From the NCBI RefSeq assembly GCF_002008315.2, contig NZ_MVDG02000001.1:4356188-4420187 (forward strand): a stretch of 64,000 nucleotides of DNA, in the 5' to 3' direction. Source of the stretch: Arthrobacter sp. KBS0703. GTDB lineage: Bacteria > Actinomycetota > Actinomycetes > Actinomycetales > Micrococcaceae. Of this stretch, positions 1-64,000 are shown piece after piece. Position 1 is the stretch's first letter, and every line of letters starts with the position of its first letter. Made by a program: the position numbers and the translations under genes. The notes under the pieces are model-generated. The model worked only from the letters and a program-made list of their open reading frames with translations, did not search any database and was not told the DNA's origin.

Positions 1-1
1 C

Positions 2-349
2 ACGGGCAGCATGCGCAGCTACCTGTTCCGGACCGCCCGGAACGTCATGATCGACAACTACCGGAGATCCCAGCGCAGGCCGCAGGAGGCGGATGACCGG
101 GACCTGGCGGACCCGGCGGAGGTCACCGGCCGGGTCGATGAGCTGTTGAACAGGGTGCTGATGGAGGAGGCGTTGCTCCGGTTGAGTGCGGAGCACCGCG
201 ATGTGCTGGTGGCGCTGCACTACCGGCGTTTCACGGTGAGCGAGGCCGCAGTCCAGCTCAACATTCCGAGCGGCACGGTTAAATCGAGGGCCTTCTATGC
301 GGTGAAGGCCCTGCGGACAATTCTTGATGAAATGGGTGTGGAACGGTGA
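2..349 (+). CDS. ECF-type RNA polymerase sigma factor, 5' end outside window
   Basis: This is the C-terminal two thirds of an extracytoplasmic-function sigma factor. The frame is open from base 2, and the first visible residues (YLFRTARNVMIDNYRR) belong to sigma region 2.3-2.4, so the true start lies upstream and the ATG at 11 is internal. Region 4 follows after a short linker, with a helix-turn-helix core (VSEAAVQLNIPSGTVKSR) that recognises the -35 element. The stop overlaps the GTG start of the next gene (GTGA), the usual coupling of a sigma factor to its anti-sigma factor. The sequence looks most like the SigL/SigK branch, but that subgroup assignment is inference. Confidence 0.9.
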   Translation, partial: TGSMRSYLFRTARNVMIDNYRRSQRRPQEADDRDLADPAEVTGRVDELLNRVLMEEALLRLSAEHRDVLVALHYRRFTVSEAAVQLNIPSGTVKSRAFYAVKALRTILDEMGVER

Positions 350-1032
350 ACGGCAAGGAACTCCATGAGTTGCTGGGGGCATACCTGCTGGGAGGACTGG
401 ATAACGCGGACAAGACGCGCTTCGAGGACCATCTCCAGCAATGCGGCCTGTGCCGCCGCGAACTGGCGGATCTGAAAAGCCTTCCCGGGCTGCTGGCCGC
501 CGTACCGGTGCCCGACGCCGTGGCGCTCGCCGTCCCTGCGTACCGGGGGCCCGGCTCGACCCCCGGTACCGGGGAGCCGGCGGCCAGCGTTCCGCAGCCC
601 GTCTTCGACGAACTGGCCGCCCGACGTCGGACTTCCCGACGGCGGATCGCGGCCCTGATCGGCGGGGTCGCCGCCGCCTGCCTTGCCCTGGGCTTCGCGG
701 CCGCGCCGCTTCTGGACCCGGCGAAGAAACTGGACGCGAGCTATTCCGTGCAGGCGGACACCGGCATCCAGGTCACCGTGGGCATGGTGAAGAAGACGTG
801 GGGCACTGAGTTGGACGTGGACGGACGGAGGCTGCCGCAGGACGGAAAGCTGTCGCTCTGGGTGAAGGACCGCACCGGGGCCGAGGACCGCGCCTGCGCC
901 TGGATGGCGACACCCAGCGGCCGGGTCAAGGTCACGAGTGCCACGCCTGTTCAGTACACGAGCATCGCCAGCGTGGAGCTACGGAACGACCGGCAGCAGA
1001 CCATAGCCGTCGTGGCCGTGCCGGGTGGCTGA
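346..1032 (+). CDS. Membrane anti-sigma factor with zf-HC2 zinc finger
   Basis: This 228-residue protein probably sequesters the upstream sigma factor at the membrane. Residues 1-45 hold a zinc-binding anti-sigma domain with H29-x3-C33-x2-C36. A proline-rich linker follows, then one transmembrane helix at about 101-122. The remaining ~100 residues should be extracytoplasmic and act as sensor, as in RskA/RslA-like proteins. The GTG start overlaps the sigma stop by 4 bases, so the pair is translationally coupled. The zinc finger suggests redox or envelope-stress control; the signal itself cannot be read from sequence. Confidence 0.9.
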   Translation: MNGKELHELLGAYLLGGLDNADKTRFEDHLQQCGLCRRELADLKSLPGLLAAVPVPDAVALAVPAYRGPGSTPGTGEPAASVPQPVFDELAARRRTSRRRIAALIGGVAAACLALGFAAAPLLDPAKKLDASYSVQADTGIQVTVGMVKKTWGTELDVDGRRLPQDGKLSLWVKDRTGAEDRACAWMATPSGRVKVTSATPVQYTSIASVELRNDRQQTIAVVAVPGG

Positions 1033-1042
1033 GCGGGCCTGA

Positions 1043-1894
1043 CTACATCCGTGCCAGTTTCGCCCGCACCACCATGTACACGCCGTAGCAGATGAGTCCG
1101 ACGCCGACGGCGGCCAGGACATAGATTCCGAACGGCTGCTCACGCAGCGCCTTGAGCCCGCCGTCGAGTCCCGTCGATTCCTCCGGATGTGCCGTGACGG
1201 AGGCGATGACCACCAGCAGGCCGGTCACGAAGAGGGCCACGCCCTTGGCCACATACCCGGCGACGCCCAGCGCGGTCACGGCCGTCCGTGCGTTGGCCGA
1301 GCCGGGCATGTTGATGTGCTTCTCAAAGGACTTCTTGAACCCACGGATCGCGTAGATGATCCCTGTGATGGCCACGGCCGCTCCGATCAGCACCAGGAGC
1401 AGGACGCCGCCCGGCGCTTTCAGCAGGGTGACGGTCATGTCGCTGGCGGACTCCCTGTTGTCCTGGCCTGCGCCGCGTGCGTAGGCTGCCAGCGTGAAGG
1501 CGAGGCCGGCGTAAACAGCGGCCTGCAGCGCGGCCTTGAGTTTCTTGGCCGTTTTGTCCTTTGCCGGCAGGTGCTCGAAGTCGAAAACGGCGTCACTGGT
1601 CTGCCACAGGGCCAGGGCCACGCACGCCGCGAAGCTGCCCCAGAGAAGCACAGGCCCGAAAGGCTGGCTGGCCAGCTGCCCGACTGCGCCGCTGACATCG
1701 GCCCGGCCGCCCTTTCCGGTGGCCAGTCCGATGGCGATCGTTCCGATCAGGAAATGCAGGACGCCGCTGACGGCAAATCCTGCCCTGGCCAGCATCTCGA
1801 GCGCGGGCGAATTCGTGGCATCCTCGGCCTTGTCCGCTGCGCTTCTCAGTTCTCGTTTGATGATCGTTCCTTTGCGCCGGCACGCTCCGTGCAT
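1043..1894 (-). CDS. DUF1206 integral membrane protein
   Basis: The 283-residue product matches the DUF1206 pattern: three repeated units, each with a pair of hydrophobic helices. Units begin near ARAGFAVSGVLHFLIG, near LQAAVYAGLAFTLAAY and near GVAGYVAKGVALFVTG. The function of the family is unknown. The only upstream ATG gives a 13-residue basic lead-in (start at 1894) that looks atypical. Related proteins usually begin close to [13 protein letters not shown], so the true start may be slightly downstream at a non-ATG codon. It converges on the anti-sigma gene with only 10 bases between the two stops. Confidence 0.8.
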   Translation of the reverse strand: MHGACRRKGTIIKRELRSAADKAEDATNSPALEMLARAGFAVSGVLHFLIGTIAIGLATGKGGRADVSGAVGQLASQPFGPVLLWGSFAACVALALWQTSDAVFDFEHLPAKDKTAKKLKAALQAAVYAGLAFTLAAYARGAGQDNRESASDMTVTLLKAPGGVLLLVLIGAAVAITGIIYAIRGFKKSFEKHINMPGSANARTAVTALGVAGYVAKGVALFVTGLLVVIASVTAHPEESTGLDGGLKALREQPFGIYVLAAVGVGLICYGVYMVVRAKLARM

Positions 1895-2000
1895 CTCCCG
1901 CGGCTACCCGCCACACGTTTATCGTGCCACGGGACCGGGTTCCGGAACAGACGTCAGAGCGAGCAACTGCGGCAGGCTCCTGACCGGGTTGCCGGCCCGG

Positions 2001-2948
2001 CTAGAGCCGCCGGTAGCAGAGGTCGAAGATCAACCGTCCGGCCTCGTGCGCCTTGCTCTCGAAGCTGGTGCGGATGCGGCCCTCGAACCGCGGCGCCCAC
2101 CCGCCGGTTTCGTCAATGCCCTCGTTGGGGCCGGTGTGCTCCGTGCTCACCGGGGCGCGGCCTTCCTTCACCGGTGCCCCGCCCACGAGCGATTCGACGC
2201 CGCTCTGCCAGACGTGGGTGAGGGGGCTCTCCGGACCGCGGCGCTCGCCGTCGTGCAGGTTCTCAAAGGCGGCGGAGCCGGCGAGGACGTCGCGGACGTG
2301 CACCGCATAGTTGGACCAGTCCGTGGCGATCCGCCAGAGGCCGCCCGGCTTGATCGCCCTTGCGGCGAGGTCGGCGAACTCGGGCTGGATGAGCCGGCGC
2401 TTGTGGTGCCGGGACTTGTGCCAGGGATCGGGGAAGAAGATCCACAGTTCGCTGACGGATCCCGGCGGCAGCATGGTGGCCAGGACCTCAGGGGCGTTGG
2501 CCTCTACGACCCGGACGTTGGTGAGTCCGCGGCTGTTGATCTTGATCATCGTGTTGGCCAGCCCGGGCGTGTAGACCTCAACGGCCAGGAAATCCTGCTC
2601 CGGGTTCTGCTCGGCGGCGTGGCAGATGGCGTCCCCAAGGCCCGAGCCGATCTCGACGATCAGCGGCGCCGTGCGGCCGAACTCGGCCTCGGCGTCGAAC
2701 GTGTAGTCCGGGTGCACGGACGTGTTCGCAACGTGCCGCGGAACGTCCACCGCCCAGCGGTCCGAGTGCGCCTCCCAAGCAGCCTGGCGGCGTCCCTGGA
2801 GCCGGGTTCCGCGGCGCACAAAGCTGACCGGCCGCCCGCCGTAGGTGCCGAAGGATGCCTGGCTGCCGGGGGTGACGGGCCGGGGCTGGTTCGGGTTTGC
2901 GGGCTGCTGGTTTTCGGGCGGCTGGGGGGATTCCGGGGATTCACTCAT
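2001..2948 (-). CDS. trmB: tRNA (guanine-N7)-methyltransferase TrmB
   Basis: The enzyme transfers a methyl group from S-adenosylmethionine to N7 of G46 in the tRNA variable loop. The SAM-binding motif is LIVEIGSGLGDA, and the family signature is seen in ELWIFFPDPWHKSRHHKRRL. The C-terminus carries the family's conserved tail. The ATG at 2948 was chosen because GGAGGGG lies immediately upstream; a frame extending to 3008 lacks this support. The resulting 315-residue protein has a ~60-residue Pro/Asn/Gln-rich N-terminal extension, common in actinobacterial TrmB. It is divergent from the monooxygenase gene. Confidence 0.93.
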   Translation of the reverse strand: MSESPESPQPPENQQPANPNQPRPVTPGSQASFGTYGGRPVSFVRRGTRLQGRRQAAWEAHSDRWAVDVPRHVANTSVHPDYTFDAEAEFGRTAPLIVEIGSGLGDAICHAAEQNPEQDFLAVEVYTPGLANTMIKINSRGLTNVRVVEANAPEVLATMLPPGSVSELWIFFPDPWHKSRHHKRRLIQPEFADLAARAIKPGGLWRIATDWSNYAVHVRDVLAGSAAFENLHDGERRGPESPLTHVWQSGVESLVGGAPVKEGRAPVSTEHTGPNEGIDETGGWAPRFEGRIRTSFESKAHEAGRLIFDLCYRRL

Positions 2949-3135
2949 CCCCTCCAGAATACCGGGACGGGCGGCGTCCAAATGGCGGTTCCCCGCCCAA
3001 CCCTGCAAGCGTAAAGTGTTGCTATCCCAGCGGCCGGCCGCTCACCGGCCCACGCTTATGGCTGTCCGTGTCCGGAGACCAGCAGTCCCGTCCGGCAGCC
3101 GACCATTCCATATCACCGGGCCTTCAGGACATGCC

Positions 3136-4383
3136 ATGGAATCATCAACGCCCGAGCCAGGGACAAAGGAAAATGCCGGAACCATCGCGATCCTGGGGGG
3201 AGGTCCGTCCGGGCTGGTGCTCGCGATTGCGCTGGCCCGCCGCGGACTCAGCTCAACAGTTTTCGAGCGTGACGTCCATCCCGACGCCGCCCCGCGCTTC
3301 AACCCGGACCGTTCCTACACCATCGACATCTCCGGGCACGGGCTGAAGGCACTGCGGCACATTGATGCCTGCGGCGAGTTCGACGACAGAATGATCAGGT
3401 TCAAGGGCCTCAAGATCCCTGGCAGGGGAACGGAGGAATGGACCCTCCCCGGATGGACCGGATCGCGGGGCGACATTCTCCGCGCACTCATGGCCGTCCT
3501 CGAAAAATACGGTGACCTGGTGACCACGGAGTTCGAGACGCGCGTGGAAAGCGCGGACCCGTCATCCGGATCCCTGACGGTGGCAGCCAAGTCCGAGCTC
3601 CCGACGACGAGGACGTTTGACCTCATCGTCGGCGCTGACGGGGCCGGTTCCACAATCCGCGCGGCCCTCCAGGAGCAGATCGCCGGGTTCACCGTCACGG
3701 CCAAATCCTTCCCCAACTACTGCACCATGATCGAACTCGACAAGGTGGGAAACCGCCTGGACGAGAACTACCTGCACGGTCTGTCGACGCGCCCCTTCTG
3801 CGTTGCCGGAGCCACCAAGGGTGACGAAGGGTCCCCTTCCGCCAGATGGTTCTGCGCCGTCGGGACGAAGAAGGAAATCAAATTCTCCTCGGCCGACGAA
3901 GCCCGGCGCTTCCTGCGGGAACGCTGCCCGCGCGTTCTCGAGTTCGCCGGTGACGGGCAGGTCGAGGCCTTCGCGCAGCGGACGTGCTATCACATCGGAC
4001 GCAGCCTGAACTGCTCGCAGTTCCACGGCGGCAAAGCCGTGCTGATCGGCGACGCGGCGGCCCCCTACCCGCCCATCGGACAGGGCGTGAACGGCGCCAT
4101 GGAGTCGGCCATGACGCTCGATCAGTGCATCAGCGCCGCGGGGAGCACTCCGGACCAGTTGCCCGTCGCGGCGGCAAGATACACCGCCGTGTGGAAACCG
4201 GAAGCGGACGCGGTGTCGTGGATCAGTGAACGGAGCCTGTTTGAAAACCGTTTCCACACGGTCCGTGCCCTCGCGACGTCGATGGTGGGCCTGAGCATCT
4301 TCGCCCAAGCCAAGAGCGCGGAAGTTCCCTACTCGGAGGTCAGGCGCAAGGCCGAACGGCTCTGGCCGCTCTGGGCACGGTGA
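3136..4383 (+). CDS. FAD-dependent aromatic monooxygenase, kynurenine 3-monooxygenase-like
   Basis: This 415-residue flavoprotein has the dinucleotide-binding GGGPSG motif near residue 20, followed by the ERD motif at the end of the second beta strand. A second FAD motif, LIGDAAAPYPPIGQGVNGAMES, sits near residue 300. This is the group A (PHBH-fold) monooxygenase layout, and the overall pattern resembles kynurenine 3-monooxygenase. No kynurenine-pathway neighbours are present, so the substrate stays open. The start at ATG 3136 gives a short lead before the Rossmann fold; upstream in-frame codons would only add low-complexity sequence. Confidence 0.8.
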   Translation: MESSTPEPGTKENAGTIAILGGGPSGLVLAIALARRGLSSTVFERDVHPDAAPRFNPDRSYTIDISGHGLKALRHIDACGEFDDRMIRFKGLKIPGRGTEEWTLPGWTGSRGDILRALMAVLEKYGDLVTTEFETRVESADPSSGSLTVAAKSELPTTRTFDLIVGADGAGSTIRAALQEQIAGFTVTAKSFPNYCTMIELDKVGNRLDENYLHGLSTRPFCVAGATKGDEGSPSARWFCAVGTKKEIKFSSADEARRFLRERCPRVLEFAGDGQVEAFAQRTCYHIGRSLNCSQFHGGKAVLIGDAAAPYPPIGQGVNGAMESAMTLDQCISAAGSTPDQLPVAAARYTAVWKPEADAVSWISERSLFENRFHTVRALATSMVGLSIFAQAKSAEVPYSEVRRKAERLWPLWAR

Positions 4384-4443
4384 CGCGCCGCGGAGGGGAA
4401 AGCAGCAGGCCGGTGGCCCGGGACTGCGCGGCGTCCTGCCAGA

Positions 4444-5763
4444 ATGGGCACTGTGACGCCTACTGAAATTCCGCGGTCCGCCAGCACGCCCCGCACGGAA
4501 GTCCCGTCTGTCTCGGCCCCGTCGCTGTCCGCCCTTGTAGACGCCGAGATCGACGACGTTCCGGCGGCCGGGCCCACCCGCGTCGGCAGCCGCCGAGCGC
4601 TGGTGTACCTCGGACTGTGCCTGGTGCTGATCGGGCTGAACCTGCGGACGGTGTTCTCCAGCTTTTCGGCCGTGCTTCCGGAGGTGACGGCCGACGTCGG
4701 CCTGCCGGGCTGGGCGGTGGTGGTGCTCACCACCGTGCCGGTGACACTGCTCGGGGTGTTTGCGCCGCTCGCCCCGGTCCTGGCGCGCCGGTTCGGCGCC
4801 GAGCGCGTGCTGTTCGGCGCGATGGCTGTCCTGACCGCCGGCCTCCTCCTCCGCCCCACGGACGTCCCCGGCGCCGGCCATCTGCCGGCCCTGCTCGCCG
4901 GAACGGCAGCGTGCGGCGCGGCGATCGCGCTCTGCAACGTGCTGCTGCCCGGGCTCGTGAAACGCGACTTTCCGCACCGGCTGGGACTGATGGGCGGCCT
5001 GTACACCACCGCCATTTGCGCCTCCGCAGCCCTGGGCGCCGGGTTCACCTACCCCGTCTTCACCGCGACCGGGCACTGGGCTTCGGCGCTGTGGTTCTGG
5101 GCGGCGCCGGCCGCCGTGGTGCTGTTGCTGTTCCTCCCGGTTGCCGCGCGGCAACGGCACGGGCGGCACCAGGCCGTCCGGGACGGCGTGAACGTGTGGC
5201 GTTCCGCCGTTGCCTGGCAGGTCACGATTTTCATGGTGCTGCAGGCCATGATGTCCTTCAGCGTTTTTGCCTGGCTGGCGCCGATCCTGCGCGAGCGCGC
5301 CGTGGACGGCGGCACGGCCGGCCTGATCGTGTCGGCGTCGATCGTGCTGCAGATGCTCGGCTCGCTCTTCGCCCCCGCCCTCGCCGCGCGGTTCCGGGAC
5401 CAGCGGGTGATCAACACGGTGGTGGCGCTCATGACCGGGGGCGGCTTCGCGCTGAGCATCTTCGGTCCGCCGGAGCTGATCTGGCTGTGGACCGGGCTGC
5501 TGGGGCTGGGGCAGGGCAGCCTCACGGCCGTAGCCCTGACCATGATCATGCTCCGCACCCGCGACGGCCACACCGCCGCCCACCTCTCCGGCATGATGCA
5601 GGGCGTGGGCTACGGGCTGGGCTCCACCGGAACGCTCATGGTGGGCCAGCTGCACCAGGCCACGGGATCGTTTGCGGCCGCCGGGGTGCTGTTCCTGGGG
5701 GTGGGCGCGCTGGCCGCGGTCTTCGGGTACCGCGCGGGCCGGAACCGCTACATCGGCGGCTGA
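4444..5763 (+). CDS. CynX/NimT-family MFS transporter
   Basis: The 439-residue product is a 12-helix major facilitator. A ~55-residue hydrophilic N-terminus precedes the first helix (ALVYLGLCLVLIGLNLRTVF). The NLRT motif in helix 1 and the family's spacing place it in the CynX/NimT group, which includes cyanate and 2-nitroimidazole transporters. The substrate is unknown. It converges on the symporter gene, and a perfect 27-bp hairpin lies between the two stops. Confidence 0.85.
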   Translation: MGTVTPTEIPRSASTPRTEVPSVSAPSLSALVDAEIDDVPAAGPTRVGSRRALVYLGLCLVLIGLNLRTVFSSFSAVLPEVTADVGLPGWAVVVLTTVPVTLLGVFAPLAPVLARRFGAERVLFGAMAVLTAGLLLRPTDVPGAGHLPALLAGTAACGAAIALCNVLLPGLVKRDFPHRLGLMGGLYTTAICASAALGAGFTYPVFTATGHWASALWFWAAPAAVVLLLFLPVAARQRHGRHQAVRDGVNVWRSAVAWQVTIFMVLQAMMSFSVFAWLAPILRERAVDGGTAGLIVSASIVLQMLGSLFAPALAARFRDQRVINTVVALMTGGGFALSIFGPPELIWLWTGLLGLGQGSLTAVALTMIMLRTRDGHTAAHLSGMMQGVGYGLGSTGTLMVGQLHQATGSFAAAGVLFLGVGALAAVFGYRAGRNRYIGG

Positions 5764-5790
5764 CTGCACGCCGCGCCCCTCCACCAACGC

Positions 5791-5850
5791 GTTGAGCTAT
5801 CAGTTGTTGCTGTTCTGAGCCTCCAGAACAGCAACAACTGATAGCTCAAC
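5791..5850. terminator. Perfect 27-bp inverted repeat between convergent genes
   Basis: Bases 5791-5817 and 5824-5850 are exact reverse complements around a 6-base loop (AGCCTC). The arm begins GTTGAGCTATCAGTTG and is only about 44% GC, clearly below the surrounding coding DNA. It lies between the convergent transporter stops at 5763 and 5884 and would act in both directions. There is no uridine tract on either side. Its length, perfection and composition make a dispersed palindromic element used as a terminator a good alternative. Confidence 0.75.
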
Positions 5851-5851
5851 C

Positions 5852-5882
5852 GGGCCGGGCCGGGCCGGGCCGGACGGGACGG
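5852..5882 (+). repeat. GGGCC tandem repeat, G-quadruplex-capable
   Basis: Four successive CGGGC units followed by two GGGAC-like units give six runs of two to three G with 2-base spacing. The repeat directly abuts the stop of the minus-strand symporter gene. It meets the usual G-quadruplex pattern on the plus strand and could contribute to termination or slippage. It may simply be low-complexity sequence. Confidence 0.6.
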
Positions 5883-5883
5883 G

Positions 5884-7173
5884 TCAGCGCGTCAGGTCCT
5901 TGCCCTTGGTCTCGGGAATGGTGAAGATGAACACCGCGCTCACGGCCAGCAGCGCCACCGCGTACACGTTGAACAGGTTGGGCAGCTGGAGTGTGGTGCC
6001 GAGCCACTGCTGCAGGTACGGAGCGGTCCCGCCGAACAGCGCCACGCAGATGGAATACGGCACGCCCACGCCCACGGTCCGGATGCTCGTGGGGAACAGC
6101 TCCGCGTAGACGGCGGGCACAATGGCGGCGCTCGCGGCGATGAAGATGAGCATCACGGACATGCTCACCGCCAGCTGCCAGGCAGAGTCCTTCAGCAGCC
6201 AGGTCATGGGGAAGTGCATGACGGCGGCTCCGATGGCCCCGGCCCACAGCACCTTCTTGCGGCCGATCCGGTCTGAGAGCTTGCCCCAGAACGGCAAGGC
6301 GGCAATGAACACGATGTTGCCGATGACGCCGGCCCACAGTGCTTCTCCGCGGTCAATCTTCAACGCGGTTGTGGCATAGCTGGGGGCCACCACGCCCCAG
6401 ATGTAATAGATCACGGTGAGGCCAACCGTCAGGCCGATCACCTGCAGGGCCTGCTTGCGGTATCGGACAATCTGCGGCCAGATGGGCGCGCGCTTCTCCG
6501 TGGCGGTCTCCCCCTCGAAGACGTCCGTCTCGTGCAGCTTCGAGCGCATGATCAGCGCGTACAGGCCCATCGCGGCGCCGATCAGGAATGGGATCCGCCA
6601 GCCCCAGGCGTTCATGACCTCGGTGCTCAGCGCCATGTTCAGGACGGCGCCCAGCAGCGTGCCGAACAGGATGCCCACGGTGCCGGACGTGTAGATCAGC
6701 GTGGCCCAGAATCCGCGGTGCTCCCTGGGCGCCATCTCCGAGAGATAGGTCTGCGACGACGGCAGCTCACCGCCGTGGGCCAGGCCCTGCACCAGCCGGG
6801 CCACCAGCAGCATGAGCGACGCCCACGCGCCGACCGCGGCGAACGTCGGCGCGACGCCGATCATCAGGCTTCCCAGCGAGGCGAGCCCGACGGCGAGCGT
6901 CATGGAGGCCTTGCGGCCCACCCTGTCGCCGATCCAGCCGAAGAGGAACCCGCCGAACGGGCGGGCCACGAAGCCGACGGCGAAAATCGCCAGGGTGGAC
7001 AGCACGGCTGATGCGGGATCCGACTTGCTGAAGAGCTGGCTGGCGATGAAGGGCGTGAAGGTCGCGTAGATGGCCCAGTCGTACCACTCGACGGCGTTGC
7101 CGATGCCGGTGCCGACGATGGTCTTCCCGGTGGACATCCGGTCCGCGCGCTGCGGGTTGATGATGGCGGTCAT
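5884..7173 (-). CDS. Metabolite:H+ symporter family MFS transporter
   Basis: This 429-residue, 12-helix transporter belongs to the MHS group (relatives import alpha-ketoglutarate, shikimate, proline/betaine). Diagnostic features are the N-terminal GIGNAVEWYDWAIYA segment and the loop motif GWIGDRVGRK between helices 2 and 3. AGGGAGAAA lies 5 bases ahead of the ATG. It sits 24 bases downstream of the M20 amidohydrolase on the same strand, so the pair probably imports and hydrolyses an N-acyl amino acid or related amide. Confidence 0.85.
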   Translation of the reverse strand: MTAIINPQRADRMSTGKTIVGTGIGNAVEWYDWAIYATFTPFIASQLFSKSDPASAVLSTLAIFAVGFVARPFGGFLFGWIGDRVGRKASMTLAVGLASLGSLMIGVAPTFAAVGAWASLMLLVARLVQGLAHGGELPSSQTYLSEMAPREHRGFWATLIYTSGTVGILFGTLLGAVLNMALSTEVMNAWGWRIPFLIGAAMGLYALIMRSKLHETDVFEGETATEKRAPIWPQIVRYRKQALQVIGLTVGLTVIYYIWGVVAPSYATTALKIDRGEALWAGVIGNIVFIAALPFWGKLSDRIGRKKVLWAGAIGAAVMHFPMTWLLKDSAWQLAVSMSVMLIFIAASAAIVPAVYAELFPTSIRTVGVGVPYSICVALFGGTAPYLQQWLGTTLQLPNLFNVYAVALLAVSAVFIFTIPETKGKDLTR

Positions 7174-7197
7174 GGATTTCTCCCTGTGGTGGGTGGG

Positions 7198-8482
7198 CTA
7201 GGAAGCGGCGGTTGCAGTGGATGCGGGGGCCTGGGCGGCCAGTGATGCCAGGCGCGAGATGGCGAGTTCCGCATAGAGAGCGGCCCCGTCAGCCAGCACG
7301 CCGTCGTCGAACGTTGCGTACGGTGAGTGGTTGAACGGCGAGGTGGCGTGGTCTGTGCCGGGAGGCACAGCGCTCAGGCCGATGAACGTGCCCGGCACCT
7401 CGGCGAGAACGCGGGAGAAGTCCTCCGAGCCGCCCAGCGGGGTGGCCCACCGCGACAGCCTCGATTCGCCGAAGAGCCTGGCGATGACGTTTTCCGCAGT
7501 GTGCGTCTCGGCCTCGTCCGTGATGGTGAGCGGATACTCCTGCTGGTAGTCCACGTGGACGTCGAGGCCGTGCGCGGCCGCGATTCCCTGGAGCAGCCGG
7601 GGCACGGAGTCCATCATCCGCTGCCGGGATTCGTCGGAGAAGGTCCGGATGGTGGCCTCGATGCGGGCGGTCTCCGGGATGACGTTGCGCTTGGTGCCGG
7701 CCTGCAGCACGCCCACGGACAGGACCACGGGATCAAACATGTTGAACTGGCGGGTGACCATGACCTGCAGGGCGGTCACCATTTCCGCGGCCGCGGTGAC
7801 GGGGTCCTTGGCCGCGTGCGGGGTGGAGCCGTGGCCGCCGGCGCCCAGCACCGTGACAACCAGGCCGTCCGAGGCGCTGAGCATGACGCCCGGCTTGGTG
7901 CAGAACGTGCCGTGCGGCTCAAGGGAGGAAAACACGTGCATGCCGTAGGCGGCGTCCACGCGCCGGCCGGAGGCATCCAGCACGCCTTCCCGGATCATGT
8001 AGCTGGCGCCGTCGAAGCCCTCCTCGCCCGGCTGGAACATCAGCACCTGTCTCTTATACACATCTAGATGTGTATAAGAGACAGCCGGTGCCGGCGTTCC
8101 GCGAGGAGCGTGGCCGCGCCGGCGAGCATGGACGTGTGGAGGTCGTGGCCGCACGCGTGCATGGCGCCGTCGACCGTGGAGGTGTAGTCCACCCCGGTCT
8201 TCTCCTGGACGGGCAGCCCGTCCATGTCGGCGCGGAGGAGCACCGCCGGGGCGCTGCCCGGCGTCACGTTCGCGGCGCCGCCCGTCGCCCCGCCGCGCAG
8301 GACGGCGGTGACCGACGTCGTGTCCTTGCCCAGCGTGATTTCGTACGGCAGGCCGTCCAGGGCCTGCAGGACCTTTCCTGGGTCCGCGGCAAGTGGAGGC
8401 CGATCTCCGGCTCCCGGTGCAGGTCGTGGCGGAGCCGGGCAATATCGCCCTGCATCTCCCGGGCGTCTGCGGCAATCGGCAC
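7198..8482 (-). CDS. M20-family amidohydrolase, disrupted by adapter sequence and a frameshift
   Basis: The product resembles hippurate hydrolase and N-acyl amino-acid amidohydrolases, dinuclear-metal enzymes that cleave amides. Metal-site motifs are visible: ADMDGLP, HACGHDLH, QPGEEGFDGA and GGSEDFS. The start is GTG 8482, with GAGGAG upstream. Two breaks occur. A single A is missing in the run at 8374-8376 (frame passes from LPRTQE to VLQALDGLP). At 8047-8084 a 38-bp Nextera junction adapter separates LLAERRH from VLMFQPGEEG, with about five codons lost. Both look technical, so the organism probably has an intact gene. The divergent AsnC-type gene is the likely regulator. Confidence 0.85.
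8047..8084. other. Nextera mate-pair junction adapter (artefact)
   Basis: The 19-mer CTGTCTCTTATACACATCT is followed directly by its reverse complement. This is the Tn5 mosaic-end junction created in Nextera mate-pair libraries, not bacterial sequence. It replaces about five codons of the M20 gene. Confidence 0.98.
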
Positions 8483-8523
8483 GTGTACTCCTCGTCTGTG
8501 GTTCCGGCGTTGTGGGTCTATTC

Positions 8524-8540
8524 TGAAGTGGCCTACTTCA
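8524..8540. promoter_or_regulatory. Inverted repeat TGAAGT-n5-ACTTCA in divergent promoter region
   Basis: The perfect 6-bp inverted repeat TGAAGTGGCCTACTTCA lies in the 133-base gap between the M20 gene (start 8482, minus) and the AsnC-type regulator (start 8616, plus). Its position, 42 bases upstream of the M20 start and 75 bases upstream of the regulator, suits an Lrp/AsnC operator serving both. Binding is inferred. Confidence 0.5.
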
Positions 8541-8615
8541 CAGCCCGCCAAAGTGCTGGAAAAATGCATATAGGGTGCTGAATGCGCAGGATTCGCGCAG
8601 AACGGAGGGATCGCC

Positions 8616-9653
8616 GTGGAACTCAGCGAGGAGGACCTTGCGCTCATCCATGCCCTGCAGATCGCACCGCGGGTGAGTTGGGCCGACGCCGCCGAGATCC
8701 TAGGCGTCCACGCCACCACGCTCGCGGCCCGGTGGGAGCGGCTGCGGGCGGCCGGCGCCTCCTGGATCACGGCGCACCTGATCGGTGACCCGAAACAGAT
8801 GTGCCTCGCGTTCGTGGCCGTGGACTGCGAGATGAACCGCCGGGAGGACGTCACGGCCCGGCTCGCCGCGATGCCGGAGATCGTCACGGTGGAAGAGGCC
8901 GCAAGCAACCGGGACCTCATGCTGACCGTCATCACGGGATCGCTGGAGGAGTTCAGCACCAACGTGGTCTCCCGGCTGAAGGACATTGACGGCCTGCTCA
9001 AATACCAGACGTCACTGTGCACGAGGCTGCACGCCGGTGGTGATTCCTGGCGGCTGAACGTGCTGAGCCGTGTGCAGCAGGCATCCTTCAGGGCACTCGC
9101 GAAACCCGGGCCCGCGGAGCCCGAGCGTCCCGACGCCGTGCAGGCGCCGCTGCCCGCGAGCCACCTGGCCCTGCTGCCGTTCCTCGCCAAGGACGGGCGT
9201 GCGACTGCGGCCGACATCGCTCGTGCGCTCGGCCGCAGCCCGGCAACGGTCCAGCGGCAGCTGAACCGCGTGCTGGCCAGCGGGATCCTGTCCATGCGGT
9301 GCGAGATTGCGCAAAGGTATTCGGCCTTTCCCGTGACGTGCCAGTGGTTCGTCAACGTCCCGGCCGGGCAGCACGAAGCCGCCGCGGCCGCCCTCCGGAC
9401 CATCCGGAACGTGCGGCTGAGCGCCTCAACCACGGGGCCTACGAACTTCGTGATCATCATGTGGCTCCAGACCCTGGCCGACGTGATGGATGCCGAACTT
9501 GCCCTGCAGCAGAAGGTCCCCGGCATCGAACTGGTCGAAAGCGTCGTCATGCTGACAACCGTCAAGCGGGTGGGCTGGATCCTGAACCCGGACTCGACGG
9601 CGAGCGGCGCCGTCGTCGTTGCTGCCGGATCCGCCCAACTGGGTAGCAGCTGA
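8616..9653 (+). CDS. Tandem Lrp/AsnC-family transcriptional regulator
   Basis: At 345 residues this is about twice the normal Lrp/AsnC length and shows two full copies. The first winged-helix domain spans about 1-60 (WADAAEILGVHATTLAARWERL) with a ligand-binding fold to about 150. The second helix-turn-helix is at about 190-230 (TAADIARALGRSPATVQRQL), followed by a second ligand fold to about 330. GTG 8616 is preceded by GGAGGGA. It is divergent from the amidohydrolase/symporter pair and probably controls it. The last codons (QLGSS and stop) lie inside a 66-bp palindromic repeat. Confidence 0.85.
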   Translation: MELSEEDLALIHALQIAPRVSWADAAEILGVHATTLAARWERLRAAGASWITAHLIGDPKQMCLAFVAVDCEMNRREDVTARLAAMPEIVTVEEAASNRDLMLTVITGSLEEFSTNVVSRLKDIDGLLKYQTSLCTRLHAGGDSWRLNVLSRVQQASFRALAKPGPAEPERPDAVQAPLPASHLALLPFLAKDGRATAADIARALGRSPATVQRQLNRVLASGILSMRCEIAQRYSAFPVTCQWFVNVPAGQHEAAAAALRTIRNVRLSASTTGPTNFVIIMWLQTLADVMDAELALQQKVPGIELVESVVMLTTVKRVGWILNPDSTASGAVVVAAGSAQLGSS

Positions 9654-9699
9654 CGCGCTTCTCAGCGCCGGGTACCGCGTGTGCTGCTACCTACTTGGG
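9634..9699. repeat. 66-bp palindromic repeat, copy 1
   Basis: The arms CCCAACTGGGTAGCAGC (9634-9650) and GCTGCTACCTACTTGGG (9683-9699) pair at 15 of 17 positions, and similarity extends inward. A second element of identical length and near-identical arms lies at 13590-13655. This copy supplies the last codons and stop of the AsnC-type gene and probably folds as its terminator. Confidence 0.75.
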
Positions 9700-9719
9700 A
9701 GGGGGCGTGGGGCGTGGGG
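9697..9719 (+). other. G-quadruplex motif beside an assembly gap
   Basis: The segment GGGAGGGGGCGTGGGGCGTG continues with GGG and fits four runs of three or more G with short loops. It starts in the end of the palindromic repeat and lies 15 bases before the adapter at 9734. It may explain poor read coverage here. Confidence 0.6.
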
Positions 9720-9733
9720 CGGCCGCGGCGGGG

Positions 9734-9771
9734 CTGTCTCTTATACACATCTAGATGTGTATAAGAGACAG
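9734..9771. other. Nextera mate-pair junction adapter (artefact)
   Basis: Complete 38-bp self-complementary junction adapter. It cuts off the C-terminal end of soxR (minus strand) and joins it to G-rich intergenic DNA. How much genomic sequence is missing cannot be judged here. Confidence 0.98.
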
Positions 9772-10233
9772 GCCGGGGGCGGGTTCCCAGCGGCGCGGAC
9801 CGGAACCGCCGGTGCCGAGTTCATCGGCCGGATTCTGCAGCCGGCAGGCCTTGAGGCTGAGGCAGCCGCAGCCGATGCACCCGTCCAGGTCCTGCCGCAG
9901 GTGATGCAGGGCCTCGATGCGGGCGTCCAGTTCCGAGCGCCACAGCCGCGAGAGCCTGGACCAGTCGCGCTTGGTGGGAGTGCGGCCCTCCGGCAGCGAA
10001 TCCAATGCCGTGCGGATGTCCTTGAGCGGAATTCCCACGCGCTGCGAGACGCGGATGAACGCCACCCGGCGCAGCATGTCCCGGCCGTAGCGGCGCTGGT
10101 TGCCCGGGGTACGTTCCGAGCTGATGAGCCCGTTGCGTTCGTAGAAATGAAGGGCCGACGGCGCCACGCCGCTCCGCGCTGACAGCTCGCCGATGGTCAG
10201 GGCCGGGTGCGTTGCGCCCGCCTCGTGTGGCAT
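9772..10233 (-). CDS. soxR: Redox-sensing activator SoxR, C-terminus lost at adapter
   Basis: This MerR-family dimeric activator senses redox-cycling compounds through a [2Fe-2S] cluster. The N-terminal winged helix (TIGELSARSGVAPSALHFYERNG) is complete. A dimerisation helix follows, then the diagnostic C119-x2-C122-x-C124-x5-C130 cluster motif. The frame runs into the adapter at 9771 without a stop, after EPAPG, so a short tail is missing. The gene is divergent from a drug-type exporter whose promoter carries a perfect SoxR-like palindrome. This is consistent with the actinobacterial type of SoxR, which controls exporters and redox enzymes rather than soxS. Confidence 0.9.
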
Positions 10234-10338
10234 GCTGTCCCCCTAGCTCCAGCGACGGCGCCGGCCGGCACCGTCGCCTACCGTGACCGCCGCCCGTGAC
10301 CAGCCCTATGACCGCCCGCCCCTCCCCGAGGCGCAGCC

Positions 10339-10369
10339 TTGACCTCAACCTTAGTTGAGGTTTTACGGT
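10339..10369 (+). promoter_or_regulatory. SoxR-dependent promoter with 19-bp spacer, probably leaderless
   Basis: The -35 is TTGACC (10339-10344) and the -10 is TACGGT (10364-10369), separated by 19 bp, the overlong spacer typical of MerR-family promoters. Within the spacer region lies the palindrome CCTCAACCTTAGTTGAGG (10343-10360), with perfect 7-bp arms, very close to known SoxR boxes. Transcription should start about 7 bases after the -10, which coincides with the exporter ATG at 10377, so the mRNA is likely leaderless. Confidence 0.8.
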
Positions 10370-10376
10370 TGCGTCC

Positions 10377-11756
10377 ATGACTACCGATCAGGCCGCCGTG
10401 CACGAATCCGCCCCGCCGCTTCCCGCCCCGCCAGCCGCCGGGATCCTCCAGCGCCCCTACCTCCTGGTGACCGTTGGCGCGTGCGCGCTGGTGTTCCTGG
10501 CGGCTTTTGAATCCCTTGCCGTGACCACCATCATGCCGGTGGTGAGCCGCGAGCTCGGCGGAGCCGCCCTGTACGCGCTCGCCTTCGCGGGTCCGCTGGC
10601 CACCGGCGTGATCGGCATGGTGGGCGCCGGGAACTGGTCCGACCGCCGCGGCCCCGTGGCGCCGCTGTATGTCTCGGTTGCCGTCTTTGCCCTGGGCCTG
10701 CTGGTGGCGGGCACGGCCGGAAGCATGGCCGTCCTGGTGGCGGGCCGCCTGGTCCAGGGGCTGGGCGGCGGCGCCATGACCGTGGCCCTGTACGTGGTGG
10801 TGGCCCGCGCCTATCCTGCCGTCCTGCACGCCAAGATCTTCGCCGCCTTCTCCGCCGCTTGGGTCATCCGTCCCTCGTGGGCCCGTTCGCCGCCGGGCTC
10901 GTGGCGCAGCTGGCGAGCTGGCACTGGGTGTTCCTCGGCGTCGTGGTGCTTGTGCTGCCGGCGCTGGCCATGCTGGTTCCGGCGCTGCGCAGGGTCCGGT
11001 CCGGCCCCGAGGACCGGCGGCACCGTGGGCCATCGGGCGGCTGGCCTGGGCTGCGCTCGCCGCGCTGGCCGTGCTGGGGCTGAACCTGTCCTCCGGGATA
11101 CCGGTGGCCGGTCCGCTCGTGGCGGGGGCCGCCGTCGTGGTTGCGCTGCTGGCCGTCAGGCCGCTGGTGCCGCGGGGACCCTGACCGCCCGCCGCGGGCT
11201 GCCCAGCGTGATCCTCACCCGCGGGCTCGCGTCCGCCGCCTTCTTCGGGGCCGAGGTCTACCTGCCCTACCTGCTCGTGGAACGCTACGCTTTCTCGCCC
11301 ACGTTCGCCGGCCTCACCCTTACCGGCGGCGCGCTCGCCTGGGCCGCGGCCTCCGGGATCCAGGGGCGCCTCGGCGGGCGGCTGGGCAGTCCCGTCGCGG
11401 TCCGGATCGGCGCGCTGCTGGTGTTCGCCGCGATCGTCCTGGCCCTGGTGACCACAGCCTTCGCCTGGCCGGCCGCCGTCGCGATCTTCGGCTGGATACT
11501 CGCCGGCGGCGGCATGGGACTGATGTACCCGCGGCTGAGCGTCATGACCCTCGCCCTCTCCACGCCGGACACGGAAGGCTTCAACAGCTCGGCGATGTCC
11601 ATCTCCGATTCCCTCGGCGGGGCCCTTGCGCTCGCCACCACCGGGATCGTGTTCACCGCGCTGACGACAACGGCGGCCTCCTTCGCCGGGGTCTTCGCCC
11701 TGACGGCGGTGATCGCCGCAGCCGGGGTCGCCATCGCGCCGCGGGTTGCGGACTGA
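10377..11756 (+). CDS. MFS drug exporter with three apparent single-base deletions
   Basis: The product is an EmrB/QacA-like exporter. The N-terminal helices (VGACALVFLAAFESLAVTTI and the GNWSDRRG loop) and the C-terminal helices from about 11215 onward share one frame; the middle does not. Frame is lost near 10868 (expected WVIPSLVGPF), again near 11030 (expected IGRLAWAALAALAVLG), and restored near 11176 (expected RGTLTARRGL). Each site needs one extra C or G in a short homopolymer. Three losses of one base restore the frame overall, so sequencing error is more likely than decay. The promoter carries a SoxR box, making this the probable SoxR target. Confidence 0.8.
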   Translation: MTTDQAAVHESAPPLPAPPAAGILQRPYLLVTVGACALVFLAAFESLAVTTIMPVVSRELGGAALYALAFAGPLATGVIGMVGAGNWSDRRGPVAPLYVSVAVFALGLLVAGTAGSMAVLVAGRLVQGLGGGAMTVALYVVVARAYPAVLHAKIFAAFSAAWVIRPSWARSPPGSWRSWRAGTGCSSASWCLCCRRWPCWFRRCAGSGPAPRTGGTVGHRAAGLGCARRAGRAGAEPVLRDTGGRSARGGGRRRGCAAGRQAAGAAGTLTARRGLPSVILTRGLASAAFFGAEVYLPYLLVERYAFSPTFAGLTLTGGALAWAAASGIQGRLGGRLGSPVAVRIGALLVFAAIVLALVTTAFAWPAAVAIFGWILAGGGMGLMYPRLSVMTLALSTPDTEGFNSSAMSISDSLGGALALATTGIVFTALTTTAASFAGVFALTAVIAAAGVAIAPRVAD

Positions 11757-11805
11757 GGCTCGGGCCGGGGACCGGCGCCGGCGTTTGCGGGCTGGCACCG
11801 GCGTT

Positions 11806-12402
11806 TCAGAGGCGCGGCAGGACCCTGTAGTAGAGGTGGGTGACGGCGTCGCCCTGGATCGCCCTGGTCTGCTCCAGTTTCACCGGCGCCGCGGCGAGGT
11901 TGTCGAAAAAGCGGATCCCCTCGCCCAGCAGCCAGGGCGCCAGGTTGACCCGGATCTCGTCCACGAGCCCGGCGTCGATGGCCTGCCGGATGACGTCGGG
12001 ACCGGCCAGGCCCACATCCTTGTCGCCGGCGAGCGCCGTCGCGGCCTTGACCGCGTCGGCGAACCCGGTGGTGACGAACGTGTACGGGATTCCCTCGCGG
12101 GGCCAGCCGTCCGGAACGGAGTGGCTGAGCACCACGATGGGGCAGCTGATGGGGTGCTGCCCGTCCCAGCCGTGCGTGATGTCGAAAATCCTGCGGCCCA
12201 CCAGCAGGGCGCCCGCGGTGGACATGGTGCGGCGCAGGTGCTCTGCGCTCGCCTCCGTGACGTGCCAGGTCATGTCCGGCCGGGCGGTGGGCACGGCCAC
12301 CGGCCCGTTGCTGTACCAGTCGAAGAGGCCGTTCACGGAGTCGTCCGGGAGGGCGATGTAGCCGTCCAGGGACATCGTCATTTCAGCGACAAGCCTTGCC
12401 AT
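11806..12402 (-). CDS. Dihydrofolate reductase family protein (RibD C-terminal fold)
   Basis: The 198-residue protein starts MARLVAEMTMSLDGYIALPD, the typical opening of DHFR/RibD-like reductases, and contains LLVGRRIFDITHGWDG, matching the family's nucleotide-binding region. Such proteins use NADPH, but the substrate is usually unknown and this one need not act on dihydrofolate. AGGAG lies 9 bases ahead of the ATG. The gene is convergent with the exporter. Confidence 0.85.
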   Translation of the reverse strand: MARLVAEMTMSLDGYIALPDDSVNGLFDWYSNGPVAVPTARPDMTWHVTEASAEHLRRTMSTAGALLVGRRIFDITHGWDGQHPISCPIVVLSHSVPDGWPREGIPYTFVTTGFADAVKAATALAGDKDVGLAGPDVIRQAIDAGLVDEIRVNLAPWLLGEGIRFFDNLAAAPVKLEQTRAIQGDAVTHLYYRVLPRL

Positions 12403-12444
12403 GGATCCACACTCCTAGCGTCGGCATTTAGGGGAGATCGGCTT

Positions 12445-13164
12445 TTAGTCGGCGGCCTTCAGCCGGGTGGCGCGGAGGACGGCGTCGGCGAGGATGGCCA
12501 CCTGCCCGTCGGGGCCGGTGGCTTCCCGTTCCCGGCTTTCCGCCACCTCCACGCTCCACTCAGGCGGCGCGATGCCGAGTTCGGCCACCAGCTGCTCAGC
12601 GGTGAAATACCTCTGCGTTCCCAGGTGGCTGTCGGTGTCGTGGCTGCCCGCTGCATGCCTGGCCCACGGCGGCAGGCCGTCCGGGTGGTGCCCCACCACA
12701 AGCAGCGTCCCGCCCGGCCGCACGGCGTCCGCGGCAATCCGGTGTGACCGCTGCCAGGGCATTTCCGTGGAGTGCAGGAATTGTGCGGAGACGAGGTCGA
12801 ACCGCTCCTCGGGTACCCATGTTTCCAGGTTCCGCTGCAGCCACGTGACGCGGTGGCCGGACCTTGAGTCTGCCGCGTGGGCGGCCGCCCGTTCCAGCGC
12901 GACGGCGGACACATCCACCGCGGTCACCGTCCAGCCGTGCTCCGCGAGCCAGAGGGCGTCCGCGCCTTCGCCGCAGCCGACGTCCAGCGCGGTTCCGGGT
13001 GCGAGGCCGGCGGCTTCGGCGACGAGCTGCGGGTTGGGCCGGCCGCTCCACACCCGGGTCCGGCTCCGGTACATTTCGTCCCAAAGCTGCGCGGCGCTGT
13101 CGTGCCCTTCTTTGGCGCGGCCCGCTGCGGCCTGACCTTCGGGGGAGTGCTGGTGGTCGGTCAT
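12445..13164 (-). CDS. Class I SAM-dependent methyltransferase
   Basis: The SAM-binding motif I is ALDVGCGEGADALWLAEHGW (residues about 59-78), followed by the acidic motif II (TAVDVSAVALERA) and a motif near PGGTLLVVGHH. The 239-residue size and pattern resemble TehB/thiopurine-like methyltransferases that act on small molecules. The substrate is unknown. It starts 2 bases after the stop of the DUF1801 gene, with AAGGA in that gene's last codons, so the two are cotranscribed. Confidence 0.82.
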   Translation of the reverse strand: MTDHQHSPEGQAAAGRAKEGHDSAAQLWDEMYRSRTRVWSGRPNPQLVAEAAGLAPGTALDVGCGEGADALWLAEHGWTVTAVDVSAVALERAAAHAADSRSGHRVTWLQRNLETWVPEERFDLVSAQFLHSTEMPWQRSHRIAADAVRPGGTLLVVGHHPDGLPPWARHAAGSHDTDSHLGTQRYFTAEQLVAELGIAPPEWSVEVAESREREATGPDGQVAILADAVLRATRLKAAD

Positions 13165-13166
13165 GG

Positions 13167-13562
13167 CTATTGGTCCTTCTTAATCCTGCGCCAGCCGCCG
13201 GCGCGGTTGGTGGCGATGATGGACCTGAACATGTCGGTCAGCGCCGGGGCGTTGATCGACTCGCCTTCGGAGAAGGCCACCGTGCGGCCCGTCTTGTTCT
13301 CGTGCCCTCCGGTGATGAGGTGCTCCGGGTCAGGGGTCAGCCCGCCGTCGTAGAGGAAAACGTTGACGTGGTCCTTGGCGGCGAGAAGCGCGCAGATGTT
13401 TCCCTGGAGCTCGAAGTAGGGCTGGCGGGTGCGCTTGATGGTTTCCGCCACCTCCGGATCGGCGGCGTGGACCAGCTCGCGGACCTCCCGGCACACGGCC
13501 TGCTGCCACTGGGGCAGCGCATCGATGTAGGCGTCCACACGCGGATCTGCGGTGTAGTCCAT
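13167..13562 (-). CDS. DUF1801 (YdhG-like) protein
   Basis: The 131-residue product shows the DUF1801 pattern: DYTADPRVDAYIDALPQWQQ, a core around IKRTRQPYFELQGNICALLA, and a C-terminal half with HVNVFLYDGG. The biochemical role is unknown; the fold resembles a small-molecule-binding protein. ATG 13562 was chosen because upstream codons run into a palindromic repeat. It is first in a two-gene operon with the methyltransferase. Confidence 0.8.
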   Translation of the reverse strand: MDYTADPRVDAYIDALPQWQQAVCREVRELVHAADPEVAETIKRTRQPYFELQGNICALLAAKDHVNVFLYDGGLTPDPEHLITGGHENKTGRTVAFSEGESINAPALTDMFRSIIATNRAGGWRRIKKDQ

Positions 13563-13589
13563 GGGGATACCCTGCCACAGAATCCCTGG

Positions 13590-13655
13590 CCCAACTAGGT
13601 CGCAGCACACGTCGTTTTCAGGGGCTGGAACGGCGCGAGCTGCTACCTAGTTGGG
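13590..13655. repeat. 66-bp palindromic repeat, copy 2
   Basis: The arms CCCAACTAGGTCGCAGC (13590-13606) and GCTGCTACCTAGTTGGG (13639-13655) pair at 16 of 17 positions. Element length equals that of copy 1 at 9634-9699, and the loops share a TTCTCAGCGCCGG / TTTTCAGGGGCTGG core. It lies between the nirD stop and the DUF1801 start and may terminate the nir operon. Confidence 0.75.
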
Positions 13656-13661
13656 GGTGTA

Positions 13662-14036
13662 TCAGGGCAGCTGCAGGACGATGTTCCGGTTCCCGTCCGC
13701 GAACACCGGATAGCTGCGCAGCGGGCCGGCGCCGGTGGTGGAGCATCCGGTATCCAGCTCAAAGGCGTGCTGGTGCAGCGGGCACATCACCACTGCCTGG
13801 TCGATGGTGCCGTCGGCGATCGGGCCGCCCTTGTGCGGACAGATGGCGGAGACGGCGCGGAGCGAACCGTCCCGGAGGCGGAACACCGCGATCTGCTCGC
13901 CCGCCACCCCAAACGCGCGGCCCTCGCCCACGGGAACCTGGTCCAGCGGGCCAAGGTGGTGCAGGCCGGCGCCCTGGCCGGTGCCCTGGCCGGCGCCCTG
14001 GCCGGCGCCCTGTCCGGGGCTCAGGTCGGTGCTCAT
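13662..14036 (-). CDS. nirD: Nitrite reductase small subunit NirD
   Basis: NirD is the Rieske-like subunit of the cytoplasmic NADH-dependent assimilatory nitrite reductase. This 124-residue protein keeps Rieske ligand-type motifs (CPHKGG and CPLHQHAF), so a [2Fe-2S] cluster is plausible. Many NirD proteins lack these cysteines, so this resembles the cluster-retaining group. The N-terminus carries a (GQGA)4 low-complexity stretch encoded by a 12-bp tandem repeat. Its start overlaps the nirB stop by 4 bases. Confidence 0.92.
   Translation of the reverse strand: MSTDLSPGQGAGQGAGQGTGQGAGLHHLGPLDQVPVGEGRAFGVAGEQIAVFRLRDGSLRAVSAICPHKGGPIADGTIDQAVVMCPLHQHAFELDTGCSTTGAGPLRSYPVFADGNRNIVLQLP
13965..14012 (-). 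repeat. Four 12-bp tandem repeats inside nirD
   Basis: Unit GCCGGCGCCCTG (plus strand) occurs four times head to tail, the second copy with one C to T change. It encodes Gly-Gln-Gly-Ala/Thr repeats ahead of the Rieske domain. Copy number is likely to vary between strains by slippage. Confidence 0.85.
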
Positions 14037-16546
14037 CGGACCGGCACCTGGGGGAGGACCTCAAGGGGGAGCGAGGTGCGGAACTGGCCGGGCGTGAAGG
14101 GGTCGTCGCGTTCAGTCCACGGGTCAACGTAGGCGTCCACCGAGTCCTGCATGGCGGCGTCCAGCTGCGCGGCCAGGCCTTCCGCGTCGTCCACAATCAC
14201 TGCCCGCAGGTGCTCGATCCCCACCCGCGGCACGAACGCGTAGGTCCGTTCCAGCCAGTTGGCGCGCTCGCGGTAGTACTGCATGAACCGGCCCGCCAGC
14301 AGCTTCACGGTCTCGGGGCCGTCCACCGTGGCCAGCAGGTCGCCCTTCCGGATGTGCGCGCCGGCCGCCCCGCCCACATAGATCTCCCAGCGGCCGCCGT
14401 CCACTGCCACCACCCCCACGTCCTTGACCAGCGACTCGGCGCAGTTCCGCGGGCAGCCGGACACGGCCAGCTTCAGCTTCGCCGGCGACTCGATGCCCTG
14501 GAAGCGCGACTCGATCTCGATGCCCAGCCTGGTGGAATCACCCGTGCCGAAGCGGCAGTACTCCTGCCCCACGCAGGTCTTCACCGTGCGGAAGCTCTTG
14601 CCGTACGCGTAGCCGGAGGGCATGTCGAGATCGGCCCAGACCTTCGGCAGGTTTTCCTTGGGAACACCCAGCAGGTCAATCCGCTGCCCGCCGGTCAGCT
14701 TCACCATGGGGATCTTGTACTTGTCCGCGACGTCGGCGATCCGGCGGAGCTGCTCCGGTGACGTCACGCCGCCCTTCATCTGCGGCACCACGGAGAACGT
14801 GCCGTCGCGCTGGATATTGGCGTGGACGCGGTCGTTGACGAACCGGGCGTCGCGCTCGTCAATGTACTCGCCGGCCCACATCATCTTGAGCAGCGAGGCC
14901 AGGCCCATCTTGGATTTCGCGTCCTCGGCGCCGCCCGGGGCCAGCGCGGCGAACACCGCGGACACGGACCGCAGCCCCCGCTCGCGGATGGCCGCCATCA
15001 GCGCGGCCTTCTCCAGCGGCACGCCCGGAACGTAGTACGCCGCCGCGGGCTCCTCCTCCACGGCGCCGTCGGCGGCCCACTCCACTACCTGCCGGACCAG
15101 CAGCTTGCACGAACCGCAGCCCTTGCCCGCCCGAGTGGCCTCCATGACTCCGCCCAGCGTGGTGCAGCCACCGGCCACCGTATCCACCAGCGCCTGCTTG
15201 CTGACGCCGTTGCAGTTGCAGACCTGCGCGTCGCCGTCCAGTTCGGCCACTCCCGCTTCTTCGCCCGGGCCGCCGATGTCGAACAGCAGCGCAACGCGTT
15301 CATCGGGCAGCGGCAGGCCGCGGTCGAACGCCTGCGTCAGATATGCCACTTTGCGGCTGTCCCCGAGCAGCGTGGCGCCCACGATCTTGCTGTCCCGGAT
15401 CACGATGGACTTGAAGACCCCGCGGCTCGGCTCCGAAAAGACCACGTGTTCATCGGTGTCCCGTTCGGGAGCCTGCAGCCCCATGGAGGCGACATCGACG
15501 CCGGCCACCTTGAGTTTGGTGGCGGTCCGGGAACCCAGGTAGGCCGCTTTCGGATTGGCGCCGGTGACGTGGTCGGCCAGCACGGCGGCCTGCTCCCACA
15601 GCGGCGCCACCAGGCCGTACACCTCGCCGCGGTGCTGAACACACTCTCCCACCGCGTAGATCTCGTCCTCGTCGGGCACGCGCATCTGGTCGTCCACCAC
15701 GATGGCGCGCTCCACGGGCAGGCCGCTCGTGACGGCGACGTCCACGTTGGGCCGGATGCCGGCGGCCATCACCACCATGTCGCATTCGATGTCCGGCCTG
15801 TCCCGCAGCCGGACGCCGCGGACCTTGTCCGCGCCCAGCACGGCCGTGGTCCGGCTGCCCGTGTGGACCGTGATGCCGAGGGCTTCCACGCTGCGGCGCA
15901 GCACCGCCCCGCCGTCGGGCCCCATCTGCGCGTTCATCAGATGCCCGCCGGAGTGGACCACCTCCACGTCGATGTCGTGGCTTTGCAGCCCGCGCGCGGC
16001 CTCCAGTCCCAAAAGCCCGCCGCCGATCACCACGGCGCGGTGATTGTTGTCCTGCTGGGCGTACGACACCATGCCCGTGGTGTCGTCGATGGTGCGGAAC
16101 GCGAAGATCCCGGGCAGCAGCCGCCCGCCCGGCGTGTACATGCCGTCCATGGGCGGCCGGTGCGAGCGGCTGCCGGTGGCGATGACCAGGACGTCGTACG
16201 GGGTGGCCCGGCCGTTGTCGGAAAACACCAGCTTGGCGAAACGGTCGATCCTGTCCACCCGGACGCCGGCGTGCAGCGTGATGTCGTTTTCCTGGTACCA
16301 GGCCAGCGAATTGAGAAAGATGTTGCCGGTGTCCTCCTCGCCGGAGAGGACGTGGCTGAGCATGATCCGGTTGTAGTTCCCGTAAGGCTCGTCACCGAAC
16401 ATGGTGATCCGGTACTGCACCGCCCCGCCGCGGGCCAGGATCTCCTCGACGGCGCGCGCGCCCGCCATGCCGTTGCCGATCACCACCAGCCGACGGCGGG
16501 AATCAACGGTTTTGGTCCGGGAGGCCCGGCCGGCCAGCGCGGTCAT
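14033..16546 (-). CDS. nirB: Nitrite reductase large subunit NirB
   Basis: NirB reduces nitrite to ammonium with NADH in the cytoplasm. Domains in order: FAD/NAD(P) reductase with VIGNGMAGARAVEE near residue 21; a second NAD site with AVVIGGGLLGLEAARGL; a BFD-type [2Fe-2S] domain with VCNCNGVSK and GCGSCKLL; and a sulfite/nitrite reductase domain whose [4Fe-4S]-siroheme ligands are C-x5-C (TCVGQEYC) and C-x3-C (GCPRNC). At 837 residues it has normal length. It overlaps both neighbours by ATGA, giving tight coupling. Confidence 0.95.
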   Translation of the reverse strand: MTALAGRASRTKTVDSRRRLVVIGNGMAGARAVEEILARGGAVQYRITMFGDEPYGNYNRIMLSHVLSGEEDTGNIFLNSLAWYQENDITLHAGVRVDRIDRFAKLVFSDNGRATPYDVLVIATGSRSHRPPMDGMYTPGGRLLPGIFAFRTIDDTTGMVSYAQQDNNHRAVVIGGGLLGLEAARGLQSHDIDVEVVHSGGHLMNAQMGPDGGAVLRRSVEALGITVHTGSRTTAVLGADKVRGVRLRDRPDIECDMVVMAAGIRPNVDVAVTSGLPVERAIVVDDQMRVPDEDEIYAVGECVQHRGEVYGLVAPLWEQAAVLADHVTGANPKAAYLGSRTATKLKVAGVDVASMGLQAPERDTDEHVVFSEPSRGVFKSIVIRDSKIVGATLLGDSRKVAYLTQAFDRGLPLPDERVALLFDIGGPGEEAGVAELDGDAQVCNCNGVSKQALVDTVAGGCTTLGGVMEATRAGKGCGSCKLLVRQVVEWAADGAVEEEPAAAYYVPGVPLEKAALMAAIRERGLRSVSAVFAALAPGGAEDAKSKMGLASLLKMMWAGEYIDERDARFVNDRVHANIQRDGTFSVVPQMKGGVTSPEQLRRIADVADKYKIPMVKLTGGQRIDLLGVPKENLPKVWADLDMPSGYAYGKSFRTVKTCVGQEYCRFGTGDSTRLGIEIESRFQGIESPAKLKLAVSGCPRNCAESLVKDVGVVAVDGGRWEIYVGGAAGAHIRKGDLLATVDGPETVKLLAGRFMQYYRERANWLERTYAFVPRVGIEHLRAVIVDDAEGLAAQLDAAMQDSVDAYVDPWTERDDPFTPGQFRTSLPLEVLPQVPVR

Positions 16547-16893
16547 CAGTGTTCCACCATGCCCATGTCAATCACCACGGCGCCGCTGACTCCGGTGTCC
16601 GCCAGGAGCCTGAGCTCGATCAGCGAACCGCCGTCGATGTCCTCCACCACCCGGAGCGGAACGTGGACGTCGCCCTTGGCCCCGATGGGGAAGTACCGCA
16701 TGGGCACACCGTCCCGCATCAGCACCACTGTGACCAGCTCGGCGGAGGAGTTGCCGCCCCGGAAATACAGCGTCTGGTTGATCACGCCGTCGGGAACGTA
16801 GTGCGAGAGCTGGCTGTGGATGGGCACCGGCTTTTCCAGGCCGGCTCCGTCGAAGGGGAAGATGCCCTGGAGGAAGAGGTTCTTCAAGGTCAC
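16546..16893 (-). CDS. Small conserved-looking protein heading the nir operon, function unknown
   Basis: This 115-residue soluble protein precedes nirB with a 4-base overlap. The start is GTG 16893, with AAAGGA at a good distance; a longer frame to 16950 lacks support. It has no cysteine cluster and no membrane helix. Its pattern of alternating hydrophobic strands (LVTVVLMRDGVPMRYFPIG, GAVVIDMGMVEH) suggests a beta-rich fold. Context argues for a role in nitrite reduction, siroheme loading or regulation. I do not recognise a named family. Confidence 0.7.
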   Translation of the reverse strand: MTLKNLFLQGIFPFDGAGLEKPVPIHSQLSHYVPDGVINQTLYFRGGNSSAELVTVVLMRDGVPMRYFPIGAKGDVHVPLRVVEDIDGGSLIELRLLADTGVSGAVVIDMGMVEH

Positions 16894-17016
16894 GGTCAGA
16901 TCCTTTCGGCGGGGGATGCTGCACCGGTTGTCGGCCGGCCACGTGTCCATCCTTCGCCGCGGTTGTTACAGCGCCCGGCGGGCCATGTAATTTCCGTTTA
17001 ACACCTTCCTCACCGT

Positions 17017-17038
17017 GGACGCGGACGCGGACGCGGAC
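17017..17038. repeat. GGACGC hexamer tandem repeat
   Basis: Three full GGACGC units plus GGAC lie in the ~210-base gap between the nir operon and the permease gene. No gene covers it. Confidence 0.7.
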
Positions 17039-17045
17039 AACAACG

Positions 17046-17087
17046 AAGCCGCGCCGCGGAACACCGGAGTGTTCCGCCGCGCGGCTT
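17046..17087 (-). terminator. Hairpin terminator of the APC permease gene
   Basis: Arms of 19 bases (AAGCCGCGCCGCGGAACAC and its complement, one mismatch) enclose a 4-base loop CGGA. The hairpin starts 21 bases beyond the permease stop at 17108. A clear U-tract is absent on the minus strand, so strength is uncertain. Confidence 0.7.
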
Positions 17088-17107
17088 GTGGTTTGGGTTT
17101 CTGGAAG

Positions 17108-18592
17108 CTAGGCCTTGGCCGCGGGCGACGCGGCGCGGGCGGTGGAGTCCGCCGTCCATTCCGCGATCCGGGCCTGCTGCAGGGGTGTCTGGCGGTTGAA
17201 GTACCAGGCCGCGCCCAACAGCAGGAACCACAGCGGGGCAACCACCAGGGCGAGCCGCGTGTCGTCAGCCTGGGCCAAGGCCACGAGCATGAACACGAAG
17301 AACGCCAGGACGACGTACGGCATGAAGGAACCGCCGGGCATCTTGAACGACGACGACGCGTGCAGTTCCGGGCGCCGGCGGCGGAACGCGATGTAGCTGA
17401 CCAGGATCATGGACCAGACGAACATGGTGAGGACGGACGCCACTGAGGTGACCACGGTGAAGGCGCCGATCACGGAGTCGCCCGCGTACAGCAGGACCAG
17501 CCCGGCCAGCAGGAAGATGCAGGAGAACAGGAGGGCGTTCTGCGGGACCTTGCGGACGCTCAGCTTGCCGAAGGATTTCGGGGCGTTGCCGTCCTGGGCC
17601 AGGCCGTAGACCATGCGCGAGGTTGAGTAGATGCCGGAGTTGGCGCTGGACGCGGCGGACGTCAGGACCACCAGGTTGATGACCACGGCGGCGATCCCCA
17701 GGCCGGCAAGGGTGAACATGCCGATGAACGGGCTGCTGGCGGGGTCGATGCTACGCCAGGGGTTGACGGCCATGATGACCACGAGTGCGCCGACGTAGAA
17801 GAGCAGGACGCGGATGGGAATGGAGTTGATGGCCCGGGGGAGGTTCTTTTCGGGGTCCTTGGTTTCAGCTGCCGCCGTGCCGACCAGTTCGATGCCGGCG
17901 AAGGCGAAGATGGCGATCTGGAAGCCGAGGATGAAGCCGAACATCCCGTGCGGGAACATCCCGCCGTCGTTCCAGATGTTGGCAAGGCTGGCCACCGCGC
18001 CGCTGGGCGAGGTGAAGTGGGTGGCGATCATGATGACGCCGGTGGCGATCAGGGCGATGATCGCCACCACCTTGATGATCGCAAACCAGAACTCCGCTTC
18101 GCCGAAGGCCTTGACCGTGGGAAGGTTCAGCAGGATCAGGACCACTGGCGTAATCAGCGCGGGAATCCACAGGGGCGTGCCGGGGGCCAGCTTGTCGACG
18201 TAGCCGGCGATCGCCACGATGTCGGCCACGCCCGTCACCACCCAGAAGAACCAGTAGGACCAGCCCGTGAAGAATCCGGCCCAGGGACCCAGGAGGTCGC
18301 CCGCGAAATCGCTGAAGGACTTGTAGTTCAGGTTGGAGAGCAGGATCTCGCCCATGGCGCGCATGACGAAGAACAGCATGAAGCCGATGATCATGTACAC
18401 GAAGATCACGGAAGGCCCGGCCAGGGAGATGGTCTTGCCGGAGCCCATGAAGAGCCCGGTGCCGATTGCGCCGCCGATGGCCAGGAGCTGGATGTGGCGG
18501 TTGCTCAGGGCCCGGGCGAGGTGCTCGCCCTTGCCGGCTGCGGCAGTTTCTGTGGGGGATTGAACGGGAACGGTGGTGGTGCGTTCAGACAT
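17108..18592 (-). CDS. APC-family amino acid permease (D-Ser/D-Ala/Gly type)
   Basis: The 494-residue polytopic protein has 12 predicted helices and the APC opening motif AIGGAIGTGLFMGSG in helix 1. The loop EILLSNLNYKSFSDFAGDLLG and helix 3 resemble CycA-like importers of D-serine, D-alanine and glycine; the substrate is inferred. ATG 18592 follows GGAAGAAG; in-frame codons further upstream add no plausible sequence. It stands alone, with a hairpin downstream. Confidence 0.85.
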   Translation of the reverse strand: MSERTTTVPVQSPTETAAAGKGEHLARALSNRHIQLLAIGGAIGTGLFMGSGKTISLAGPSVIFVYMIIGFMLFFVMRAMGEILLSNLNYKSFSDFAGDLLGPWAGFFTGWSYWFFWVVTGVADIVAIAGYVDKLAPGTPLWIPALITPVVLILLNLPTVKAFGEAEFWFAIIKVVAIIALIATGVIMIATHFTSPSGAVASLANIWNDGGMFPHGMFGFILGFQIAIFAFAGIELVGTAAAETKDPEKNLPRAINSIPIRVLLFYVGALVVIMAVNPWRSIDPASSPFIGMFTLAGLGIAAVVINLVVLTSAASSANSGIYSTSRMVYGLAQDGNAPKSFGKLSVRKVPQNALLFSCIFLLAGLVLLYAGDSVIGAFTVVTSVASVLTMFVWSMILVSYIAFRRRRPELHASSSFKMPGGSFMPYVVLAFFVFMLVALAQADDTRLALVVAPLWFLLLGAAWYFNRQTPLQQARIAEWTADSTARAASPAAKA

Positions 18593-19033
18593 TAAGTCTT
18601 CTTCCTTGTCACAGGTGCCGGCAATTGCACGAGGCGCACTGCCGGCCGCGTTGATCCGCCAGCAATGTGACGGAACTAACAATTTGGGGATGGGTTAAGA
18701 CTAGGGCGGGCGGACTGCCCCGCGGGCTGTTATCCGGAGGCGCCGGCCGTCCGCACCATTCGCGCCATCGCCCGCGAAGGTCCCGGTGCCCCGACGCGGG
18801 AAAGGGCATTCTCCCTGCGTAGGCGGGATGTGCGGACTGTGCCCAGTCAGGGCCGTGGCTGTCAGCCGGGCTGCGGGCCGCCGCGGAGGTGGTCGACATA
18901 TGTTCAGCATGACAGCCTCAAATGTCGCCCGATGTCCGATGTAATGTTCGTCACGGTCCGGGGCGGCGGTTGGCCGGCCCGGGGCGGTGAGCGGGCCGGT
19001 GGCGGGGCGGATGAAGGGAGCGGGGGCGGCTGA
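18593..19033. other. Long intergenic region without a recognisable gene
   Basis: These ~440 bases separate the permease start from the helicase promoter. Both strands were read: open frames here lack ribosome sites and recognisable protein pattern. The part near 18660-18700 (AACAATTTGGGGATGGG) is AT-richer and may hold the permease promoter. Short ATGTTC/ATGTCC-like repeats occur near 18899-18955 without a clear palindrome. Confidence 0.5.
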
Positions 19034-19042
19034 TGCTAGACT
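19034..19042 (+). promoter_or_regulatory. Extended -10 promoter for the helicase leader
   Basis: TGCTAGACT is an extended -10 (TGn followed by TAGACT). No good -35 is present at the usual distance, as often seen with extended -10 promoters. Predicted transcription begins near 19049, giving a leader of about 245 bases before the helicase ATG, or a short RNA of about 87 bases ending at the terminator at 19135. Confidence 0.5.
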
Positions 19043-19065
19043 GGTGGAACTTGATGTGCAGTGAT

Positions 19066-19135
19066 GCCCACTTTGTTCCGGTCCATCAACCGGAATCCCG
19101 CAACGGACCCGTCCTTGTGGGGAGTGGGCTTTTTT
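19066..19135 (+). ncRNA. Structured leader with three-way junction and intrinsic terminator
   Basis: An outer stem GCCCACT (19066-19072) / AGTGGGC (19123-19129) is followed at once by six T, the hallmark of intrinsic termination. Inside are two hairpins: TTCCGGT/ACCGGAA (19076-19082 with 19089-19095) and TCCCGCAA/TTGTGGGGA (19096-19103 with 19115-19123, one bulge). The result is a compact three-way junction 160 bases ahead of the DEAD-box helicase start. It is a candidate attenuator, or a small RNA with its own promoter. I cannot match it to a named RNA family. Confidence 0.65.
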
Positions 19136-19295
19136 CATGTGAGAGGCACATCCTGCGTCGATGAACGCTATTTGGTCCCAGCCGCATTATGCCGGCCGGT
19201 TGATCACCTGACTTTTCCTCGGCGACCCCCTGAGCCAACCGGCATCGGGGGCCGATATCCGCTTGGATACCGCCCGAAAGACCCTGATAAAACAC

Positions 19296-21218
19296 ATGAC
19301 TACTTTCGCTGCCCTCGGCACGCCCAAGGCGCTTGCCGACACCCTGACAGCCCAGGGAATTGTTGAACCGTTCCCCATCCAGGTCAAGACCCTCCCGGAC
19401 ACCCTGGCCGGGCGCGACGTCCTGGGCCGTGGCCGCACCGGCTCCGGCAAGACCATCGCCTTCGCCATCCCGCTGGTTGCCCGCCTCGCCGAGCGCGAAG
19501 CCAAGCATTTCCGCAAGCCCGGCCGTCCCATGGGCCTGGTCCTTGCACCCACCCGTGAACTGGCCACGCAGATCAACGCCACCATCGAACCGATGGCCAA
19601 GGCCATGGGCCTGAACACCACCGTGATCTACGGCGGCATCTCCCAGGCGCGCCAGGAGAAGGCCCTGCGCGCCGGCGTCGACATCGTCATCGCCTGCCCG
19701 GGCCGCCTGGAGGACCTCATCCGCCAGCGCATCCTGACCCTCGAAGCCGTTGAGGTCACCGTGCTGGACGAGGCCGACCACATGGCCGACCTCGGATTCC
19801 TGCCCGTGGTCAAGAAGCTCATGGACATGACCCCCACCCAGGGCCAGCGTCTGCTGTTCTCCGCCACCCTGGACAACGGCGTGGACAAGATCGTCCAGCG
19901 ATACCTGTCCAACCCGCTGACCCACTCGGTGGACGATCCGCAGGCCGCGGTGACCACCATGGAACACCACGTTCTGGTGGTCAACGACCAGACCATCAAG
20001 AAGCAGCTGATCGTCGAGCTCGCCTCGGGCGCCGGCCGCCGCGTGCTCTTCATGCGCACCAAGCACCACGCCCGCAAGCTGGCCAAGACCCTCACCGACG
20101 CCGGCATTCCCGCCGTCGACCTGCACGGCAACCTGTCGCAGAACGCCCGTGACCGCAACCTGGCCGAGTTCTCCTCCGGCGAGGTCCGCGTCCTGGTGGC
20201 CACCGACGTCGCCGCCCGCGGCGTCCACGTGGACGACGTCGAACTGGTCATCCACGTTGACCCGCCCACGGAGCACAAGGCGTACCTGCACCGCTCCGGC
20301 CGTACGGCACGTGCCGGTTCGGACGGAACCGTGGTCACGCTGACCCTGCCCGAGCAGCAGTCCGACGTCAAGAAGCTGATGAAGGCTGCCGGCGTCGAGG
20401 TCAACTTCGAGCGCGTCACCGCCAACTCGCCGCTGGTCGCCGAACTGGTGGGCGAAATGGCCGACAAAATTGATCCGCGCACCCGCGCCGCACTGCTCGC
20501 GGCCAAGGCTGCGCAGCACGGCGGCGGCACCTCCACCGGTGCCAACGCAGAACGCAAGCGCGCACGCCGCCAGGCTGCACCCACCACGGGTGGCCGCGGC
20601 GGACGCGGGGGACGCGGCCGGGTATCGGCCGAGGCTCCCCGCACCGACCTGCCCCGTGCCGAGCGCCGCGCCGTGGCCTACGAAGGCCAGGCCGCAGCCC
20701 GCAACGCCGCAGACCGCGTCATCGAGCAGAACGAGGACCGGGCCCAGGCAGCAGCAGCCGCACGCCGCAACGCCCGTGGCCGTGGCACGGCGTCCACGCA
20801 TCGCAACGACGTTCCGGCGGCTGGCGGCCGTTCATCGGCAGGCCGCGGTTCGGACGGACGTTCCGAATCCCGCGTCACCCGCAGCGATGCTCCCCGTGGC
20901 GGCACCGGCCGCCCGGCCACCGGCGGCCAGCGCAGCGGACGTCCGGCAACGGGCCAGCGTGCCGCGGGAGCCCCTGCCGGCACCGGCGGAGGCAACACCG
21001 GCGCACGCACCAGCGGCGGCAGCACCGGCGGCCAGCGCGCTGCAGGCGGCAACAAGGCTGTTTGGTCCTCCAACACCGGCGGCACCTCGGGCGGTTCCTA
21101 CGCCGGCGGCGGCAACGGCCGTTCCGGCGAAGGCCGTCCGGCACGCAGCGGCCCCGCCGCGCATCGGCTCCGGCATCGAACGAACGCCGCGGCCGCTAGG
21201 GTTACGGTTTTCCGCTAG
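19296..21218 (+). CDS. DEAD-box RNA helicase with RG-rich tail
   Basis: ATP-dependent RNA helicase, probably for cold adaptation or ribosome assembly. Visible motifs: Q motif region (PFPIQVKTLP), motif I GRTGSGKT, motif II DEAD (VLDEADHMAD), motif III SAT (LFSATLD), motif VI HRSGRTARAG. The last ~190 residues are Arg/Gly/Ala-rich and disordered, typical of RNA-binding tails. ATG 19296 opens MTTFAALGTPKAL. The final ~20 residues as read (ending RVTVFR) look out of frame. One extra C at 21152-21155 would give RRASAPASNERRGR and a stop at 21199, a more natural basic end. Confidence 0.9.
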   Translation: MTTFAALGTPKALADTLTAQGIVEPFPIQVKTLPDTLAGRDVLGRGRTGSGKTIAFAIPLVARLAEREAKHFRKPGRPMGLVLAPTRELATQINATIEPMAKAMGLNTTVIYGGISQARQEKALRAGVDIVIACPGRLEDLIRQRILTLEAVEVTVLDEADHMADLGFLPVVKKLMDMTPTQGQRLLFSATLDNGVDKIVQRYLSNPLTHSVDDPQAAVTTMEHHVLVVNDQTIKKQLIVELASGAGRRVLFMRTKHHARKLAKTLTDAGIPAVDLHGNLSQNARDRNLAEFSSGEVRVLVATDVAARGVHVDDVELVIHVDPPTEHKAYLHRSGRTARAGSDGTVVTLTLPEQQSDVKKLMKAAGVEVNFERVTANSPLVAELVGEMADKIDPRTRAALLAAKAAQHGGGTSTGANAERKRARRQAAPTTGGRGGRGGRGRVSAEAPRTDLPRAERRAVAYEGQAAARNAADRVIEQNEDRAQAAAAARRNARGRGTASTHRNDVPAAGGRSSAGRGSDGRSESRVTRSDAPRGGTGRPATGGQRSGRPATGQRAAGAPAGTGGGNTGARTSGGSTGGQRAAGGNKAVWSSNTGGTSGGSYAGGGNGRSGEGRPARSGPAAHRLRHRTNAAAARVTVFR

Positions 21219-21220
21219 TC

Positions 21221-21264
21221 AAAATGACGGACGCTACGGGGATTCCCGTAGCGTCCGTCATTTT
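21221..21264. terminator. Perfect 20-bp bidirectional terminator
   Basis: AAAATGACGGACGCTACGGG (21221-21240) is exactly repeated in inverse at 21245-21264 around the loop GATT. The arms end in A4 and T4, so it can terminate in both directions. It separates the helicase from the convergent MBL gene. Confidence 0.9.
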
Positions 21265-21326
21265 CCGCAGCGCCAGCCCTGATCCGCCGCGCCAGTCACG
21301 ATGCGCAGCGAGCAAAGGCGCAGCCC

Positions 21327-21977
21327 TCACCAGCCGCGGGACCGCCACTCGGCCAGGTGCGGGCGCTCCGCACCCAGCGTGGTGGGCTTGCCGTGGCCCG
21401 GATGCACCACGGTGTCGTCCGGATACACGTTGAACAGCCGCTCGGTCACGTCGCTGAGCAGCTGGGCGAACCGCGCAGGATCGTTCTGCGTATTGCCCAC
21501 GCCGCCCGGGAACAGCGAGTCCCCGGAAAAGATGTGGGCGGGGCCTTCCGGATCCTGGTAAACCAGTGCAATGGACCCCGGCGTGTGCCCGCGGAGATGC
21601 ACTGCCGTCACGTCGAAGCCGTCGAAGTTGCCGACGTCCCCGTGGTCCAGCAGTACGTCGACCGTCACCGGAAGTTCCGGCGCGTCGTCGGTTCCCGCGG
21701 CAGTCCGGGCCCCGGTTGCCTCCACCAGGCCGGGCAGTGCCCTGACATGGTCCCAATGCTGGTGTGTGGTGGCCACCAGCTCCAGCTTCGGCGTCGCCGA
21801 GGTGTCTGCCGAGGCGTTCGCGAGCATCGACTGAATCGCAGGAAGATCGTCAGCGGCGTCGATCAGCAGCTGCGCACCGGACGTCCTGGCGGTGAGCAGA
21901 TACACGTTGTTGTCCATCTCGCTGACCGAAATGCGGCGGATGGTGATGTCCCGGAGTGAGTGAATAAGCGTGTCCAT
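21327..21977 (-). CDS. MBL-fold metallohydrolase, glyoxalase II-like
   Basis: The 216-residue protein carries the metal motif THQHWDH (H-x-H-x-D-H), the later HLRGHTPGSIALV, SGDSLFPGG and VHPGHGKPTT. These are the dinuclear metal ligands of the metallo-beta-lactamase fold. Size and pattern fit hydroxyacylglutathione hydrolase-like thioesterases; in this mycothiol-using lineage the thiol partner is open. ATG 21977 (MDTLIHSL) was preferred over a longer frame to 22022. Confidence 0.83.
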   Translation of the reverse strand: MDTLIHSLRDITIRRISVSEMDNNVYLLTARTSGAQLLIDAADDLPAIQSMLANASADTSATPKLELVATTHQHWDHVRALPGLVEATGARTAAGTDDAPELPVTVDVLLDHGDVGNFDGFDVTAVHLRGHTPGSIALVYQDPEGPAHIFSGDSLFPGGVGNTQNDPARFAQLLSDVTERLFNVYPDDTVVHPGHGKPTTLGAERPHLAEWRSRGW

Positions 21978-22142
21978 GCGGTTCAGTCTACGAAGCTGAG
22001 CCAACACGGCACGTCGAGCCAAGACAGTGCGCTGAGCACAGTGCCGCCGCGCCCACCGCGGATTCCAGTATCGGAATGCGGAGGAGCGGCGGTTTTGTGC
22101 GTTCAGTTGCCGGCGCGGCCGGCCACGTCCGGGATGTCGGGC

Positions 22143-23147
22143 CTACTCGCGTCCCTGAGACACCCACTGCGGATTGGCGGACCGGGAGCCGACGACGGCG
22201 TCCGCGGCGCCGTCGAGCACGTCCAGTTGAGCGGCACTGAACCCGAGCGACAGGGCGCCCAGGTTTTCGTCGATGCGGTGCGCTTTGCGGGTGCCGGGAA
22301 TCGGGACCACCGGCAGGCCGAGCCGCCTGCCGTGGGCCAGCAGCCAGGCCAGGGCCACTTGGGCCGGAGTTGCTTCCAGCTCGGCAGCCACGGACCGCAC
22401 GGCCTCAACGACACCTTCGTTGGCGTGCAACGCTCCCTCGGCGAAGCGCGGAATGTTGCGCCGGAAGTCGTTGTCGCCCAGCCGGGATGCGTCGACCGTT
22501 CCGGTCAAGAAACCACGGCCGAGCGGCGAATACGGCACGAACCCCACACCCAGTTCCGCGGCGGCCGGAACCACGTTCCGTTCCACGTCACGGCTCCAGA
22601 TGGACCATTCGCTCTGGACCGCGGCGATGGGGTGGATGGCCGCGGCGTCGCGCAGTTCACTGGCCGTCACCTCGGACAGGCCCAGATGGCGGACCTTGCC
22701 CGCCTGCACCAGTTCGGCCATGGCCCCGACCGTCTCAGCGATGGGAACACGGACGTCCCGCCGGTGCATGTAGTAGAGGTCGATCACGTCGGTGCCGAGC
22801 CGCCGGAGGCTGCGGTCGGCCGCCTCCTTGACGTACGCGGCGTCCCCGCGGATATCGGTGTAGCCCGTGGACGGCGTGCCCACGAGGGAAAACTTCGTGG
22901 CCAGCTGGACGTCGCCGCGGCGGTCCTTGAGCAGCTTGGCGATCAGCTCCTCGTTGCTCCCGCCGCCGTAAATGTCCGCGGTGTCGATGAAGCTGATGCC
23001 CGCGTCCACCGCATGCTGCAGCGTGCGGAGCGCCTCGGCCGGGTCGACCTCGCCGTACACGGGGGTGAGCGCCATTCCGCCGAACCCAAGCGGACTCACG
23101 CGGAGGCCGTCGCCCAGGTGAAGCGATGCTGCCGAGTTGTTCGTCAT
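22143..23147 (-). CDS. Aldo/keto reductase
   Basis: The 334-residue TIM-barrel oxidoreductase reduces carbonyls with NADPH. Family motifs: FGGMALTPVYG near the start, the catalytic region FIDTADIYGGGSNEELIAKLL (Asp and Tyr), YYMHRRD, the strand-7 PYSPLGRGFLTG and the NADP-binding PIPGTRKAHRIDENLGAL. ATG 23147 has GGAG six bases upstream. It resembles the YajO/Tas-like group. The substrate is unknown. Confidence 0.9.
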   Translation of the reverse strand: MTNNSAASLHLGDGLRVSPLGFGGMALTPVYGEVDPAEALRTLQHAVDAGISFIDTADIYGGGSNEELIAKLLKDRRGDVQLATKFSLVGTPSTGYTDIRGDAAYVKEAADRSLRRLGTDVIDLYYMHRRDVRVPIAETVGAMAELVQAGKVRHLGLSEVTASELRDAAAIHPIAAVQSEWSIWSRDVERNVVPAAAELGVGFVPYSPLGRGFLTGTVDASRLGDNDFRRNIPRFAEGALHANEGVVEAVRSVAAELEATPAQVALAWLLAHGRRLGLPVVPIPGTRKAHRIDENLGALSLGFSAAQLDVLDGAADAVVGSRSANPQWVSQGRE

Positions 23148-23306
23148 CTCAATCTCCATCTCCAGGGAAGTACCGTCCCAGCCAAGAACCAAGAAGGCCG
23201 GGCAGGTATTCCGGCAAGTCATTCCAGGGCCGGCCGCTGGATCTCACCGGTTATCGCTTCCGGCTAACCGGATTCCTCGGCGTTTCCCTGCGACCCGCCG
23301 GGCCGC

Positions 23307-23681
23307 TCAAAGGTGGGGAGGTTCAGTGCCGGTGCTTGGGCGGCCGGCCGGCAGCATCTTGAGTCCCGCGGCGCAGGCCACGATCCCGGCGATGAACAGC
23401 ACCTTGAGGAGGCTGAAGGGCTCGACGCCGGTGGCCATGGCCCAGCCGACGGTCAGGGCCGCGCCGATCCCCACCCAGACGGCGTAGGCCGTGCCGAGGG
23501 GGATGGTCTTCACCGCCATGCCCAGACCTTGCAGGCTGAGCGCGGCGGTCACGGCGAAAACAACCGTCGGCAGCGGCCGGGTCAGGCCGTCGGACTGGCC
23601 CAGTGCGGTGGCCCAGACGGCCTCCAGGACGGCCGAGGCGAGCAGGATGATCCAGACCGTGGCAGGCTTCGTAAGCATCAT
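23307..23681 (-). CDS. Small multidrug resistance (SMR) family protein, second of pair
   Basis: The 124-residue protein has four transmembrane helices and the SMR motif with the conserved glutamate in helix 1 (ILLASAVLEAVWATALG) and GTAYAVWVGIGA. Its start overlaps the partner's stop (ATGATGA region, 23678-23681), so both are made together. Such paired SMR proteins form heterodimers; relatives export guanidinium or quaternary cations. Confidence 0.88.
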   Translation of the reverse strand: MMLTKPATVWIILLASAVLEAVWATALGQSDGLTRPLPTVVFAVTAALSLQGLGMAVKTIPLGTAYAVWVGIGAALTVGWAMATGVEPFSLLKVLFIAGIVACAAGLKMLPAGRPSTGTEPPHL

Positions 23682-24001
23682 GCCACCGCCTTCAGGCCAA
23701 CCACGCACGCGGCGATCCCGGCGAGCAGCAGGATGCGCCCCGCCGTCGGCCGTTCCACCTTGGCCGCTATCGCATAGACGGAGGTCAGCACCACGCCCAC
23801 GCCGACCCACACCGCGTACGCGGTTCCGGTGGGAATGGACTGCATGGCGACGGCAAGGCCGGCGGTGCTGGCAGCGACCGACGCGAGGAAGAGGGCCATC
23901 GGCGCGATCCGGCGCCGTCCCGAGGAGCGGGACGCGCGGTGCAGCGCTGCGGCCCAGACGGCCTCGAGCGCGCCCGAGAAAATGAGGATTAACCACGACA
24001 T
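23678..24001 (-). CDS. Small multidrug resistance (SMR) family protein, first of pair
   Basis: The 107-residue four-helix protein opens MSWLILIFSGALEAVWAAAL, with the essential glutamate of helix 1, and has GTAYAVWVGVGVV. Pairing of two unequal SMR genes is the YkkC/YkkD arrangement. I looked upstream for the guanidine riboswitches often found ahead of such pairs and saw no convincing match. Confidence 0.88.
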   Translation of the reverse strand: MSWLILIFSGALEAVWAAALHRASRSSGRRRIAPMALFLASVAASTAGLAVAMQSIPTGTAYAVWVGVGVVLTSVYAIAAKVERPTAGRILLLAGIAACVVGLKAVA

Positions 24002-24174
24002 GACAGATCCTTTGGCCAGTCTTGTCGCGGTCCGGGTACTGAACCGTCGTCCGGAGGTCCGCCGAACGGGACCTTGGTCCTCAGCCTAGCAACGCCCGAC
24101 GGCGGCGGCCACTGTTGGTGGCAAAGCTCACCGGAGCTCGGTGCAGGCCGCCGGCCGTCAGGGACTGCCCGCTG

Positions 24175-24705
24175 TCAGAGGGCGCCGCCGGCGGCCTCCG
24201 GGCCGGACGAATCACGGCCGCCGTCGCCGATGGTTTCCCGGGCTATGAAGTTCTCGATGTCGAAGAGGTTGTCCGCGCGCTCGGCGATGTTCAGCAGCGT
24301 GGTCATGGAGGCGACCTCCTCCACCTGCTCCTTTAGGAACCACAGCATGAACTGTTCACCCAGGGCATCGTCCTCGGCGCGGGCGGCGCGGAACAGGCCT
24401 TCGATGCTGCGCGTGACTTCCTTTTCCTGCTGCAGCGCGAGGGCGAGCGGTTCCGTGACGGACGCGAAGTCGTTGCGGACTGCGGGTACCCCGGGAATCT
24501 CCACGTGAACGTCACGGTCAAGCATGTACTGGACCATCATCATGGCGTGGTTGCGTTCCTCCACCGACTGCCGGTAGAAGTACTTGGCCAACTGGGGGAG
24601 GTCCTGGTTAGCGAACCAGACGGCCACGGCCACGTACTGCTGAGAGGCCGAGAATTCGTTGCCGATCTGGAGGGACAGGAGATCGTTGAACTTTGACTTG
24701 GTCAT
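24175..24705 (-). CDS. Ferritin
   Basis: This 176-residue non-haem ferritin stores iron as a 24-mer cage. Ferroxidase ligands are visible at E17, Y24, E50 and H53 (EERNHA), with further acids in the third helix. It lacks the methionine pattern of bacterioferritin haem sites. A pair of DtxR/IdeR-like half-sites lies 55-75 bases upstream, consistent with iron-dependent control as known for mycobacterial and corynebacterial ferritins. Confidence 0.92.
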   Translation of the reverse strand: MTKSKFNDLLSLQIGNEFSASQQYVAVAVWFANQDLPQLAKYFYRQSVEERNHAMMMVQYMLDRDVHVEIPGVPAVRNDFASVTEPLALALQQEKEVTRSIEGLFRAARAEDDALGEQFMLWFLKEQVEEVASMTTLLNIAERADNLFDIENFIARETIGDGGRDSSGPEAAGGAL

Positions 24706-24754
24706 GGCCCGAGTCTAGGTTCGGGCGTCCCGGGCGGCCAGTGTGGAAAGGCTC

Positions 24755-24781
24755 AGGTAAGCAAGCGTAGGCTAGCCTGCC
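24755..24781. promoter_or_regulatory. Candidate iron box (DtxR/IdeR) ahead of ferritin
   Basis: The segment AGGTAAGCAAGCGTAGGCTA continues with GCCT. It contains TAGGCTAGCCT (24768-24778), an 11-bp near-palindrome matching the core of the DtxR/IdeR consensus TTAGGTTAGGCTAACCTAA, and a second AGGTAAGC half-site. The site is about 50-75 bases upstream of the ferritin start and overlaps the stop codon of the HutD-like gene. The match is partial. Confidence 0.45.
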
Positions 24782-25386
24782 ACCGGATCGATGGACACGA
24801 CGGCCAGGAACCCGCGGCCCAGGATTTCGGGCGTCTGCGTGTCTGAACCGACGACGGCGTCATAGCGGTTGAGTGCCTCCGGTTCACCCGGCGCCGTGGC
24901 GGGTTCGGCAGCGGGTTCGGCTGCGGTGTCAGCGACGGCGACGGTGGCCTGGCCCTGGAGCAATATGCCGAGCTGACCCTCAAATACGGGATGCGCCCGC
25001 TTTTTCGAGAGCTCCACGATCGAGGTGTAGCCCTTGAACGCTCCGGTGCGGGTGATGACGTTCAGGTCGCGGATGTCGCCGGTGGGCAGGGCACTTGAGG
25101 TCGCAGCTTCGCCCGAGAACCGGAAGGGCCGGTACTTCTCGAGCGGGTGTTCGCCGCCGTCCACGGTCAGCAGCAGGAGCTCGCCGTCGATCACGGTCAG
25201 CACGCGCTCCATGCCCGGAAAGGCCGAGAAGTCTCCGGCTTTGGAGACGTCGGCGATGCTGACGCGCCAGTCCCACACGCCGTCCTGCGCAGAGGCGGCC
25301 AGGGGATGGCTGGCCAGCTCCCGGGTGACCCCGCCCCCGTTCCGCCAGGGTTGGGGTCTGAGGTCTGCGAAACGGATGATCTCCAT
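24772..25386 (-). CDS. HutD/Ves-family cupin protein
   Basis: The 204-residue protein opens IIRFADLRPQPWRNGGGVTREL, the signature of HutD/Ves proteins, and includes DWRVSIADVSKAGDFSAFPGMER. It is a bicupin of unclear role; in some bacteria HutD lies with histidine-utilisation genes, which are absent here. A Pro/Ala-rich insertion (about residues 152-168, EPAAEPATAPGEPE) interrupts the second cupin. Its stop lies inside the putative ferritin iron box. Confidence 0.85.
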   Translation of the reverse strand: MEIIRFADLRPQPWRNGGGVTRELASHPLAASAQDGVWDWRVSIADVSKAGDFSAFPGMERVLTVIDGELLLLTVDGGEHPLEKYRPFRFSGEAATSSALPTGDIRDLNVITRTGAFKGYTSIVELSKKRAHPVFEGQLGILLQGQATVAVADTAAEPAAEPATAPGEPEALNRYDAVVGSDTQTPEILGRGFLAVVSIDPVAG

Positions 25387-25552
25387 CCGCCCAGCCTAGC
25401 CCGGGCAGGCCCTGCTGTGCGGCAGCCGCCTGCTCGGCCGCCTGTTCCAGCGGCCGGTTCCATTTGCCGTTGCCCGCGCCTTCCGCCCCGCGTAAAGTCG
25501 GCACAGCATTCCTACGCCGTTGGGGAACAGTTCAACTACAAGGAGCCGGTTT

Positions 25553-26149
25553 ATGTTCGTCAAAGTGTGCGGGCTGAGTACGCCTGAATCCATCCGCGAG
25601 GCAGTGGACGCTGGCGCGGACGCGGTGGGTTTCGTCCTGACGGCCAGTCCCCGGGCAGTGTCTCCGGCGCAGGTCACCAAGCTGCTCAGCGAGGTTCCGG
25701 GCGGCGTAGCCGCCGTCGGCGTTTTCCGCCACGAGCCCGCCGCGGATGCCGTGGCCATTGCCCGCGCCGCCGGTCTGGACTGGATCCAGCTCCACGGCGC
25801 CCGCACTCCCGGGGACGTCAAGACAGCGCACGACGCCGGCATGAAGGTCATCCGGGCAGTCACCATGGATGACGCGCCGGACGCGTTCACCAGTTGGGGC
25901 GAGGAACTGCTGCTGATCGACGCCGCCGTTCCCGGATCGGGCGAGGCCTGGGACTACGGCTCCGTGCGCGCAAAGGGACTCGAAGGGCGTAAGTGGCTCC
26001 TTGCCGGCGGCCTGGATCCGGCAAACGTCGCAGAAGCAGCCCGGGCTGCCGGCGCCTGGGGCGTGGACGTCTCCTCCGGCGTCGAACTTTCCCGGGGAGT
26101 CAAGGATCTGGCGAAGATCCGCGCCTTCGTTACCGCGGCGAAGTCCTAA
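25553..26149 (+). CDS. trpF: Phosphoribosylanthranilate isomerase TrpF
   Basis: TrpF converts N-(5-phosphoribosyl)anthranilate to the carboxyphenylamino-deoxyribulose phosphate in tryptophan synthesis. The catalytic cysteine sits in FVKVCGL at the N-terminus and the aspartate in LLLIDAAVPGSG; the phosphate grip is at LAGGLDPANV and VDVSSGVE. Length (198) is normal. ATG 25553 follows AAGGAG. It stands alone, away from other trp genes. Many actinobacteria instead use bifunctional PriA, so a dedicated TrpF is worth noting. Confidence 0.93.
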   Translation: MFVKVCGLSTPESIREAVDAGADAVGFVLTASPRAVSPAQVTKLLSEVPGGVAAVGVFRHEPAADAVAIARAAGLDWIQLHGARTPGDVKTAHDAGMKVIRAVTMDDAPDAFTSWGEELLLIDAAVPGSGEAWDYGSVRAKGLEGRKWLLAGGLDPANVAEAARAAGAWGVDVSSGVELSRGVKDLAKIRAFVTAAKS

Positions 26150-26188
26150 GGAAGTTGCTCTTGACCGCCATGCCCGGCGGTGGGATAT

Positions 26189-26220
26189 TTAACTTGTTCG
26201 TTAATTAATGCATCGGTTAA
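26189..26220. promoter_or_regulatory. AT-rich operator candidate TTAAC-n6-GTTAA
   Basis: TTAACTTGTTCGTTAA (26189-26204) is a perfect 5-bp inverted repeat in an unusually AT-rich patch, with a further GGTTAA at 26215-26220. It lies about 100 bases ahead of the SRPBCC-YccF-ArsR-SRPBCC operon, so autoregulation by the ArsR-type protein is a reasonable inference. Confidence 0.45.
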
Positions 26221-26302
26221 ACACCTAAACCGCTGGCGGGCCGGAATCCCGGCGAATCCGATGCCATCCCGTATGAGTCCGCATGAGATTCAGGAGTCCG
26301 AC

Positions 26303-26809
26303 ATGAGCACGCAGCAGGAACGCCAATCCTTCACCCTTTCCATGGAGCGCGAATTCGACGCTCCCCGGGACCTGGTCTTCAAGGCGTTTATGGACCCGCA
26401 AACCCTGTCCGCCTGGTTCGGCCCGGAGGGCGTGGACACTCCGCTGGACCGCATCGAGGTGGAGCCTCGGGTCGGCGGCGTGTGGCGCATGGTGATGGTC
26501 TATGAGGAGGACGGCGTCCCCAAGGAATCGCCTATCGATTCGGTCATCCAGGAATACGATCCGCCGCGGCTCCTGGCGACGTCGCAGTTGGACTCGGACC
26601 TTGCCGAGGGGCAAACGCACGTCATGAGTCTGCGGCTGGAGTTTGAGGACATCGGCGGGCGCACGCTGCTACGGCTGACCCAGTCCGGCTTCAACAGCCA
26701 GGAGTACGCCGACATGACGCGCGACGGCTGGGCGAGTTCCTTCACCCTGCTGGACGCTGAGCTCGGGAGGACGCGGCCGAAGAGTGATGCGGGGACAATT
26801 AACTCATGA
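26303..26809 (+). CDS. SRPBCC (START/AHSA1-like) domain protein
   Basis: The 168-residue single-domain protein has the AHSA1 pattern: REFDAPRDLVFKAFMDPQTLSAWFGPEG near the start and DGWASSFTLLDAEL at the C-terminal helix. The fold forms a hydrophobic cavity; ligands are generally unknown. ATG 26303 follows CAGGAG. Its stop overlaps the yccF-like start (ATGA). It is the first gene of the ArsR-linked operon. Confidence 0.85.
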   Translation: MSTQQERQSFTLSMEREFDAPRDLVFKAFMDPQTLSAWFGPEGVDTPLDRIEVEPRVGGVWRMVMVYEEDGVPKESPIDSVIQEYDPPRLLATSQLDSDLAEGQTHVMSLRLEFEDIGGRTLLRLTQSGFNSQEYADMTRDGWASSFTLLDAELGRTRPKSDAGTINS

Positions 26810-27207
26810 AGACCATACTCAACATCATCTGGCTGGTATTCGGCGGACTCTGGCTGGCGGTTGGCTACTTTGCCGCCGGCGTCATCTGCTGCCTCCTCAT
26901 TGTGACCATTCCGTGGGGCATCGCGTCGTTCAGGATCGCGTCGTACACGCTGTGGCCGTTCGGCCGCATGGTGGTGGACAAGCCGGGAGGCAACGGCGTC
27001 TTCGCGCTGTTGGGAAACGTGATCTGGCTCCTCGTGGCCGGCATCTGGATCGCGATCGGCCACGTGGTCACGGCGTTCGCGATGGCCGTCACCATCATCG
27101 GGATTCCGCTGGCCATCGCCAACCTGAAGCTCATTCCGGTGTCGCTGATGCCCCTCGGCAAGCAGATCGTTCCCACCAGCACACCTTTCGTCACCACCTA
27201 CCGCTGA
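26806..27207 (+). CDS. YccF-domain membrane protein
   Basis: The 133-residue protein has the two YccF (DUF307) repeats: NIIWLVFGGLWLAVGYFAAG with IPWGIASFRIA, then GNVIWLLVAGIWIAIGHV with IPLAIANLKL. Each repeat ends in a conserved I-P-x-G/L-I/A pattern. It is an inner-membrane protein of unknown function. It overlaps the preceding gene by 4 bases. Confidence 0.9.
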   Translation: MKTILNIIWLVFGGLWLAVGYFAAGVICCLLIVTIPWGIASFRIASYTLWPFGRMVVDKPGGNGVFALLGNVIWLLVAGIWIAIGHVVTAFAMAVTIIGIPLAIANLKLIPVSLMPLGKQIVPTSTPFVTTYR

Positions 27208-27221
27208 CAGGCCGGCAATGA

Positions 27222-27572
27222 ATGGCAAACGACCAGCTCAGCATGATCTTCGCTGCCCTGGCGGACCCCACGCGGCGCGCCATCCTGGCGCGCCTGGCCG
27301 AGGGGGAGGCCACGGTCAACGAACTCGCGGAGCCGTTTGAGATCAGCCTCCCGGCCGTCTCCCGCCACCTGAAGGTATTGGAGGCAGCCGGGCTGATCTC
27401 GCGCAGCCGCAACGCGCAATGGCGCTCCAGCCGCCTCGAGGCCGCGCCGCTCGGCGCTGCCACGCAGTGGATGGAGACGTACCGCCGCTTCTGGGACATG
27501 AGCTTCGACAAGCTCGATGCCCACCTGAAGAGAATCCAGACCACGGAAAGGGAGGAAGACCAAAATGTCTGA
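27222..27572 (+). CDS. ArsR-family transcriptional regulator
   Basis: The 116-residue winged-helix repressor has IFAALADPTRRAILARLAEGEATVNELAEPF and the recognition helix SLPAVSRHLKVLEAAGLI. It lacks the ELCVCDL metal-binding cysteines of ArsR/SmtB, so it is a non-metal member. This type is almost always paired with an AHSA1-like gene, as here (8-base overlap with the next gene). It probably controls its own operon. Confidence 0.92.
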   Translation: MANDQLSMIFAALADPTRRAILARLAEGEATVNELAEPFEISLPAVSRHLKVLEAAGLISRSRNAQWRSSRLEAAPLGAATQWMETYRRFWDMSFDKLDAHLKRIQTTEREEDQNV

Positions 27573-28058
27573 GCAACTGACCCCAATGCCATCCACGGCG
27601 CCGGACGAGTTGATGCTTGTCATCACCCGCCACTTCGAGGCGCCCATTCAAACCGTGTGGTCGGCCCTGACGGATCTCAACCAGGCGCCGGCATGGTGGG
27701 GGCCGCACGGGTTCCACGTCCCGCGCGAGACCATCGAGGCCGACTTCGAAGTCGGCGGACGCTACCGTGCCTGCATGGTCCAGGAGGAGACCGGCCAGCG
27801 GCTTTGGTGGAGCGGCATCCACACACGCATCGAACCGCCCACCACCTTCGAATACACCTACGCCTGGGACAACGAAGACGGCACGCGGGGCTACGAGACT
27901 GAAGTGGCCATCAAGCTGGAGGAGGAGGCCGGCGGCACCCGGATGACCTTCACCCCTGTCTCTTATACACATCTAGATGTGTATAAGAGACAGGCCACGG
28001 CGGCGGCTGGGGCGAGGCCTTTGACCGGCTGGCAGCCCACCTGAGGTCCGCCGCATAG
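27565..28058 (+). CDS. AHSA1-like SRPBCC protein, interrupted by adapter
   Basis: N-terminal part: LVITRHFEAPIQTVWSALTDLNQAPAWWGPHG and GRYRACMVQEETGQRLWWSG, typical of AHSA1 domains that follow ArsR genes. At 27956-27993 a Nextera junction adapter interrupts the frame after RMTFT. Beyond it the correct continuation is in another frame (HGGGWGEAFDRLAAHL) and ends at TAG 28058. About a dozen codons are lost at the junction. The organism's gene is probably intact at about 155-165 residues. Confidence 0.85.
27956..27993. other. Nextera mate-pair junction adapter (artefact)
   Basis: Complete 38-bp self-complementary junction adapter inside the AHSA1-like gene. Flanking protein sequence shows that the true genomic gap is small, about a dozen codons. 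Confidence 0.98.
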
Positions 28059-28085
28059 CGTCCGGCGCGGCCCGGCCGCAGGCCG

Positions 28086-28976
28086 TCACTGGCCGGCTGA
28101 CTCGAGTTCGCCCCGGAGGTTCCGCCGCGCCGCTTCCAGCCACAACTCGCGGGCACGGCGGCTGTGGAACAGCGGGTCGAGTTCCAGCAGCCCGCGCACG
28201 ACGGCGGCCCGGCCGCCGCGAAGTCGGCGTCGCCTTTGTATAAGAGACAGCGCGTAGTCTTCGCGGACGGCGGCCACGTACCTGGCGTAGGGCTCCGGTT
28301 CGCCGCCGAGAACCGACAGGTCCGCGTCGCAGAGGAGGGCGCCGTCGTCGTCCCCTGCCGGAGGCCGGTGGTCAGACGTCAGGCGGACCAGCCGTGCCAC
28401 CTCCGCAACGTCCCCGGCGGGGAGTCCGGCCTCGGTGAGCCTGAGCTCGGCGAGGCGGGCCGACTCCTCCTCGTCCAGGCCGGCGGCGCCGCGGTAGACG
28501 GCGTCGTGGAACCAGGCCGCGAGAACCACGGTGCGCGGGGGTTCTGCGGGTTCGGTGAGCAGGTCCAGCGCCTCGAGCACCGCCAGCAGGTGCGTGCAGC
28601 CGTGATACCGGCGGTGGCTCTCGCTCCAGCGGTCAAGAAGGTCCAGGAACAGGGCATCGTGGCCGGCCATCACCGTGTTCCAGCGGTTGAGCAACGGGGT
28701 CTTCAGCGATGTGTTGCGCTCGCGGGCGGGGATCCTGAGTCCGCTGGCGATCAGCTTCCGGACCAGGATCCGGGCCTCCACGGGAATGGCGCCCGCCGCT
28801 ACGAGCGCATCGTAGCGGCGCTCGGGCACATCGTAGTGGTCGCCGTCGAACGCCCGCTCCGGGATCTCAGCCGCGGCGGCAAACGCGTGCAGTTCTGCCA
28901 GTGAGGCGTCCGAAATCAGGTGCGAAAAGTGTGTTCCGTGCGCAGGCCAGAGAGGCGGATCCAGGTAAACGGCCAT
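28086..28976 (-). CDS. DUF4031 plus HD-type domain protein, with adapter fragment inside
   Basis: Residues 1-80 match DUF4031 (VYLDPPLWPAHGTHFSHLISD). The following part is an HD-like metal phosphohydrolase domain with YHGCTHLLAVLEAL, VLAAWFHDAVY and LLCDADLSVLG. The fused layout is common in actinobacteria; the substrate is unknown. Near residue 242 the sequence ALSLIQRRRRLRG is spurious. It derives from a 14-base adapter piece (28237-28250) and a missing base shortly after. The expected reading is a run like DADFAAGRAAVVRG. Confidence 0.85.
   Translation of the reverse strand: MAVYLDPPLWPAHGTHFSHLISDASLAELHAFAAAAEIPERAFDGDHYDVPERRYDALVAAGAIPVEARILVRKLIASGLRIPARERNTSLKTPLLNRWNTVMAGHDALFLDLLDRWSESHRRYHGCTHLLAVLEALDLLTEPAEPPRTVVLAAWFHDAVYRGAAGLDEEESARLAELRLTEAGLPAGDVAEVARLVRLTSDHRPPAGDDDGALLCDADLSVLGGEPEPYARYVAAVREDYALSLIQRRRRLRGGRAAVVRGLLELDPLFHSRRARELWLEAARRNLRGELESAGQ
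28237..28250. other. Partial Nextera adapter (artefact)
   Basis: TGTATAAGAGACAG is the last 14 bases of the mosaic-end sequence. It replaces a few codons of the HD-domain gene; a base also appears missing near 28212-28222. Confidence 0.93.
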
Positions 28977-29061
28977 GCAGGAAGTCTAGTCCCCGGGCCC
29001 CTGGGGTTCCCGGCAGGCGGCCTGCCCGCCGCCTGCCGTTCTGGAATTCGCGCGGGACGTA

Positions 29062-29799
29062 CTACGACGCCCTGACGACGACGTCGTCGATGTATTCGTC
29101 TCCCATCTGGCGGGCGTGCTCGGCACCCAGCTGCACTGCGCTCAGGCTCGAGACGCCGAGGTTGACGACACTGCTGGAATACTCGGCTGCGCCGTCGAAC
29201 CACACCTTGATTGTTGACTGGCTGCCGTTGGCGGTCACCGTCATTTGGGCATGGTGCCAGGTGTTCAACGGGATGCTGGAGGACTTCAGCTTGGTGTAGG
29301 TGAAAGTCGTCCCGCCCGGGTTGGTGACGCGCAGCCAGAGCTGCCCGTTGCTGTTGTAGCGGTAGATGTCCGCGATCCGGTTGCCGCCTGAGAAGAACCG
29401 AAGGTACGGGACATCGTTTCCGGCCACGCCTGCGGTGGTGATGTTGAACCAGCCGTCGGCGCTTGCTGTCTTGGTGCCCGAGCTCAGGGATGCCGACATT
29501 TTGGCGATAGATCCGGAGTCGGCGGTCACATGGAGTTTGACGGAGCACAGCCCCTTCTGGTGCTGTGAGGAGGAGATGTTGGCCGTTCCGGTTCCCGCGG
29601 TGGTCTTGACGAAGGGAACAATGGAACCTTCGAAGCTCGTGGCGGCCACCACGTTCGTTCCGGCCAGCGTGCTGGTTGGTGCCGTTGTGTTGGGGTTGCA
29701 CGTGACCGCGTTGGCGGCCTGTGACGAGGCGAAGATCAGTCCACCGGACAACATCACGCCGACGGCACCTGCTGTGCCCAGTTTCTTCAACTTGCTCAT
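29062..29799 (-). CDS. Secreted lectin/LamG-like protein at the end of the polysaccharide operon
   Basis: The 245-residue protein begins with a Sec signal peptide (KKLGTAGAVGVMLSGGLIFA, cleavage near ANA-VT at about residue 32). The mature part has the beta-sandwich pattern of concanavalin/LamG domains: YLRFFSGGNRIADIYR, TWHHAQMTVTANGSQS, KVWFDGAAEYSS and a C-terminal IDDVVVRAS. Such domains bind or cleave polysaccharide; no clear catalytic residues are visible, so binding is favoured. ATG 29799 has GAGGA upstream. It follows the polysaccharide genes on the same strand. Confidence 0.75.
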   Translation of the reverse strand: MSKLKKLGTAGAVGVMLSGGLIFASSQAANAVTCNPNTTAPTSTLAGTNVVAATSFEGSIVPFVKTTAGTGTANISSSQHQKGLCSVKLHVTADSGSIAKMSASLSSGTKTASADGWFNITTAGVAGNDVPYLRFFSGGNRIADIYRYNSNGQLWLRVTNPGGTTFTYTKLKSSSIPLNTWHHAQMTVTANGSQSTIKVWFDGAAEYSSSVVNLGVSSLSAVQLGAEHARQMGDEYIDDVVVRAS

Positions 29800-29898
29800 T
29801 TGGTAGTCCTCACTATCTTGTTTTGTGTCTTTGGTAACCGGCCGGTGGGCCGGTCCCGGCGGAGCGGCCGGGCAGGCCATGCCAGGAGCGAAACGCCA

Positions 29899-30069
29899 TT
29901 ACAGCAGCTGGATGAGCTTGGCCAGGAGCGAGACGCAGATGAGGGAAAGGAGGGCCGCAGCGGTGTAAACCGCGGCTTTCGGCAGCGGGGCGTCCGGCCG
30001 AACTATGCGCAAGGCATCACACGTAACCAATGCCACGACGGTGGCAAATCCTGTCAGGAAGATGATCAT
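29899..30069 (-). CDS. 56-residue two-helix membrane protein
   Basis: The product has two hydrophobic helices (IIFLTGFATVVALVTCDAL and AAVYTAAALLSLICVSLLAK) joined by a short basic loop. ATG 30069 overlaps the stop of the preceding gene by 4 bases (ATGA), strong evidence for translation despite its size. No family is recognised. It is the last small member of the operon before the secreted protein. Confidence 0.65.
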   Translation of the reverse strand: MIIFLTGFATVVALVTCDALRIVRPDAPLPKAAVYTAAALLSLICVSLLAKLIQLL

Positions 30070-30443
30070 CGCGCACCTGCCAGGGAGTCGCGGGAGCGCT
30101 GGACGCCGAGCGCCAGTAGTCCCAGGGTGATCAGCGACAGGAGGCACACCGCCGCCGGCGGCGACCAGATCCGCGAAAAGACCATGGCCGTGGAGATGAT
30201 GGTGGCGAGCGCGAGGCTGGAAGCCACGGCAATGGACACAGCCAGCGGGAGGGTGCCGCGTGCCTCGGGACTGTCCGGCGGCCCGAACCGAAGAAGCATG
30301 ACCAGGGCTGTGCCGGGGCCTGCCAGGATCAGCAGCCCGATCACCAAGAGCCTCAGGCCCTCCGGCCCGAAGAAGGAGAGCGGTATGGCGGCGATGGCAA
30401 TGCCGCCCACCGCATACGTCACGTACTTTCTATCAAATGCCAT
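30066..30443 (-). CDS. 125-residue four-helix membrane protein
   Basis: Four hydrophobic segments are visible: YVTYAVGGIAIAAIPLSFF, GLRLLVIGLLILAGPGTALV, LAVSIAVASSLALATIISTA and AVCLLSLITLGLLALGV. The ATG at 30443 lies within the end of the large upstream membrane gene (11-base overlap). Its family is unknown. It could be an accessory subunit of the large polytopic protein. Confidence 0.75.
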   Translation of the reverse strand: MAFDRKYVTYAVGGIAIAAIPLSFFGPEGLRLLVIGLLILAGPGTALVMLLRFGPPDSPEARGTLPLAVSIAVASSLALATIISTAMVFSRIWSPPAAVCLLSLITLGLLALGVQRSRDSLAGAR

Positions 30444-32406
30444 TGCCTGCTCCTTTGATGTGGAAGACCACGCCGCCGGCCTCATCGAACACTTTCGTCC
30501 AGCCGGGGCTGGCGCCGCACGTTGCAATGAAGTGGTCAAGGTCCCCGGGGGGCGTCGTTTCGAGAAGTTCAGCCGCCCGTTTTTGGCTTGTTGTGATGAT
30601 CAGGTAGGCGCCTGACCGCTGTGCAATTCTGTTGGTTGCATCGCACGTCAGCGGGGCGGCGTCGGGCCGTGGCTGGGCCGCCAGAAGCTCCCGGTAGTCG
30701 TACTCGGCGTATTTCTGGAACTGCCACGGGGTGTTGCGCACTGCCTCGATGAGGATTGATCCTGTCGGGGCTGTCGCGTAGAGCTTGTTGACCAGCGAGA
30801 TTTCTTCCGGCGTGAACTTCTCCATGCTGTCATTGCCGTAGCGGGTCACCACGGTGGCGCCGGCCAGAACAGATCCCAGCATCAGCAGGGCAATGATCCG
30901 TTTCCAGCCGGGCGCGCCCTGCCTGTCCGGGATCAGGATGAGTACGGCCAGGCAGGCAGCGAACGGCAGGCTGAAAAGGTACAGGCGAAGAAGCAGTTCG
31001 CCGCCGTATGGCTGCCCGGGAATCAGGGCCAGCGGGGCCAGCGCTCCCACCGCGGCAGTGAGCCACGCGGTCCGCCGCCGGTGGGCCATGAAAGCCCCCA
31101 CTGCGGCCAGGACCCAGACCAGCGCCACCTCGGCAAGCCGCGTGTAGACCACCAGCACGTGGGCCTCGCTGCCGTTCACGCGTTGTGTTACGGCGCCGAG
31201 GGTGTTGGCCTGGACGTCGCCGAACGATCCGAACAGCTGGGACAGATGACCCTCGAAGTACGCAGAGGCCGCGAACACCAGCCAGCCGATCGGCAGGACC
31301 GCGGCGAGGATGGGCAGGTAGCGCAGCCGGAGCCGGCCTGTCAGGACGAAGAGGGCCAGGATGGGGATCACCGCGAAGGGGGTGAGCTGGTGGGACGCCG
31401 TCATGGCCAGGAGGAACCCGGCGCAGACCACCAGCAGGACGGCAGCGTCCGCCGGGGGAGGGCTTGCCATGCCCTGATGGGGCACGGTGGGGTCAAGTTT
31501 GGCCACGGTGTGGGCCAGTGACCTTGTGAACGGCTTGCTGCCGGTGGGCCAGGCCCATCCGCTGAAGACGCTCAGGAGACAGGCGAGCAGGGTGACGAGC
31601 AGCAGGAAGGCGTACGCCTGCGGGGACAGGTAGTCCTGCCCGACCCAGCTGGTCAGGAAGAAGATCCAGACCCCCGCCCACGCCTGCCGCGGCTGCGACG
31701 TCAGCCGCGTTGCCAGTGCCAGCAGCGGGGCCATCAGCAGCAGGTTGATTCCCAGCGGCGCCCACGTTGCAACACCCATCAGGTCCCGGACTCCGGTGGC
31801 GCCGGACACGAGCCCCAGGAGGTCGAAGAAGCCGGGCCAGTTGAAGTACGCGTCAAGATTCGTGTCCAGCTGGCCGGACTTGGCGATGTGGTCGGCAATG
31901 CCGAGGTGCCGGTAGCTGGCCTCGAGGCGGGGCAGGCCGTGGATGATGGGATCCGCGGCATGCAGGATAACCACGAGGACCATGACCTGGCCGGCCAGCA
32001 ACGTCGGTGTGTACCGGCGCAGATTCAGGCTGGCCACGAATCCTGCCAGGCTGAGTGCGAGGGCAACGTAGTAGGCGGGCGGAAGTGCCTCGACGAGCCC
32101 CGTCCCGCCGATCCGCGCGGGATCCACGCTCAGCAGGCTCCAGATTCCCAGCGCCAGGGCCACGGCTGCAAGCCCGGCCAGAGCGGCAAGCTGCCAGGGA
32201 CGCGACGATTCATGACGGACGACGGCGGGAGGCTGGGTGCCGCCGTGCTTGGCGCCGGCATGCTTGATTTCGGCATGCTTGGTGTCGCCATGCTTGCCGT
32301 CATGACGCCCGTCGTGCTTGGCACCGCCGTGCGTCGTGTCGGCGTGACGGTGGGGTGCGGGTGACAGTGGTGTCGTCGGTGCGGACGACGTGGGTTCGGG
32401 TGTCAT
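30433..32406 (-). CDS. Large polytopic membrane protein, GT-C/polymerase-like, histidine-rich N-terminus
   Basis: The 657-residue protein has about 12 transmembrane helices and a ~110-residue C-terminal extracytoplasmic domain. The first large loop (about 125-205, with YRHLGIADHI and AYFNWPGFFDLLG) sits where GT-C glycosyltransferases and polymerases carry catalytic residues. Role as lipid-linked sugar transferase or Wzy-like polymerase is inferred. Residues 19-54 form a cytoplasmic His-rich tract (repeats such as HGGAKHDGRHDGKHGDTKHA), an unusual feature for this class and a possible metal-binding segment. It overlaps the fusion gene upstream by 4 bases. Confidence 0.75.
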   Translation of the reverse strand: MTPEPTSSAPTTPLSPAPHRHADTTHGGAKHDGRHDGKHGDTKHAEIKHAGAKHGGTQPPAVVRHESSRPWQLAALAGLAAVALALGIWSLLSVDPARIGGTGLVEALPPAYYVALALSLAGFVASLNLRRYTPTLLAGQVMVLVVILHAADPIIHGLPRLEASYRHLGIADHIAKSGQLDTNLDAYFNWPGFFDLLGLVSGATGVRDLMGVATWAPLGINLLLMAPLLALATRLTSQPRQAWAGVWIFFLTSWVGQDYLSPQAYAFLLLVTLLACLLSVFSGWAWPTGSKPFTRSLAHTVAKLDPTVPHQGMASPPPADAAVLLVVCAGFLLAMTASHQLTPFAVIPILALFVLTGRLRLRYLPILAAVLPIGWLVFAASAYFEGHLSQLFGSFGDVQANTLGAVTQRVNGSEAHVLVVYTRLAEVALVWVLAAVGAFMAHRRRTAWLTAAVGALAPLALIPGQPYGGELLLRLYLFSLPFAACLAVLILIPDRQGAPGWKRIIALLMLGSVLAGATVVTRYGNDSMEKFTPEEISLVNKLYATAPTGSILIEAVRNTPWQFQKYAEYDYRELLAAQPRPDAAPLTCDATNRIAQRSGAYLIITTSQKRAAELLETTPPGDLDHFIATCGASPGWTKVFDEAGGVVFHIKGAGNGI

Positions 32407-34523
32407 GGTTTCTCGATTCCAGTCGACTGGTTGAGTGCCGCTGGCTGGACCTCGACGGGGTCAGCTGCGGACAGGGCTAAGCTCAGCTTTCTGAGGCGGA
32501 AGACTGCGATCAGCGCGGCCGCGGCCTGGGCAGCGGACCACAGCGCGGACACGCCGGTGAGGCCGAACTCCTGGGCAGTGAACGCGGCGGGCGCCACCAC
32601 CAGGACGGCAGCGAGGACAGCCACGGCCGTGGCTTCAACGAGGCGCCCGCGGGCGCGGCAAATGCCGAAGTAGACCTGGGTCACGCAGCTCAGCAGCAAC
32701 GCCGGCACCAGGACGGGCAGCAAGATCCAGGCCGACGAGTACTGCGGACCAAGGACGCCCAGAAGGAAGGGACCTGCCACGAGCAGGATGGCGCCGGCCG
32801 CGAGCGTGAGGGCCAGGCTGGCCCTGAGTGCCGAGGACACCATGCCTGTTTTTGGCCTGGTGCCGGCCAGCGCGGTCTGCAGCGAGAATCCGGCGGACTG
32901 CGGGACGAAGAAGACGGCGGATGCCATCATCCACACGATGTACCAGGAGGCCGTTGAGGCCGGCCCGAGCGTGGCGGCAACGATCAGCGGAAGCAGATAG
33001 CCGGGGGCGCGGTCCGCCAGCATCAGGGCGTGGTTCGGAAGTCCCGGCTTCAGCAGTGCGACGGCGGGACCGGGCCGGAGCCCGCCCCTCCAGTCCGGCG
33101 AGACGCCGGCACGGCGGAGCTGGCGCAGTCCCACGAACACGCTGGCCAGGGCTCCGGCAGCCACGGCACCCACCACCACCGTCAGTTCGCGGAGCCCGGC
33201 GGCCAGCGCCACGCCCATCGCGGCGAGCTGCACCAGGCTTTGCACGAGGCTCCGGACCAGGGCGCGGTCGGCGCGCTCCTGCGCGACTCCCACATGGTCC
33301 AGTTGGTAGGCGGCGGCGGCAAATACGGCCGTCGCTATGAAAATGCCCGTGACGAGGGGATCGTTCCAGGCCCGGCCGACGCCCGACCCCAGCGCGAACG
33401 TCACGGCTGCCATGGCACCGGCCCCCACGACGGTGGAGACGCCCACGGTCAGCAGGCTGCTGGCAATCAGGCGGCGTCCGCCGTCGGACTGCCCGGGGAG
33501 GAGGGTGAGTGTCGCCGGCCCGACACCGAGCATCCCCAACTGAACCGTCAGCAGCGCAGCGGCCACCACGGCGGATCCCATGCCGATTTGCTCGGGCGGC
33601 AGCATGAGCGCCGCGAGAGCCCAGAACAGGAAGCCCGTCATCATGGGGGCTACCCTGGCCGCCGTCAGCCAGGCAGCGTTGCCGCTCACGGACAGCCCGG
33701 CACCGCGTGGGCGCAGGATCTCGCCGAACATGGAGCCGTAGTTATAGAGCATGAAGCCTGCCCAATAGGGAAGGAATCGCGGCGCGTGCAGCAGGGAAAG
33801 GCCCGTTCCCCGGACGGTGGCCAACAGCGGCAATGCCAGCATCCAGCCGGCGCGGGCGGGGTGCTTGCGGATGGTGCGGGCCATTCCGGCGCCGTCCTGG
33901 ACCCACTGGTCGCGGGCGGCATCGAACGTGTCGGCGAACCTGTGGCGCACGGCAGTCGTGCTGGAGACGCCCAGCCGGTAACCGGCCTCTTCGAGCCGTA
34001 TCCTCAGCTCGATGTCCTCGCCCGAGCGGAAGGTGTCGTCGAAAGCGACGGACAGCAGCACCTTTCTGCGCATGAGCGTGGCACAGACCCCGAACCACGA
34101 ACGGACGCGGCTGTGGTTGTGGTGCCAGGCCAGGGCCGCGCCCCAGTAGCCCGGACCGTCGCTCTCACTGACAAGCCCGAACTGAAGTCCGTCGTAGCCG
34201 CAGACCTTGAATTCGTCCAGGAGTCCGCCCAGGGCACCCGGCGGAACCACCACGTCCGCATCGATGAGCGCCACGAGATCGCAGCTGGCGCTCTGGACGC
34301 CGAGCATCCTGGCCGCGGGGAGGCCGCGGCCTTCGTCGGAAATGACCCGGGCACCGAGTGAGCGTGCGATCTCGGCAGTGGCGTCAGTCGAGCAGCCGTC
34401 CACGACGATGATTTCCCGGGGCCTCTCGCTGCGGATGGACTCCAGGCACTCGCGCAGCCAGCTCGCCGCATTGCGCGCGGGAACCACCACCGACACCTCA
34501 AGATCGCTCACGTGGCCCCGCAT
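32403..34523 (-). CDS. Fusion of GT2 glycosyltransferase and polysaccharide flippase
   Basis: Residues 1-235 are a family 2 glycosyltransferase: VSVVVPARNAASWLRECL, IIVVDGCSTD, the metal-binding LIDADVVV and GEDIELRIRLEEAGY. From about residue 290 to 690 the protein is a 12-14-helix MOP-superfamily (Wzx-like) exporter, with RVAPMMTGFLFWALAALMLP and AVFFVPQSAGFSLQTALAG. Linking a sugar transferase to the flippase in one chain is unusual; normally these are separate genes. It probably adds a sugar to, then translocates, a lipid-linked repeat unit. No frameshift is evident at the boundary. Confidence 0.82.
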   Translation of the reverse strand: MRGHVSDLEVSVVVPARNAASWLRECLESIRSERPREIIVVDGCSTDATAEIARSLGARVISDEGRGLPAARMLGVQSASCDLVALIDADVVVPPGALGGLLDEFKVCGYDGLQFGLVSESDGPGYWGAALAWHHNHSRVRSWFGVCATLMRRKVLLSVAFDDTFRSGEDIELRIRLEEAGYRLGVSSTTAVRHRFADTFDAARDQWVQDGAGMARTIRKHPARAGWMLALPLLATVRGTGLSLLHAPRFLPYWAGFMLYNYGSMFGEILRPRGAGLSVSGNAAWLTAARVAPMMTGFLFWALAALMLPPEQIGMGSAVVAAALLTVQLGMLGVGPATLTLLPGQSDGGRRLIASSLLTVGVSTVVGAGAMAAVTFALGSGVGRAWNDPLVTGIFIATAVFAAAAYQLDHVGVAQERADRALVRSLVQSLVQLAAMGVALAAGLRELTVVVGAVAAGALASVFVGLRQLRRAGVSPDWRGGLRPGPAVALLKPGLPNHALMLADRAPGYLLPLIVAATLGPASTASWYIVWMMASAVFFVPQSAGFSLQTALAGTRPKTGMVSSALRASLALTLAAGAILLVAGPFLLGVLGPQYSSAWILLPVLVPALLLSCVTQVYFGICRARGRLVEATAVAVLAAVLVVAPAAFTAQEFGLTGVSALWSAAQAAAALIAVFRLRKLSLALSAADPVEVQPAALNQSTGIEKP

Positions 34524-34524
34524 C

Positions 34525-35625
34525 TCATTCCTCCAGCGTCGAACTGATCAGGTTGGCCACGTAATCCGAGGTCCGGTCCGCGGACCACGAGGCGGGGATC
34601 CGCAGGAGGGAGCACGGGACCCCATCCAGGGCCCTCCGCACCACAGCCGCCTTCTGGCTGAAGAATTCCTCGAGGGGGACGAGCCCGGTGGCACCCAGGG
34701 CCTCGATGAGCCTGCGCGAGACCATGGGCAGTTCCGAATGGAAGTTCCCCACGATGCGGGAGGTCATCCATTCAGGGCTGCGCATCTCGTGCCGTGCGTC
34801 GGAGCCGTCGTACCGTTCCAGGAAGATCGCCAGCCGGGTCAGAGCCCCGGATGAGATGCGGTCCGTTCCGAAGACTTCTTCCGGATGGACCATCCGGTGT
34901 TCCGGCGACCAGCGGCGGGTGAACGCCGCGGTCTTGGGATACCTGACGATCACCGGATGGACTGCCGTCGCCAGCTTGGCCACGGAATTCGTGAGCCAGC
35001 CCGGCGCCAGGGGCTTCCGGGCGCCGCTGAAGACGTCCGGGTAGATGGTCCGGTGATGGGGCTTGAGGAACATCGGTTTCGCGTAGCCCATGAGCCTGCC
35101 GTCAGCGTCGAGGAAGGCCCAGTCATCGGCCATGAACCGCACGCCCGGAATCGCAGTGAGCTTGGCGACCGTGCTGGTCTTGCCGACTCCGCCCCACGCG
35201 GGCAGCAGGACGCCGGAACCGCGGTAGTCCACCACCGCGGCATGGACCATGGCTGCGTTTTCCCTGATGCAGAGCCGGTCAAGCAGCGGGATGACGGCCG
35301 TCAGCAGTTCGCCGCTGCCTTGGATGGCGTAACCGTCCCGGGTCTCGATGATGTGCACGCGGTCGGCGGGTAGGTAGAGGGAGTCCGCCGTGAAACGGTA
35401 TGCGTCCTCGGCGTGTGACTGGTTTGCCACCGCCGTCGTTTCTCTGCTGATGTGCAGCCGCAGCGGTGCGCTGGATCCGCCCAGGAACGGAGCGAGCATA
35501 TCCCGCAGCTGCGATTCGCCGGGCGTGCCGGGGGCCACATCGATGCCCACGAGGCCGTGGACGTCGAAGCTGGCACCCGTTGAAGGGACGGACTCCTTCA
35601 TCACGTCTTTTTCGGACTGGCTCAT
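34525..35625 (-). CDS. HPr-kinase-like P-loop protein of the polysaccharide locus
   Basis: The 366-residue protein has a Walker A motif GGVGKTST near residue 147, preceded by MVHAAVVDYRGSGVLLPAWG and followed by RFMADDWAFLD. These match the fold of HPr kinase/phosphorylase C-terminal domains, as in stand-alone HprK-like proteins found in actinobacterial polysaccharide and peptide clusters. No phosphotransferase genes lie nearby, so a sugar-related or regulatory kinase role is more likely than HPr phosphorylation. The start is uncertain, since no strong ribosome site is seen; M9 is an alternative. Confidence 0.72.
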   Translation of the reverse strand: MSQSEKDVMKESVPSTGASFDVHGLVGIDVAPGTPGESQLRDMLAPFLGGSSAPLRLHISRETTAVANQSHAEDAYRFTADSLYLPADRVHIIETRDGYAIQGSGELLTAVIPLLDRLCIRENAAMVHAAVVDYRGSGVLLPAWGGVGKTSTVAKLTAIPGVRFMADDWAFLDADGRLMGYAKPMFLKPHHRTIYPDVFSGARKPLAPGWLTNSVAKLATAVHPVIVRYPKTAAFTRRWSPEHRMVHPEEVFGTDRISSGALTRLAIFLERYDGSDARHEMRSPEWMTSRIVGNFHSELPMVSRRLIEALGATGLVPLEEFFSQKAAVVRRALDGVPCSLLRIPASWSADRTSDYVANLISSTLEE

Positions 35626-35686
35626 GACCGGCGCAATCCGGCTGTTCCGGCGTTGTGGGTGGGGATGGGGTTCAGATAAGTGTGCA

Positions 35687-36694
35687 TCAGTTGATTTCCC
35701 TCCAGCTGGCGTGTGGCGCGTGTGGTCCGGCTGCCGGGCTTGCCGGCTCGGTCGGAAGGCTGCGTCCCCGCAGGTATCCGAACGTTGTCACTGCGAGTAC
35801 CGCGATGACGGTCAGGGCCCTGCTGAAACCGGCGGGATCCTTCCCCCGGAGCTGGTCCAGGATGCCCGAGGCCACTGCGCGCGGCAACATCCTGCGGACA
35901 TACCGGCGTTCGGCTCCGAGCGCCCTCTTATGCCCCACGATCTTGCTGACCTGGGCCTTCGACATGCCTTCGGACCAGGAGCGGCGCAACATGTAGCTCA
36001 GCGTGCCCCGCTGGACAGGAACGAAGTGGCGCACCAGGGCCGCAGGTTCGTACACCACGCGGCCGCCGGGCGAACCGATGACCGCCCTGATGCAGATCTC
36101 CGTCTCCTCGCAGCCGAGCGGCAGGGAATTCTGGCGGCCGAGTGAGGTGTTGAATCCGCCGACGACGTCCAGGACCTCGGAGCGGAAGGACATGTTGGCG
36201 CCGATGACGTTGCGAACCTCTGCCGCGACCTTGGGCATGCCGCGGTACGAGCAGCCGACGATCCAGTCGAGCTCTTCGGCGAAGTGCGCGGGGCGTTGCG
36301 TTTCCCACATCGGCACAACGCGTCCGCCGACGGCCAGGACATCGTGGTCGTCATACAGTGCGGTCAGCCGTTCCAGCCAGTCCGGTGCGGCCTCGGCGTC
36401 GTCGTCGAGGAAGGCTACGATGCCTGCCGTGGCGGCGGCCGCTCCGGTATTGCGGGCGCCGGACAGGCCCTTGGGGCCGGTATTTTCCAGGATCACCACA
36501 TCGGAAACCGTGAAGATGAGCCTCTTGTAGAGGTCCATGTTGTAGTCGACCACGACGATCGTTTGCTGGGGCGGCACCGTTTGGGCGCGGACGGATTCGA
36601 CGGCGGTCATCAGCATGTCCCAGCGGTCTTCCGTGTAGGAGCAGATCACCACGGAAACGGCAGGCAGTCCCTCGGAGTGATACATGTCATTCAC
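35687..36694 (-). CDS. GT2 glycosyltransferase
   Basis: The 335-residue enzyme has the GT-A fold: VSVVICSYTEDRWDMLMTAV, TIVVVDYN, the metal site FLDDDAEAAPDWLERL and the acceptor/catalytic region NSLPLGCEETEICIRA. The C-terminal ~100 residues include a hydrophobic segment (LTVIAVLAVTTFGYLRG), suggesting membrane association. It overlaps the upstream glycosyltransferase gene by 8 bases. Confidence 0.86.
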   Translation of the reverse strand: MNDMYHSEGLPAVSVVICSYTEDRWDMLMTAVESVRAQTVPPQQTIVVVDYNMDLYKRLIFTVSDVVILENTGPKGLSGARNTGAAAATAGIVAFLDDDAEAAPDWLERLTALYDDHDVLAVGGRVVPMWETQRPAHFAEELDWIVGCSYRGMPKVAAEVRNVIGANMSFRSEVLDVVGGFNTSLGRQNSLPLGCEETEICIRAVIGSPGGRVVYEPAALVRHFVPVQRGTLSYMLRRSWSEGMSKAQVSKIVGHKRALGAERRYVRRMLPRAVASGILDQLRGKDPAGFSRALTVIAVLAVTTFGYLRGRSLPTEPASPAAGPHAPHASWREIN

Positions 36695-37550
36695 CCGCCA
36701 TGAGTCCCAGGACCGTCTGGGGATCGGTCGGGACGTGCGGAAGGGAGATGTTGGGGTACTTGTATTTCACGCGCCGCAGGGCTTCTGCACGGGCGCCGGC
36801 CGTGGGCGCGTCCCACCCGATGCATTCGCGGGCCAGGGTCCGCAGCACCCGCCACCCGTCGCGGAACGTATGGAGGTTCGAGTTGCCGGAGATCCTTGTG
36901 AGTTCGTTGCTCGGAACCTCGGCAATCCGAAGCCCCGCCCGGGAGGCCCGGACGATCAGCTCCGTCTCGATTTCAAAGCCGTCCGATTCCAGCTCCAGGA
37001 TCTCGAGGCATTCGCGGCGCATTGCAATGTAGCCATAGCACAGGTCCGAGTAGTTGCTGTGGAGCACGAGGTTGGCCAGCCCGGTCAGTGCCCTGTTGCC
37101 GGCGCTGCGCAGCAGGGTGATGTCGTCCGAGCCTCCGCCCGTGACGTAGCGCGAGCCTTTGACGAAGTCGAACTCGTGCTGGAGCGGCGAGACAAACCAG
37201 CCGATCTCCTGGGGGTCCATGCTCCCGTCAGCGTCGAGCATGACGATGATGTCACCGGAAGCGGCTGCGAATCCGGCCCGGACAGCCACGCCCTTGCCGG
37301 CGTGGGGCTCCGAAACGACGACCACGTCGAGGCGGAGGGCGCGGGCAACGTCGACGGTGCTGTCAAGGGAACGCCCGTCAACAATGACTACTTCGTCCAC
37401 ATATGAGGGCATGCGGCGAAGGACCCAAGGGAGGTTCATGGCTTCGTTCAGGGTGGGGATCACCACGCTGACGGAGGCCACAGGGGGCGGCACCGAATCC
37501 GGTGCGCGCAGATTAGAAACAAGTATAGGGATGGTCACTAGCCTCACCAC
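36687..37550 (-). CDS. GT2 glycosyltransferase, DPM/UDP-sugar type, first gene of the operon
   Basis: The product has VSVVIPTLNEAMNLPWVLRR, DEVVIVDGRSLDST, KGVAVRAGFAAASGDIIVML followed by the DAD metal motif, and QHEFDFVKGSRY. This is the dolichyl-phosphate-mannose synthase-like branch that builds polyprenyl-linked sugars. The start is ambiguous among several GTG codons at 37550, 37547 and 37538; GTG 37538 (MTIPILVSN) is plausible. The 223-base gap to the divergent GH16 gene should hold both promoters. Confidence 0.86.
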   Translation of the reverse strand: MVRLVTIPILVSNLRAPDSVPPPVASVSVVIPTLNEAMNLPWVLRRMPSYVDEVVIVDGRSLDSTVDVARALRLDVVVVSEPHAGKGVAVRAGFAAASGDIIVMLDADGSMDPQEIGWFVSPLQHEFDFVKGSRYVTGGGSDDITLLRSAGNRALTGLANLVLHSNYSDLCYGYIAMRRECLEILELESDGFEIETELIVRASRAGLRIAEVPSNELTRISGNSNLHTFRDGWRVLRTLARECIGWDAPTAGARAEALRRVKYKYPNISLPHVPTDPQTVLGLMAGE

Positions 37551-37773
37551 TCATGGAGTTGTTTGCTTTTGCCACCACAGCAGCCCTCCCGGCTATCAAC
37601 CCGGAGGTAGACCAAAGCGCTCGCTGCTGCGGTAGTGGCAACTTGCTTGCACTCCCCCTCGTACATGTTCGATTCAGCAACTTGTAAAAAGCTTGGGGTT
37701 CCTTGAAGGCGCCCCAGTTTTGGGGGTCGACAGAACCTTGGTGACAGGTAGTCTCTGGTGTCACACTGTCCCC

Positions 37774-38873
37774 ATGGGTTTCTCTGAGCGCGGGAGCCGT
37801 CCCGACATTCCCCGCCGCCGCCCGGGCCTCCGGCATATGGCAGTGCTCGCCACGGTGGCGATGCTGGCCGCCTGCGGGCCTGTCGCCAAGGAAGCGCAGA
37901 GGCTGCCGCTCGGAGAGCTGCCGCCCGTGGACCCGCCCACCACGACGGCCCCTTCCTCTGCCCCTGTCTCTTATACACATCTAGATGTGTATAAGAGACA
38001 GCCTTCTGCCAACCCGCTCCGCGCCCCCCGCGGCCCCAGCGGAACCGGCCGCCAGCGCGGCGCCTCCCGCCGCCGCTCCTGCCGCCCCGCCCTGTCTCTT
38101 ATACACATCTCACTGTGCCCCCGATCAATCCGCTCACGGCCAAGCTGCCGGTGGGCGACCTGCCCGGATGGAAACAGGTCTTCCGGGAGGATTTCAACGC
38201 CGGCGATGTTCCCATCGGTGCTTTTCCCGGCCCGGCGTACGAGGCCAATTGGAGCGCGGGGTACAAGGACGGGATTCCGGACACGGCCGGTCAAACGGGG
38301 AAGAACTCCCGCTATTACCCGACCAAAGTGCTCAGCGTCAAAAACGGAATGCTGGACTGGTTCCTCCATACGGAGAAGGGCATCTCCATGGGCGCCGCGC
38401 CCACGCCCAAGATTCCGAACAACAGCTCCAATCCGCACCGTGCCAACAGCCTGCTCTACGGCAGGATCTCAGTCCGGTTCAAGGGGGATGCCCTTCCGGG
38501 TTTCAAAACGGCGTGGCTGTTGTGGCCGGACAGCGGCGTGTGGCCGAGGGACGGGGAGATCGACTACCCCGAAGGTGACCTCGCCACATCTTTCTACGGA
38601 GCCGTGCACCACCGCAGCAACAACCCGCATGAGTCCGACCTGATCAGGTCCTACGCCCTGTTCACCACGTGGCACGTCGCCACCATGGAGTGGAGCCCCG
38701 GGAAGGTCGAATTCTTCCTGGACGGTGTTTCGCTGGGAGCCGGAACCAGCAAGGTTCCGAACACGCCCATGCACTACATCCTGCAGACCGAATCGTGCCT
38801 GCCGGTCTGCCCGGCGCCGACGACGACCGGGCACGTCTACCTCGACTGGATCGCCATCTGGACGAAGGGCTGA
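37774..38873 (+). CDS. Secreted GH16 glycoside hydrolase lipoprotein, broken by two adapter pieces
   Basis: The N-terminus (from ATG 37774) has a lipoprotein signal with lipobox LAAC, followed by a Pro/Thr-rich linker. The catalytic domain lies in a different frame from about 38111 to the stop at 38873. It shows the GH16 nucleophile/acid signature EIDYPEG (E-x-D-x-x-E), FREDFNAGDVP and HVATMEWSPGKVEFFLDG. Adapter sequences at 37964-38001 and 38092-38110 flank a 90-base piece that reads as a Pro/Ala-rich linker in a third frame. The real gene is probably continuous. It likely cuts a beta-glucan or galactan, fitting the neighbouring polysaccharide operon. Confidence 0.82.
37964..38001. other. 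Nextera mate-pair junction adapter (artefact)
   Basis: Complete 38-bp junction adapter in the low-complexity linker of the GH16 gene. Repetitive, GC-rich linker sequence probably caused the coverage gap. Confidence 0.98.
38092..38110. other. Single Nextera mosaic-end sequence (artefact)
   Basis: One 19-base mosaic end (CTGTCTCTTATACACATCT) without its mirror copy, 90 bases after the preceding adapter. It shifts the GH16 frame. Confidence 0.97.
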
Positions 38874-38912
38874 CCCGTCCGGACCAGGCGGACCTACCTG
38901 CCGCTGACGGGG

Positions 38913-40037
38913 CTACTTCCGTTCGATGCTGAAGGCGTCGGTGAACGTGTAACCCTCTGCGGGGACAAATCTGGCCGCAAGCCGGTCTGCGGTGGCCTTC
39001 ACGTCCAGGGTGCCCAGGGCAGGGTCACGGTTCCGGCCGGACCAGGCGGCGAAGTATCTGGCTTCGGAATCGTCATCACGCACGTCGTAGAGCCCCACTC
39101 CGCCTGTTCCCACGGTCGCAAAAACGGTTCCCGCGCCCTGGACCATGCTGGCGTCGGAATCGGTGATGCAGCCACTGGAGAAGGTGTCGGGCACCAGGGC
39201 GGGACACCCGACGCCGCCGCCCAGCTGGTGGCTGCGCTGGTACATGTGGTCATGACCCGTCAGCACCAGGTCCGCCCTCTTCTCCATCAGCATGTTGGTA
39301 AAGTCCTGCCCGGCCTGGCAGTCGTATTTGCCCACGCTGAGGCAGGGGGTGTGCATTCCCACCACCGTCCAGGGAATGTTCCGCGACTTCGCACCGTCGA
39401 GGGCGTCAGCGGTCCATTTCCAGCGCTCGCTGTTCCGCGAGTAATCCAAAGGGTTTCCGTCATGGAAATCGATGCCAGGAGACACCATGATGAACCGCAC
39501 CAAGGGTTTTTGCTCCGGATAATCCAGGTACCACTGCGTTCCGTACTCGCCCTGGAGGCCGGGCAGCCTGTTCGGCAGGCACCTGGCGATGTTGGCGATG
39601 TCGCCGTCGTGGCCGTCGCTTTCATGGTTTCCGGTGACCACCTGATAGGGGAAATCGGTGCCCAGTTTGCCGGTGACCATGTCGCAGAATTCCTGCTCGA
39701 TCCCGGCCTCGTAGGAGTAGTCCCCGAGCCCCAGGTTCAGCTGCGGCCGGAGTCCGGCGATGGTGTCCAGGACTTTCCTGGCGCCGGTGCTGACTCCCAC
39801 GTCGCCCTGTGCCGTGAAGTGGGCCGTGGCTGCCGCCGGGTCGGAGGACGTGGCCGTTGCCGAGGGACTGGAGGTTGCCGGGGGACTGGACGTGCCGGGC
39901 GAAGCGGACGACACCGGCGGGCTCGACGGCGGCGGCTGAGGCGGTCCGGGTTGGCAGCCGGCCAGCAGCAGAGCCGCGGCCACAAGGGCTGCCGGAACGA
40001 CGCCGGACCACCTCCGGGGTCTCGACGGTCCAGTCAT
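38913..40037 (-). CDS. Secreted metallophosphoesterase lipoprotein
   Basis: The 374-residue protein has a lipoprotein signal (ALVAAALLLAGC) and a Pro/Ser/Thr-rich spacer to about residue 70. The calcineurin-like metallophosphoesterase domain follows: GDYSYE, VTGNHESDGHD, GMHTPC and LTGHDHMYQRS supply the metal ligands. It should act outside the membrane on phosphoesters, perhaps releasing phosphate or editing phosphorylated glycans. It converges on the GH16 gene, 39 bases apart. Confidence 0.88.
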   Translation of the reverse strand: MTGPSRPRRWSGVVPAALVAAALLLAGCQPGPPQPPPSSPPVSSASPGTSSPPATSSPSATATSSDPAAATAHFTAQGDVGVSTGARKVLDTIAGLRPQLNLGLGDYSYEAGIEQEFCDMVTGKLGTDFPYQVVTGNHESDGHDGDIANIARCLPNRLPGLQGEYGTQWYLDYPEQKPLVRFIMVSPGIDFHDGNPLDYSRNSERWKWTADALDGAKSRNIPWTVVGMHTPCLSVGKYDCQAGQDFTNMLMEKRADLVLTGHDHMYQRSHQLGGGVGCPALVPDTFSSGCITDSDASMVQGAGTVFATVGTGGVGLYDVRDDDSEARYFAAWSGRNRDPALGTLDVKATADRLAARFVPAEGYTFTDAFSIERK

Positions 40038-40176
40038 GATCCCTCACATCACAGAACGGAACCTGATGCCGCGGGCCAGGCGCCGGGCAAGGCAGGCTTA
40101 CTCCTAGGCCCTCAGACTAATGCCAGTTCGGAGGGCAAGACCATAGCCCCAACACCGGCGTGACGCCCTCGAATTT

Positions 40177-40193
40177 GTGACAGCTTTAGTCAC
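40177..40193. promoter_or_regulatory. Inverted repeat GTGAC-n7-GTCAC ahead of the protease gene
   Basis: GTGACAGCTTTAGTCAC lies about 80 bases upstream of the protease start in an AT-rich patch, in the divergent gap shared with the metallophosphoesterase gene. A related arrangement GTGACA-n12-TGTCAC occurs at 37741-37764 ahead of the GH16 gene. Spacing does not fit the CRP consensus. The binding protein is unknown. Confidence 0.35.
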
Positions 40194-40271
40194 TAAATAT
40201 GACAACTACTGTAACTGCACCGTAGTGTCTCAGGTGAACCGTTTGCGCCGTGGAACGAAGGAGTCGCCGCA

Positions 40272-41024
40272 ATGAAGATCGCCAAACTGCTCGCCGCTGC
40301 GGCCGCCGCCGCGCTGCTGCTGATGCCCGCTAACAGCGCCACCGCCGCCCCGGCAGAGGACAGTACAGTCCACAAGAACATCGCCGGAGGCAGCACCACA
40401 TCCGTCTCTGCAGCGCCCTTCGCGGCCCAGGTTTCGTTCGATGCCGCCGGCACCAGGGTGGGCTGTGCCGGCAGCCAGATCTCGGCCAGCTGGGTCATCA
40501 CCGCCAAGCACTGCAACTCCACGAGCCTGCGGTCCGTGCGCCTCGGTTCCACGTATCTGCAAAGCGGCGGGACCGTGCGGACGGTGGCCGCGCGCTACGC
40601 CTCGCCAATGGGAGACGTTCTGCTGCTGAAGCTGTCCGCCCCGCACTACGGGACCTATGTGGGCCTGTCCGGTTCCTTCCCCGCGAGCGGAGAGGCCGCC
40701 AAGGTCTATGGCTGGGGCTACCAGTCCGAAGGTTCCGGCGCCATGTCCTACTTCCTGAAAGCCGCCGACGTCACCGTTACGGGGCAGGGCTCCGACCCTT
40801 CCGGCGGTCCGACCGTCACGACGCGGTCCCGAACCGGCCACACCCTCAACGGTGATTCGGGAGGCCCGCTGATCGTCAACGGCAAGCTCACGGGCGTGCT
40901 GTCCACGTCCAGCATCCTGCCGGCGCAGAACCCCTCCGACTACACGGGCTACACCAACGACCACGCGTCCGTTGCGCGGAACCTGAGCTGGATCACCAGC
41001 GTTTCCGGGGTCCCGGGCTCCTAG
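40272..41024 (+). CDS. Secreted trypsin-like serine protease
   Basis: The 250-residue S1-family protease has a Sec signal peptide (to about ATA-AP, residue 25) and a short propeptide ahead of NIAGGSTTS. The catalytic triad is H79 (ITAKHC), D114 (MGDVLLL) and S195 (NGDSGGPL). Disulfide cysteines C64 and C80 bracket the His loop. AAGGAG lies upstream of the ATG. A strong terminator follows. Two convergent lipoproteins and a polysaccharide operon next door suggest a shared cell-surface theme. Confidence 0.92.
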   Translation: MKIAKLLAAAAAAALLLMPANSATAAPAEDSTVHKNIAGGSTTSVSAAPFAAQVSFDAAGTRVGCAGSQISASWVITAKHCNSTSLRSVRLGSTYLQSGGTVRTVAARYASPMGDVLLLKLSAPHYGTYVGLSGSFPASGEAAKVYGWGYQSEGSGAMSYFLKAADVTVTGQGSDPSGGPTVTTRSRTGHTLNGDSGGPLIVNGKLTGVLSTSSILPAQNPSDYTGYTNDHASVARNLSWITSVSGVPGS

Positions 41025-41042
41025 TGCACCCGGGACGCAGGC

Positions 41043-41087
41043 AACCGGCGGGCGGCGCCTTGGGGGAGCCGCCCGCCGGTTTATTTT
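41043..41087 (+). terminator. Intrinsic terminator of the protease gene
   Basis: AACCGGCGGGCGGC (41043-41056) pairs perfectly with GCCGCCCGCCGGTT (41068-41081) across an 11-base loop, followed by TATTTTT. Confidence 0.92.
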
Positions 41088-41109
41088 TGCTTTCCGCGGC
41101 TGCGTGGCC

Positions 41110-41445
41110 TTACATGCCGGGGATGTCGAGTGCCTCGTAGACCTGGATGCTCGCGCCCGGCATCATCAGGTGGGGGTGGCCCTCCAGCAGCGCCAGGGCG
41201 CCGTCCATGTCGTCGGCCTGGAGGATTCCGTACCCGCCAACCTGGGTGTTGGTGTCACTGGTTCCGGCGGCCGTGACCTCCTTGCCTGCGCCGAGCGGGT
41301 TCCCCATGTCCACGATGCCGTCGCCGGCCCTGGCTGCCCACTCCATCCAGGCCTTCATGCCCTCCTGGGCGGCTTCGGGGGAGCTCTCCGCCATCTGCGA
41401 CTGTGCGGACTGCGGTGCGTTGTAAAGGACTACGAACTTCGTCAT
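41110..41445 (-). CDS. YCII/DGPF-domain protein
   Basis: The 111-residue protein opens TKFVVLYNAPQSAQSQMAES and contains GYGILQADDMDGALALLEGHP, the ferredoxin-like fold of YCII-related proteins. These small proteins are of uncertain function; some are linked to ECF sigma factors. ATG 41445 has AAAGGAG at good spacing. Confidence 0.85.
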   Translation of the reverse strand: MTKFVVLYNAPQSAQSQMAESSPEAAQEGMKAWMEWAARAGDGIVDMGNPLGAGKEVTAAGTSDTNTQVGGYGILQADDMDGALALLEGHPHLMMPGASIQVYEALDIPGM

Positions 41446-41624
41446 TTCGGGTGCTCCTTTTGAACGTGCCGTTGGAACCATCGGTCCCGGTCACAGGTCC
41501 GATCCTAGGGGGATTCGGATGCTGGGGATACAGTTCAGAGGCAGTGGTTCGCCGGAAGTTCACTTGCTCCTGGCAGCCTGTTTTCGCTGTGGGCAAACTC
41601 GGGCAGAGAGCGCCTAGAGCCAAA

Positions 41625-41645
41625 GTTGAGCGTTGTAGACTCAAC
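41625..41645 (+). promoter_or_regulatory. HAIR element (HspR operator) ahead of clpB
   Basis: GTTGAGCGTTGTAGACTCAAC matches the HspR-associated inverted repeat CTTGAGT-n7-ACTCAAG in the TTGAG-n9-CTCAA core and spacing. It sits 33 bases before the clpB start, the known place for HspR repression of clpB and dnaK in actinobacteria. Confidence 0.8.
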
Positions 41646-41677
41646 CTAAGTATTTCACCTTCCGGAAGGAGCTCGCT

Positions 41678-44347
41678 TTGGACGTCAAATTCACCACCAA
41701 GAGCCAGGAGGCTCTTTCGGCTGCAGCCATGAATGCCTCCACGGCCGGCAATCCGCAAGTGGAGCCGGCCCATCTGCTCAAGGCGCTGATGGATCAGCGG
41801 GAGGGGGTCGCCGTCGCTCTTCTCCGTGCCACCGGCGCGGATCCGGATGCCGTCAGCGTGCAGGCGAGCACCGCCATCAAGGCACTCCCGGCCAGTTCGG
41901 GGAGCTCCGTGCAGCAGGCGCAGCTGTCCCGCACCGCCCTCCAGGCCATCCAGAACGCCCAGAACGAGGCGGACAAGCTTGGTGATTCCTTCGTCTCCAC
42001 GGAGCACCTGCTGCTTGGCCTCTCGGCCGGCAGCGGCGGGGCGGGAAAGCTGATGCGCGACGCCGGTGCCTCCCATGAGGCGCTGCTCGCCGCCCTGCCG
42101 GGTGTCCGCGGCGACCGCAAGGTGACGAGCGCGGATCCGGAAAACACTTTCCAGGCGCTCGAAAAGTTCGGCACGGACCTGACGTCCATGGCCCGTGCCG
42201 GCAGGCTGGACCCCGTCATCGGCCGGGACACCGAGATCCGGCGGATCATCCAGGTGCTGAGCCGCCGTACCAAGAACAACCCGGTGATCATCGGCGAGCC
42301 CGGCGTGGGCAAGACAGCCGTCGTCGAAGGCCTGGCGCAGCGGATCGTGGCCGGCGACGTGCCCGAAAGCCTGCGCGGCAAGACCCTGATCGCGCTGGAC
42401 CTGGCCTCCATGGTGGCGGGTGCCAAGTACCGCGGTGAGTTCGAGGAGCGGCTCAAGGCGGTACTGGAGGAAATCAAGAACTCGGACGGCCAGATCGTCA
42501 CGTTCATCGACGAGATCCACACCGTGGTGGGGGCGGGCGCCACGGGGGAGAGCTCCATGGATGCCGGCAACATGCTCAAGCCCATGCTGGCCCGCGGCGA
42601 GCTCCGCCTGATCGGTGCCACCACCCTGGATGAGTACCGCGAGAACATCGAGAAGGACCCCGCCCTGGAGCGCCGCTTCCAGCAGGTCTACGTCGGCGAG
42701 CCCAGCGTGGACGACACCATCGGCATCCTCCGCGGCCTCAAGGAGCGCTACGAAGCGCACCACAAGGTGGCCATAGCCGACTCCGCCCTCGTCGCCGCCG
42801 CCACGCTGTCCAACCGCTACATTTCCGGAAGGCAGCTGCCGGACAAAGCGATCGACCTCGTGGACGAGGCCGCCTCCCGGCTGCGCATGGAGATCGACTC
42901 GGCGCCGGAGGAAATCGACCAGCTGCGCCGGGCCGTGGACCGCCTCACCATGGAGGAACTGGCCCTGGACGGAGAGACGGACGCCGCCTCGGTGGAGCGC
43001 CTGGCCGTGCTGCGCGCAGACATGGCTGACAAGAAGGAAGCCCTCGCCGCCCTCAACGCCCGCTGGGAGGCGGAGAAGGCCGGCCTCAACCGCGTGGGTG
43101 AGCTGAAGGCCCGGCTGGACGAACTGCGCTCAGCGGCGGACAAGTACCAGCGCGAAGGCGACCTCGAAGCGGCATCGCGGATCCTGTACGGCGAGCTGCC
43201 GGCGCTGGAGCGCGAGCTCAACGCCGCCGCGGAAGAGGAATCGGCCCGCGAAGCCAGCGGAGCCGCAAAGCCCGAGCTCATGGTGGCTGAGGAAGTCACG
43301 GCGGATGACATTGCCGAGGTCATCTCGGCCTGGACGGGCATTCCCGCCGGGCGGATGCTGCAGGGTGAAAGCCAGAAGCTGCTGCACATGGAGGAGGAAC
43401 TCGGCAAGCGGCTGATCGGCCAGTCCAAGGCCGTGACCACCGTGTCCGACGCCGTTCGCCGGGCCCGCGCCGGAATCAGCGATCCCAACCGGCCCACCGG
43501 ATCGTTCCTGTTCCTCGGACCCACGGGCGTCGGCAAGACAGAGCTCGCCAAGGCCCTGGCTGATTTCCTCTTCGACGACGAACACGCCATGGTCAGGATC
43601 GACATGTCCGAGTACGGCGAGAAGCACTCCGTCGCGCGGCTGGTGGGGGCGCCTCCGGGCTACGTCGGCTACGAGGAAGGCGGCCAGCTGACCGAGGCCG
43701 TCCGCCGCAGGCCCTACTCGGTGGTGCTGCTCGACGAGGTGGAGAAGGCCCACCCGGAAGTTTTCGATATCCTCCTGCAGGTGCTCGACGACGGCCGCCT
43801 CACCGACGGCCAGGGCCGCACCGTGGACTTCCGCAACGCCATTCTGGTGCTCACATCCAACCTGGGAAGCCAGTTCCTGGTGGACCCCACCCTGGACCCG
43901 GAGGCCAAGCGGAATGCGGTGATGGCCACCGTGCAGGCGTCCTTCAAGCCGGAGTTCCTGAACCGGCTTGACGAGGTGGTGCTGTTCGACGCCCTCACGG
44001 TGGACGAGCTCGCCAGGATCGTGGAGCTCCAGGTGGCAGAGCTGTCCCGGCGGCTGCGCGAACGGCGGCTCTCGCTCGAGGTGACCGACGGCGCCCGCGC
44101 CTGGCTGGCGATGTCCGGCTTTGACCCGGCCTACGGCGCCCGGCCGCTGCGCCGCCTGGTGCAGCGCGAAATCGGCGACCGGCTGGCCAAGGCCATCCTG
44201 GCCGGCGAAATCGCCGACGGCGACACCGTGCTTGTGGACACCGCGGCCGACGTCGACGAGCTCACCATTGAGGGGCTCGAGGCCCTCGTGGGGCCCGACG
44301 GCGGCACTCCCGCCGGGAGCGGACTCTCGATCCGCCGGAAGGGCTAG
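41678..44347 (+). CDS. clpB: ATP-dependent disaggregase ClpB
   Basis: ClpB solubilises aggregated proteins with DnaK. Domain order: two N-terminal Clp repeats (1-150), AAA1 with GEPGVGKTA near residue 206 and [11 protein letters not shown], the coiled-coil M domain (about 400-530), AAA2 with GPTGVGKTE near 614 and the sensor/box VII region LNRLDEVV. Length 889 is normal for the lineage. The start is TTG 41678 after AAGGAG. The HAIR element indicates HspR control and heat induction. Confidence 0.96.
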
Positions 44348-44977
44348 CTACGGGAGCAGGCTGGACTTGATGATGTTGCCGGCCGCCGAGGTGACGTAGC
44401 AGTCCACGCGGCGGTCGCCCTGGCCCCAGCTCGCGGTGCTGGGGTAGGCAAGCCGGTAGGTCAGGTCGTAGGCGTTGGATTTGTCGGTCAGCGCCGCCGA
44501 CTGGCAGGCCTCCCGAGCCTTGGCTTTCATGGCTTCGCCGCCGGGGTAGCTGTCCGCGGCCTCGTAACGGTGGGCAGCCACGAGTTGGGCGGAATGATCC
44601 GTGCCGCACGCCACCACCGTGGACTCGATCGCCTCGGGATCGAAGTCCTTGAAGCAGTCACCCACGCGGAAATCCAGCGGACTCACTCCCTTCACGGGAA
44701 GGCTGGGCCGGGGGGTCGCGGACGGCGCGGCAGGGGAAGCCGTTTCCTGGGGCGTCCCGGGCTGGTTCGCGGACTGCAGCGTGGCCGTAGCCAGCAGCGA
44801 GGTCAGCAGCCAGATGAGCAGGCCGCCCACGGCCAGCAACACGGCCACGAACCCGGCTTTGACCAGGGACTGCCTGACGTTCGCCGTGAGAAGGCGCGCC
44901 GTCCGGGATGTGACCCGTGGCGGCTTTGATGGAGGGGGTGGAATGGTCTGATGGTTTTCAATCAATGGGGGCGGCAC
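44348..44977 (-). CDS. Septum formation-type membrane protein
   Basis: The 209-residue protein has a Pro-rich cytoplasmic start, one transmembrane helix at about 42-63 (FVAVLLAVGGLLIWLLTSLL), a Pro/Ser/Thr spacer and an extracytoplasmic domain with three cysteines (DCFKDF, VACGTDH, ACQSAA) plus DCYV. This matches the Septum_form domain found in actinobacterial surface proteins. Its stop codon abuts that of clpB with no bases between. Confidence 0.75.
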   Translation of the reverse strand: MPPPLIENHQTIPPPPSKPPRVTSRTARLLTANVRQSLVKAGFVAVLLAVGGLLIWLLTSLLATATLQSANQPGTPQETASPAAPSATPRPSLPVKGVSPLDFRVGDCFKDFDPEAIESTVVACGTDHSAQLVAAHRYEAADSYPGGEAMKAKAREACQSAALTDKSNAYDLTYRLAYPSTASWGQGDRRVDCYVTSAAGNIIKSSLLP

Positions 44978-45236
44978 CCCTTCCTGGCGTTCTCGGCATT
45001 GAGTAGTCGGTTTGCGGGAGGTACTGATCAGGAGACTCTACCGAAGAAAAAATTCCATGCGACCCCCTGATTGCCGCGGTTGCGGCCGCGACACCGGCCC
45101 GGCCGGCGCCCGGCTGGCGAGCAGTTGCCGCCGAAAGCATGTAATCTAGGGTTACGACAAATTGACCAAACATTCCGGGGCCTCACCGATAGCCAAGGTG
45201 ACCACCTCCGGTCCAAGTACAAAAGGGGGTCACGCC

Positions 45237-45470
45237 ATGGGGCGCGGCCGTCAAAAGGCAAAAGCTACCAAGCAGGCTCGGGACATCAAGTACTACTCCC
45301 CGAACACTGACTATTCGGCCCTTCAGCGTGAGCTGACGGGTCCGGGAAGTCGTGCAACGAGCCATTTCGCTAATGAACCGGTCGAACCGGACTATTCAGC
45401 CTACGTGGATAAGTACGCGGACGATTTGGACGAAGACGACGACGAAGTAGACACCCGTCGGATCGGTTAG
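45237..45470 (+). CDS. DUF3073 protein
   Basis: The 77-residue protein opens MGRGRQKAKATKQARDIKYY and ends in an acidic tail (YADDLDEDDDEVDTRR), the DUF3073 signature restricted to actinobacteria. The basic head and acidic tail suggest nucleic-acid or ribosome association; function is unknown. ATG 45237 follows AAAAGGGGG. The 259 bases upstream hold its promoter, probably around TAATCT near 45140. Confidence 0.88.
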   Translation: MGRGRQKAKATKQARDIKYYSPNTDYSALQRELTGPGSRATSHFANEPVEPDYSAYVDKYADDLDEDDDEVDTRRIG

Positions 45471-45618
45471 TCGTTCCAGCCTGAACGTGCCGTAAGGCAC
45501 TCGGCTGAATGCCGCCGTCGTACCTGTGTGCGTCGTTCTTTTCAGGCACCCGTTTTTTCTTGCTCCCTGAATTCCGGAGGCTAGCCTCCCGAGTCCGGGG
45601 TCCCGCACAACTATTACG

Positions 45619-45661
45619 CCCGCCGGGCATGCCAGCCATTGGCATGCCCGGCGGGTTTTTT
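45619..45661 (+). terminator. Strong intrinsic terminator
   Basis: CCCGCCGGGCATGCCA (45619-45634) and TGGCATGCCCGGCGGG (45640-45655) are perfect complements around GCCAT, followed by six T. It lies 150 bases past the DUF3073 stop. A smaller hairpin GTGCCGTAAGGCAC lies at 45487-45500 just after that stop. Confidence 0.93.
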
Positions 45662-45769
45662 AGTGCCCTGGTGTCTTCGAGCAGCCCGGAGCGGCTCGTG
45701 GCCTTCACCGGACGGCCTGTGCACGTCTAGCCTGTTAGGGATGTCTGTCCAACGGAAGGAATGAGCGGC

Positions 45770-46597
45770 ATGGTCCAGCGCAACGGGTACAACCACGGGG
45801 AGGTGTGCTGGACAGACGTTCAGACCCCCGATGTGGCGGCCGCGAAGTCCTTCTATGCCGCGGTGTTCGGCTGGCGCTACGAGGACCTCCCGACGCCGGA
45901 CGGGCGCAGCTACGCGAAGGCCTTCCTGGACGATGACCTCGTGGCGGTCATCGCGCCGCAGCCCCCGGACCAGGAAGCGGCCTCCGCACCCGCCCAGTGG
46001 AACGTCTACCTCGCCGCCGACGACGCCCGCGCCATCGCCGAAGAGGCGCCGCACGCCGGCGGCACGCTGCAGTTCGGGCCGGAGGAAGTCGCGGACACCG
46101 GAACCATGGTGTTCGTGGAGCCACCCGGCGGCGGCGCCACCGGCGTCTGGCAGGCCGGAACCCATCCGGGCAGCGGGCGGTACGGCGAGCCCGGCGCGTT
46201 CTCCTGGGCCGAGCTCGTGACGCCCGAGCCGGCGGCCGCCGTCGGATTTTTCCAGCGGCTGTTCGGCCACGGCGTGACCGAATATCCGCAGGACGACGGC
46301 GGCACGTACACCACGCTGATGGTGGACGGCGCCGAAGTGGCCGGGGTCGTCCCGGCTCCGTCGCGGGATGAGGAGCCGTCGCCGGATGACGAGGCAGGAC
46401 CGGATGAGGACTCAGGCCCGGAGGAGGAGCTGGGGTGGCAGGTCTATTTCGGCGTGTCCAGCGTGTCCGAGGCCGTGCTCGCCGCCGTCGCAGCCGGCGC
46501 CGAAGTGCTGATCGAGCCCGAGTTCGTCGACGACGGCGGAACCATCGCCACGCTGAAGGACCCGCAGGGCGGCGTCTTCAGCGTCCTGGAGGTCTAG
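45770..46597 (+). CDS. Double VOC (glyoxalase-fold) protein
   Basis: Two VOC domains are visible: the first about 1-120 (GEVCWTDVQTPDVAAAKSFYAAVFGW), the second from about 140 (FSWAELVTPEPAAAVGFFQRLFG). An acidic, Pro-rich insertion (DEEPSPDDEAGPDEDSGPEE) splits the second domain. Such tandem VOC proteins are often resistance or lyase-type enzymes; the activity is unknown. ATG 45770 was chosen because the ATG at 45761 lies too close to AAGGA. Confidence 0.82.
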   Translation: MVQRNGYNHGEVCWTDVQTPDVAAAKSFYAAVFGWRYEDLPTPDGRSYAKAFLDDDLVAVIAPQPPDQEAASAPAQWNVYLAADDARAIAEEAPHAGGTLQFGPEEVADTGTMVFVEPPGGGATGVWQAGTHPGSGRYGEPGAFSWAELVTPEPAAAVGFFQRLFGHGVTEYPQDDGGTYTTLMVDGAEVAGVVPAPSRDEEPSPDDEAGPDEDSGPEEELGWQVYFGVSSVSEAVLAAVAAGAEVLIEPEFVDDGGTIATLKDPQGGVFSVLEV

Positions 46598-46620
46598 TTC
46601 CGGAGCGCTCGACGACGAAC

Positions 46621-47784
46621 TTAGGCGTAGGTGTTGACCATCTGGACGGCGCCGCCGTCCACGCCCTTGGCGCCCTGGACGTAGTCCGGCCCGGTCTTGA
46701 GGACGGAGTCGGAGTCGGCGCTGACGGCGCCCATGATCCAGGACGGCAGGCCACGATCGTTCAGGCGTGCCACGGCGGCGTCCGCCGCGTCCGCGGAGAC
46801 GATGGCCACCATGCCCACGCCGAGGTTGAGCGTGCGCTCGAGGTCTGCCAGCGGGACGCGGCCGAGCTCCGAGACCAGCTTGAAGATGGCCGGCAGCTCC
46901 CAGGTGGAGCGGTCAACCGTCGCCACGAGGCCCTGCGGCAGGACGCGGGCCAGGTTGGCGGCCAGCCCGCCGCCGGTGACGTGGCTGAAGCCGTGGACGG
47001 CCCGGTCACCCGATACGGGGAACGCGCGGGCGAGGTCGAGGCAGTCAGCGGCGTAGACGCGGGTGGGTTCCAGCAGTTCCTCGCCCAGCGTGCGGCCGAG
47101 TTCGGAGACCTGGCGGTCGAGGGCCCAGCCGGCGTGGTTGATGACGCGGCGGACCAGCGAGTAGCCGTTGGAGTGCAGGCCGGAGGAAGCCATGCCGATC
47201 ACCACATCGCCGGCACGGACACGGTCCGGTCCCAGCAGTGCGTCGGCTTCAACAACGCCGGTGGCAGCGCCGGCGACGTCGTATTCGTGCTCGCCCAGCA
47301 GGCCGGGGTGTTCCGCGGTTTCCCCGCCCACGAGCGCGGTGCCGGCCACGGAGCACGCGGCCGCGATGCCGCGGACGATGTCCGCGATGCGCTCGGGAAC
47401 CACCTTGCCGCAGGCGATGTAGTCGGTCATGAACAGCGGCTCGGCGCCCACCACCACGATGTCGTCCACCACCATGCCCACGAGGTCGAAGCCGATGGTG
47501 TCGTGGATGTCCATGGCCTGGGCGATGGCAACCTTGGTGCCCACGCCGTCCGTGGAGGTGGCCAGCAGGGGCCGCTTGTAGGTCAGGAGCTTCGAGACGT
47601 CGTACAGGCCGGCGAACCCGCCGACACCCCCGATCACCGATGCGTTGTGGGTCGCCTTGACGGCGCCCTTCATGAGCTCGACGGCGCGGTCGCCCGCTTC
47701 GACGTCGACACCCGCGGACGCGTAGGTGATGCCGGCGTTGTTCTGGGCGGCATTCATGTCAGCAGTGGGGGATGCGGAAGTCAT
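46621..47784 (-). CDS. purM: Phosphoribosylformylglycinamidine cyclo-ligase PurM
   Basis: PurM closes the imidazole ring in purine synthesis, using ATP. Markers: ITYASAGVDVEAGDRAVELM, STDGVGTKVAIAQAM, GMVVDDIVVVGAEPLFMTDY and VIGMASSGLHSNGYSLVR. It is 387 residues long. ATG 47784 overlaps the true stop of purF (ATGA at 47781-47784) when the purF frameshift is corrected. Cotranscribed downstream of purF. Confidence 0.95.
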   Translation of the reverse strand: MTSASPTADMNAAQNNAGITYASAGVDVEAGDRAVELMKGAVKATHNASVIGGVGGFAGLYDVSKLLTYKRPLLATSTDGVGTKVAIAQAMDIHDTIGFDLVGMVVDDIVVVGAEPLFMTDYIACGKVVPERIADIVRGIAAACSVAGTALVGGETAEHPGLLGEHEYDVAGAATGVVEADALLGPDRVRAGDVVIGMASSGLHSNGYSLVRRVINHAGWALDRQVSELGRTLGEELLEPTRVYAADCLDLARAFPVSGDRAVHGFSHVTGGGLAANLARVLPQGLVATVDRSTWELPAIFKLVSELGRVPLADLERTLNLGVGMVAIVSADAADAAVARLNDRGLPSWIMGAVSADSDSVLKTGPDYVQGAKGVDGGAVQMVNTYA

Positions 47785-49525
47785 ACGGACTCTTTCTTAT
47801 CAGCGCCGACGGTGGCAGCGTCGTGGTGGACGTCGGGAACGCGGTCGGCGTCGGTGAGCAGGTTCTCGAACTCGGAATCCGGCCCCGGATCGCAGCCGGT
47901 GGCGCCGGGCTTCTCCGCCGGGTCCTCGGTGACGGGGATGTCTTCCGGGTTCCCGGGTGAGACGTGCGCAGGTTCCGCGGAGGCGAGACCGGCGCCGGCC
48001 GCAGCAGGGGCGGACGCGGCAGGGGCGGACGCGGCGGCGCCGACGCCGGGAGGCCGCCGAGGTCCGTGCGTTCCAGCAGGTTCTTGCCGAGCTTGTCCGA
48101 GCCGGGGAGCTCGATGGGGTACTTGCCCGTGAAGCAGGCGGTGCAGAGCCGTTCGCGGGGCTGCCGGGTGGCCTCGATCATGCCGTCCTCGGAGATGTAC
48201 GCCAGCGAATCGGCGCCGATGGCCTGGGTGATCTCATCGATGGTGGCGCCGTTGGCGATCAGTTCCGCGCGGGAGGCGAAGTCGATGCCGTAGAAGCAGG
48301 GCCATTTGACCGGCGGGGAGGAAATCTTGATGTGGACGCTTGCGGCGCCCGCTTCGCGGAGCATCCGGACGATGGCGCGCTGGGTGTTGCCGCGCACGAT
48401 CGAGTCGTCCACCACCACCACGCGCTTGCCGCGGATGACGGATTCCAAGGCGTTCAGCTTGAGCCGGATGCCCAGCTGGCGGAGCGTCTGCGAGGGCTGG
48501 ATGAACGTGCGGCCCACGTAGGAGTTCTTGACGAAGCCGTGCGCGAACGGGATGCCGGATTCCTCGGCGTAGCCCACCGCAGCCGGGGTGCCGGACTCGG
48601 GGACAGGGATGACGATGTCGGCTTCCTGGGTGTTTTCGCGGGCCAGCTGGCGGCCCATCTCCACGCGGGATTCGTACACGGACCGCCCGGCGATCGCGGC
48701 GTCGGGACGCGCGAGGTAGACGTACTCGAAAACGCAACCGGCCGGCGTCGGCTCCGCGAAGCGCTGGGACCGCACGCCCTGCTCATCGATCGCGATGAAT
48801 TCGCCGGGTTCGATCTCCCGGATGAAGCTGGCGCCCACGGTGGCCAGTGCGGACTGTTCGGAGGCCACCACCCAGCCGCGCTCCAGCCGGCCGAGGACCA
48901 GCGGGCGGATACCGAAGGTGTCGCGGGCCGCGTAGAGCGTGCCTTCGTCCATGAACACGAAGCAGAAGCCGCCGCGGATCTTGGGCAGCAGCTCGATGGC
49001 GGTCTGTTCGAGGGTCTTGCCCTCTTCGCCCTCGAGCAGGGCCGTGACGAGGGCGGTGTCAGAGGTGTTGCCCTGTTTCATCTCGCCGCTGAGCTGGCCG
49101 CCGTTGCGCTCCGTGATCATGGCGTTGAGCTCGGCAGTGTTGGTCAGGTTGCCGTTGTGCGCCAGGGCCACGGTGCCGGTGGCGGTGGCTCCAAGCGTGG
49201 GCTGGGCGTTGGCCCAATGGCTTGCTCCGGTGGTGGAGTAGCGGCAGTGGCCCACAGCCAGGTGCCCGGTCAGGGTGTTCAGCGTGGTCTCGTCGAAGAC
49301 CTGGGATACGAGGCCCATGTCCTTGTAGACGTTGATCCGCTGGCCGTCGCTGGTGGCAATACCAGCCGACTCCTGACCGCGGTGCTGCAGTGCATACAGC
49401 CCGTAATAGGTGAGTTTTGCTACTTCTTCACCTGGTGCCCAGACCCCGAAGACGCCGCAAGCGTCCTGAGGGCCTTTTTCGCCAGGGAGAAGATCATGAG
49501 AAAGTTTTCCATCGCCGCGTGCCAC
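47781..49525 (-). CDS. purF: Amidophosphoribosyltransferase PurF, 3' frameshift
   Basis: PurF makes phosphoribosylamine from PRPP and glutamine. The N-terminal nucleophile follows a propeptide (C23 in QDACGVFGVW). The PRPP site reads VVVVDDSIVRGNTQRA, and cysteines ERLCTACFTGKYP sit near the end of the catalytic part. Read directly, the tail after LGGLP turns into Pro/Arg/Ser-rich nonsense. Adding one base to the GGG at 48048-48050 (plus strand) restores an acidic Ala-rich tail ending in DKKESV. Its stop then overlaps the purM start by 4 bases. The frameshift is therefore almost surely a sequence error. Confidence 0.93.
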
Positions 49526-49572
49526 TGGTCGATTATCTCACGTGATCGGGTATGGAACTTCCGGCCGCCGGT

Positions 49573-49947
49573 TTATGACCGGAGGCCGGGTTCGCCGCCG
49601 TCATCCGCCGCCCGCTCCCGGGAAGTGTCCGGTTCCGCGGCAGGCAGGGCCTGTTCCGGCTCGGGAGCGGCCTCGACGACGGCCTGCCGCGCCCGCTTGA
49701 CGCTCAGCCGGTCCAGGGCCAGCGCCGCAATTGCGCCGAGGATCACACCGCCGGCGCCGCACAGCACCATGAAGAAGCCGAAAACGGCGCCGGGGTCGTA
49801 GCTGGCGTCGCCGGGAAGCGCGTACGCAATGACCGCCGCCACGGCAATGCCCACAATCCCGCCCAGGATCAGGAACGGAACATACTTGGGTGCCCGGCGC
49901 ACGGTGATTTCGCGCCGTTCAGGCGTGGGGTGATCGTCAGAAGCCAT
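49573..49947 (-). CDS. Small two-helix membrane protein
   Basis: The 124-residue protein has a basic cytoplasmic head (ERREITVRRAPKYVP), two transmembrane helices (FLILGGIVGIAVAAVIAYAL and GFFMVLCGAGGVILGAIAAL) and an acidic, Ala/Glu-rich tail. No family name is certain. It lies just upstream of purF on the same strand, a pairing also seen in related genomes from general knowledge of the lineage. Confidence 0.78.
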   Translation of the reverse strand: MASDDHPTPERREITVRRAPKYVPFLILGGIVGIAVAAVIAYALPGDASYDPGAVFGFFMVLCGAGGVILGAIAALALDRLSVKRARQAVVEAAPEPEQALPAAEPDTSRERAADDGGEPGLRS

Positions 49948-49963
49948 GGCATCTAGCCTACTG

Positions 49964-50812
49964 TCATCCTGCGGCCACGAGCCGCTGCCGCTGCTCGCCG
50001 AGGAGCTCGCCGCCGGACATCCGCATGACGTCGCCGGCCTTGAGGTACGGGAAGCGGCCGGACAGCGCCACCCCTTCGGGCGTGCCGGTGGTGATGAGGT
50101 CGCCGGGTTCCAGCACCATGTACTGCGAGAGGCGGCGGACCAGATCGGCGGGACCGAACACCATGTCCGCCGTCGAGCTGTCCTGCCGGGTTTCGTCGTT
50201 GACCCACGACGCCAGCCGGATGTTGCCGGCATCAACGTCCTCGGCGGGCACGAGCCACGGGCCCACCGGGTTGAACGTGGGGCAGGATTTCCCCAGTGAC
50301 CACTGCGGCCCGGAGTGTTCGAGCTGGTATTCGCGCTCGGAGACATCGTTGGAAAGCACGAAACCCGCGATGCAGGCGGCGGCATCGGCGTCGGACGCCA
50401 GATAGCTGGCCCGCCGGCCGATCACCACGCCAAGCTCCACCTCCCAGTCCACCCGCTGCGCTCCGGGCGGGATCACGACGTCGTCGTCCGGTCCCACCAC
50501 CGTGTTGGGGTGCTTGAAGAAAATGATGGGCCGCTCCGGCACGGGAAGGCCGGATTCGGCGGCGTGCGCCGCGTAGTTCAGTCCGACGCCGATCACGGCA
50601 CCCGGCCGGGCGATCGGGGCGCCGATGCGCCTGCCCTCGGTGGTCAGCCGGGGAAGTCCGGACAGGTCCAGTTCGCCGAGCTGGCCGGCCCACGTCTCGA
50701 GGAAACCGCCGTCGATGTCCGCGGTGACCGGCCGGAGGTCATACGCCTGGCCTTCGTCGTCCAGGATCACGGGGATCTCGGTGCCTGCCGGGCCTATACG
50801 CATCAGCCTCAT
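49964..50812 (-). CDS. Fumarylacetoacetate hydrolase (FAH) family protein
   Basis: The 282-residue enzyme has the FAH fold: IGVGLNYAAHAAESG, the metal ligands E-x-E in DWEVELGVVIGR, GFVLSNDVSEREYQ, and LITTGTPEGVALSG. Members include 2-keto-4-pentenoate hydratase-type and acylpyruvase enzymes. It starts 11 bases after the uraH stop with AAAGGA in the gap, so it belongs to the ureide operon. A role on a ureide intermediate is inferred. Confidence 0.88.
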   Translation of the reverse strand: MRLMRIGPAGTEIPVILDDEGQAYDLRPVTADIDGGFLETWAGQLGELDLSGLPRLTTEGRRIGAPIARPGAVIGVGLNYAAHAAESGLPVPERPIIFFKHPNTVVGPDDDVVIPPGAQRVDWEVELGVVIGRRASYLASDADAAACIAGFVLSNDVSEREYQLEHSGPQWSLGKSCPTFNPVGPWLVPAEDVDAGNIRLASWVNDETRQDSSTADMVFGPADLVRRLSQYMVLEPGDLITTGTPEGVALSGRFPYLKAGDVMRMSGGELLGEQRQRLVAAG

Positions 50813-50823
50813 GGTTGTTCCTT

Positions 50824-51162
50824 TCAGCTTCCGCGGTAGGTGGAGTAAGCGAAGGGGCTCAACAGCAGCGGCACGTGATAGTGCTCGGCGCCGGTCACTT
50901 CGAAGACCAGGTCCACTTCCGGAAAGAACGTGGCAGTGCCCCGCTGCGCGTAGTACGCGCCGGTGGCGAAGTTCAGGCGGTATTTGCCGGGCGCCAGCTG
51001 CTCGGGACCGAGGTCCTTCGCGCGGCCGTCGGCATCGGTGGTGCCGTCCGCCAGCTGTGTCCAGTTGCCGCCGTCGTTCGCGTAAAGCACGACGGCGACC
51101 CCCGCCGCCGGGAGGCCGGCGCCGGTGTCCAGGACGTGGGTGGTGACATGGGAAACGCTCAT
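50824..51162 (-). CDS. uraH: 5-hydroxyisourate hydrolase
   Basis: This transthyretin-like enzyme hydrolyses 5-hydroxyisourate, the product of urate oxidase. The 112-residue protein has the N-terminal HVLDTGAGLPAAGV and the diagnostic C-terminus YSTYRGS. Histidine and arginine residues of the active site fall in HVTTHVLD and at AEHYHVPLLLSPF. Its start overlaps the uraD stop by 4 bases. Confidence 0.95.
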   Translation of the reverse strand: MSVSHVTTHVLDTGAGLPAAGVAVVLYANDGGNWTQLADGTTDADGRAKDLGPEQLAPGKYRLNFATGAYYAQRGTATFFPEVDLVFEVTGAEHYHVPLLLSPFAYSTYRGS

Positions 51163-51656
51163 TCGCTGATCACTCCTTCAAGCCGCAGCAGGGCGATTTC
51201 ACGCAGCTGCTGGGCAACAATGGCGTCTTCCTGCGCCGCGGTGTGGGCCAGGCGCTCGTTGAGCGCGGCCAGGATTTCTGGGGCGGTGCGGCCGGCGGCG
51301 CGGATCAGGAAGACCCGGCCGAACTTTTCTTCATAGGCGCGGTTTCCGCTGGCCAGGGCGTCGGCCACGGCGGTGTCCGCGGGGTCGACGCCCGACTGTT
51401 CCGAGCGAGACATTGACGCCTCGGCGGTTTGTGCGGCGGGACGTTCGCCGATGCGCGGGTGGTGCGCCAGTGCCGCCTCGATTTCGTCGGCGGTGAACGG
51501 TGCGGCGGCCTCGCGGGCGCCGTCAAGGAGTTCCCCGACGGAGGCGAACGGGCGCGCGTCGGCGATCTGGTCCACCCAGCGCTGGACGTCTATGCACGGC
51601 CGGAGCACCGCGCTGGCGGCGGCGCGGTCAGCGTCATTGAATTCTGCAAGCTTCAC
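51159..51656 (-). CDS. uraD: OHCU decarboxylase
   Basis: UraD decarboxylates 2-oxo-4-hydroxy-4-carboxy-5-ureidoimidazoline to S-allantoin. The 165-residue form carries the active-site region AALAHHPRIGERP and FGRVFLIRAAGRTAPEIL. GTG 51656 was chosen for its GAGGGA ribosome site; a longer frame to 51764 has no support. First gene of the uraD-uraH-FAH operon. No urate oxidase gene is present in the window. Confidence 0.92.
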   Translation of the reverse strand: MKLAEFNDADRAAASAVLRPCIDVQRWVDQIADARPFASVGELLDGAREAAAPFTADEIEAALAHHPRIGERPAAQTAEASMSRSEQSGVDPADTAVADALASGNRAYEEKFGRVFLIRAAGRTAPEILAALNERLAHTAAQEDAIVAQQLREIALLRLEGVISE

Positions 51657-51890
51657 TTGGTGATCCCTCAGGCAGGTGCTGGCATCCACGGTGACGGCTA
51701 TGCGGAGAGCCGGGCCTTTTCCCGACGAATCAACATGCATACGGCATCCTGATTTCCGCATCATGGAACTGTTATTTCAGCATACGTAATAGTGAAGCTG
51801 ACGGAGCGCTTCGGTGTCAAGAGACTACAGCAGCCTCCGGCGGCGGCAGATAAGCTCGGCGGCCGCGAGCGGCCCTCCGGGTGAGCCAAC

Positions 51891-51922
51891 AAGGGGCCGC
51901 CCGGTCACCGGGCAGCCCCCTT
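51891..51922 (-). terminator. GC-rich hairpin downstream of the secreted Asp/Gly-rich gene
   Basis: AAGGGGCCGCCCGG (51891-51904) pairs, with one bulge, with CCGGGCAGCCCCCTT (51908-51922). It is about 90 bases past the stop of the minus-strand gene at 52012. T-runs exist on the plus side (CCCCCTTTT), so it may work both ways. Confidence 0.7.
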
Positions 51923-52011
51923 TTCCAGTGTCCGGCACGTCGACGGCTCCGCGACGGGAATCCGGCGCAGGATCAGCGAAGGATTGCCACAGCGTATGAC
52001 CGCGGGGCAGC

Positions 52012-52446
52012 TCAGTCGTCGCTGCCGTGCCCGCCATGGTTGTCGCCCGGCTCCGAGGACCCGCGGCCGCCGTGGTCGTCTCCGGGTTCCGGGGTGGCCC
52101 GGACTCCGCCGTTGTCGTCGCCGGTCTCCGGGGTTTCGCGGGCCCCGCCGTTGTCGTCTCCGGGTTCCTCCGACGGCGAAGGCGCCGCTGTGGAGGTGGA
52201 GGACGGGGACGCCGTGCGGCTGTCATCAGGTGTGGCAGACACCGTCGACGTCGGGCCCGGGCTGGGACTCGTGGCCGCATCGGTTGCCGGCGACGTTGCC
52301 GAATCCTGGGGGAGCAGGAACTGATTCGCGTTGCCGGTGGAGCCCGCAGGGGAGTTGTTGAGGGTCTGCGTATTCACGGCGAGGGCGGCGGATCCGGTAA
52401 CAAGGATCCCTGCAACGGATAGTGCGAGGGCTGATCTTGTTCTCAT
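52012..52446 (-). CDS. Secreted low-complexity protein with Gly/Asp repeats
   Basis: The 144-residue protein has a Sec signal peptide (LALSVAGILVTGSAALA, cleavage near residue 24). A Ser/Thr/Pro-rich region follows, then four imperfect ~15-residue repeats of the type PGDDNGGARETPE. The C-terminal repeats become His-rich (PGDDHGG, PGDNHGGHGSDD). The acidic and His content hints at metal binding. No known domain. It is divergent from the two-component system, which may regulate it. Confidence 0.7.
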   Translation of the reverse strand: MRTRSALALSVAGILVTGSAALAVNTQTLNNSPAGSTGNANQFLLPQDSATSPATDAATSPSPGPTSTVSATPDDSRTASPSSTSTAAPSPSEEPGDDNGGARETPETGDDNGGVRATPEPGDDHGGRGSSEPGDNHGGHGSDD

Positions 52447-52578
52447 GGTTTAACTGTAGGAAGCAGACGGTAAGGATGGGCCCCGCGGAAATCCAAGGAT
52501 TGTCAAAGATTGGGGAAGTAATCCGCGTGGCCCGTGGAAATCCCTGCCGGTTCCGTCCCTGCAGGAACATAATCGGGT

Positions 52579-53262
52579 ATGCAGATCCTGGTTGTTGAAG
52601 ACGATGAATCAGTGGCCGCCGGCGTGCTGGAGGGCCTGACCCGGGCCGGGTTCCAAGCTAGCCACGTTGGCGACGGCGCGGCAGCCTTGGCTGAAGTCCG
52701 CTCGTCCAGCCCGGATTTTGTGCTCCTGGACCTCGGACTGCCGGACATGGACGGCACAGACGTCTGCCGGGCCATCCGGGCCCTGACGCTGATTCCGATC
52801 ATCGTTGTCAGCGCCCGCGACGAGGAAATCGACCGGGTGCTGGCCCTGGAGCTGGGAGCGGACGACTATCTCGTCAAGCCCTTCGGGATGCGGGAGCTCA
52901 TCGCCAGGATCCGGGCAGTCGCGCGGCGCACGGCTGATCCGGCGGCTGACGGCCATCCTCCGGCTGAAGGCGCCAGAGTCATCGGACCGCTGAGCATCGA
53001 CCAGCGGTCCCGGCGAGTGCTCGTGGACGGCTCGGAAATCCACCTGACCGTCAAGGAATTCGACCTCCTCTACTACCTGGCGGAAGACCCGGGCGCGGTG
53101 TGCCAGCGCAGCGATATCCTGCGCGCGGTGTGGGACGGCACCTGGTACGGAACCACCAAGACCCTGGATGCCCACGTGGCCGCGATCCGCAAGAAGCTCG
53201 GGAATCCGCGCTGGATCGAGGCGGTGCGCGGCGTCGGATTCAGACTGGACGTTCCCGGATGA
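52579..53262 (+). CDS. OmpR/PhoB-family response regulator
   Basis: The receiver domain has acidic residues E7/D8/D9, phospho-acceptor D51 (FVLLDLGLPD) and K-P in VKPFGMRE. The winged-helix output domain (about 135-225) contains VKEFDLLYYLAED and TKTLDAHVAAIRKKLG. The closest layout is the TctD/QseB group. Its stop overlaps the start of the kinase gene (ATGA). Confidence 0.94.
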   Translation: MQILVVEDDESVAAGVLEGLTRAGFQASHVGDGAAALAEVRSSSPDFVLLDLGLPDMDGTDVCRAIRALTLIPIIVVSARDEEIDRVLALELGADDYLVKPFGMRELIARIRAVARRTADPAADGHPPAEGARVIGPLSIDQRSRRVLVDGSEIHLTVKEFDLLYYLAEDPGAVCQRSDILRAVWDGTWYGTTKTLDAHVAAIRKKLGNPRWIEAVRGVGFRLDVPG

Positions 53263-54710
53263 GATGGCGCCTGATCGCCGCCTTCATGGTGGTCACCCTG
53301 CTGGTGGTGCTGGTGCAGGACATCCCGCTGGGCAACTACCTTGCCCGGGTTGAACGTGACAGGCTCACCACGTCCTTGGAACGGGACGCCTTCCTGCTGG
53401 GCGGAAGAACAGGGCAAATCCTTGAGGCGGGCAATGGATTGCCCCCCGACGTGGCAGGCGCCGTCCGCGACTACGGCCACGCCAGCGGGGCCAGGGTGGT
53501 GATCGTTGATCCCGCCGGCACCGCCGTGGCAACCTCCGACGATGATCAATCCTCCACCGGCGCCTCCTACATCTCCCGCCCGGAAATTTCCGCCGCGCTG
53601 AACGGGCAGATCACCTCCGGGCAGCGGCACTCGGACACCCTGGGCTTTGATCTCGTGTACGTCACCGTTCCGGTCCTCAGCGGCGAGAAGATCACCGGCG
53701 CCGTCCGCCTGACCTACCCGGCGTCCGTGGTGGACGACAGGGTGGCCGGCCAACTGCAGGTGATGTGGGCCGTCGCGGCGACAACCGTGGTGCTCGCCGG
53801 CTTGCTGGCCTATCTGATGGCCGGCGCCGTCACGCGGAGGATCGAGCGGCTGCAGAAGGCCACGGAACTGCTGGCCGAAGGCAACCTGGCCGCGCGCACC
53901 GAGGAGGACGAGGGCGCTCCGGAGCTGCGCGCCCTCGCCGGATCCTTCAACCGCATGGCCGACAGGCTGGAACACCTGCTCCATCTGCAGAGGGGCTTCG
54001 CCAGCGATGCGTCCCACCAGCTCCGCACCCCGCTGACCGGGCTGAGGCTGCGGCTCGAGAACGCCGTCGACGCCATTGGCAACGATCCGGACGGTGCGCG
54101 CGTCATGGTGGCCGACTCCCTGGAGGAGACGTACCGGCTGCAGCGGATCATTGACGGACTGCTCCTCCTCAGCCGGGCGGACAGCCGCGAGGTGGAGCTG
54201 GCGCAGGTTGACCTCAGCGGGGTTGCCCGGAGCCGGGTGGAGCAGTGGGAAGCGCTCGCCGAAGAGACCGGAGTGCGCATCGCGCTGGAGGCCGTGGCCG
54301 AGGCCAACATCACGGCGATGCCGGGGGCAGCCGAACAGATCATCGACAACCTCATCGACAATGCCCTGGCCGTGGTGCCGCCGGACTCGGTGATCCGCGT
54401 GGCTGTCAGGCCGGACGGGGCGTCCGCCGGGTTTGAACTGCATGTCATCGACCAGGGTCCGGGGCTCTCGGCGGAAGACCGCCAGCGGGCCTTCAACCGC
54501 TTTTGGCGCGGACCGGGGACATCGCCGGGAAGCGGCCTGGGGCTGGCTATCGTCCAGCAGCTTGCCGCCGCCAGCGGAGCAGTTGCATCGCTGGAGCCGC
54601 GGGCCGACGCCGCACCGGGGGCCGGTAACGCACAGGGCGCCGAAGGCCGGGCCGGCGGAGGCCCCGGGCTCGACGCAGTGGTGAAGTTCAAGGCGGCGGC
54701 CCGTGCGTGA
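53259..54710 (+). CDS. Sensor histidine kinase
   Basis: The 483-residue membrane kinase has a first helix at about 5-22, an extracytoplasmic sensor loop to about 165, a second helix at about 168-190 and a HAMP domain (RRIERLQKATELLAEGNLAA). The phospho-acceptor is H253 in ASDASHQLRTPL. The ATPase domain shows the N box (IIDNLIDNALAVV), G1 (VIDQGPGLS) and G2 (GSGLGLAIV). It is translationally coupled to the response regulator. The stimulus is unknown; the neighbouring secreted acidic protein hints at cations or envelope state. Confidence 0.94.
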   Translation: MRWRLIAAFMVVTLLVVLVQDIPLGNYLARVERDRLTTSLERDAFLLGGRTGQILEAGNGLPPDVAGAVRDYGHASGARVVIVDPAGTAVATSDDDQSSTGASYISRPEISAALNGQITSGQRHSDTLGFDLVYVTVPVLSGEKITGAVRLTYPASVVDDRVAGQLQVMWAVAATTVVLAGLLAYLMAGAVTRRIERLQKATELLAEGNLAARTEEDEGAPELRALAGSFNRMADRLEHLLHLQRGFASDASHQLRTPLTGLRLRLENAVDAIGNDPDGARVMVADSLEETYRLQRIIDGLLLLSRADSREVELAQVDLSGVARSRVEQWEALAEETGVRIALEAVAEANITAMPGAAEQIIDNLIDNALAVVPPDSVIRVAVRPDGASAGFELHVIDQGPGLSAEDRQRAFNRFWRGPGTSPGSGLGLAIVQQLAAASGAVASLEPRADAAPGAGNAQGAEGRAGGGPGLDAVVKFKAAARA

Positions 54711-54725
54711 CCTTTGCCGGTCATA

Positions 54726-55541
54726 TTACGGAGTGTCGCCGCCCAGCCGCGTGGTCACCCGGCGGGCCGCCGCACGGCAGGATTCACCGAGGCTCTGCAG
54801 TGTGGCCGGTGAGACCCGGAACCGGGGTGCCGGGATGAGGACCGCCGCCGCAATGTCGCCGCGGTGGTCATAGACGGGCGCGGCAACTCCCACTTCATCG
54901 AGCGAGGACTCGCCGTAGTTGATGGCCCAGCCGCGCTCGCGGACGTCGCCCAGCCGGTCCAGGTAAGCCTCGAGGCTGGTCTCATCCAGGCCCGGATAGC
55001 TGATGGCGCCGCTGCGCAGCAGGACGCGGACGCGCTCGGCTGGCTCGGCGGCGAGAAAGACCTGCACGGAGGCGCTCAAGGCGTCGTGATAGCGGGCGCC
55101 CAGCGGGGTGGTGTGTTTGATCTGGTGGTGGCTGGGTATCTGTTCCACACACATGGACTCGGAGCCGTTCCACACCATGAGGGCGCTGGTTTCGCCCGTC
55201 TGTTCGGCCAGTTCACGCAGCACGGGATAGGCGACGCGCCGCTCTTCCAGTTCCGCCAGCAGCGGCCCGGCCACCGCGATCAGGCCGAGGCCAAGGCGGA
55301 ACCGGCGGGTTTCCGTGTCACGTTCCACCAGGTGCTCCTGCTCGAACGTGGCCAGGATCCGGGAGACGGTGCTCTTATGCAGGCCCACCCGGTTGGCGAT
55401 CTCCGTGACTCCGAGCAGCGGCTCGTCCGCGGTGAAACTTCGCAGGACGGCGATGGCGTTGACTATGACGGACGTGCCTTTGGCATCGCCGTTGCCGCTG
55501 GTGTCGGGAGCTTCTGCTGAGGTCATGGTGTTCACCATCAT
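54726..55541 (-). CDS. IclR-family transcriptional regulator
   Basis: The 271-residue regulator has a winged helix-turn-helix (VTEIANRVGLHKSTVSRILATF) at about 40-65 and the IclR effector domain (about 95-265). It lies next to creatinase and the MHS transporter on the same strand and is their probable regulator. Repeated GTTGCA half-sites lie in the divergent promoter region near 58335-58360. It is convergent with the histidine kinase. Confidence 0.9.
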   Translation of the reverse strand: MMVNTMTSAEAPDTSGNGDAKGTSVIVNAIAVLRSFTADEPLLGVTEIANRVGLHKSTVSRILATFEQEHLVERDTETRRFRLGLGLIAVAGPLLAELEERRVAYPVLRELAEQTGETSALMVWNGSESMCVEQIPSHHQIKHTTPLGARYHDALSASVQVFLAAEPAERVRVLLRSGAISYPGLDETSLEAYLDRLGDVRERGWAINYGESSLDEVGVAAPVYDHRGDIAAAVLIPAPRFRVSPATLQSLGESCRAAARRVTTRLGGDTP

Positions 55542-55615
55542 TCCGCATGAGGGCAGGAAAGCGGCGCCACGGCTGACGTGGCGCCGCTTTCCGGCAGAGG
55601 CAAACGGGGGTGCCG

Positions 55616-56872
55616 CTATGCCCCGATGATGTTGTATTCCGGACCGAACGGGAACTTGGTGATGTTCTCCGCGCCGTCGTCGCCGACCACCAGGATGTCG
55701 TGCTCGCGGTAGCCGCCGGCACCGGGCTGCCCGTCCAGGACCGTGATCATCGGTTCCATCGAAACCACCATGCCGGGCTCAAGGACGGTGTCGATGTCCT
55801 CGCGGAGCTCCAGCCCGGCTTCGCGGCCGTAGTAGTGGCTGAGGACGCCGAAGGAGTGGCCGTAGCCGAAGGTGCGGTTGGCCAGGAGGCCGTGGGACAC
55901 GTAGATCTCGTTCAGTTCGGCCGCGATGTCCTTGCAGACGGCGCCGGGCTTGATGAGTTCGAGGCCGCGCTTGTGGACCTCCACGTTGATGTTCCACAGC
56001 TCCAGCGAGCGGGCATCCGGTTCGCCGTAGAACAGGGTGCGTTCCAAGGCGGTGTAGTAGCCGGAGGTCATGGGGAAGCAATTCAGCGACAGGATGTCGT
56101 GTTCCTGGATCTTGCGGGTGGTGGCCCAGTTGTGCGCGCCGTCCGTGTTGATGCCGGACTGGAACCACACCCAGGTGTCGCGGATCTCCGAGTCCGGGAA
56201 GGTGCGGGCGATCTCGTGCACCATCGCCTCCGTCCCGATCAGCGCCACCTCGTACTCGGTGATGCCGGCAGTGATGGCGTTGCGGATGGCTTCGCCGCCG
56301 AGGTCGCCGATGCGCGCACCGTGCTTGATCACTTCGATCTCCTCGGCGGACTTGATCATCCGCTGGCGCATGGCAGCCTGTGCCACGTCAACGAGGGCTG
56401 CCGACGCGAAGGCGGCCTGAATCTTGTTGCGGTTGTCCAGCGGCAGCGAGTCGTCCTCGACACCAAGCCGGCGGACGCTGATGCCGCGGGTGCGCAGCAC
56501 TTCCTGGATGGCGTGGATGTAGTTGTCCCGGCGCCAGTCCGTGTACACCAGGTTGTCGCCGAAGCTGCGGCGCCAGGGCATCCCGGCGTCGATGTTTGCG
56601 GTGACGGTGACCGTGTCCTCCTTGGTGACCACCATGGCGTAGGAGCGGCCGAAGTAGGTGAACAGGAAGTCGGAGTAGTACTTGATCGAGTGGTAGCTGG
56701 TCAGCACGACGGCGTCGAGTTCCTTCTCGGCCATGATGCGGCGCAGGCCGGCCAGCCGGCGTTCGAACTCCGTGTCGGAGAATGTCAGCCGGACTTTTTC
56801 GCCGTTGTTGAGGACCTTCAGGCGGTCCAGCTTGGCGACATCGTTGACGGCCTCGGTTTCGATGGTGGTCAT
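55616..56872 (-). CDS. Creatinase-like M24 family hydrolase
   Basis: The 418-residue protein has a creatinase N-terminal domain (FERRLAGLRRIMAEKELDAV) and a pita-bread C-terminal domain. The pattern YHSIKYYSDFLFTYFGR, WFQSGINTDGAHNW and the C-terminus NITKFPFGPEYNII match creatinase, which cleaves creatine to sarcosine and urea, rather than prolidase. It needs no metal, unlike other M24 members. The neighbouring MHS transporter and formaldehyde-detoxifying genes fit sarcosine-yielding catabolism. Confidence 0.85.
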   Translation of the reverse strand: MTTIETEAVNDVAKLDRLKVLNNGEKVRLTFSDTEFERRLAGLRRIMAEKELDAVVLTSYHSIKYYSDFLFTYFGRSYAMVVTKEDTVTVTANIDAGMPWRRSFGDNLVYTDWRRDNYIHAIQEVLRTRGISVRRLGVEDDSLPLDNRNKIQAAFASAALVDVAQAAMRQRMIKSAEEIEVIKHGARIGDLGGEAIRNAITAGITEYEVALIGTEAMVHEIARTFPDSEIRDTWVWFQSGINTDGAHNWATTRKIQEHDILSLNCFPMTSGYYTALERTLFYGEPDARSLELWNINVEVHKRGLELIKPGAVCKDIAAELNEIYVSHGLLANRTFGYGHSFGVLSHYYGREAGLELREDIDTVLEPGMVVSMEPMITVLDGQPGAGGYREHDILVVGDDGAENITKFPFGPEYNIIGA

Positions 56873-56966
56873 GGGTTTGTACCTTTCTTTGGTGCTGAAT
56901 TGAGTGAGGAAAGTGTGTGGTGTACCCGCGGAGGCGGGCTGAGGGGCGGCGTCCCGGACGTGCGGG

Positions 56967-58313
56967 TCATTCCTGCCGGAGTGGCTTCTTGGAGGTCTCG
57001 GTGGCGAACAGGACTGCGACCAGAGAGACGACGGAGGCCGCTACCAGGTACCAGCCCGGCGCCACCTTGCTCTGGGTAAGGCCGATGAGCAGCGTGGCCA
57101 TGAACGGGGCCGTGCCGCCGAAGAGCGCATTGGAGAGGTTGAAGCTCACGGCGAACCCGGTGTAGCGGACACGGGTGGGGAAGAGCTCCGCGAGGAAGCT
57201 CGGGAGGGTGCCGTCGTTGAGCGTCAGCATGCCGCCGAGCAGGATCTGGACCAGGACGATGACCAGGAAATTGCCGGTATCCAGCAGCATGAAGGCCGGG
57301 ACCGTCAGCACGATGAAGAGCAGCGAGGCGGTGATCAGCATGCGCTTGCGGCCGAACCTGTCCGAAGCGATGCCTGTCAGGAAGATGAAGCCGATGTAGC
57401 TGGCCAGGGCGATGGTGGTGGCCAGGAACGACTCCGCCGCGCCGAAGCCGAGTTCCTCCGAGAGGTACGTCGGCATGTAGCTGAGGATCACGTAGAACCC
57501 GACCGCGTTGAGGAGGACCGCACCGGTGGCAATGATCAGCTGCTTGCGGTAGGTCCGGAACATGGCGAAGACCGGCGTCTTCACGGTGTGGTCTTCGGCA
57601 GCGAGGGCCTGGAACGCAGGAGTGTCCTCGAGCTTGGTGCGGATGTAGCGGCCGATCAGGCCCATGGGCGCCGCCAGCAGGAAGGGCAGACGCCAGCCCC
57701 ACTCATGCAGCTGCTCAGTGGTGAGGACGGTGCTGAGGAGCGCCGCAATCAGGGAGCCAAGCAGTAGGCCCGCCGCGGTGCTGGCGGGCACGACGGCGGC
57801 ATAGAGGCCGCGCTTTTTGGCAGGTGCGTACTCCACAAGGAAGGCGGATGCGCCGGCGTATTCCCCGGCGGCGGAGAAGCCCTGGACGATCCTGACCAGG
57901 AGGAGAAGGACCGGCGCCATCACTCCGATGCTGGTGTATCCCGGGATCAGTGCGATGCAGAACGTCGATACGGACATGATGACGATGGAGAGCGACAGGG
58001 CCTTCCGCCGGCCCAGCCGATCACCGATGTGGCCCCAGACGAATCCGCCGAGGGGGCGGACAAAGAATGACACCGCGAAGACGCCGAACGTGGCCAGCAG
58101 GGCTGCCTGCCGATCGGCCTCCGGGAAGAACACCGACGAGATGGTCGCGGCGAGATAGCCGTAGACGGCGTAGTCGAACCATTCGACGAAATTGCCGATG
58201 AAGCTGGCGGTGACCACCCTGCGTCGGGTTTCCCGGCTGACGCCGCTGCCCGCCTCGGGGCTGACCCCTCCCGCAAACGCGGCGGGGGAGGGGGAGGAAG
58301 TTTCGTTACTCAT
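56967..58313 (-). CDS. MHS-family transporter of the creatinase operon
   Basis: The 448-residue MFS protein shows NFVEWFDYAVYGYLAATISS in helix 1 and GHIGDRLGRRKALS in the 2-3 loop, both typical of metabolite:H+ symporters (proline/betaine or shikimate type). The ATG at 58313 is preceded by GGTGG. It is transcribed towards creatinase, 94 bases away, so creatine or betaine uptake is the natural guess. Confidence 0.87.
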   Translation of the reverse strand: MSNETSSPSPAAFAGGVSPEAGSGVSRETRRRVVTASFIGNFVEWFDYAVYGYLAATISSVFFPEADRQAALLATFGVFAVSFFVRPLGGFVWGHIGDRLGRRKALSLSIVIMSVSTFCIALIPGYTSIGVMAPVLLLLVRIVQGFSAAGEYAGASAFLVEYAPAKKRGLYAAVVPASTAAGLLLGSLIAALLSTVLTTEQLHEWGWRLPFLLAAPMGLIGRYIRTKLEDTPAFQALAAEDHTVKTPVFAMFRTYRKQLIIATGAVLLNAVGFYVILSYMPTYLSEELGFGAAESFLATTIALASYIGFIFLTGIASDRFGRKRMLITASLLFIVLTVPAFMLLDTGNFLVIVLVQILLGGMLTLNDGTLPSFLAELFPTRVRYTGFAVSFNLSNALFGGTAPFMATLLIGLTQSKVAPGWYLVAASVVSLVAVLFATETSKKPLRQE

Positions 58314-58334
58314 GTATCCACCAAAGTGTCTGGG

Positions 58335-58360
58335 GTTGCATTCAATGCAACGCTGTTGCA
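58335..58360. promoter_or_regulatory. Nested GTTGCA/TGCAAC operator candidate
   Basis: The order is GTTGCA (58335), TTCAA, TGCAAC (58346), GCT, GTTGCA (58355). This gives two overlapping perfect 6-bp inverted repeats sharing the middle half-site. It lies 22-47 bases upstream of the MHS transporter start, suiting a repressor. The IclR protein encoded nearby is the leading candidate. Confidence 0.55.
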
Positions 58361-58563
58361 CCAGATTAGGCGTGACATACGCCACAGTCAATACTTTTGG
58401 GACGATAGCCCGTGATTTTGGCGCGAAAGGGTCGGGGCGGCGCGCTCGATCGCGGGTCAGGGCTGACCGACGAATTCGTTGCATCCAGTGGAGTGTCGTT
58501 GCGGTAACACTGCCCCGACCGTGCGCCGGGGGCGGGCTGCAGGCGCCGCATCCTGGCGGTCTA

Positions 58564-58592
58564 TTGACACCGCTTTGTGACGGCTGTCATAT
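58564..58592 (+). promoter_or_regulatory. Sigma-70 type promoter
   Basis: TTGACA (58564-58569) and TCATAT (58587-58592) are separated by 17 bp, an excellent match for vegetative promoters. Transcripts would run through the palindrome at 58631 into the GMC/APC remnants and on to mscR. Confidence 0.72.
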
Positions 58593-58630
58593 TTCCAGTA
58601 CGCACTATGTGCACCGTGTTGTGTAATACG

Positions 58631-58652
58631 CAATTGACGGGAACGTCAATTG
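58631..58652. promoter_or_regulatory. Perfect 9-bp inverted repeat, likely operator
   Basis: CAATTGACGGGAACGTCAAT continues with TG. The 9-bp arms CAATTGACG/CGTCAATTG surround GGAA. The element lies about 40 bases after the predicted -10 and 89 bases before the GMC start, a typical place for a repressor. The regulator is unknown; a TetR-type protein would suit the geometry. Confidence 0.6.
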
Positions 58653-58740
58653 CCCAAGGTGCACCCGCTAGCTTCTCGATCAAGGCACGGTCGGGCGTTC
58701 CCGCGCCGGATCCGCACGACGTACAAGGAGACTTCGCACC

Positions 58741-58805
58741 ATGACAGAGACCAACTACGACTACGTCATCGTCGGCGGGGGAAGCGCCGGTTCGGTGCTT
58801 GCCAC
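58741..58805 (+). pseudogene. N-terminal remnant of a GMC oxidoreductase
   Basis: ATG 58741, preceded by AAGGAGA, opens MTETNYDYVIVGGGSAGSVL, the FAD-binding start of choline dehydrogenase-type GMC enzymes. After about 21 residues the sequence jumps to the end of a permease gene. More than 500 residues of the oxidoreductase are missing. The start signals are perfectly kept, so the deletion (or misassembly) looks recent. Confidence 0.82.
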
Positions 58806-59102
58806 CCGGGCCGGAAGACGCCCACCGTGGCGGGCATCGTCATCGCCGTCATTCCGCTGATCGTCAACGTTTCACAGCCGGCGATCTTCACCATCCTCTC
58901 CAGCATCAGCATCGTGCTGATCTACCTGTCCTACCTCCAGTGGGGCGGAGTTATCTTTGTCGGCACGGTGGTGATCGGCGGGGCGCTGCTCTACCGCCTG
59001 CGGATCAGGCACCGGACCGGGGTCCTGGCCGAACACGCAGCCGCGGCGGTTGTGCCGCAGGAGGTCCCCGCCGGGGATTTCGAACCTCAACGGGTCAGCT
59101 AG
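58806..59102 (+). pseudogene. C-terminal remnant of an APC-type permease with internal deletion
   Basis: In another frame, the sequence from about GRKTPTVAGIVIAVIP through QPAIFTILSSISIVLIYLSY is typical of the late helices of APC permeases. It then joins directly to LQWGGVIFVGTVVIGGALLY, which normally lies about 70 residues further on. The join falls at a short shared TACCT. The stop is at 59102. Two deletions have therefore left a small remnant. Related genomes would be expected to carry a full permease after the GMC gene. Confidence 0.75.
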
Positions 59103-59160
59103 ATTGGCAACGGGTGCCGTTGCATCGAGTCCGAAGGACTGACGAAAGGAACACCAGCTC

Positions 59161-60249
59161 ATGGTTCACAAAGTAAAAGCGGTCATTGCCAGGGAAAAGA
59201 ACGCCCCGGTCTCGGTGGAGACCATTCTGGTGCCGGATCCGGGCCCGGGCGAGGCACTGGTGGACATCCTCACCTGCGGCGTCTGCCACACGGACCTGCA
59301 CTACAAGCAGGGCGGCATCACCGACGATTTCCCCATCCTGCTCGGCCATGAGGCCACCGGCGTGGTCAGCGCCGTCGGCCCCGACGTCACCGACGTGGCT
59401 CCCGGCGACCGCGTCATCCTGAACTGGCGCGCGGTCTGCGGCCAGTGCCGGGCCTGCGCCAAGGGCAAGCCGCAGTACTGCTTCAACACCCACAACGCCA
59501 CCCAGAAGATGACCCTGGAGGACGGCACGGAACTGTCGCCCGCACTGGGGATCGGCGCCTTCGCCGAGAAGACGCTCGTTGCCGCCGGGCAGTGCACCAA
59601 GGTGGACGAGGACGCCGACGCGGCCGCCGTCGGGCTCCTGGGCTGCGGCGTGATGGCCGGAATCGGGGCCGCCATCAACACGGGCGAGGTCCAGCGCGGC
59701 GAATCCGTGGCCGTCATCGGCTGCGGCGGCGTGGGCATTGCCGCCATTGCGGGCGCCAAGCTGGCCGGAGCCACCACGATCATCGCCGTGGACATCGATG
59801 ACAACAAGATCGAGATGGCCAAGTCACTCGGCGCCACCCACGGCGTGAACTCCCGCGCCACGGATCCGGTCGATGCCATCCGCGAACTCACCAACGGCTT
59901 CGGCGCCGACCTCGTCATCGACGCGGTGGGACGTCCCGAGACGTACAAGCAGGCGTTCTACGCGAGGGACCTCGCCGGCCGCGTGGTGCTGGTGGGCGTG
60001 CCCACCCCCGAGATGCAGCTCGAACTGCCCCTGCTGGATGTCTTTGGCCGCGGCGGCTCGCTGAAGTCCTCCTGGTACGGGGACTGCCTGCCCTCCCGGG
60101 ACTTCCCGATGCTGGTCCAGCATTACAAGCAGGGCAACCTCAACCTCGACGCCTTCGTGTCCGAACGCATCACCATCGACCAGGTGGAAGAAGCCTTCGC
60201 CAAGATGCACGAGGGCAAGGTCCTCCGTTCGGTGGTTGAAATCGCATGA
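59161..60249 (+). CDS. S-(hydroxymethyl)mycothiol dehydrogenase (formaldehyde detoxification)
   Basis: The 362-residue zinc-dependent medium-chain dehydrogenase oxidises the mycothiol adduct of formaldehyde with NAD. Catalytic zinc ligands lie in [10 protein letters not shown] and GHEATG; structural zinc cysteines in [15 protein letters not shown]; the NAD site is [20 protein letters not shown]. The pattern matches actinobacterial MscR/AdhE2. Its stop overlaps the next gene by 4 bases. Formaldehyde would arise from sarcosine or methylated amines, which suits the creatinase next door. Confidence 0.93.
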
Positions 60250-60866
60250 GCATCACCATCGAGAACCTCGTCACCTCCGGCACCTTTTCCCTCGACGGCG
60301 GCACCTGGGATGTGGACAACAACGTCTGGATCGTGGGCAACGACGACGAATGCGTGATCATCGATTCTCCGCACGACGCCGCAGCGATCATCAGCCAGGT
60401 CCGCGGCCGGAAGGTCCTGGCCATCCTGCTCACGCACGCGCACAACGATCACATCGGCGCGGCCCGCGCCGTGGCGGAGGCCGTGAACGCCCCCATCCAC
60501 CTCCACCCGGAGGACCTGGTGCTGTGGGAACAGGTCTACCCGGACATCAAACCCGATATGTACCTTGCTGACGGGGACGTGTTCCAGGTGGGCGGGGCGA
60601 CCCTCAAGGCCATCCACACCCCCGGCCACTCGCCGGGCTCCATCTGCTTCCTCCTGGCGGAGGAAGGAACGGTGTTCACCGGAGACACGCTCTTCAACGG
60701 CGGCCCGGGCGCCACCGGACGGTCCTACAGCGATTACCCCACCATCGTGGCCTCGATCCGGGAACGGCTGCTGACGCTTCCCGCCGAGACGGTGGTCCGC
60801 ACCGGGCACGGCGACAACACCACCATCGGCGCGGAACGGGAGACACTGGCCCGCGTTGAGCAATGA
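60246..60866 (+). CDS. MBL-fold hydrolase partner of the mycothiol dehydrogenase
   Basis: The 206-residue metallohydrolase has [13 protein letters not shown] (H-x-H-x-D-H), [28 protein letters not shown] and [13 protein letters not shown]. Its coupling to mscR by a 4-base overlap suggests it hydrolyses the product, S-formylmycothiol, taking the role of S-formylglutathione hydrolase. That specific activity is inferred from context. Confidence 0.88.
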
Positions 60867-60913
60867 GCGCCAGCCGGTGACCGCACCGCCCTGCTGACCC
60901 TGTTTGACCACAG

Positions 60914-60960
60914 AACGACGGCGACACTCCGGCAAGTCCGGAGTGTCGCCGTCGTTTTTT
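60914..60960. terminator. Perfect 19-bp terminator
   Basis: AACGACGGCGACACTCCGG (60914-60932) and its exact complement (60938-60956) surround CAAGT, followed by more T to 60960. It ends the mscR operon. The following ~190 bases up to 61160 hold nothing I can support. Confidence 0.95.
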
Positions 60961-61159
60961 GGCAAAAAGGGTCAGGACGGCCGAATTGGGCAAATCCTCC
61001 GGCCAGCGAGAATCCACCAGTAGGGGTCGTCCGTTCCTAGACGTCGGGTGAGTATCTGTTGATCGGACTCTTGGACGGGAAACCGGCGGCTCACCTGAGT
61101 GCGGCCCTCCGGAGCGGATCGCACGCCACCGCCAAGCCAGGAGATTCCCTGCACCCACA

Positions 61160-62650
61160 TCAGCGGCCACCCTCGGGCCGGCCGTTCATGAGGCGCGGAA
61201 CTGCCAGGGGATTGTCGTCGCGGAGTGCCTCCGGCAGCAGGTGCTGCGGGAAGCCCTGGTAGGCGACCGGGCGCAGGAAGCGTGCAATAGCCGCCGTGCC
61301 CACCGAGGTGCTTCCCACAGCGGTGGTCGCCGGGTAGGGTCCGCCGTGCTGTTGTGCGTACGTCACGGCGACACCCGTTGGCCACTGGTTCCAGACCACC
61401 CGCCCGGCCTTGCGGGCAAGCACCTCCACCAGCGCCTCTACCTGGCAGGAGTCCGTTCCGTGGATCGTGGCGGTTAGCTGCCCCTCGAAAGTCTCGGCAA
61501 GCTCGGGAAGCTGGGACTCGTCGTCGTACGTCACCACGACGGCGGTGGGCCCGAAGCATTCGGTTTGGAGGGCATGCGGCTCGGCGAGCATGTCGGCCGC
61601 GGTGGTGAGCAGGAGTGTGGGACCTGGCGGATCGGCCAAGGGGCCTGCTCCCTGTGCCAGTACCTCAAGGCGGTGATTGGACTGCAGGCCCTGCAGCACC
61701 TCGGTATATCCGGACCGGATCCGCTCGTTGAGCAGAGGCGCGGCTGGCGGCAGAGCGGCGTCGCGCAGGGCCTCCACCAGCCCGGACCGGGCTGGGACGA
61801 ACAATGTACCGGGCTTCGTGCAGAATTGTCCGGCCCCGAGCGTGAAGGAGTTGACGAAGCCCTCGGCTATCTCCGCGCAGCGTTCAGCGGCCGCGGCCTC
61901 GGTGACGAAGGCCGGGTTGTTGCTGCCCAGTTCACCGAAGAAGGGGATCGGTTCGGGCCGGGAACTGGCGATGTCGAAGAGGGCGCGTCCGCCGGGGATG
62001 GAACCCGTGAATGCGCCGGCTTTGACCCTTGGGTCGCGCAGGGCCGCAGCTCCGGCGGCGGTCCCCGCAATGAGCGCGAACGTGCCGTCGGGAGCGCCTG
62101 CCTCGCCGAGTGCCGAGACGACGACCTCCGCCGTCAGCCGGGACAGCCCGGGATGGCCGGAGTGGGCTTTGAGTAGTACGGGGCTGCCCGCGGCAAGCGC
62201 CGACGCGGTGTCTCCGCCGGCCACGGAGAACGCGAAGGGGAAGTTGCTGGCGGCGAACACCACCACAGGCCCCACGGGCACGAGCACGCGCCGCAGTTCT
62301 GGCCGCGGGGCGCCCATCGGCCAGTCGGCGTCGGCATGGTCGATGCGGGCGTCAAGGTAGCCGCCGTCGCGCAGTGCTTGGCCGAAGAGGCGCAGCTGGA
62401 AGGTGGTGCGCTTGAGCTCGCCGCGGAGCCGCGCCTCGGGCAGGTGGGTCTCCCGTCCGGCCACGGGAACGAGCTGGTCGGCGGCGGCATCCAAAGCGTC
62501 GGCGACGGCGTCGAGCAGCTCGGCGCGCTCGGCGGGACGGAAGGCGGCCAGTGCTGCCGTAGCCGTCTGGGCCGCTGCCAGCAGTCGTTCCAATTCGGCG
62601 TCGGTAGTCGGCGGCAGTACTACGGCGGTGGTCTGGGCGATCGCGGTCAT
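61160..62650 (-). CDS. Aldehyde dehydrogenase, alpha-ketoglutaric semialdehyde type
   Basis: The 496-residue enzyme has VFAASNFPFAFSVAGGDTAS (Asn of the oxyanion hole), FGELGSNNPAFV (general base Glu) and GAGQFCTKPG (catalytic Cys). The GQFCTKPG form and overall pattern fit NADP-dependent 2,5-dioxovalerate dehydrogenases that finish hydroxyproline, glucarate or arabinose breakdown. AAAGGAG precedes ATG 62650. The upstream oxidoreductase points to hydroxyproline. Confidence 0.87.
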   Translation of the reverse strand: MTAIAQTTAVVLPPTTDAELERLLAAAQTATAALAAFRPAERAELLDAVADALDAAADQLVPVAGRETHLPEARLRGELKRTTFQLRLFGQALRDGGYLDARIDHADADWPMGAPRPELRRVLVPVGPVVVFAASNFPFAFSVAGGDTASALAAGSPVLLKAHSGHPGLSRLTAEVVVSALGEAGAPDGTFALIAGTAAGAAALRDPRVKAGAFTGSIPGGRALFDIASSRPEPIPFFGELGSNNPAFVTEAAAAERCAEIAEGFVNSFTLGAGQFCTKPGTLFVPARSGLVEALRDAALPPAAPLLNERIRSGYTEVLQGLQSNHRLEVLAQGAGPLADPPGPTLLLTTAADMLAEPHALQTECFGPTAVVVTYDDESQLPELAETFEGQLTATIHGTDSCQVEALVEVLARKAGRVVWNQWPTGVAVTYAQQHGGPYPATTAVGSTSVGTAAIARFLRPVAYQGFPQHLLPEALRDDNPLAVPRLMNGRPEGGR

Positions 62651-62689
62651 GCGCGGTCTCCTTTCGGGAGGCAGTTCAGATGGGTAAGT

Positions 62690-63963
62690 TCAGTTGTCCG
62701 TAGTTTCAAGCGCGGCAAGTTCGCCGATGCCCACTGGCGCGGCCAAAGGTCGCTTTGCAGAGCCGGACAGGCTTTCAGCGGTGGGCGTAGCGCCCGGGCC
62801 GGCCCCAATGCAGGCGGCGGCGAAGCCGCACACCCGGCCTTGGCACCAGCCCATTCCAGCGCGGGTGAACGACTTGAGTGTCCGGACGTCGCGGGCTCCC
62901 AGGCTCTCCCGGGCGTCGGTGATCTGGCAGGCTGTGACTTCCTCGCAGCGGCACACGATCGTCTCGGGGACGAGCCAGTCCTGCCAGGCTGCAGGCACGG
63001 GGTGCGCCCGGTGCATGGCCTCGGCGAAACGCCGGTGCCGCGTGGCGGTTTTCTCCGGCAAAACGGTCCCGCCCGCCGCAGCAGTGCCCGCCGCGAGGCC
63101 CTCAAGCACGGCCAATGTTGCCCCGCCGACGCCGGTGATCTCACCCGCAAGAAACAGGCCCGGGACACTGGACTGCTGGCGCTCATCGACGACGCCGACC
63201 AGCGACCCGTCCGCATCGAGCCGAGTCTGGATGCCAAAGGACAGAGGCAGTTCCATCTGCGGCGTGAAGCCCCAACCGAAGCCGACCACGTCCACGTCCT
63301 CGTACACACGCTCGGTGCCGGGCAGCACCCGCCCGTCGGCGTCGACTCTGGCCGTCCTTACGCCGGAAACGTGATCCGTTCCGAGGACCTCGGTGACGAT
63401 GCTGCGCGTGCGGTACGGAATCCGGTGCCGGGCGAAGACAGCCGCATACTCCGCGCCCTCAAGGACTTTCTCCGGCACTCCCGCCGCGGCACGCAGATGC
63501 GGCAGCCAGGCGGTCGGGGAGGAGGACTCAAGCACCGCGAGGACCTTGCCGCCGGCCTCGGCGATATTCGCGGCAACCGGGAGCAGGAAAGGACCGGTCC
63601 CAGCAATCACGAAGCGTTTCCCGGGAAGCATTCCGTTGGCCTTGATGAAGGCCTGGATGCCGCCGGCAGCCATCCCACCGGGAAGGTCCCAGCCGGGAAC
63701 CGGAAGCTGGCGGTCGTAGCCGCCGGGACACAGGACAAGACGGCGCGCGACGACGATTTTACCCACGCTTGCCTCTAAAGCAGCCGCCGCGACGGTAGGC
63801 GTCGTGCGCAAGGTGAAGCCGGCGTCGTCCCCTTGAGCTGGATGGATTTGCTGCGACATCCAGACCTGGAGCCCGGGAAGGTAGGTGATCCGCCCGCGGC
63901 CGCGCGCGGCGTCGAACCTCGCACGGAGGTCGAGGTAGCTCTTCCATCCGTGGTGCCCACGGC
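62690..63963 (-). CDS. FAD/NAD(P) oxidoreductase with BFD-type [2Fe-2S] domain, N-terminus cut at adapter
   Basis: Reading upstream from the internal methionine at 63859, the frame stays open (GHHGWKSYLDLRARFD, ITYLPGLQVW) until the adapter at 63964. The gene is therefore only truncated there, missing the N-terminal Rossmann fold. The second nucleotide site is VIAGTGPFLLPVAANIAEAG. The C-terminal domain has IVCRCEEVTACQ and GWCQGRVCG, the four cysteines of a BFD-like cluster. This architecture is found in opine/hydroxyproline dehydrogenase alpha-type subunits and HcnB-like proteins. It lies 39 bases upstream of the aldehyde dehydrogenase. Confidence 0.85.
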
Positions 63964-64000
63964 CTGTCTCTTATACACATCTAGATGTGTATAAGAGACA
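63964..64000. other. Nextera mate-pair junction adapter at window end (artefact)
   Basis: The adapter is complete but for its last base, which would fall outside the window. It truncates the oxidoreductase gene. What lies beyond may not be the true genomic neighbour. Confidence 0.97.

Follow-up and report, generated by a model that had tools for sequence, protein, structure and literature searches.

The 38-base units scattered through the DNA analysed here are, with near certainty, leftover Illumina Nextera mate-pair junction adapters, that is, an artefact of library preparation and assembly. This DNA, called the window below, is a stretch of 64,000 nucleotides from Arthrobacter sp. KBS0703 (C1:4356188-4420187). 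Of the readings considered, only a leftover junction adapter agrees with the sequence of the unit, its copy number, the signature in its flanks, the missing target duplications and the related genomes, and on each of these counts the interpretation offered by an earlier sequence-only reading of the window is supported. The artefact is ordinary in kind and unusual in number.

Identity and number of the adapter units

Adapter letters are present at all seven places of the window where the sequence-only reading had located them:

8047..8084, no strand assigned: full 38-base junction unit, exact match, in an M20 peptidase gene; 15 genomic bases absent relative to both relatives
9734..9771, no strand assigned: full 38-base unit, exact match, at the 3' end of a MerR/SoxR-type gene
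27956..27993, no strand assigned: full 38-base unit, exact match, in an AHSA1/SRPBCC gene; 33 genomic bases absent relative to both relatives
28237..28250, no strand assigned: 14-base right-hand adapter piece, replacing about 4 bases in a DUF4031 gene
37964..38001, no strand assigned: full 38-base unit, exact match, towards the N-terminus of a GH16 protein; 16-17 bases absent
38092..38110, plus strand: lone 19-base mosaic end, in the same GH16 gene as the unit at 37964
63964..64000, no strand assigned: 37-base copy of the 38-base unit, at the 3' terminus of contig C1

Five of these copies had been described as complete. Four of them (8047, 9734, 27956 and 37964) are indeed exact 38-mers, but the fifth falls one base short, since the window ends where contig C1 ends (base 4,420,187). 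The single mosaic end is an exact 19-mer as claimed, and the 14-base piece is present, with the terminal 12 bases of the unit also matched there. The unit is its own reverse complement, a property that had been correctly recognised. The chance expectation for both the 19-mer and the 38-mer in the window is 0, as estimated from 100 dinucleotide shuffles.

According to excerpts of the papers that describe these oligonucleotides, the ring adapter for circularising mate-pair fragments corresponds to all 38 bases of the unit (PMC7357533), and its 19-base half is the Tn5 mosaic end of Nextera-type libraries, derived from the ends of IS50 (PMC3046479). An excerpt of PMC6298255 describes tagmentation with biotinylated junction adapters, junction capture and trimming by NxTrim.

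The assembly as a whole (4.86 Mb, 37 contigs, completeness 99.99%) was searched, a check that had been proposed with the sequence-only reading, and contains 251 copies of the 38-mer; the 19-mer half occurs 342 times in forward and 339 times in reverse orientation. If every lone half counts separately, this corresponds to 251 + 91 + 88 = 430 adapter places, or one every 11 kb. For the terminal 12-mer the two strands contain 345 and 351 copies; these totals exceed those of the 19-mer, so about 15 more copies are cut shorter. Reversed-pattern controls gave 0 for the 19-mer, the 38-mer and the 12-mer across the same assembly. Three of its contigs (C20, C30 and C37) consist entirely of N in the copy examined.

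The 19-mer is absent from 200 of the 205 other species of the genus, and both close relatives used for comparison (G130 and G074) have a count of 0 and lack the adapter at the homologous places. The remaining five species contain 1-14 copies each, adding up to 34 places, 19 of which fall in the first 210 bases of a contig. Within a phylum sample of 396 genomes the 38-mer was found in this assembly (251 copies) and in one other genome (once).

The flanks of the units carry the target preference of Tn5. The consensus used in scoring, AGNTYWRANCT, is given in excerpts of PMC3046479 and PMC4744016. From stretches of the assembly we gathered 87 distinct adapter places, 60 of them with both halves whole, which provided 147 outward flanks. 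The preference was scored at seven positions, using 50 other offsets in the same 147 flanks as control. The score at the junction was 3.03, as compared to 2.26 at the control offsets (sd 0.12, highest 2.60). Enrichment was observed for G at flank position 1 (81 of 147, 53.6 expected), A/T at position 5 (63 of 147, 39.3 expected) and A/G at position 6 (98 of 147, 72.2 expected); the exception is position 3, where T was not enriched (13 of 147, 20.8 expected). Since the preference is found on each side separately (right flanks z 4.7, left flanks z 5.9), both sides of the units are true tagmentation ends that are independent of each other. Full units from other assemblies, among the matches listed, gave a score of 3.63 versus 2.49 for 290 flanks (z 8.7).

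Joins across hidden gaps

Five 20-kb pieces, and a sixth for the window end, were compared with the two relatives, whose identity in the AHSA1 region is about 90%. The window and three further 20-kb stretches contain 27 places with at least one whole half, and all of these except the window-end copy, 26 in number, were measured. Placement was confined to both flanks within 3 kb on one strand. In one or both relatives, all 26 measured places have a co-linear placement with the two flanks on the same strand and no more than 1.1 kb apart. We regarded a gap as clean if it was measured in both relatives with at most 13 unaligned flank bases and agreement within 1, a rule that was set after seeing the gap table. 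By this rule 13 of the 26 places lack 15, 33, 16-17, 24, 35, 34, 24, 43, 29, 37, 6, 17 and 25 bases (median 25). The first two values belong to the M20 and AHSA1 genes, for which small gaps had been claimed, and the comparison of breaks with related genomes that had been suggested thus returned clean gaps of 6-43 bases. The other 13 places are found in DNA that is rich in indels, repeated or crowded with adapters, and their values range from -46 to +949; at one of them (L177:15622) the alignment points to a loss of 234-258 bases, with about 175 flank bases left unaligned. Judged from these alignments, the gaps appear to be mostly short, and longer ones may occur.

At the unit at 37964-38001 the gap amounts to 17 and 16 bases in the two relatives. 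The lone half at 38092-38110 gave a net value of -6 in both, with 21 unaligned flank bases, and at 28237-28250 the sequence is 10 bases longer than in either relative. The sequence-only reading had left the gaps at soxR (9734-9771) and at the window end as undefined in size, a description that no longer applies to either. The soxR gap is small, with net values of +7 (G074) and -14 (G130) in indel-rich intergenic DNA with 17 and 28 unaligned flank bases, and the copy at 63964-64000 marks the place where a contig stops rather than a concealed gap.

We also counted adapter-free indels of at least 5 bases that are common to both relatives and more than 60 bases from an adapter, within about 96 kb covered by both. 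The assembly has 11 missing and 10 extra stretches, some rows being one event listed up to three times. As these numbers reveal no excess of missing stretches, adapter-free false joins were rejected as a general phenomenon.

The match of G074 to the window stops 5 bases before the terminal adapter, and 146 bases further on this genome matches contig C2 in reversed orientation, from about 344,259 downward. In G130 the window match and the reversed C2 match are separated by 141 bases. Since both relatives place C2 about 141 bases past the last genomic base of the window, C2 probably adjoins C1 on the chromosome. The last 2,972 bases of C2 have no match at that position in the relatives, so the strain may carry extra DNA between the two contigs. 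Among the 30 contig ends examined, two end inside the adapter: the window end of C1 and the 3' end of C4 (18 bases).

These observations lead to the question as to how such joins may arise. Two 19-base Tn5 mosaic ends are ligated head to head as tagmented fragments circularise, and the adapter would then have stayed, untrimmed or half-trimmed, in the reads that entered the assembly. In GC-rich stretches few ordinary reads may survive, coverage would be low, and contigs would run into the adapter from junction reads on either side. Because the 38 bases are self-complementary, two such contig ends would resemble an overlap and could be merged by way of the palindrome, concealing a gap that would typically span from a few bases to a few tens. 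Given that the flanks are separate tagmentation ends, tens of bases apart and in the right order, merging of ends over the adapter is the simplest route, and the joins were most likely made through false overlap of reads at the palindrome. At 13 of the 87 places the unit is cut precisely in the middle, which hints that some reads were half-trimmed beforehand, and 37-base units occur at 10 of the 87, including the window end. A literature search, judged by title, found no paper on palindromic junction adapters in assembly.

The GC content of the 100 bases around 86 places is 74.1%, as compared to 67.1% in random stretches of the assembly (p ~1e-25). An excerpt of PMC4744016 describes a GC-rich bacterium in which coverage was ultra-low at GC-rich motifs. 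Among the matches listed, the flanks are also richer in GC than their loci in Collinsella (7 of 7), Bittarella (4 of 4) and a Flavobacteriaceae MAG (7 of 8). The trend is unclear, among the same matches, in Westiellopsis (3 of 5), Scytonema (6 of 12), an Ideonella MAG (9 of 19), two Enterococcus assemblies (27 of 58 and 4 of 13) and the rest (11 of 18). Since the enrichment is not general, GC-rich dropout is one likely cause and not the only one. Breaks driven by hairpins were rejected, as the folding of single flanks is not stronger than that of GC-matched 60-mers (p 0.40).

The joining step also has a competitor, to which we assign somewhat less than an even chance. Gap-filling or repeat-resolution software may have made the joins by walking through the adapter, treated as a repeat node with mate-pair support, instead of by simple end overlap. 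The window is free of N, as are nine more 20-kb stretches of C1 and three from C2, and therefore scaffold gaps in the tested stretches were either filled or never written. This observation and the recurrence of exact-centre halves and 37-base units speak for such a route, but its end result would be the same as that of overlap joining.

It is improbable that each copy is the real circle junction of one mate-pair molecule, with flanks from loci kilobases apart. Although a raw junction read has such content (excerpt of PMC6298255), the co-linearity of all 26 measured places, on one strand and within 1.1 kb, leads us to reject circle-junction rearrangement for these places, which sample the large contig, small contigs C3-C15 being left out.

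The idea that the units are true insertions of a Tn5-derived or MITE-like palindromic element that spread in this genome deserves almost no credence, even though hundreds of copies of a palindrome bounded by IS50-type ends do look like a small inverted-repeat element. Insertion of Tn5 duplicates 9 bases of its target, but the longest repeat shared by left and right flanks is 3 bases (all 86 places with full flanks, out of 87). At all 13 cleanly measured places genomic bases are lost instead of duplicated, so that the relatives, in place of an empty site, hold the 6-43 bases that the host lacks. Since target duplications are missing and bases are lost, we reject a native element. The sequence of a commercial oligonucleotide is reproduced without change in all 251 full copies, the half is absent from nearly all other species of the genus, and some contigs terminate within the unit. 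Gene decay by native mutation does not apply either, as the breaks in the M20, AHSA1, GH16 and DUF4031 genes coincide with adapter letters; the one additional missing stretch, in the M20 gene, is free of them. The earlier warning against taking these sites for insertion elements or gene decay was therefore justified.

Genes garbled by the adapter

The unit contains one open frame, which is identical on both strands and reads VSYTHLDVYKRQ; the other two frames stop within the unit. The following genes of the window are affected:

7198..8537, minus strand: M20 metallopeptidase gene cut by a unit (Pfam PF01546 on both halves)
9772..10233, minus strand: MerR-family (SoxR-like) regulator (Pfam MerR models), its last few residues and stop being adapter-derived
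27565..28044, plus strand: AHSA1-domain ORF reading through the adapter (reading frames, Pfam)
28086..28976, minus strand: DUF4031 gene (Pfam DUF4031; alignment with 7 homologues)
37774..38873, plus strand: gene of a GH16-domain protein, broken twice (Pfam GH16 on 38115-38873)

The DUF4031 and GH16 genes add to those named earlier, as the copies at 28237, 37964 and 38092 lie in genes as well. The N-terminal half of the M20 protein ends at an adapter stop codon, and in the C-terminal half the adapter is translated as VSYTHLDVYKRQ. Each relative has a single open frame that aligns with the two halves, at only 61-67% identity for the N-terminal one. About 25 bases near 8257-8281 of the same gene are absent relative to both relatives, approximately 190-215 bases from the adapter and with no adapter letters at the site; this missing stretch is either a second, clean false join or native variation. 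The SoxR frame matches the relatives to residue 156 of 157 and 155 of 162, and only the last residues are lost. The two breaks in the GH16 gene (37964 and 38092) are bridged by single frames of 355 and 360 residues in the relatives, which match both outer pieces.

The AHSA1 pieces match one open frame in each relative. Their chimeric product (P0121, 159 residues), encoded on a contig of 4,420,187 bases, stands as a cluster of its own among the proteins of the collection that was searched, and its Pfam label is a normal one. The adapter peptide occurs only in this protein among 182 proteins (the best 120 of 6,659 plus 62 of 62), and the nearest named homologues, among the matches listed, come from Arthrobacter and Pseudarthrobacter. 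A literature search found no paper naming the adapter-coded peptide. The DUF4031 ORF stays open across the 14-base piece, and about a dozen residues are garbled. Beside this piece, at 28200-28236, lies a second small compensating frame error, which suggests poor base quality next to the join.

Two further features of the window are worth recording. A near-perfect inverted repeat of about 66 bases occurs at 9634-9699 and 13590-13655, with RNA folding energies of about -40 and -43 kcal/mol. It is found in 6 copies in 304 kb of the strain's own sequence and has many matches in both relatives, and it looks like a dispersed repeat family of the genus. One copy is located beside the unit at 9734, but a link to the adapter is unconvincing, as 1 of the 6 copies is within 150 bases of an adapter at a chance of 0.067 each. 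The sole Rfam match in the window at the gathering score is a Guanidine-III riboswitch at 24011-24077 on the minus strand (52.7 bits).

Reach of the artefact and relation to known systems

A scan of one genome per species found the 38-mer in at least 120 stretches from at least 19 named assemblies. Among the matches listed, three records titled chromosome carry it (CP051244, CP017948 and CP051236; L055, L131, L145 and L150). It is present in 5 of 72,556 plasmid records, and in one of these, Serratia entomophila plasmid NZ_MT039157.1 (L271), labelled complete and circular, the last 38 bases are the unit. The search returned 0 of 20,395 E. coli records and 0 of 50,697 phage records. Six IMG/VR contigs contain the 38-mer in seven stretches (L151-L157), and in four contigs of sample 3300021189 the unit lies within 50 bases of a contig end. 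Terminal adapters that mimic terminal repeats in IMG/VR were considered and dismissed, as neither of two whole contigs has the adapter at both ends.

On balance, we see roughly equal odds for and against a more general proposal: that the self-complementary adapter is a systematic maker of hidden gaps, with seamless false joins in a few tenths of a percent of the species representatives among prokaryotes, records labelled as chromosomes included, and that its one open frame VSYTHLDVYKRQ, shared by the two strands, gives rise to spurious protein clusters, which could serve as a search tag for such joins.

For the present genome the consequences are more immediate. It is 99.99% complete and the tested stretches of its two large contigs are free of N, yet it holds about 430 adapter places. 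Completeness scores and N counts miss this error, and a search for the 38-mer finds it. Gene-loss calls, pseudogene counts, searches for small palindromic repeats and protein clusters derived from this genome will be wrong at the adapter places, and one chimeric protein has already entered the protein collection searched.

Among known systems, a Tn5/IS50 insertion is related to the unit through the mosaic end, which comes from the ends of IS50 (PMC3046479, excerpt). In contrast to such an insertion, the 38 bases are too short for a transposase, lack the 9-base duplication and are accompanied by a loss of bases at the site. Ordinary Nextera read-through adapter at contig ends, as in the five other species of the genus, contains the same 19-base mosaic end, whereas the copies described here are mainly doubled 38-base units, internal to contigs and present in hundreds. 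The closest match is the Nextera mate-pair junction adapter, with which the unit shares all 38 bases, the palindrome, the two Tn5 mosaic ends and the Tn5-type flanks; the difference is that here it sits within finished contigs rather than having been trimmed from the reads.
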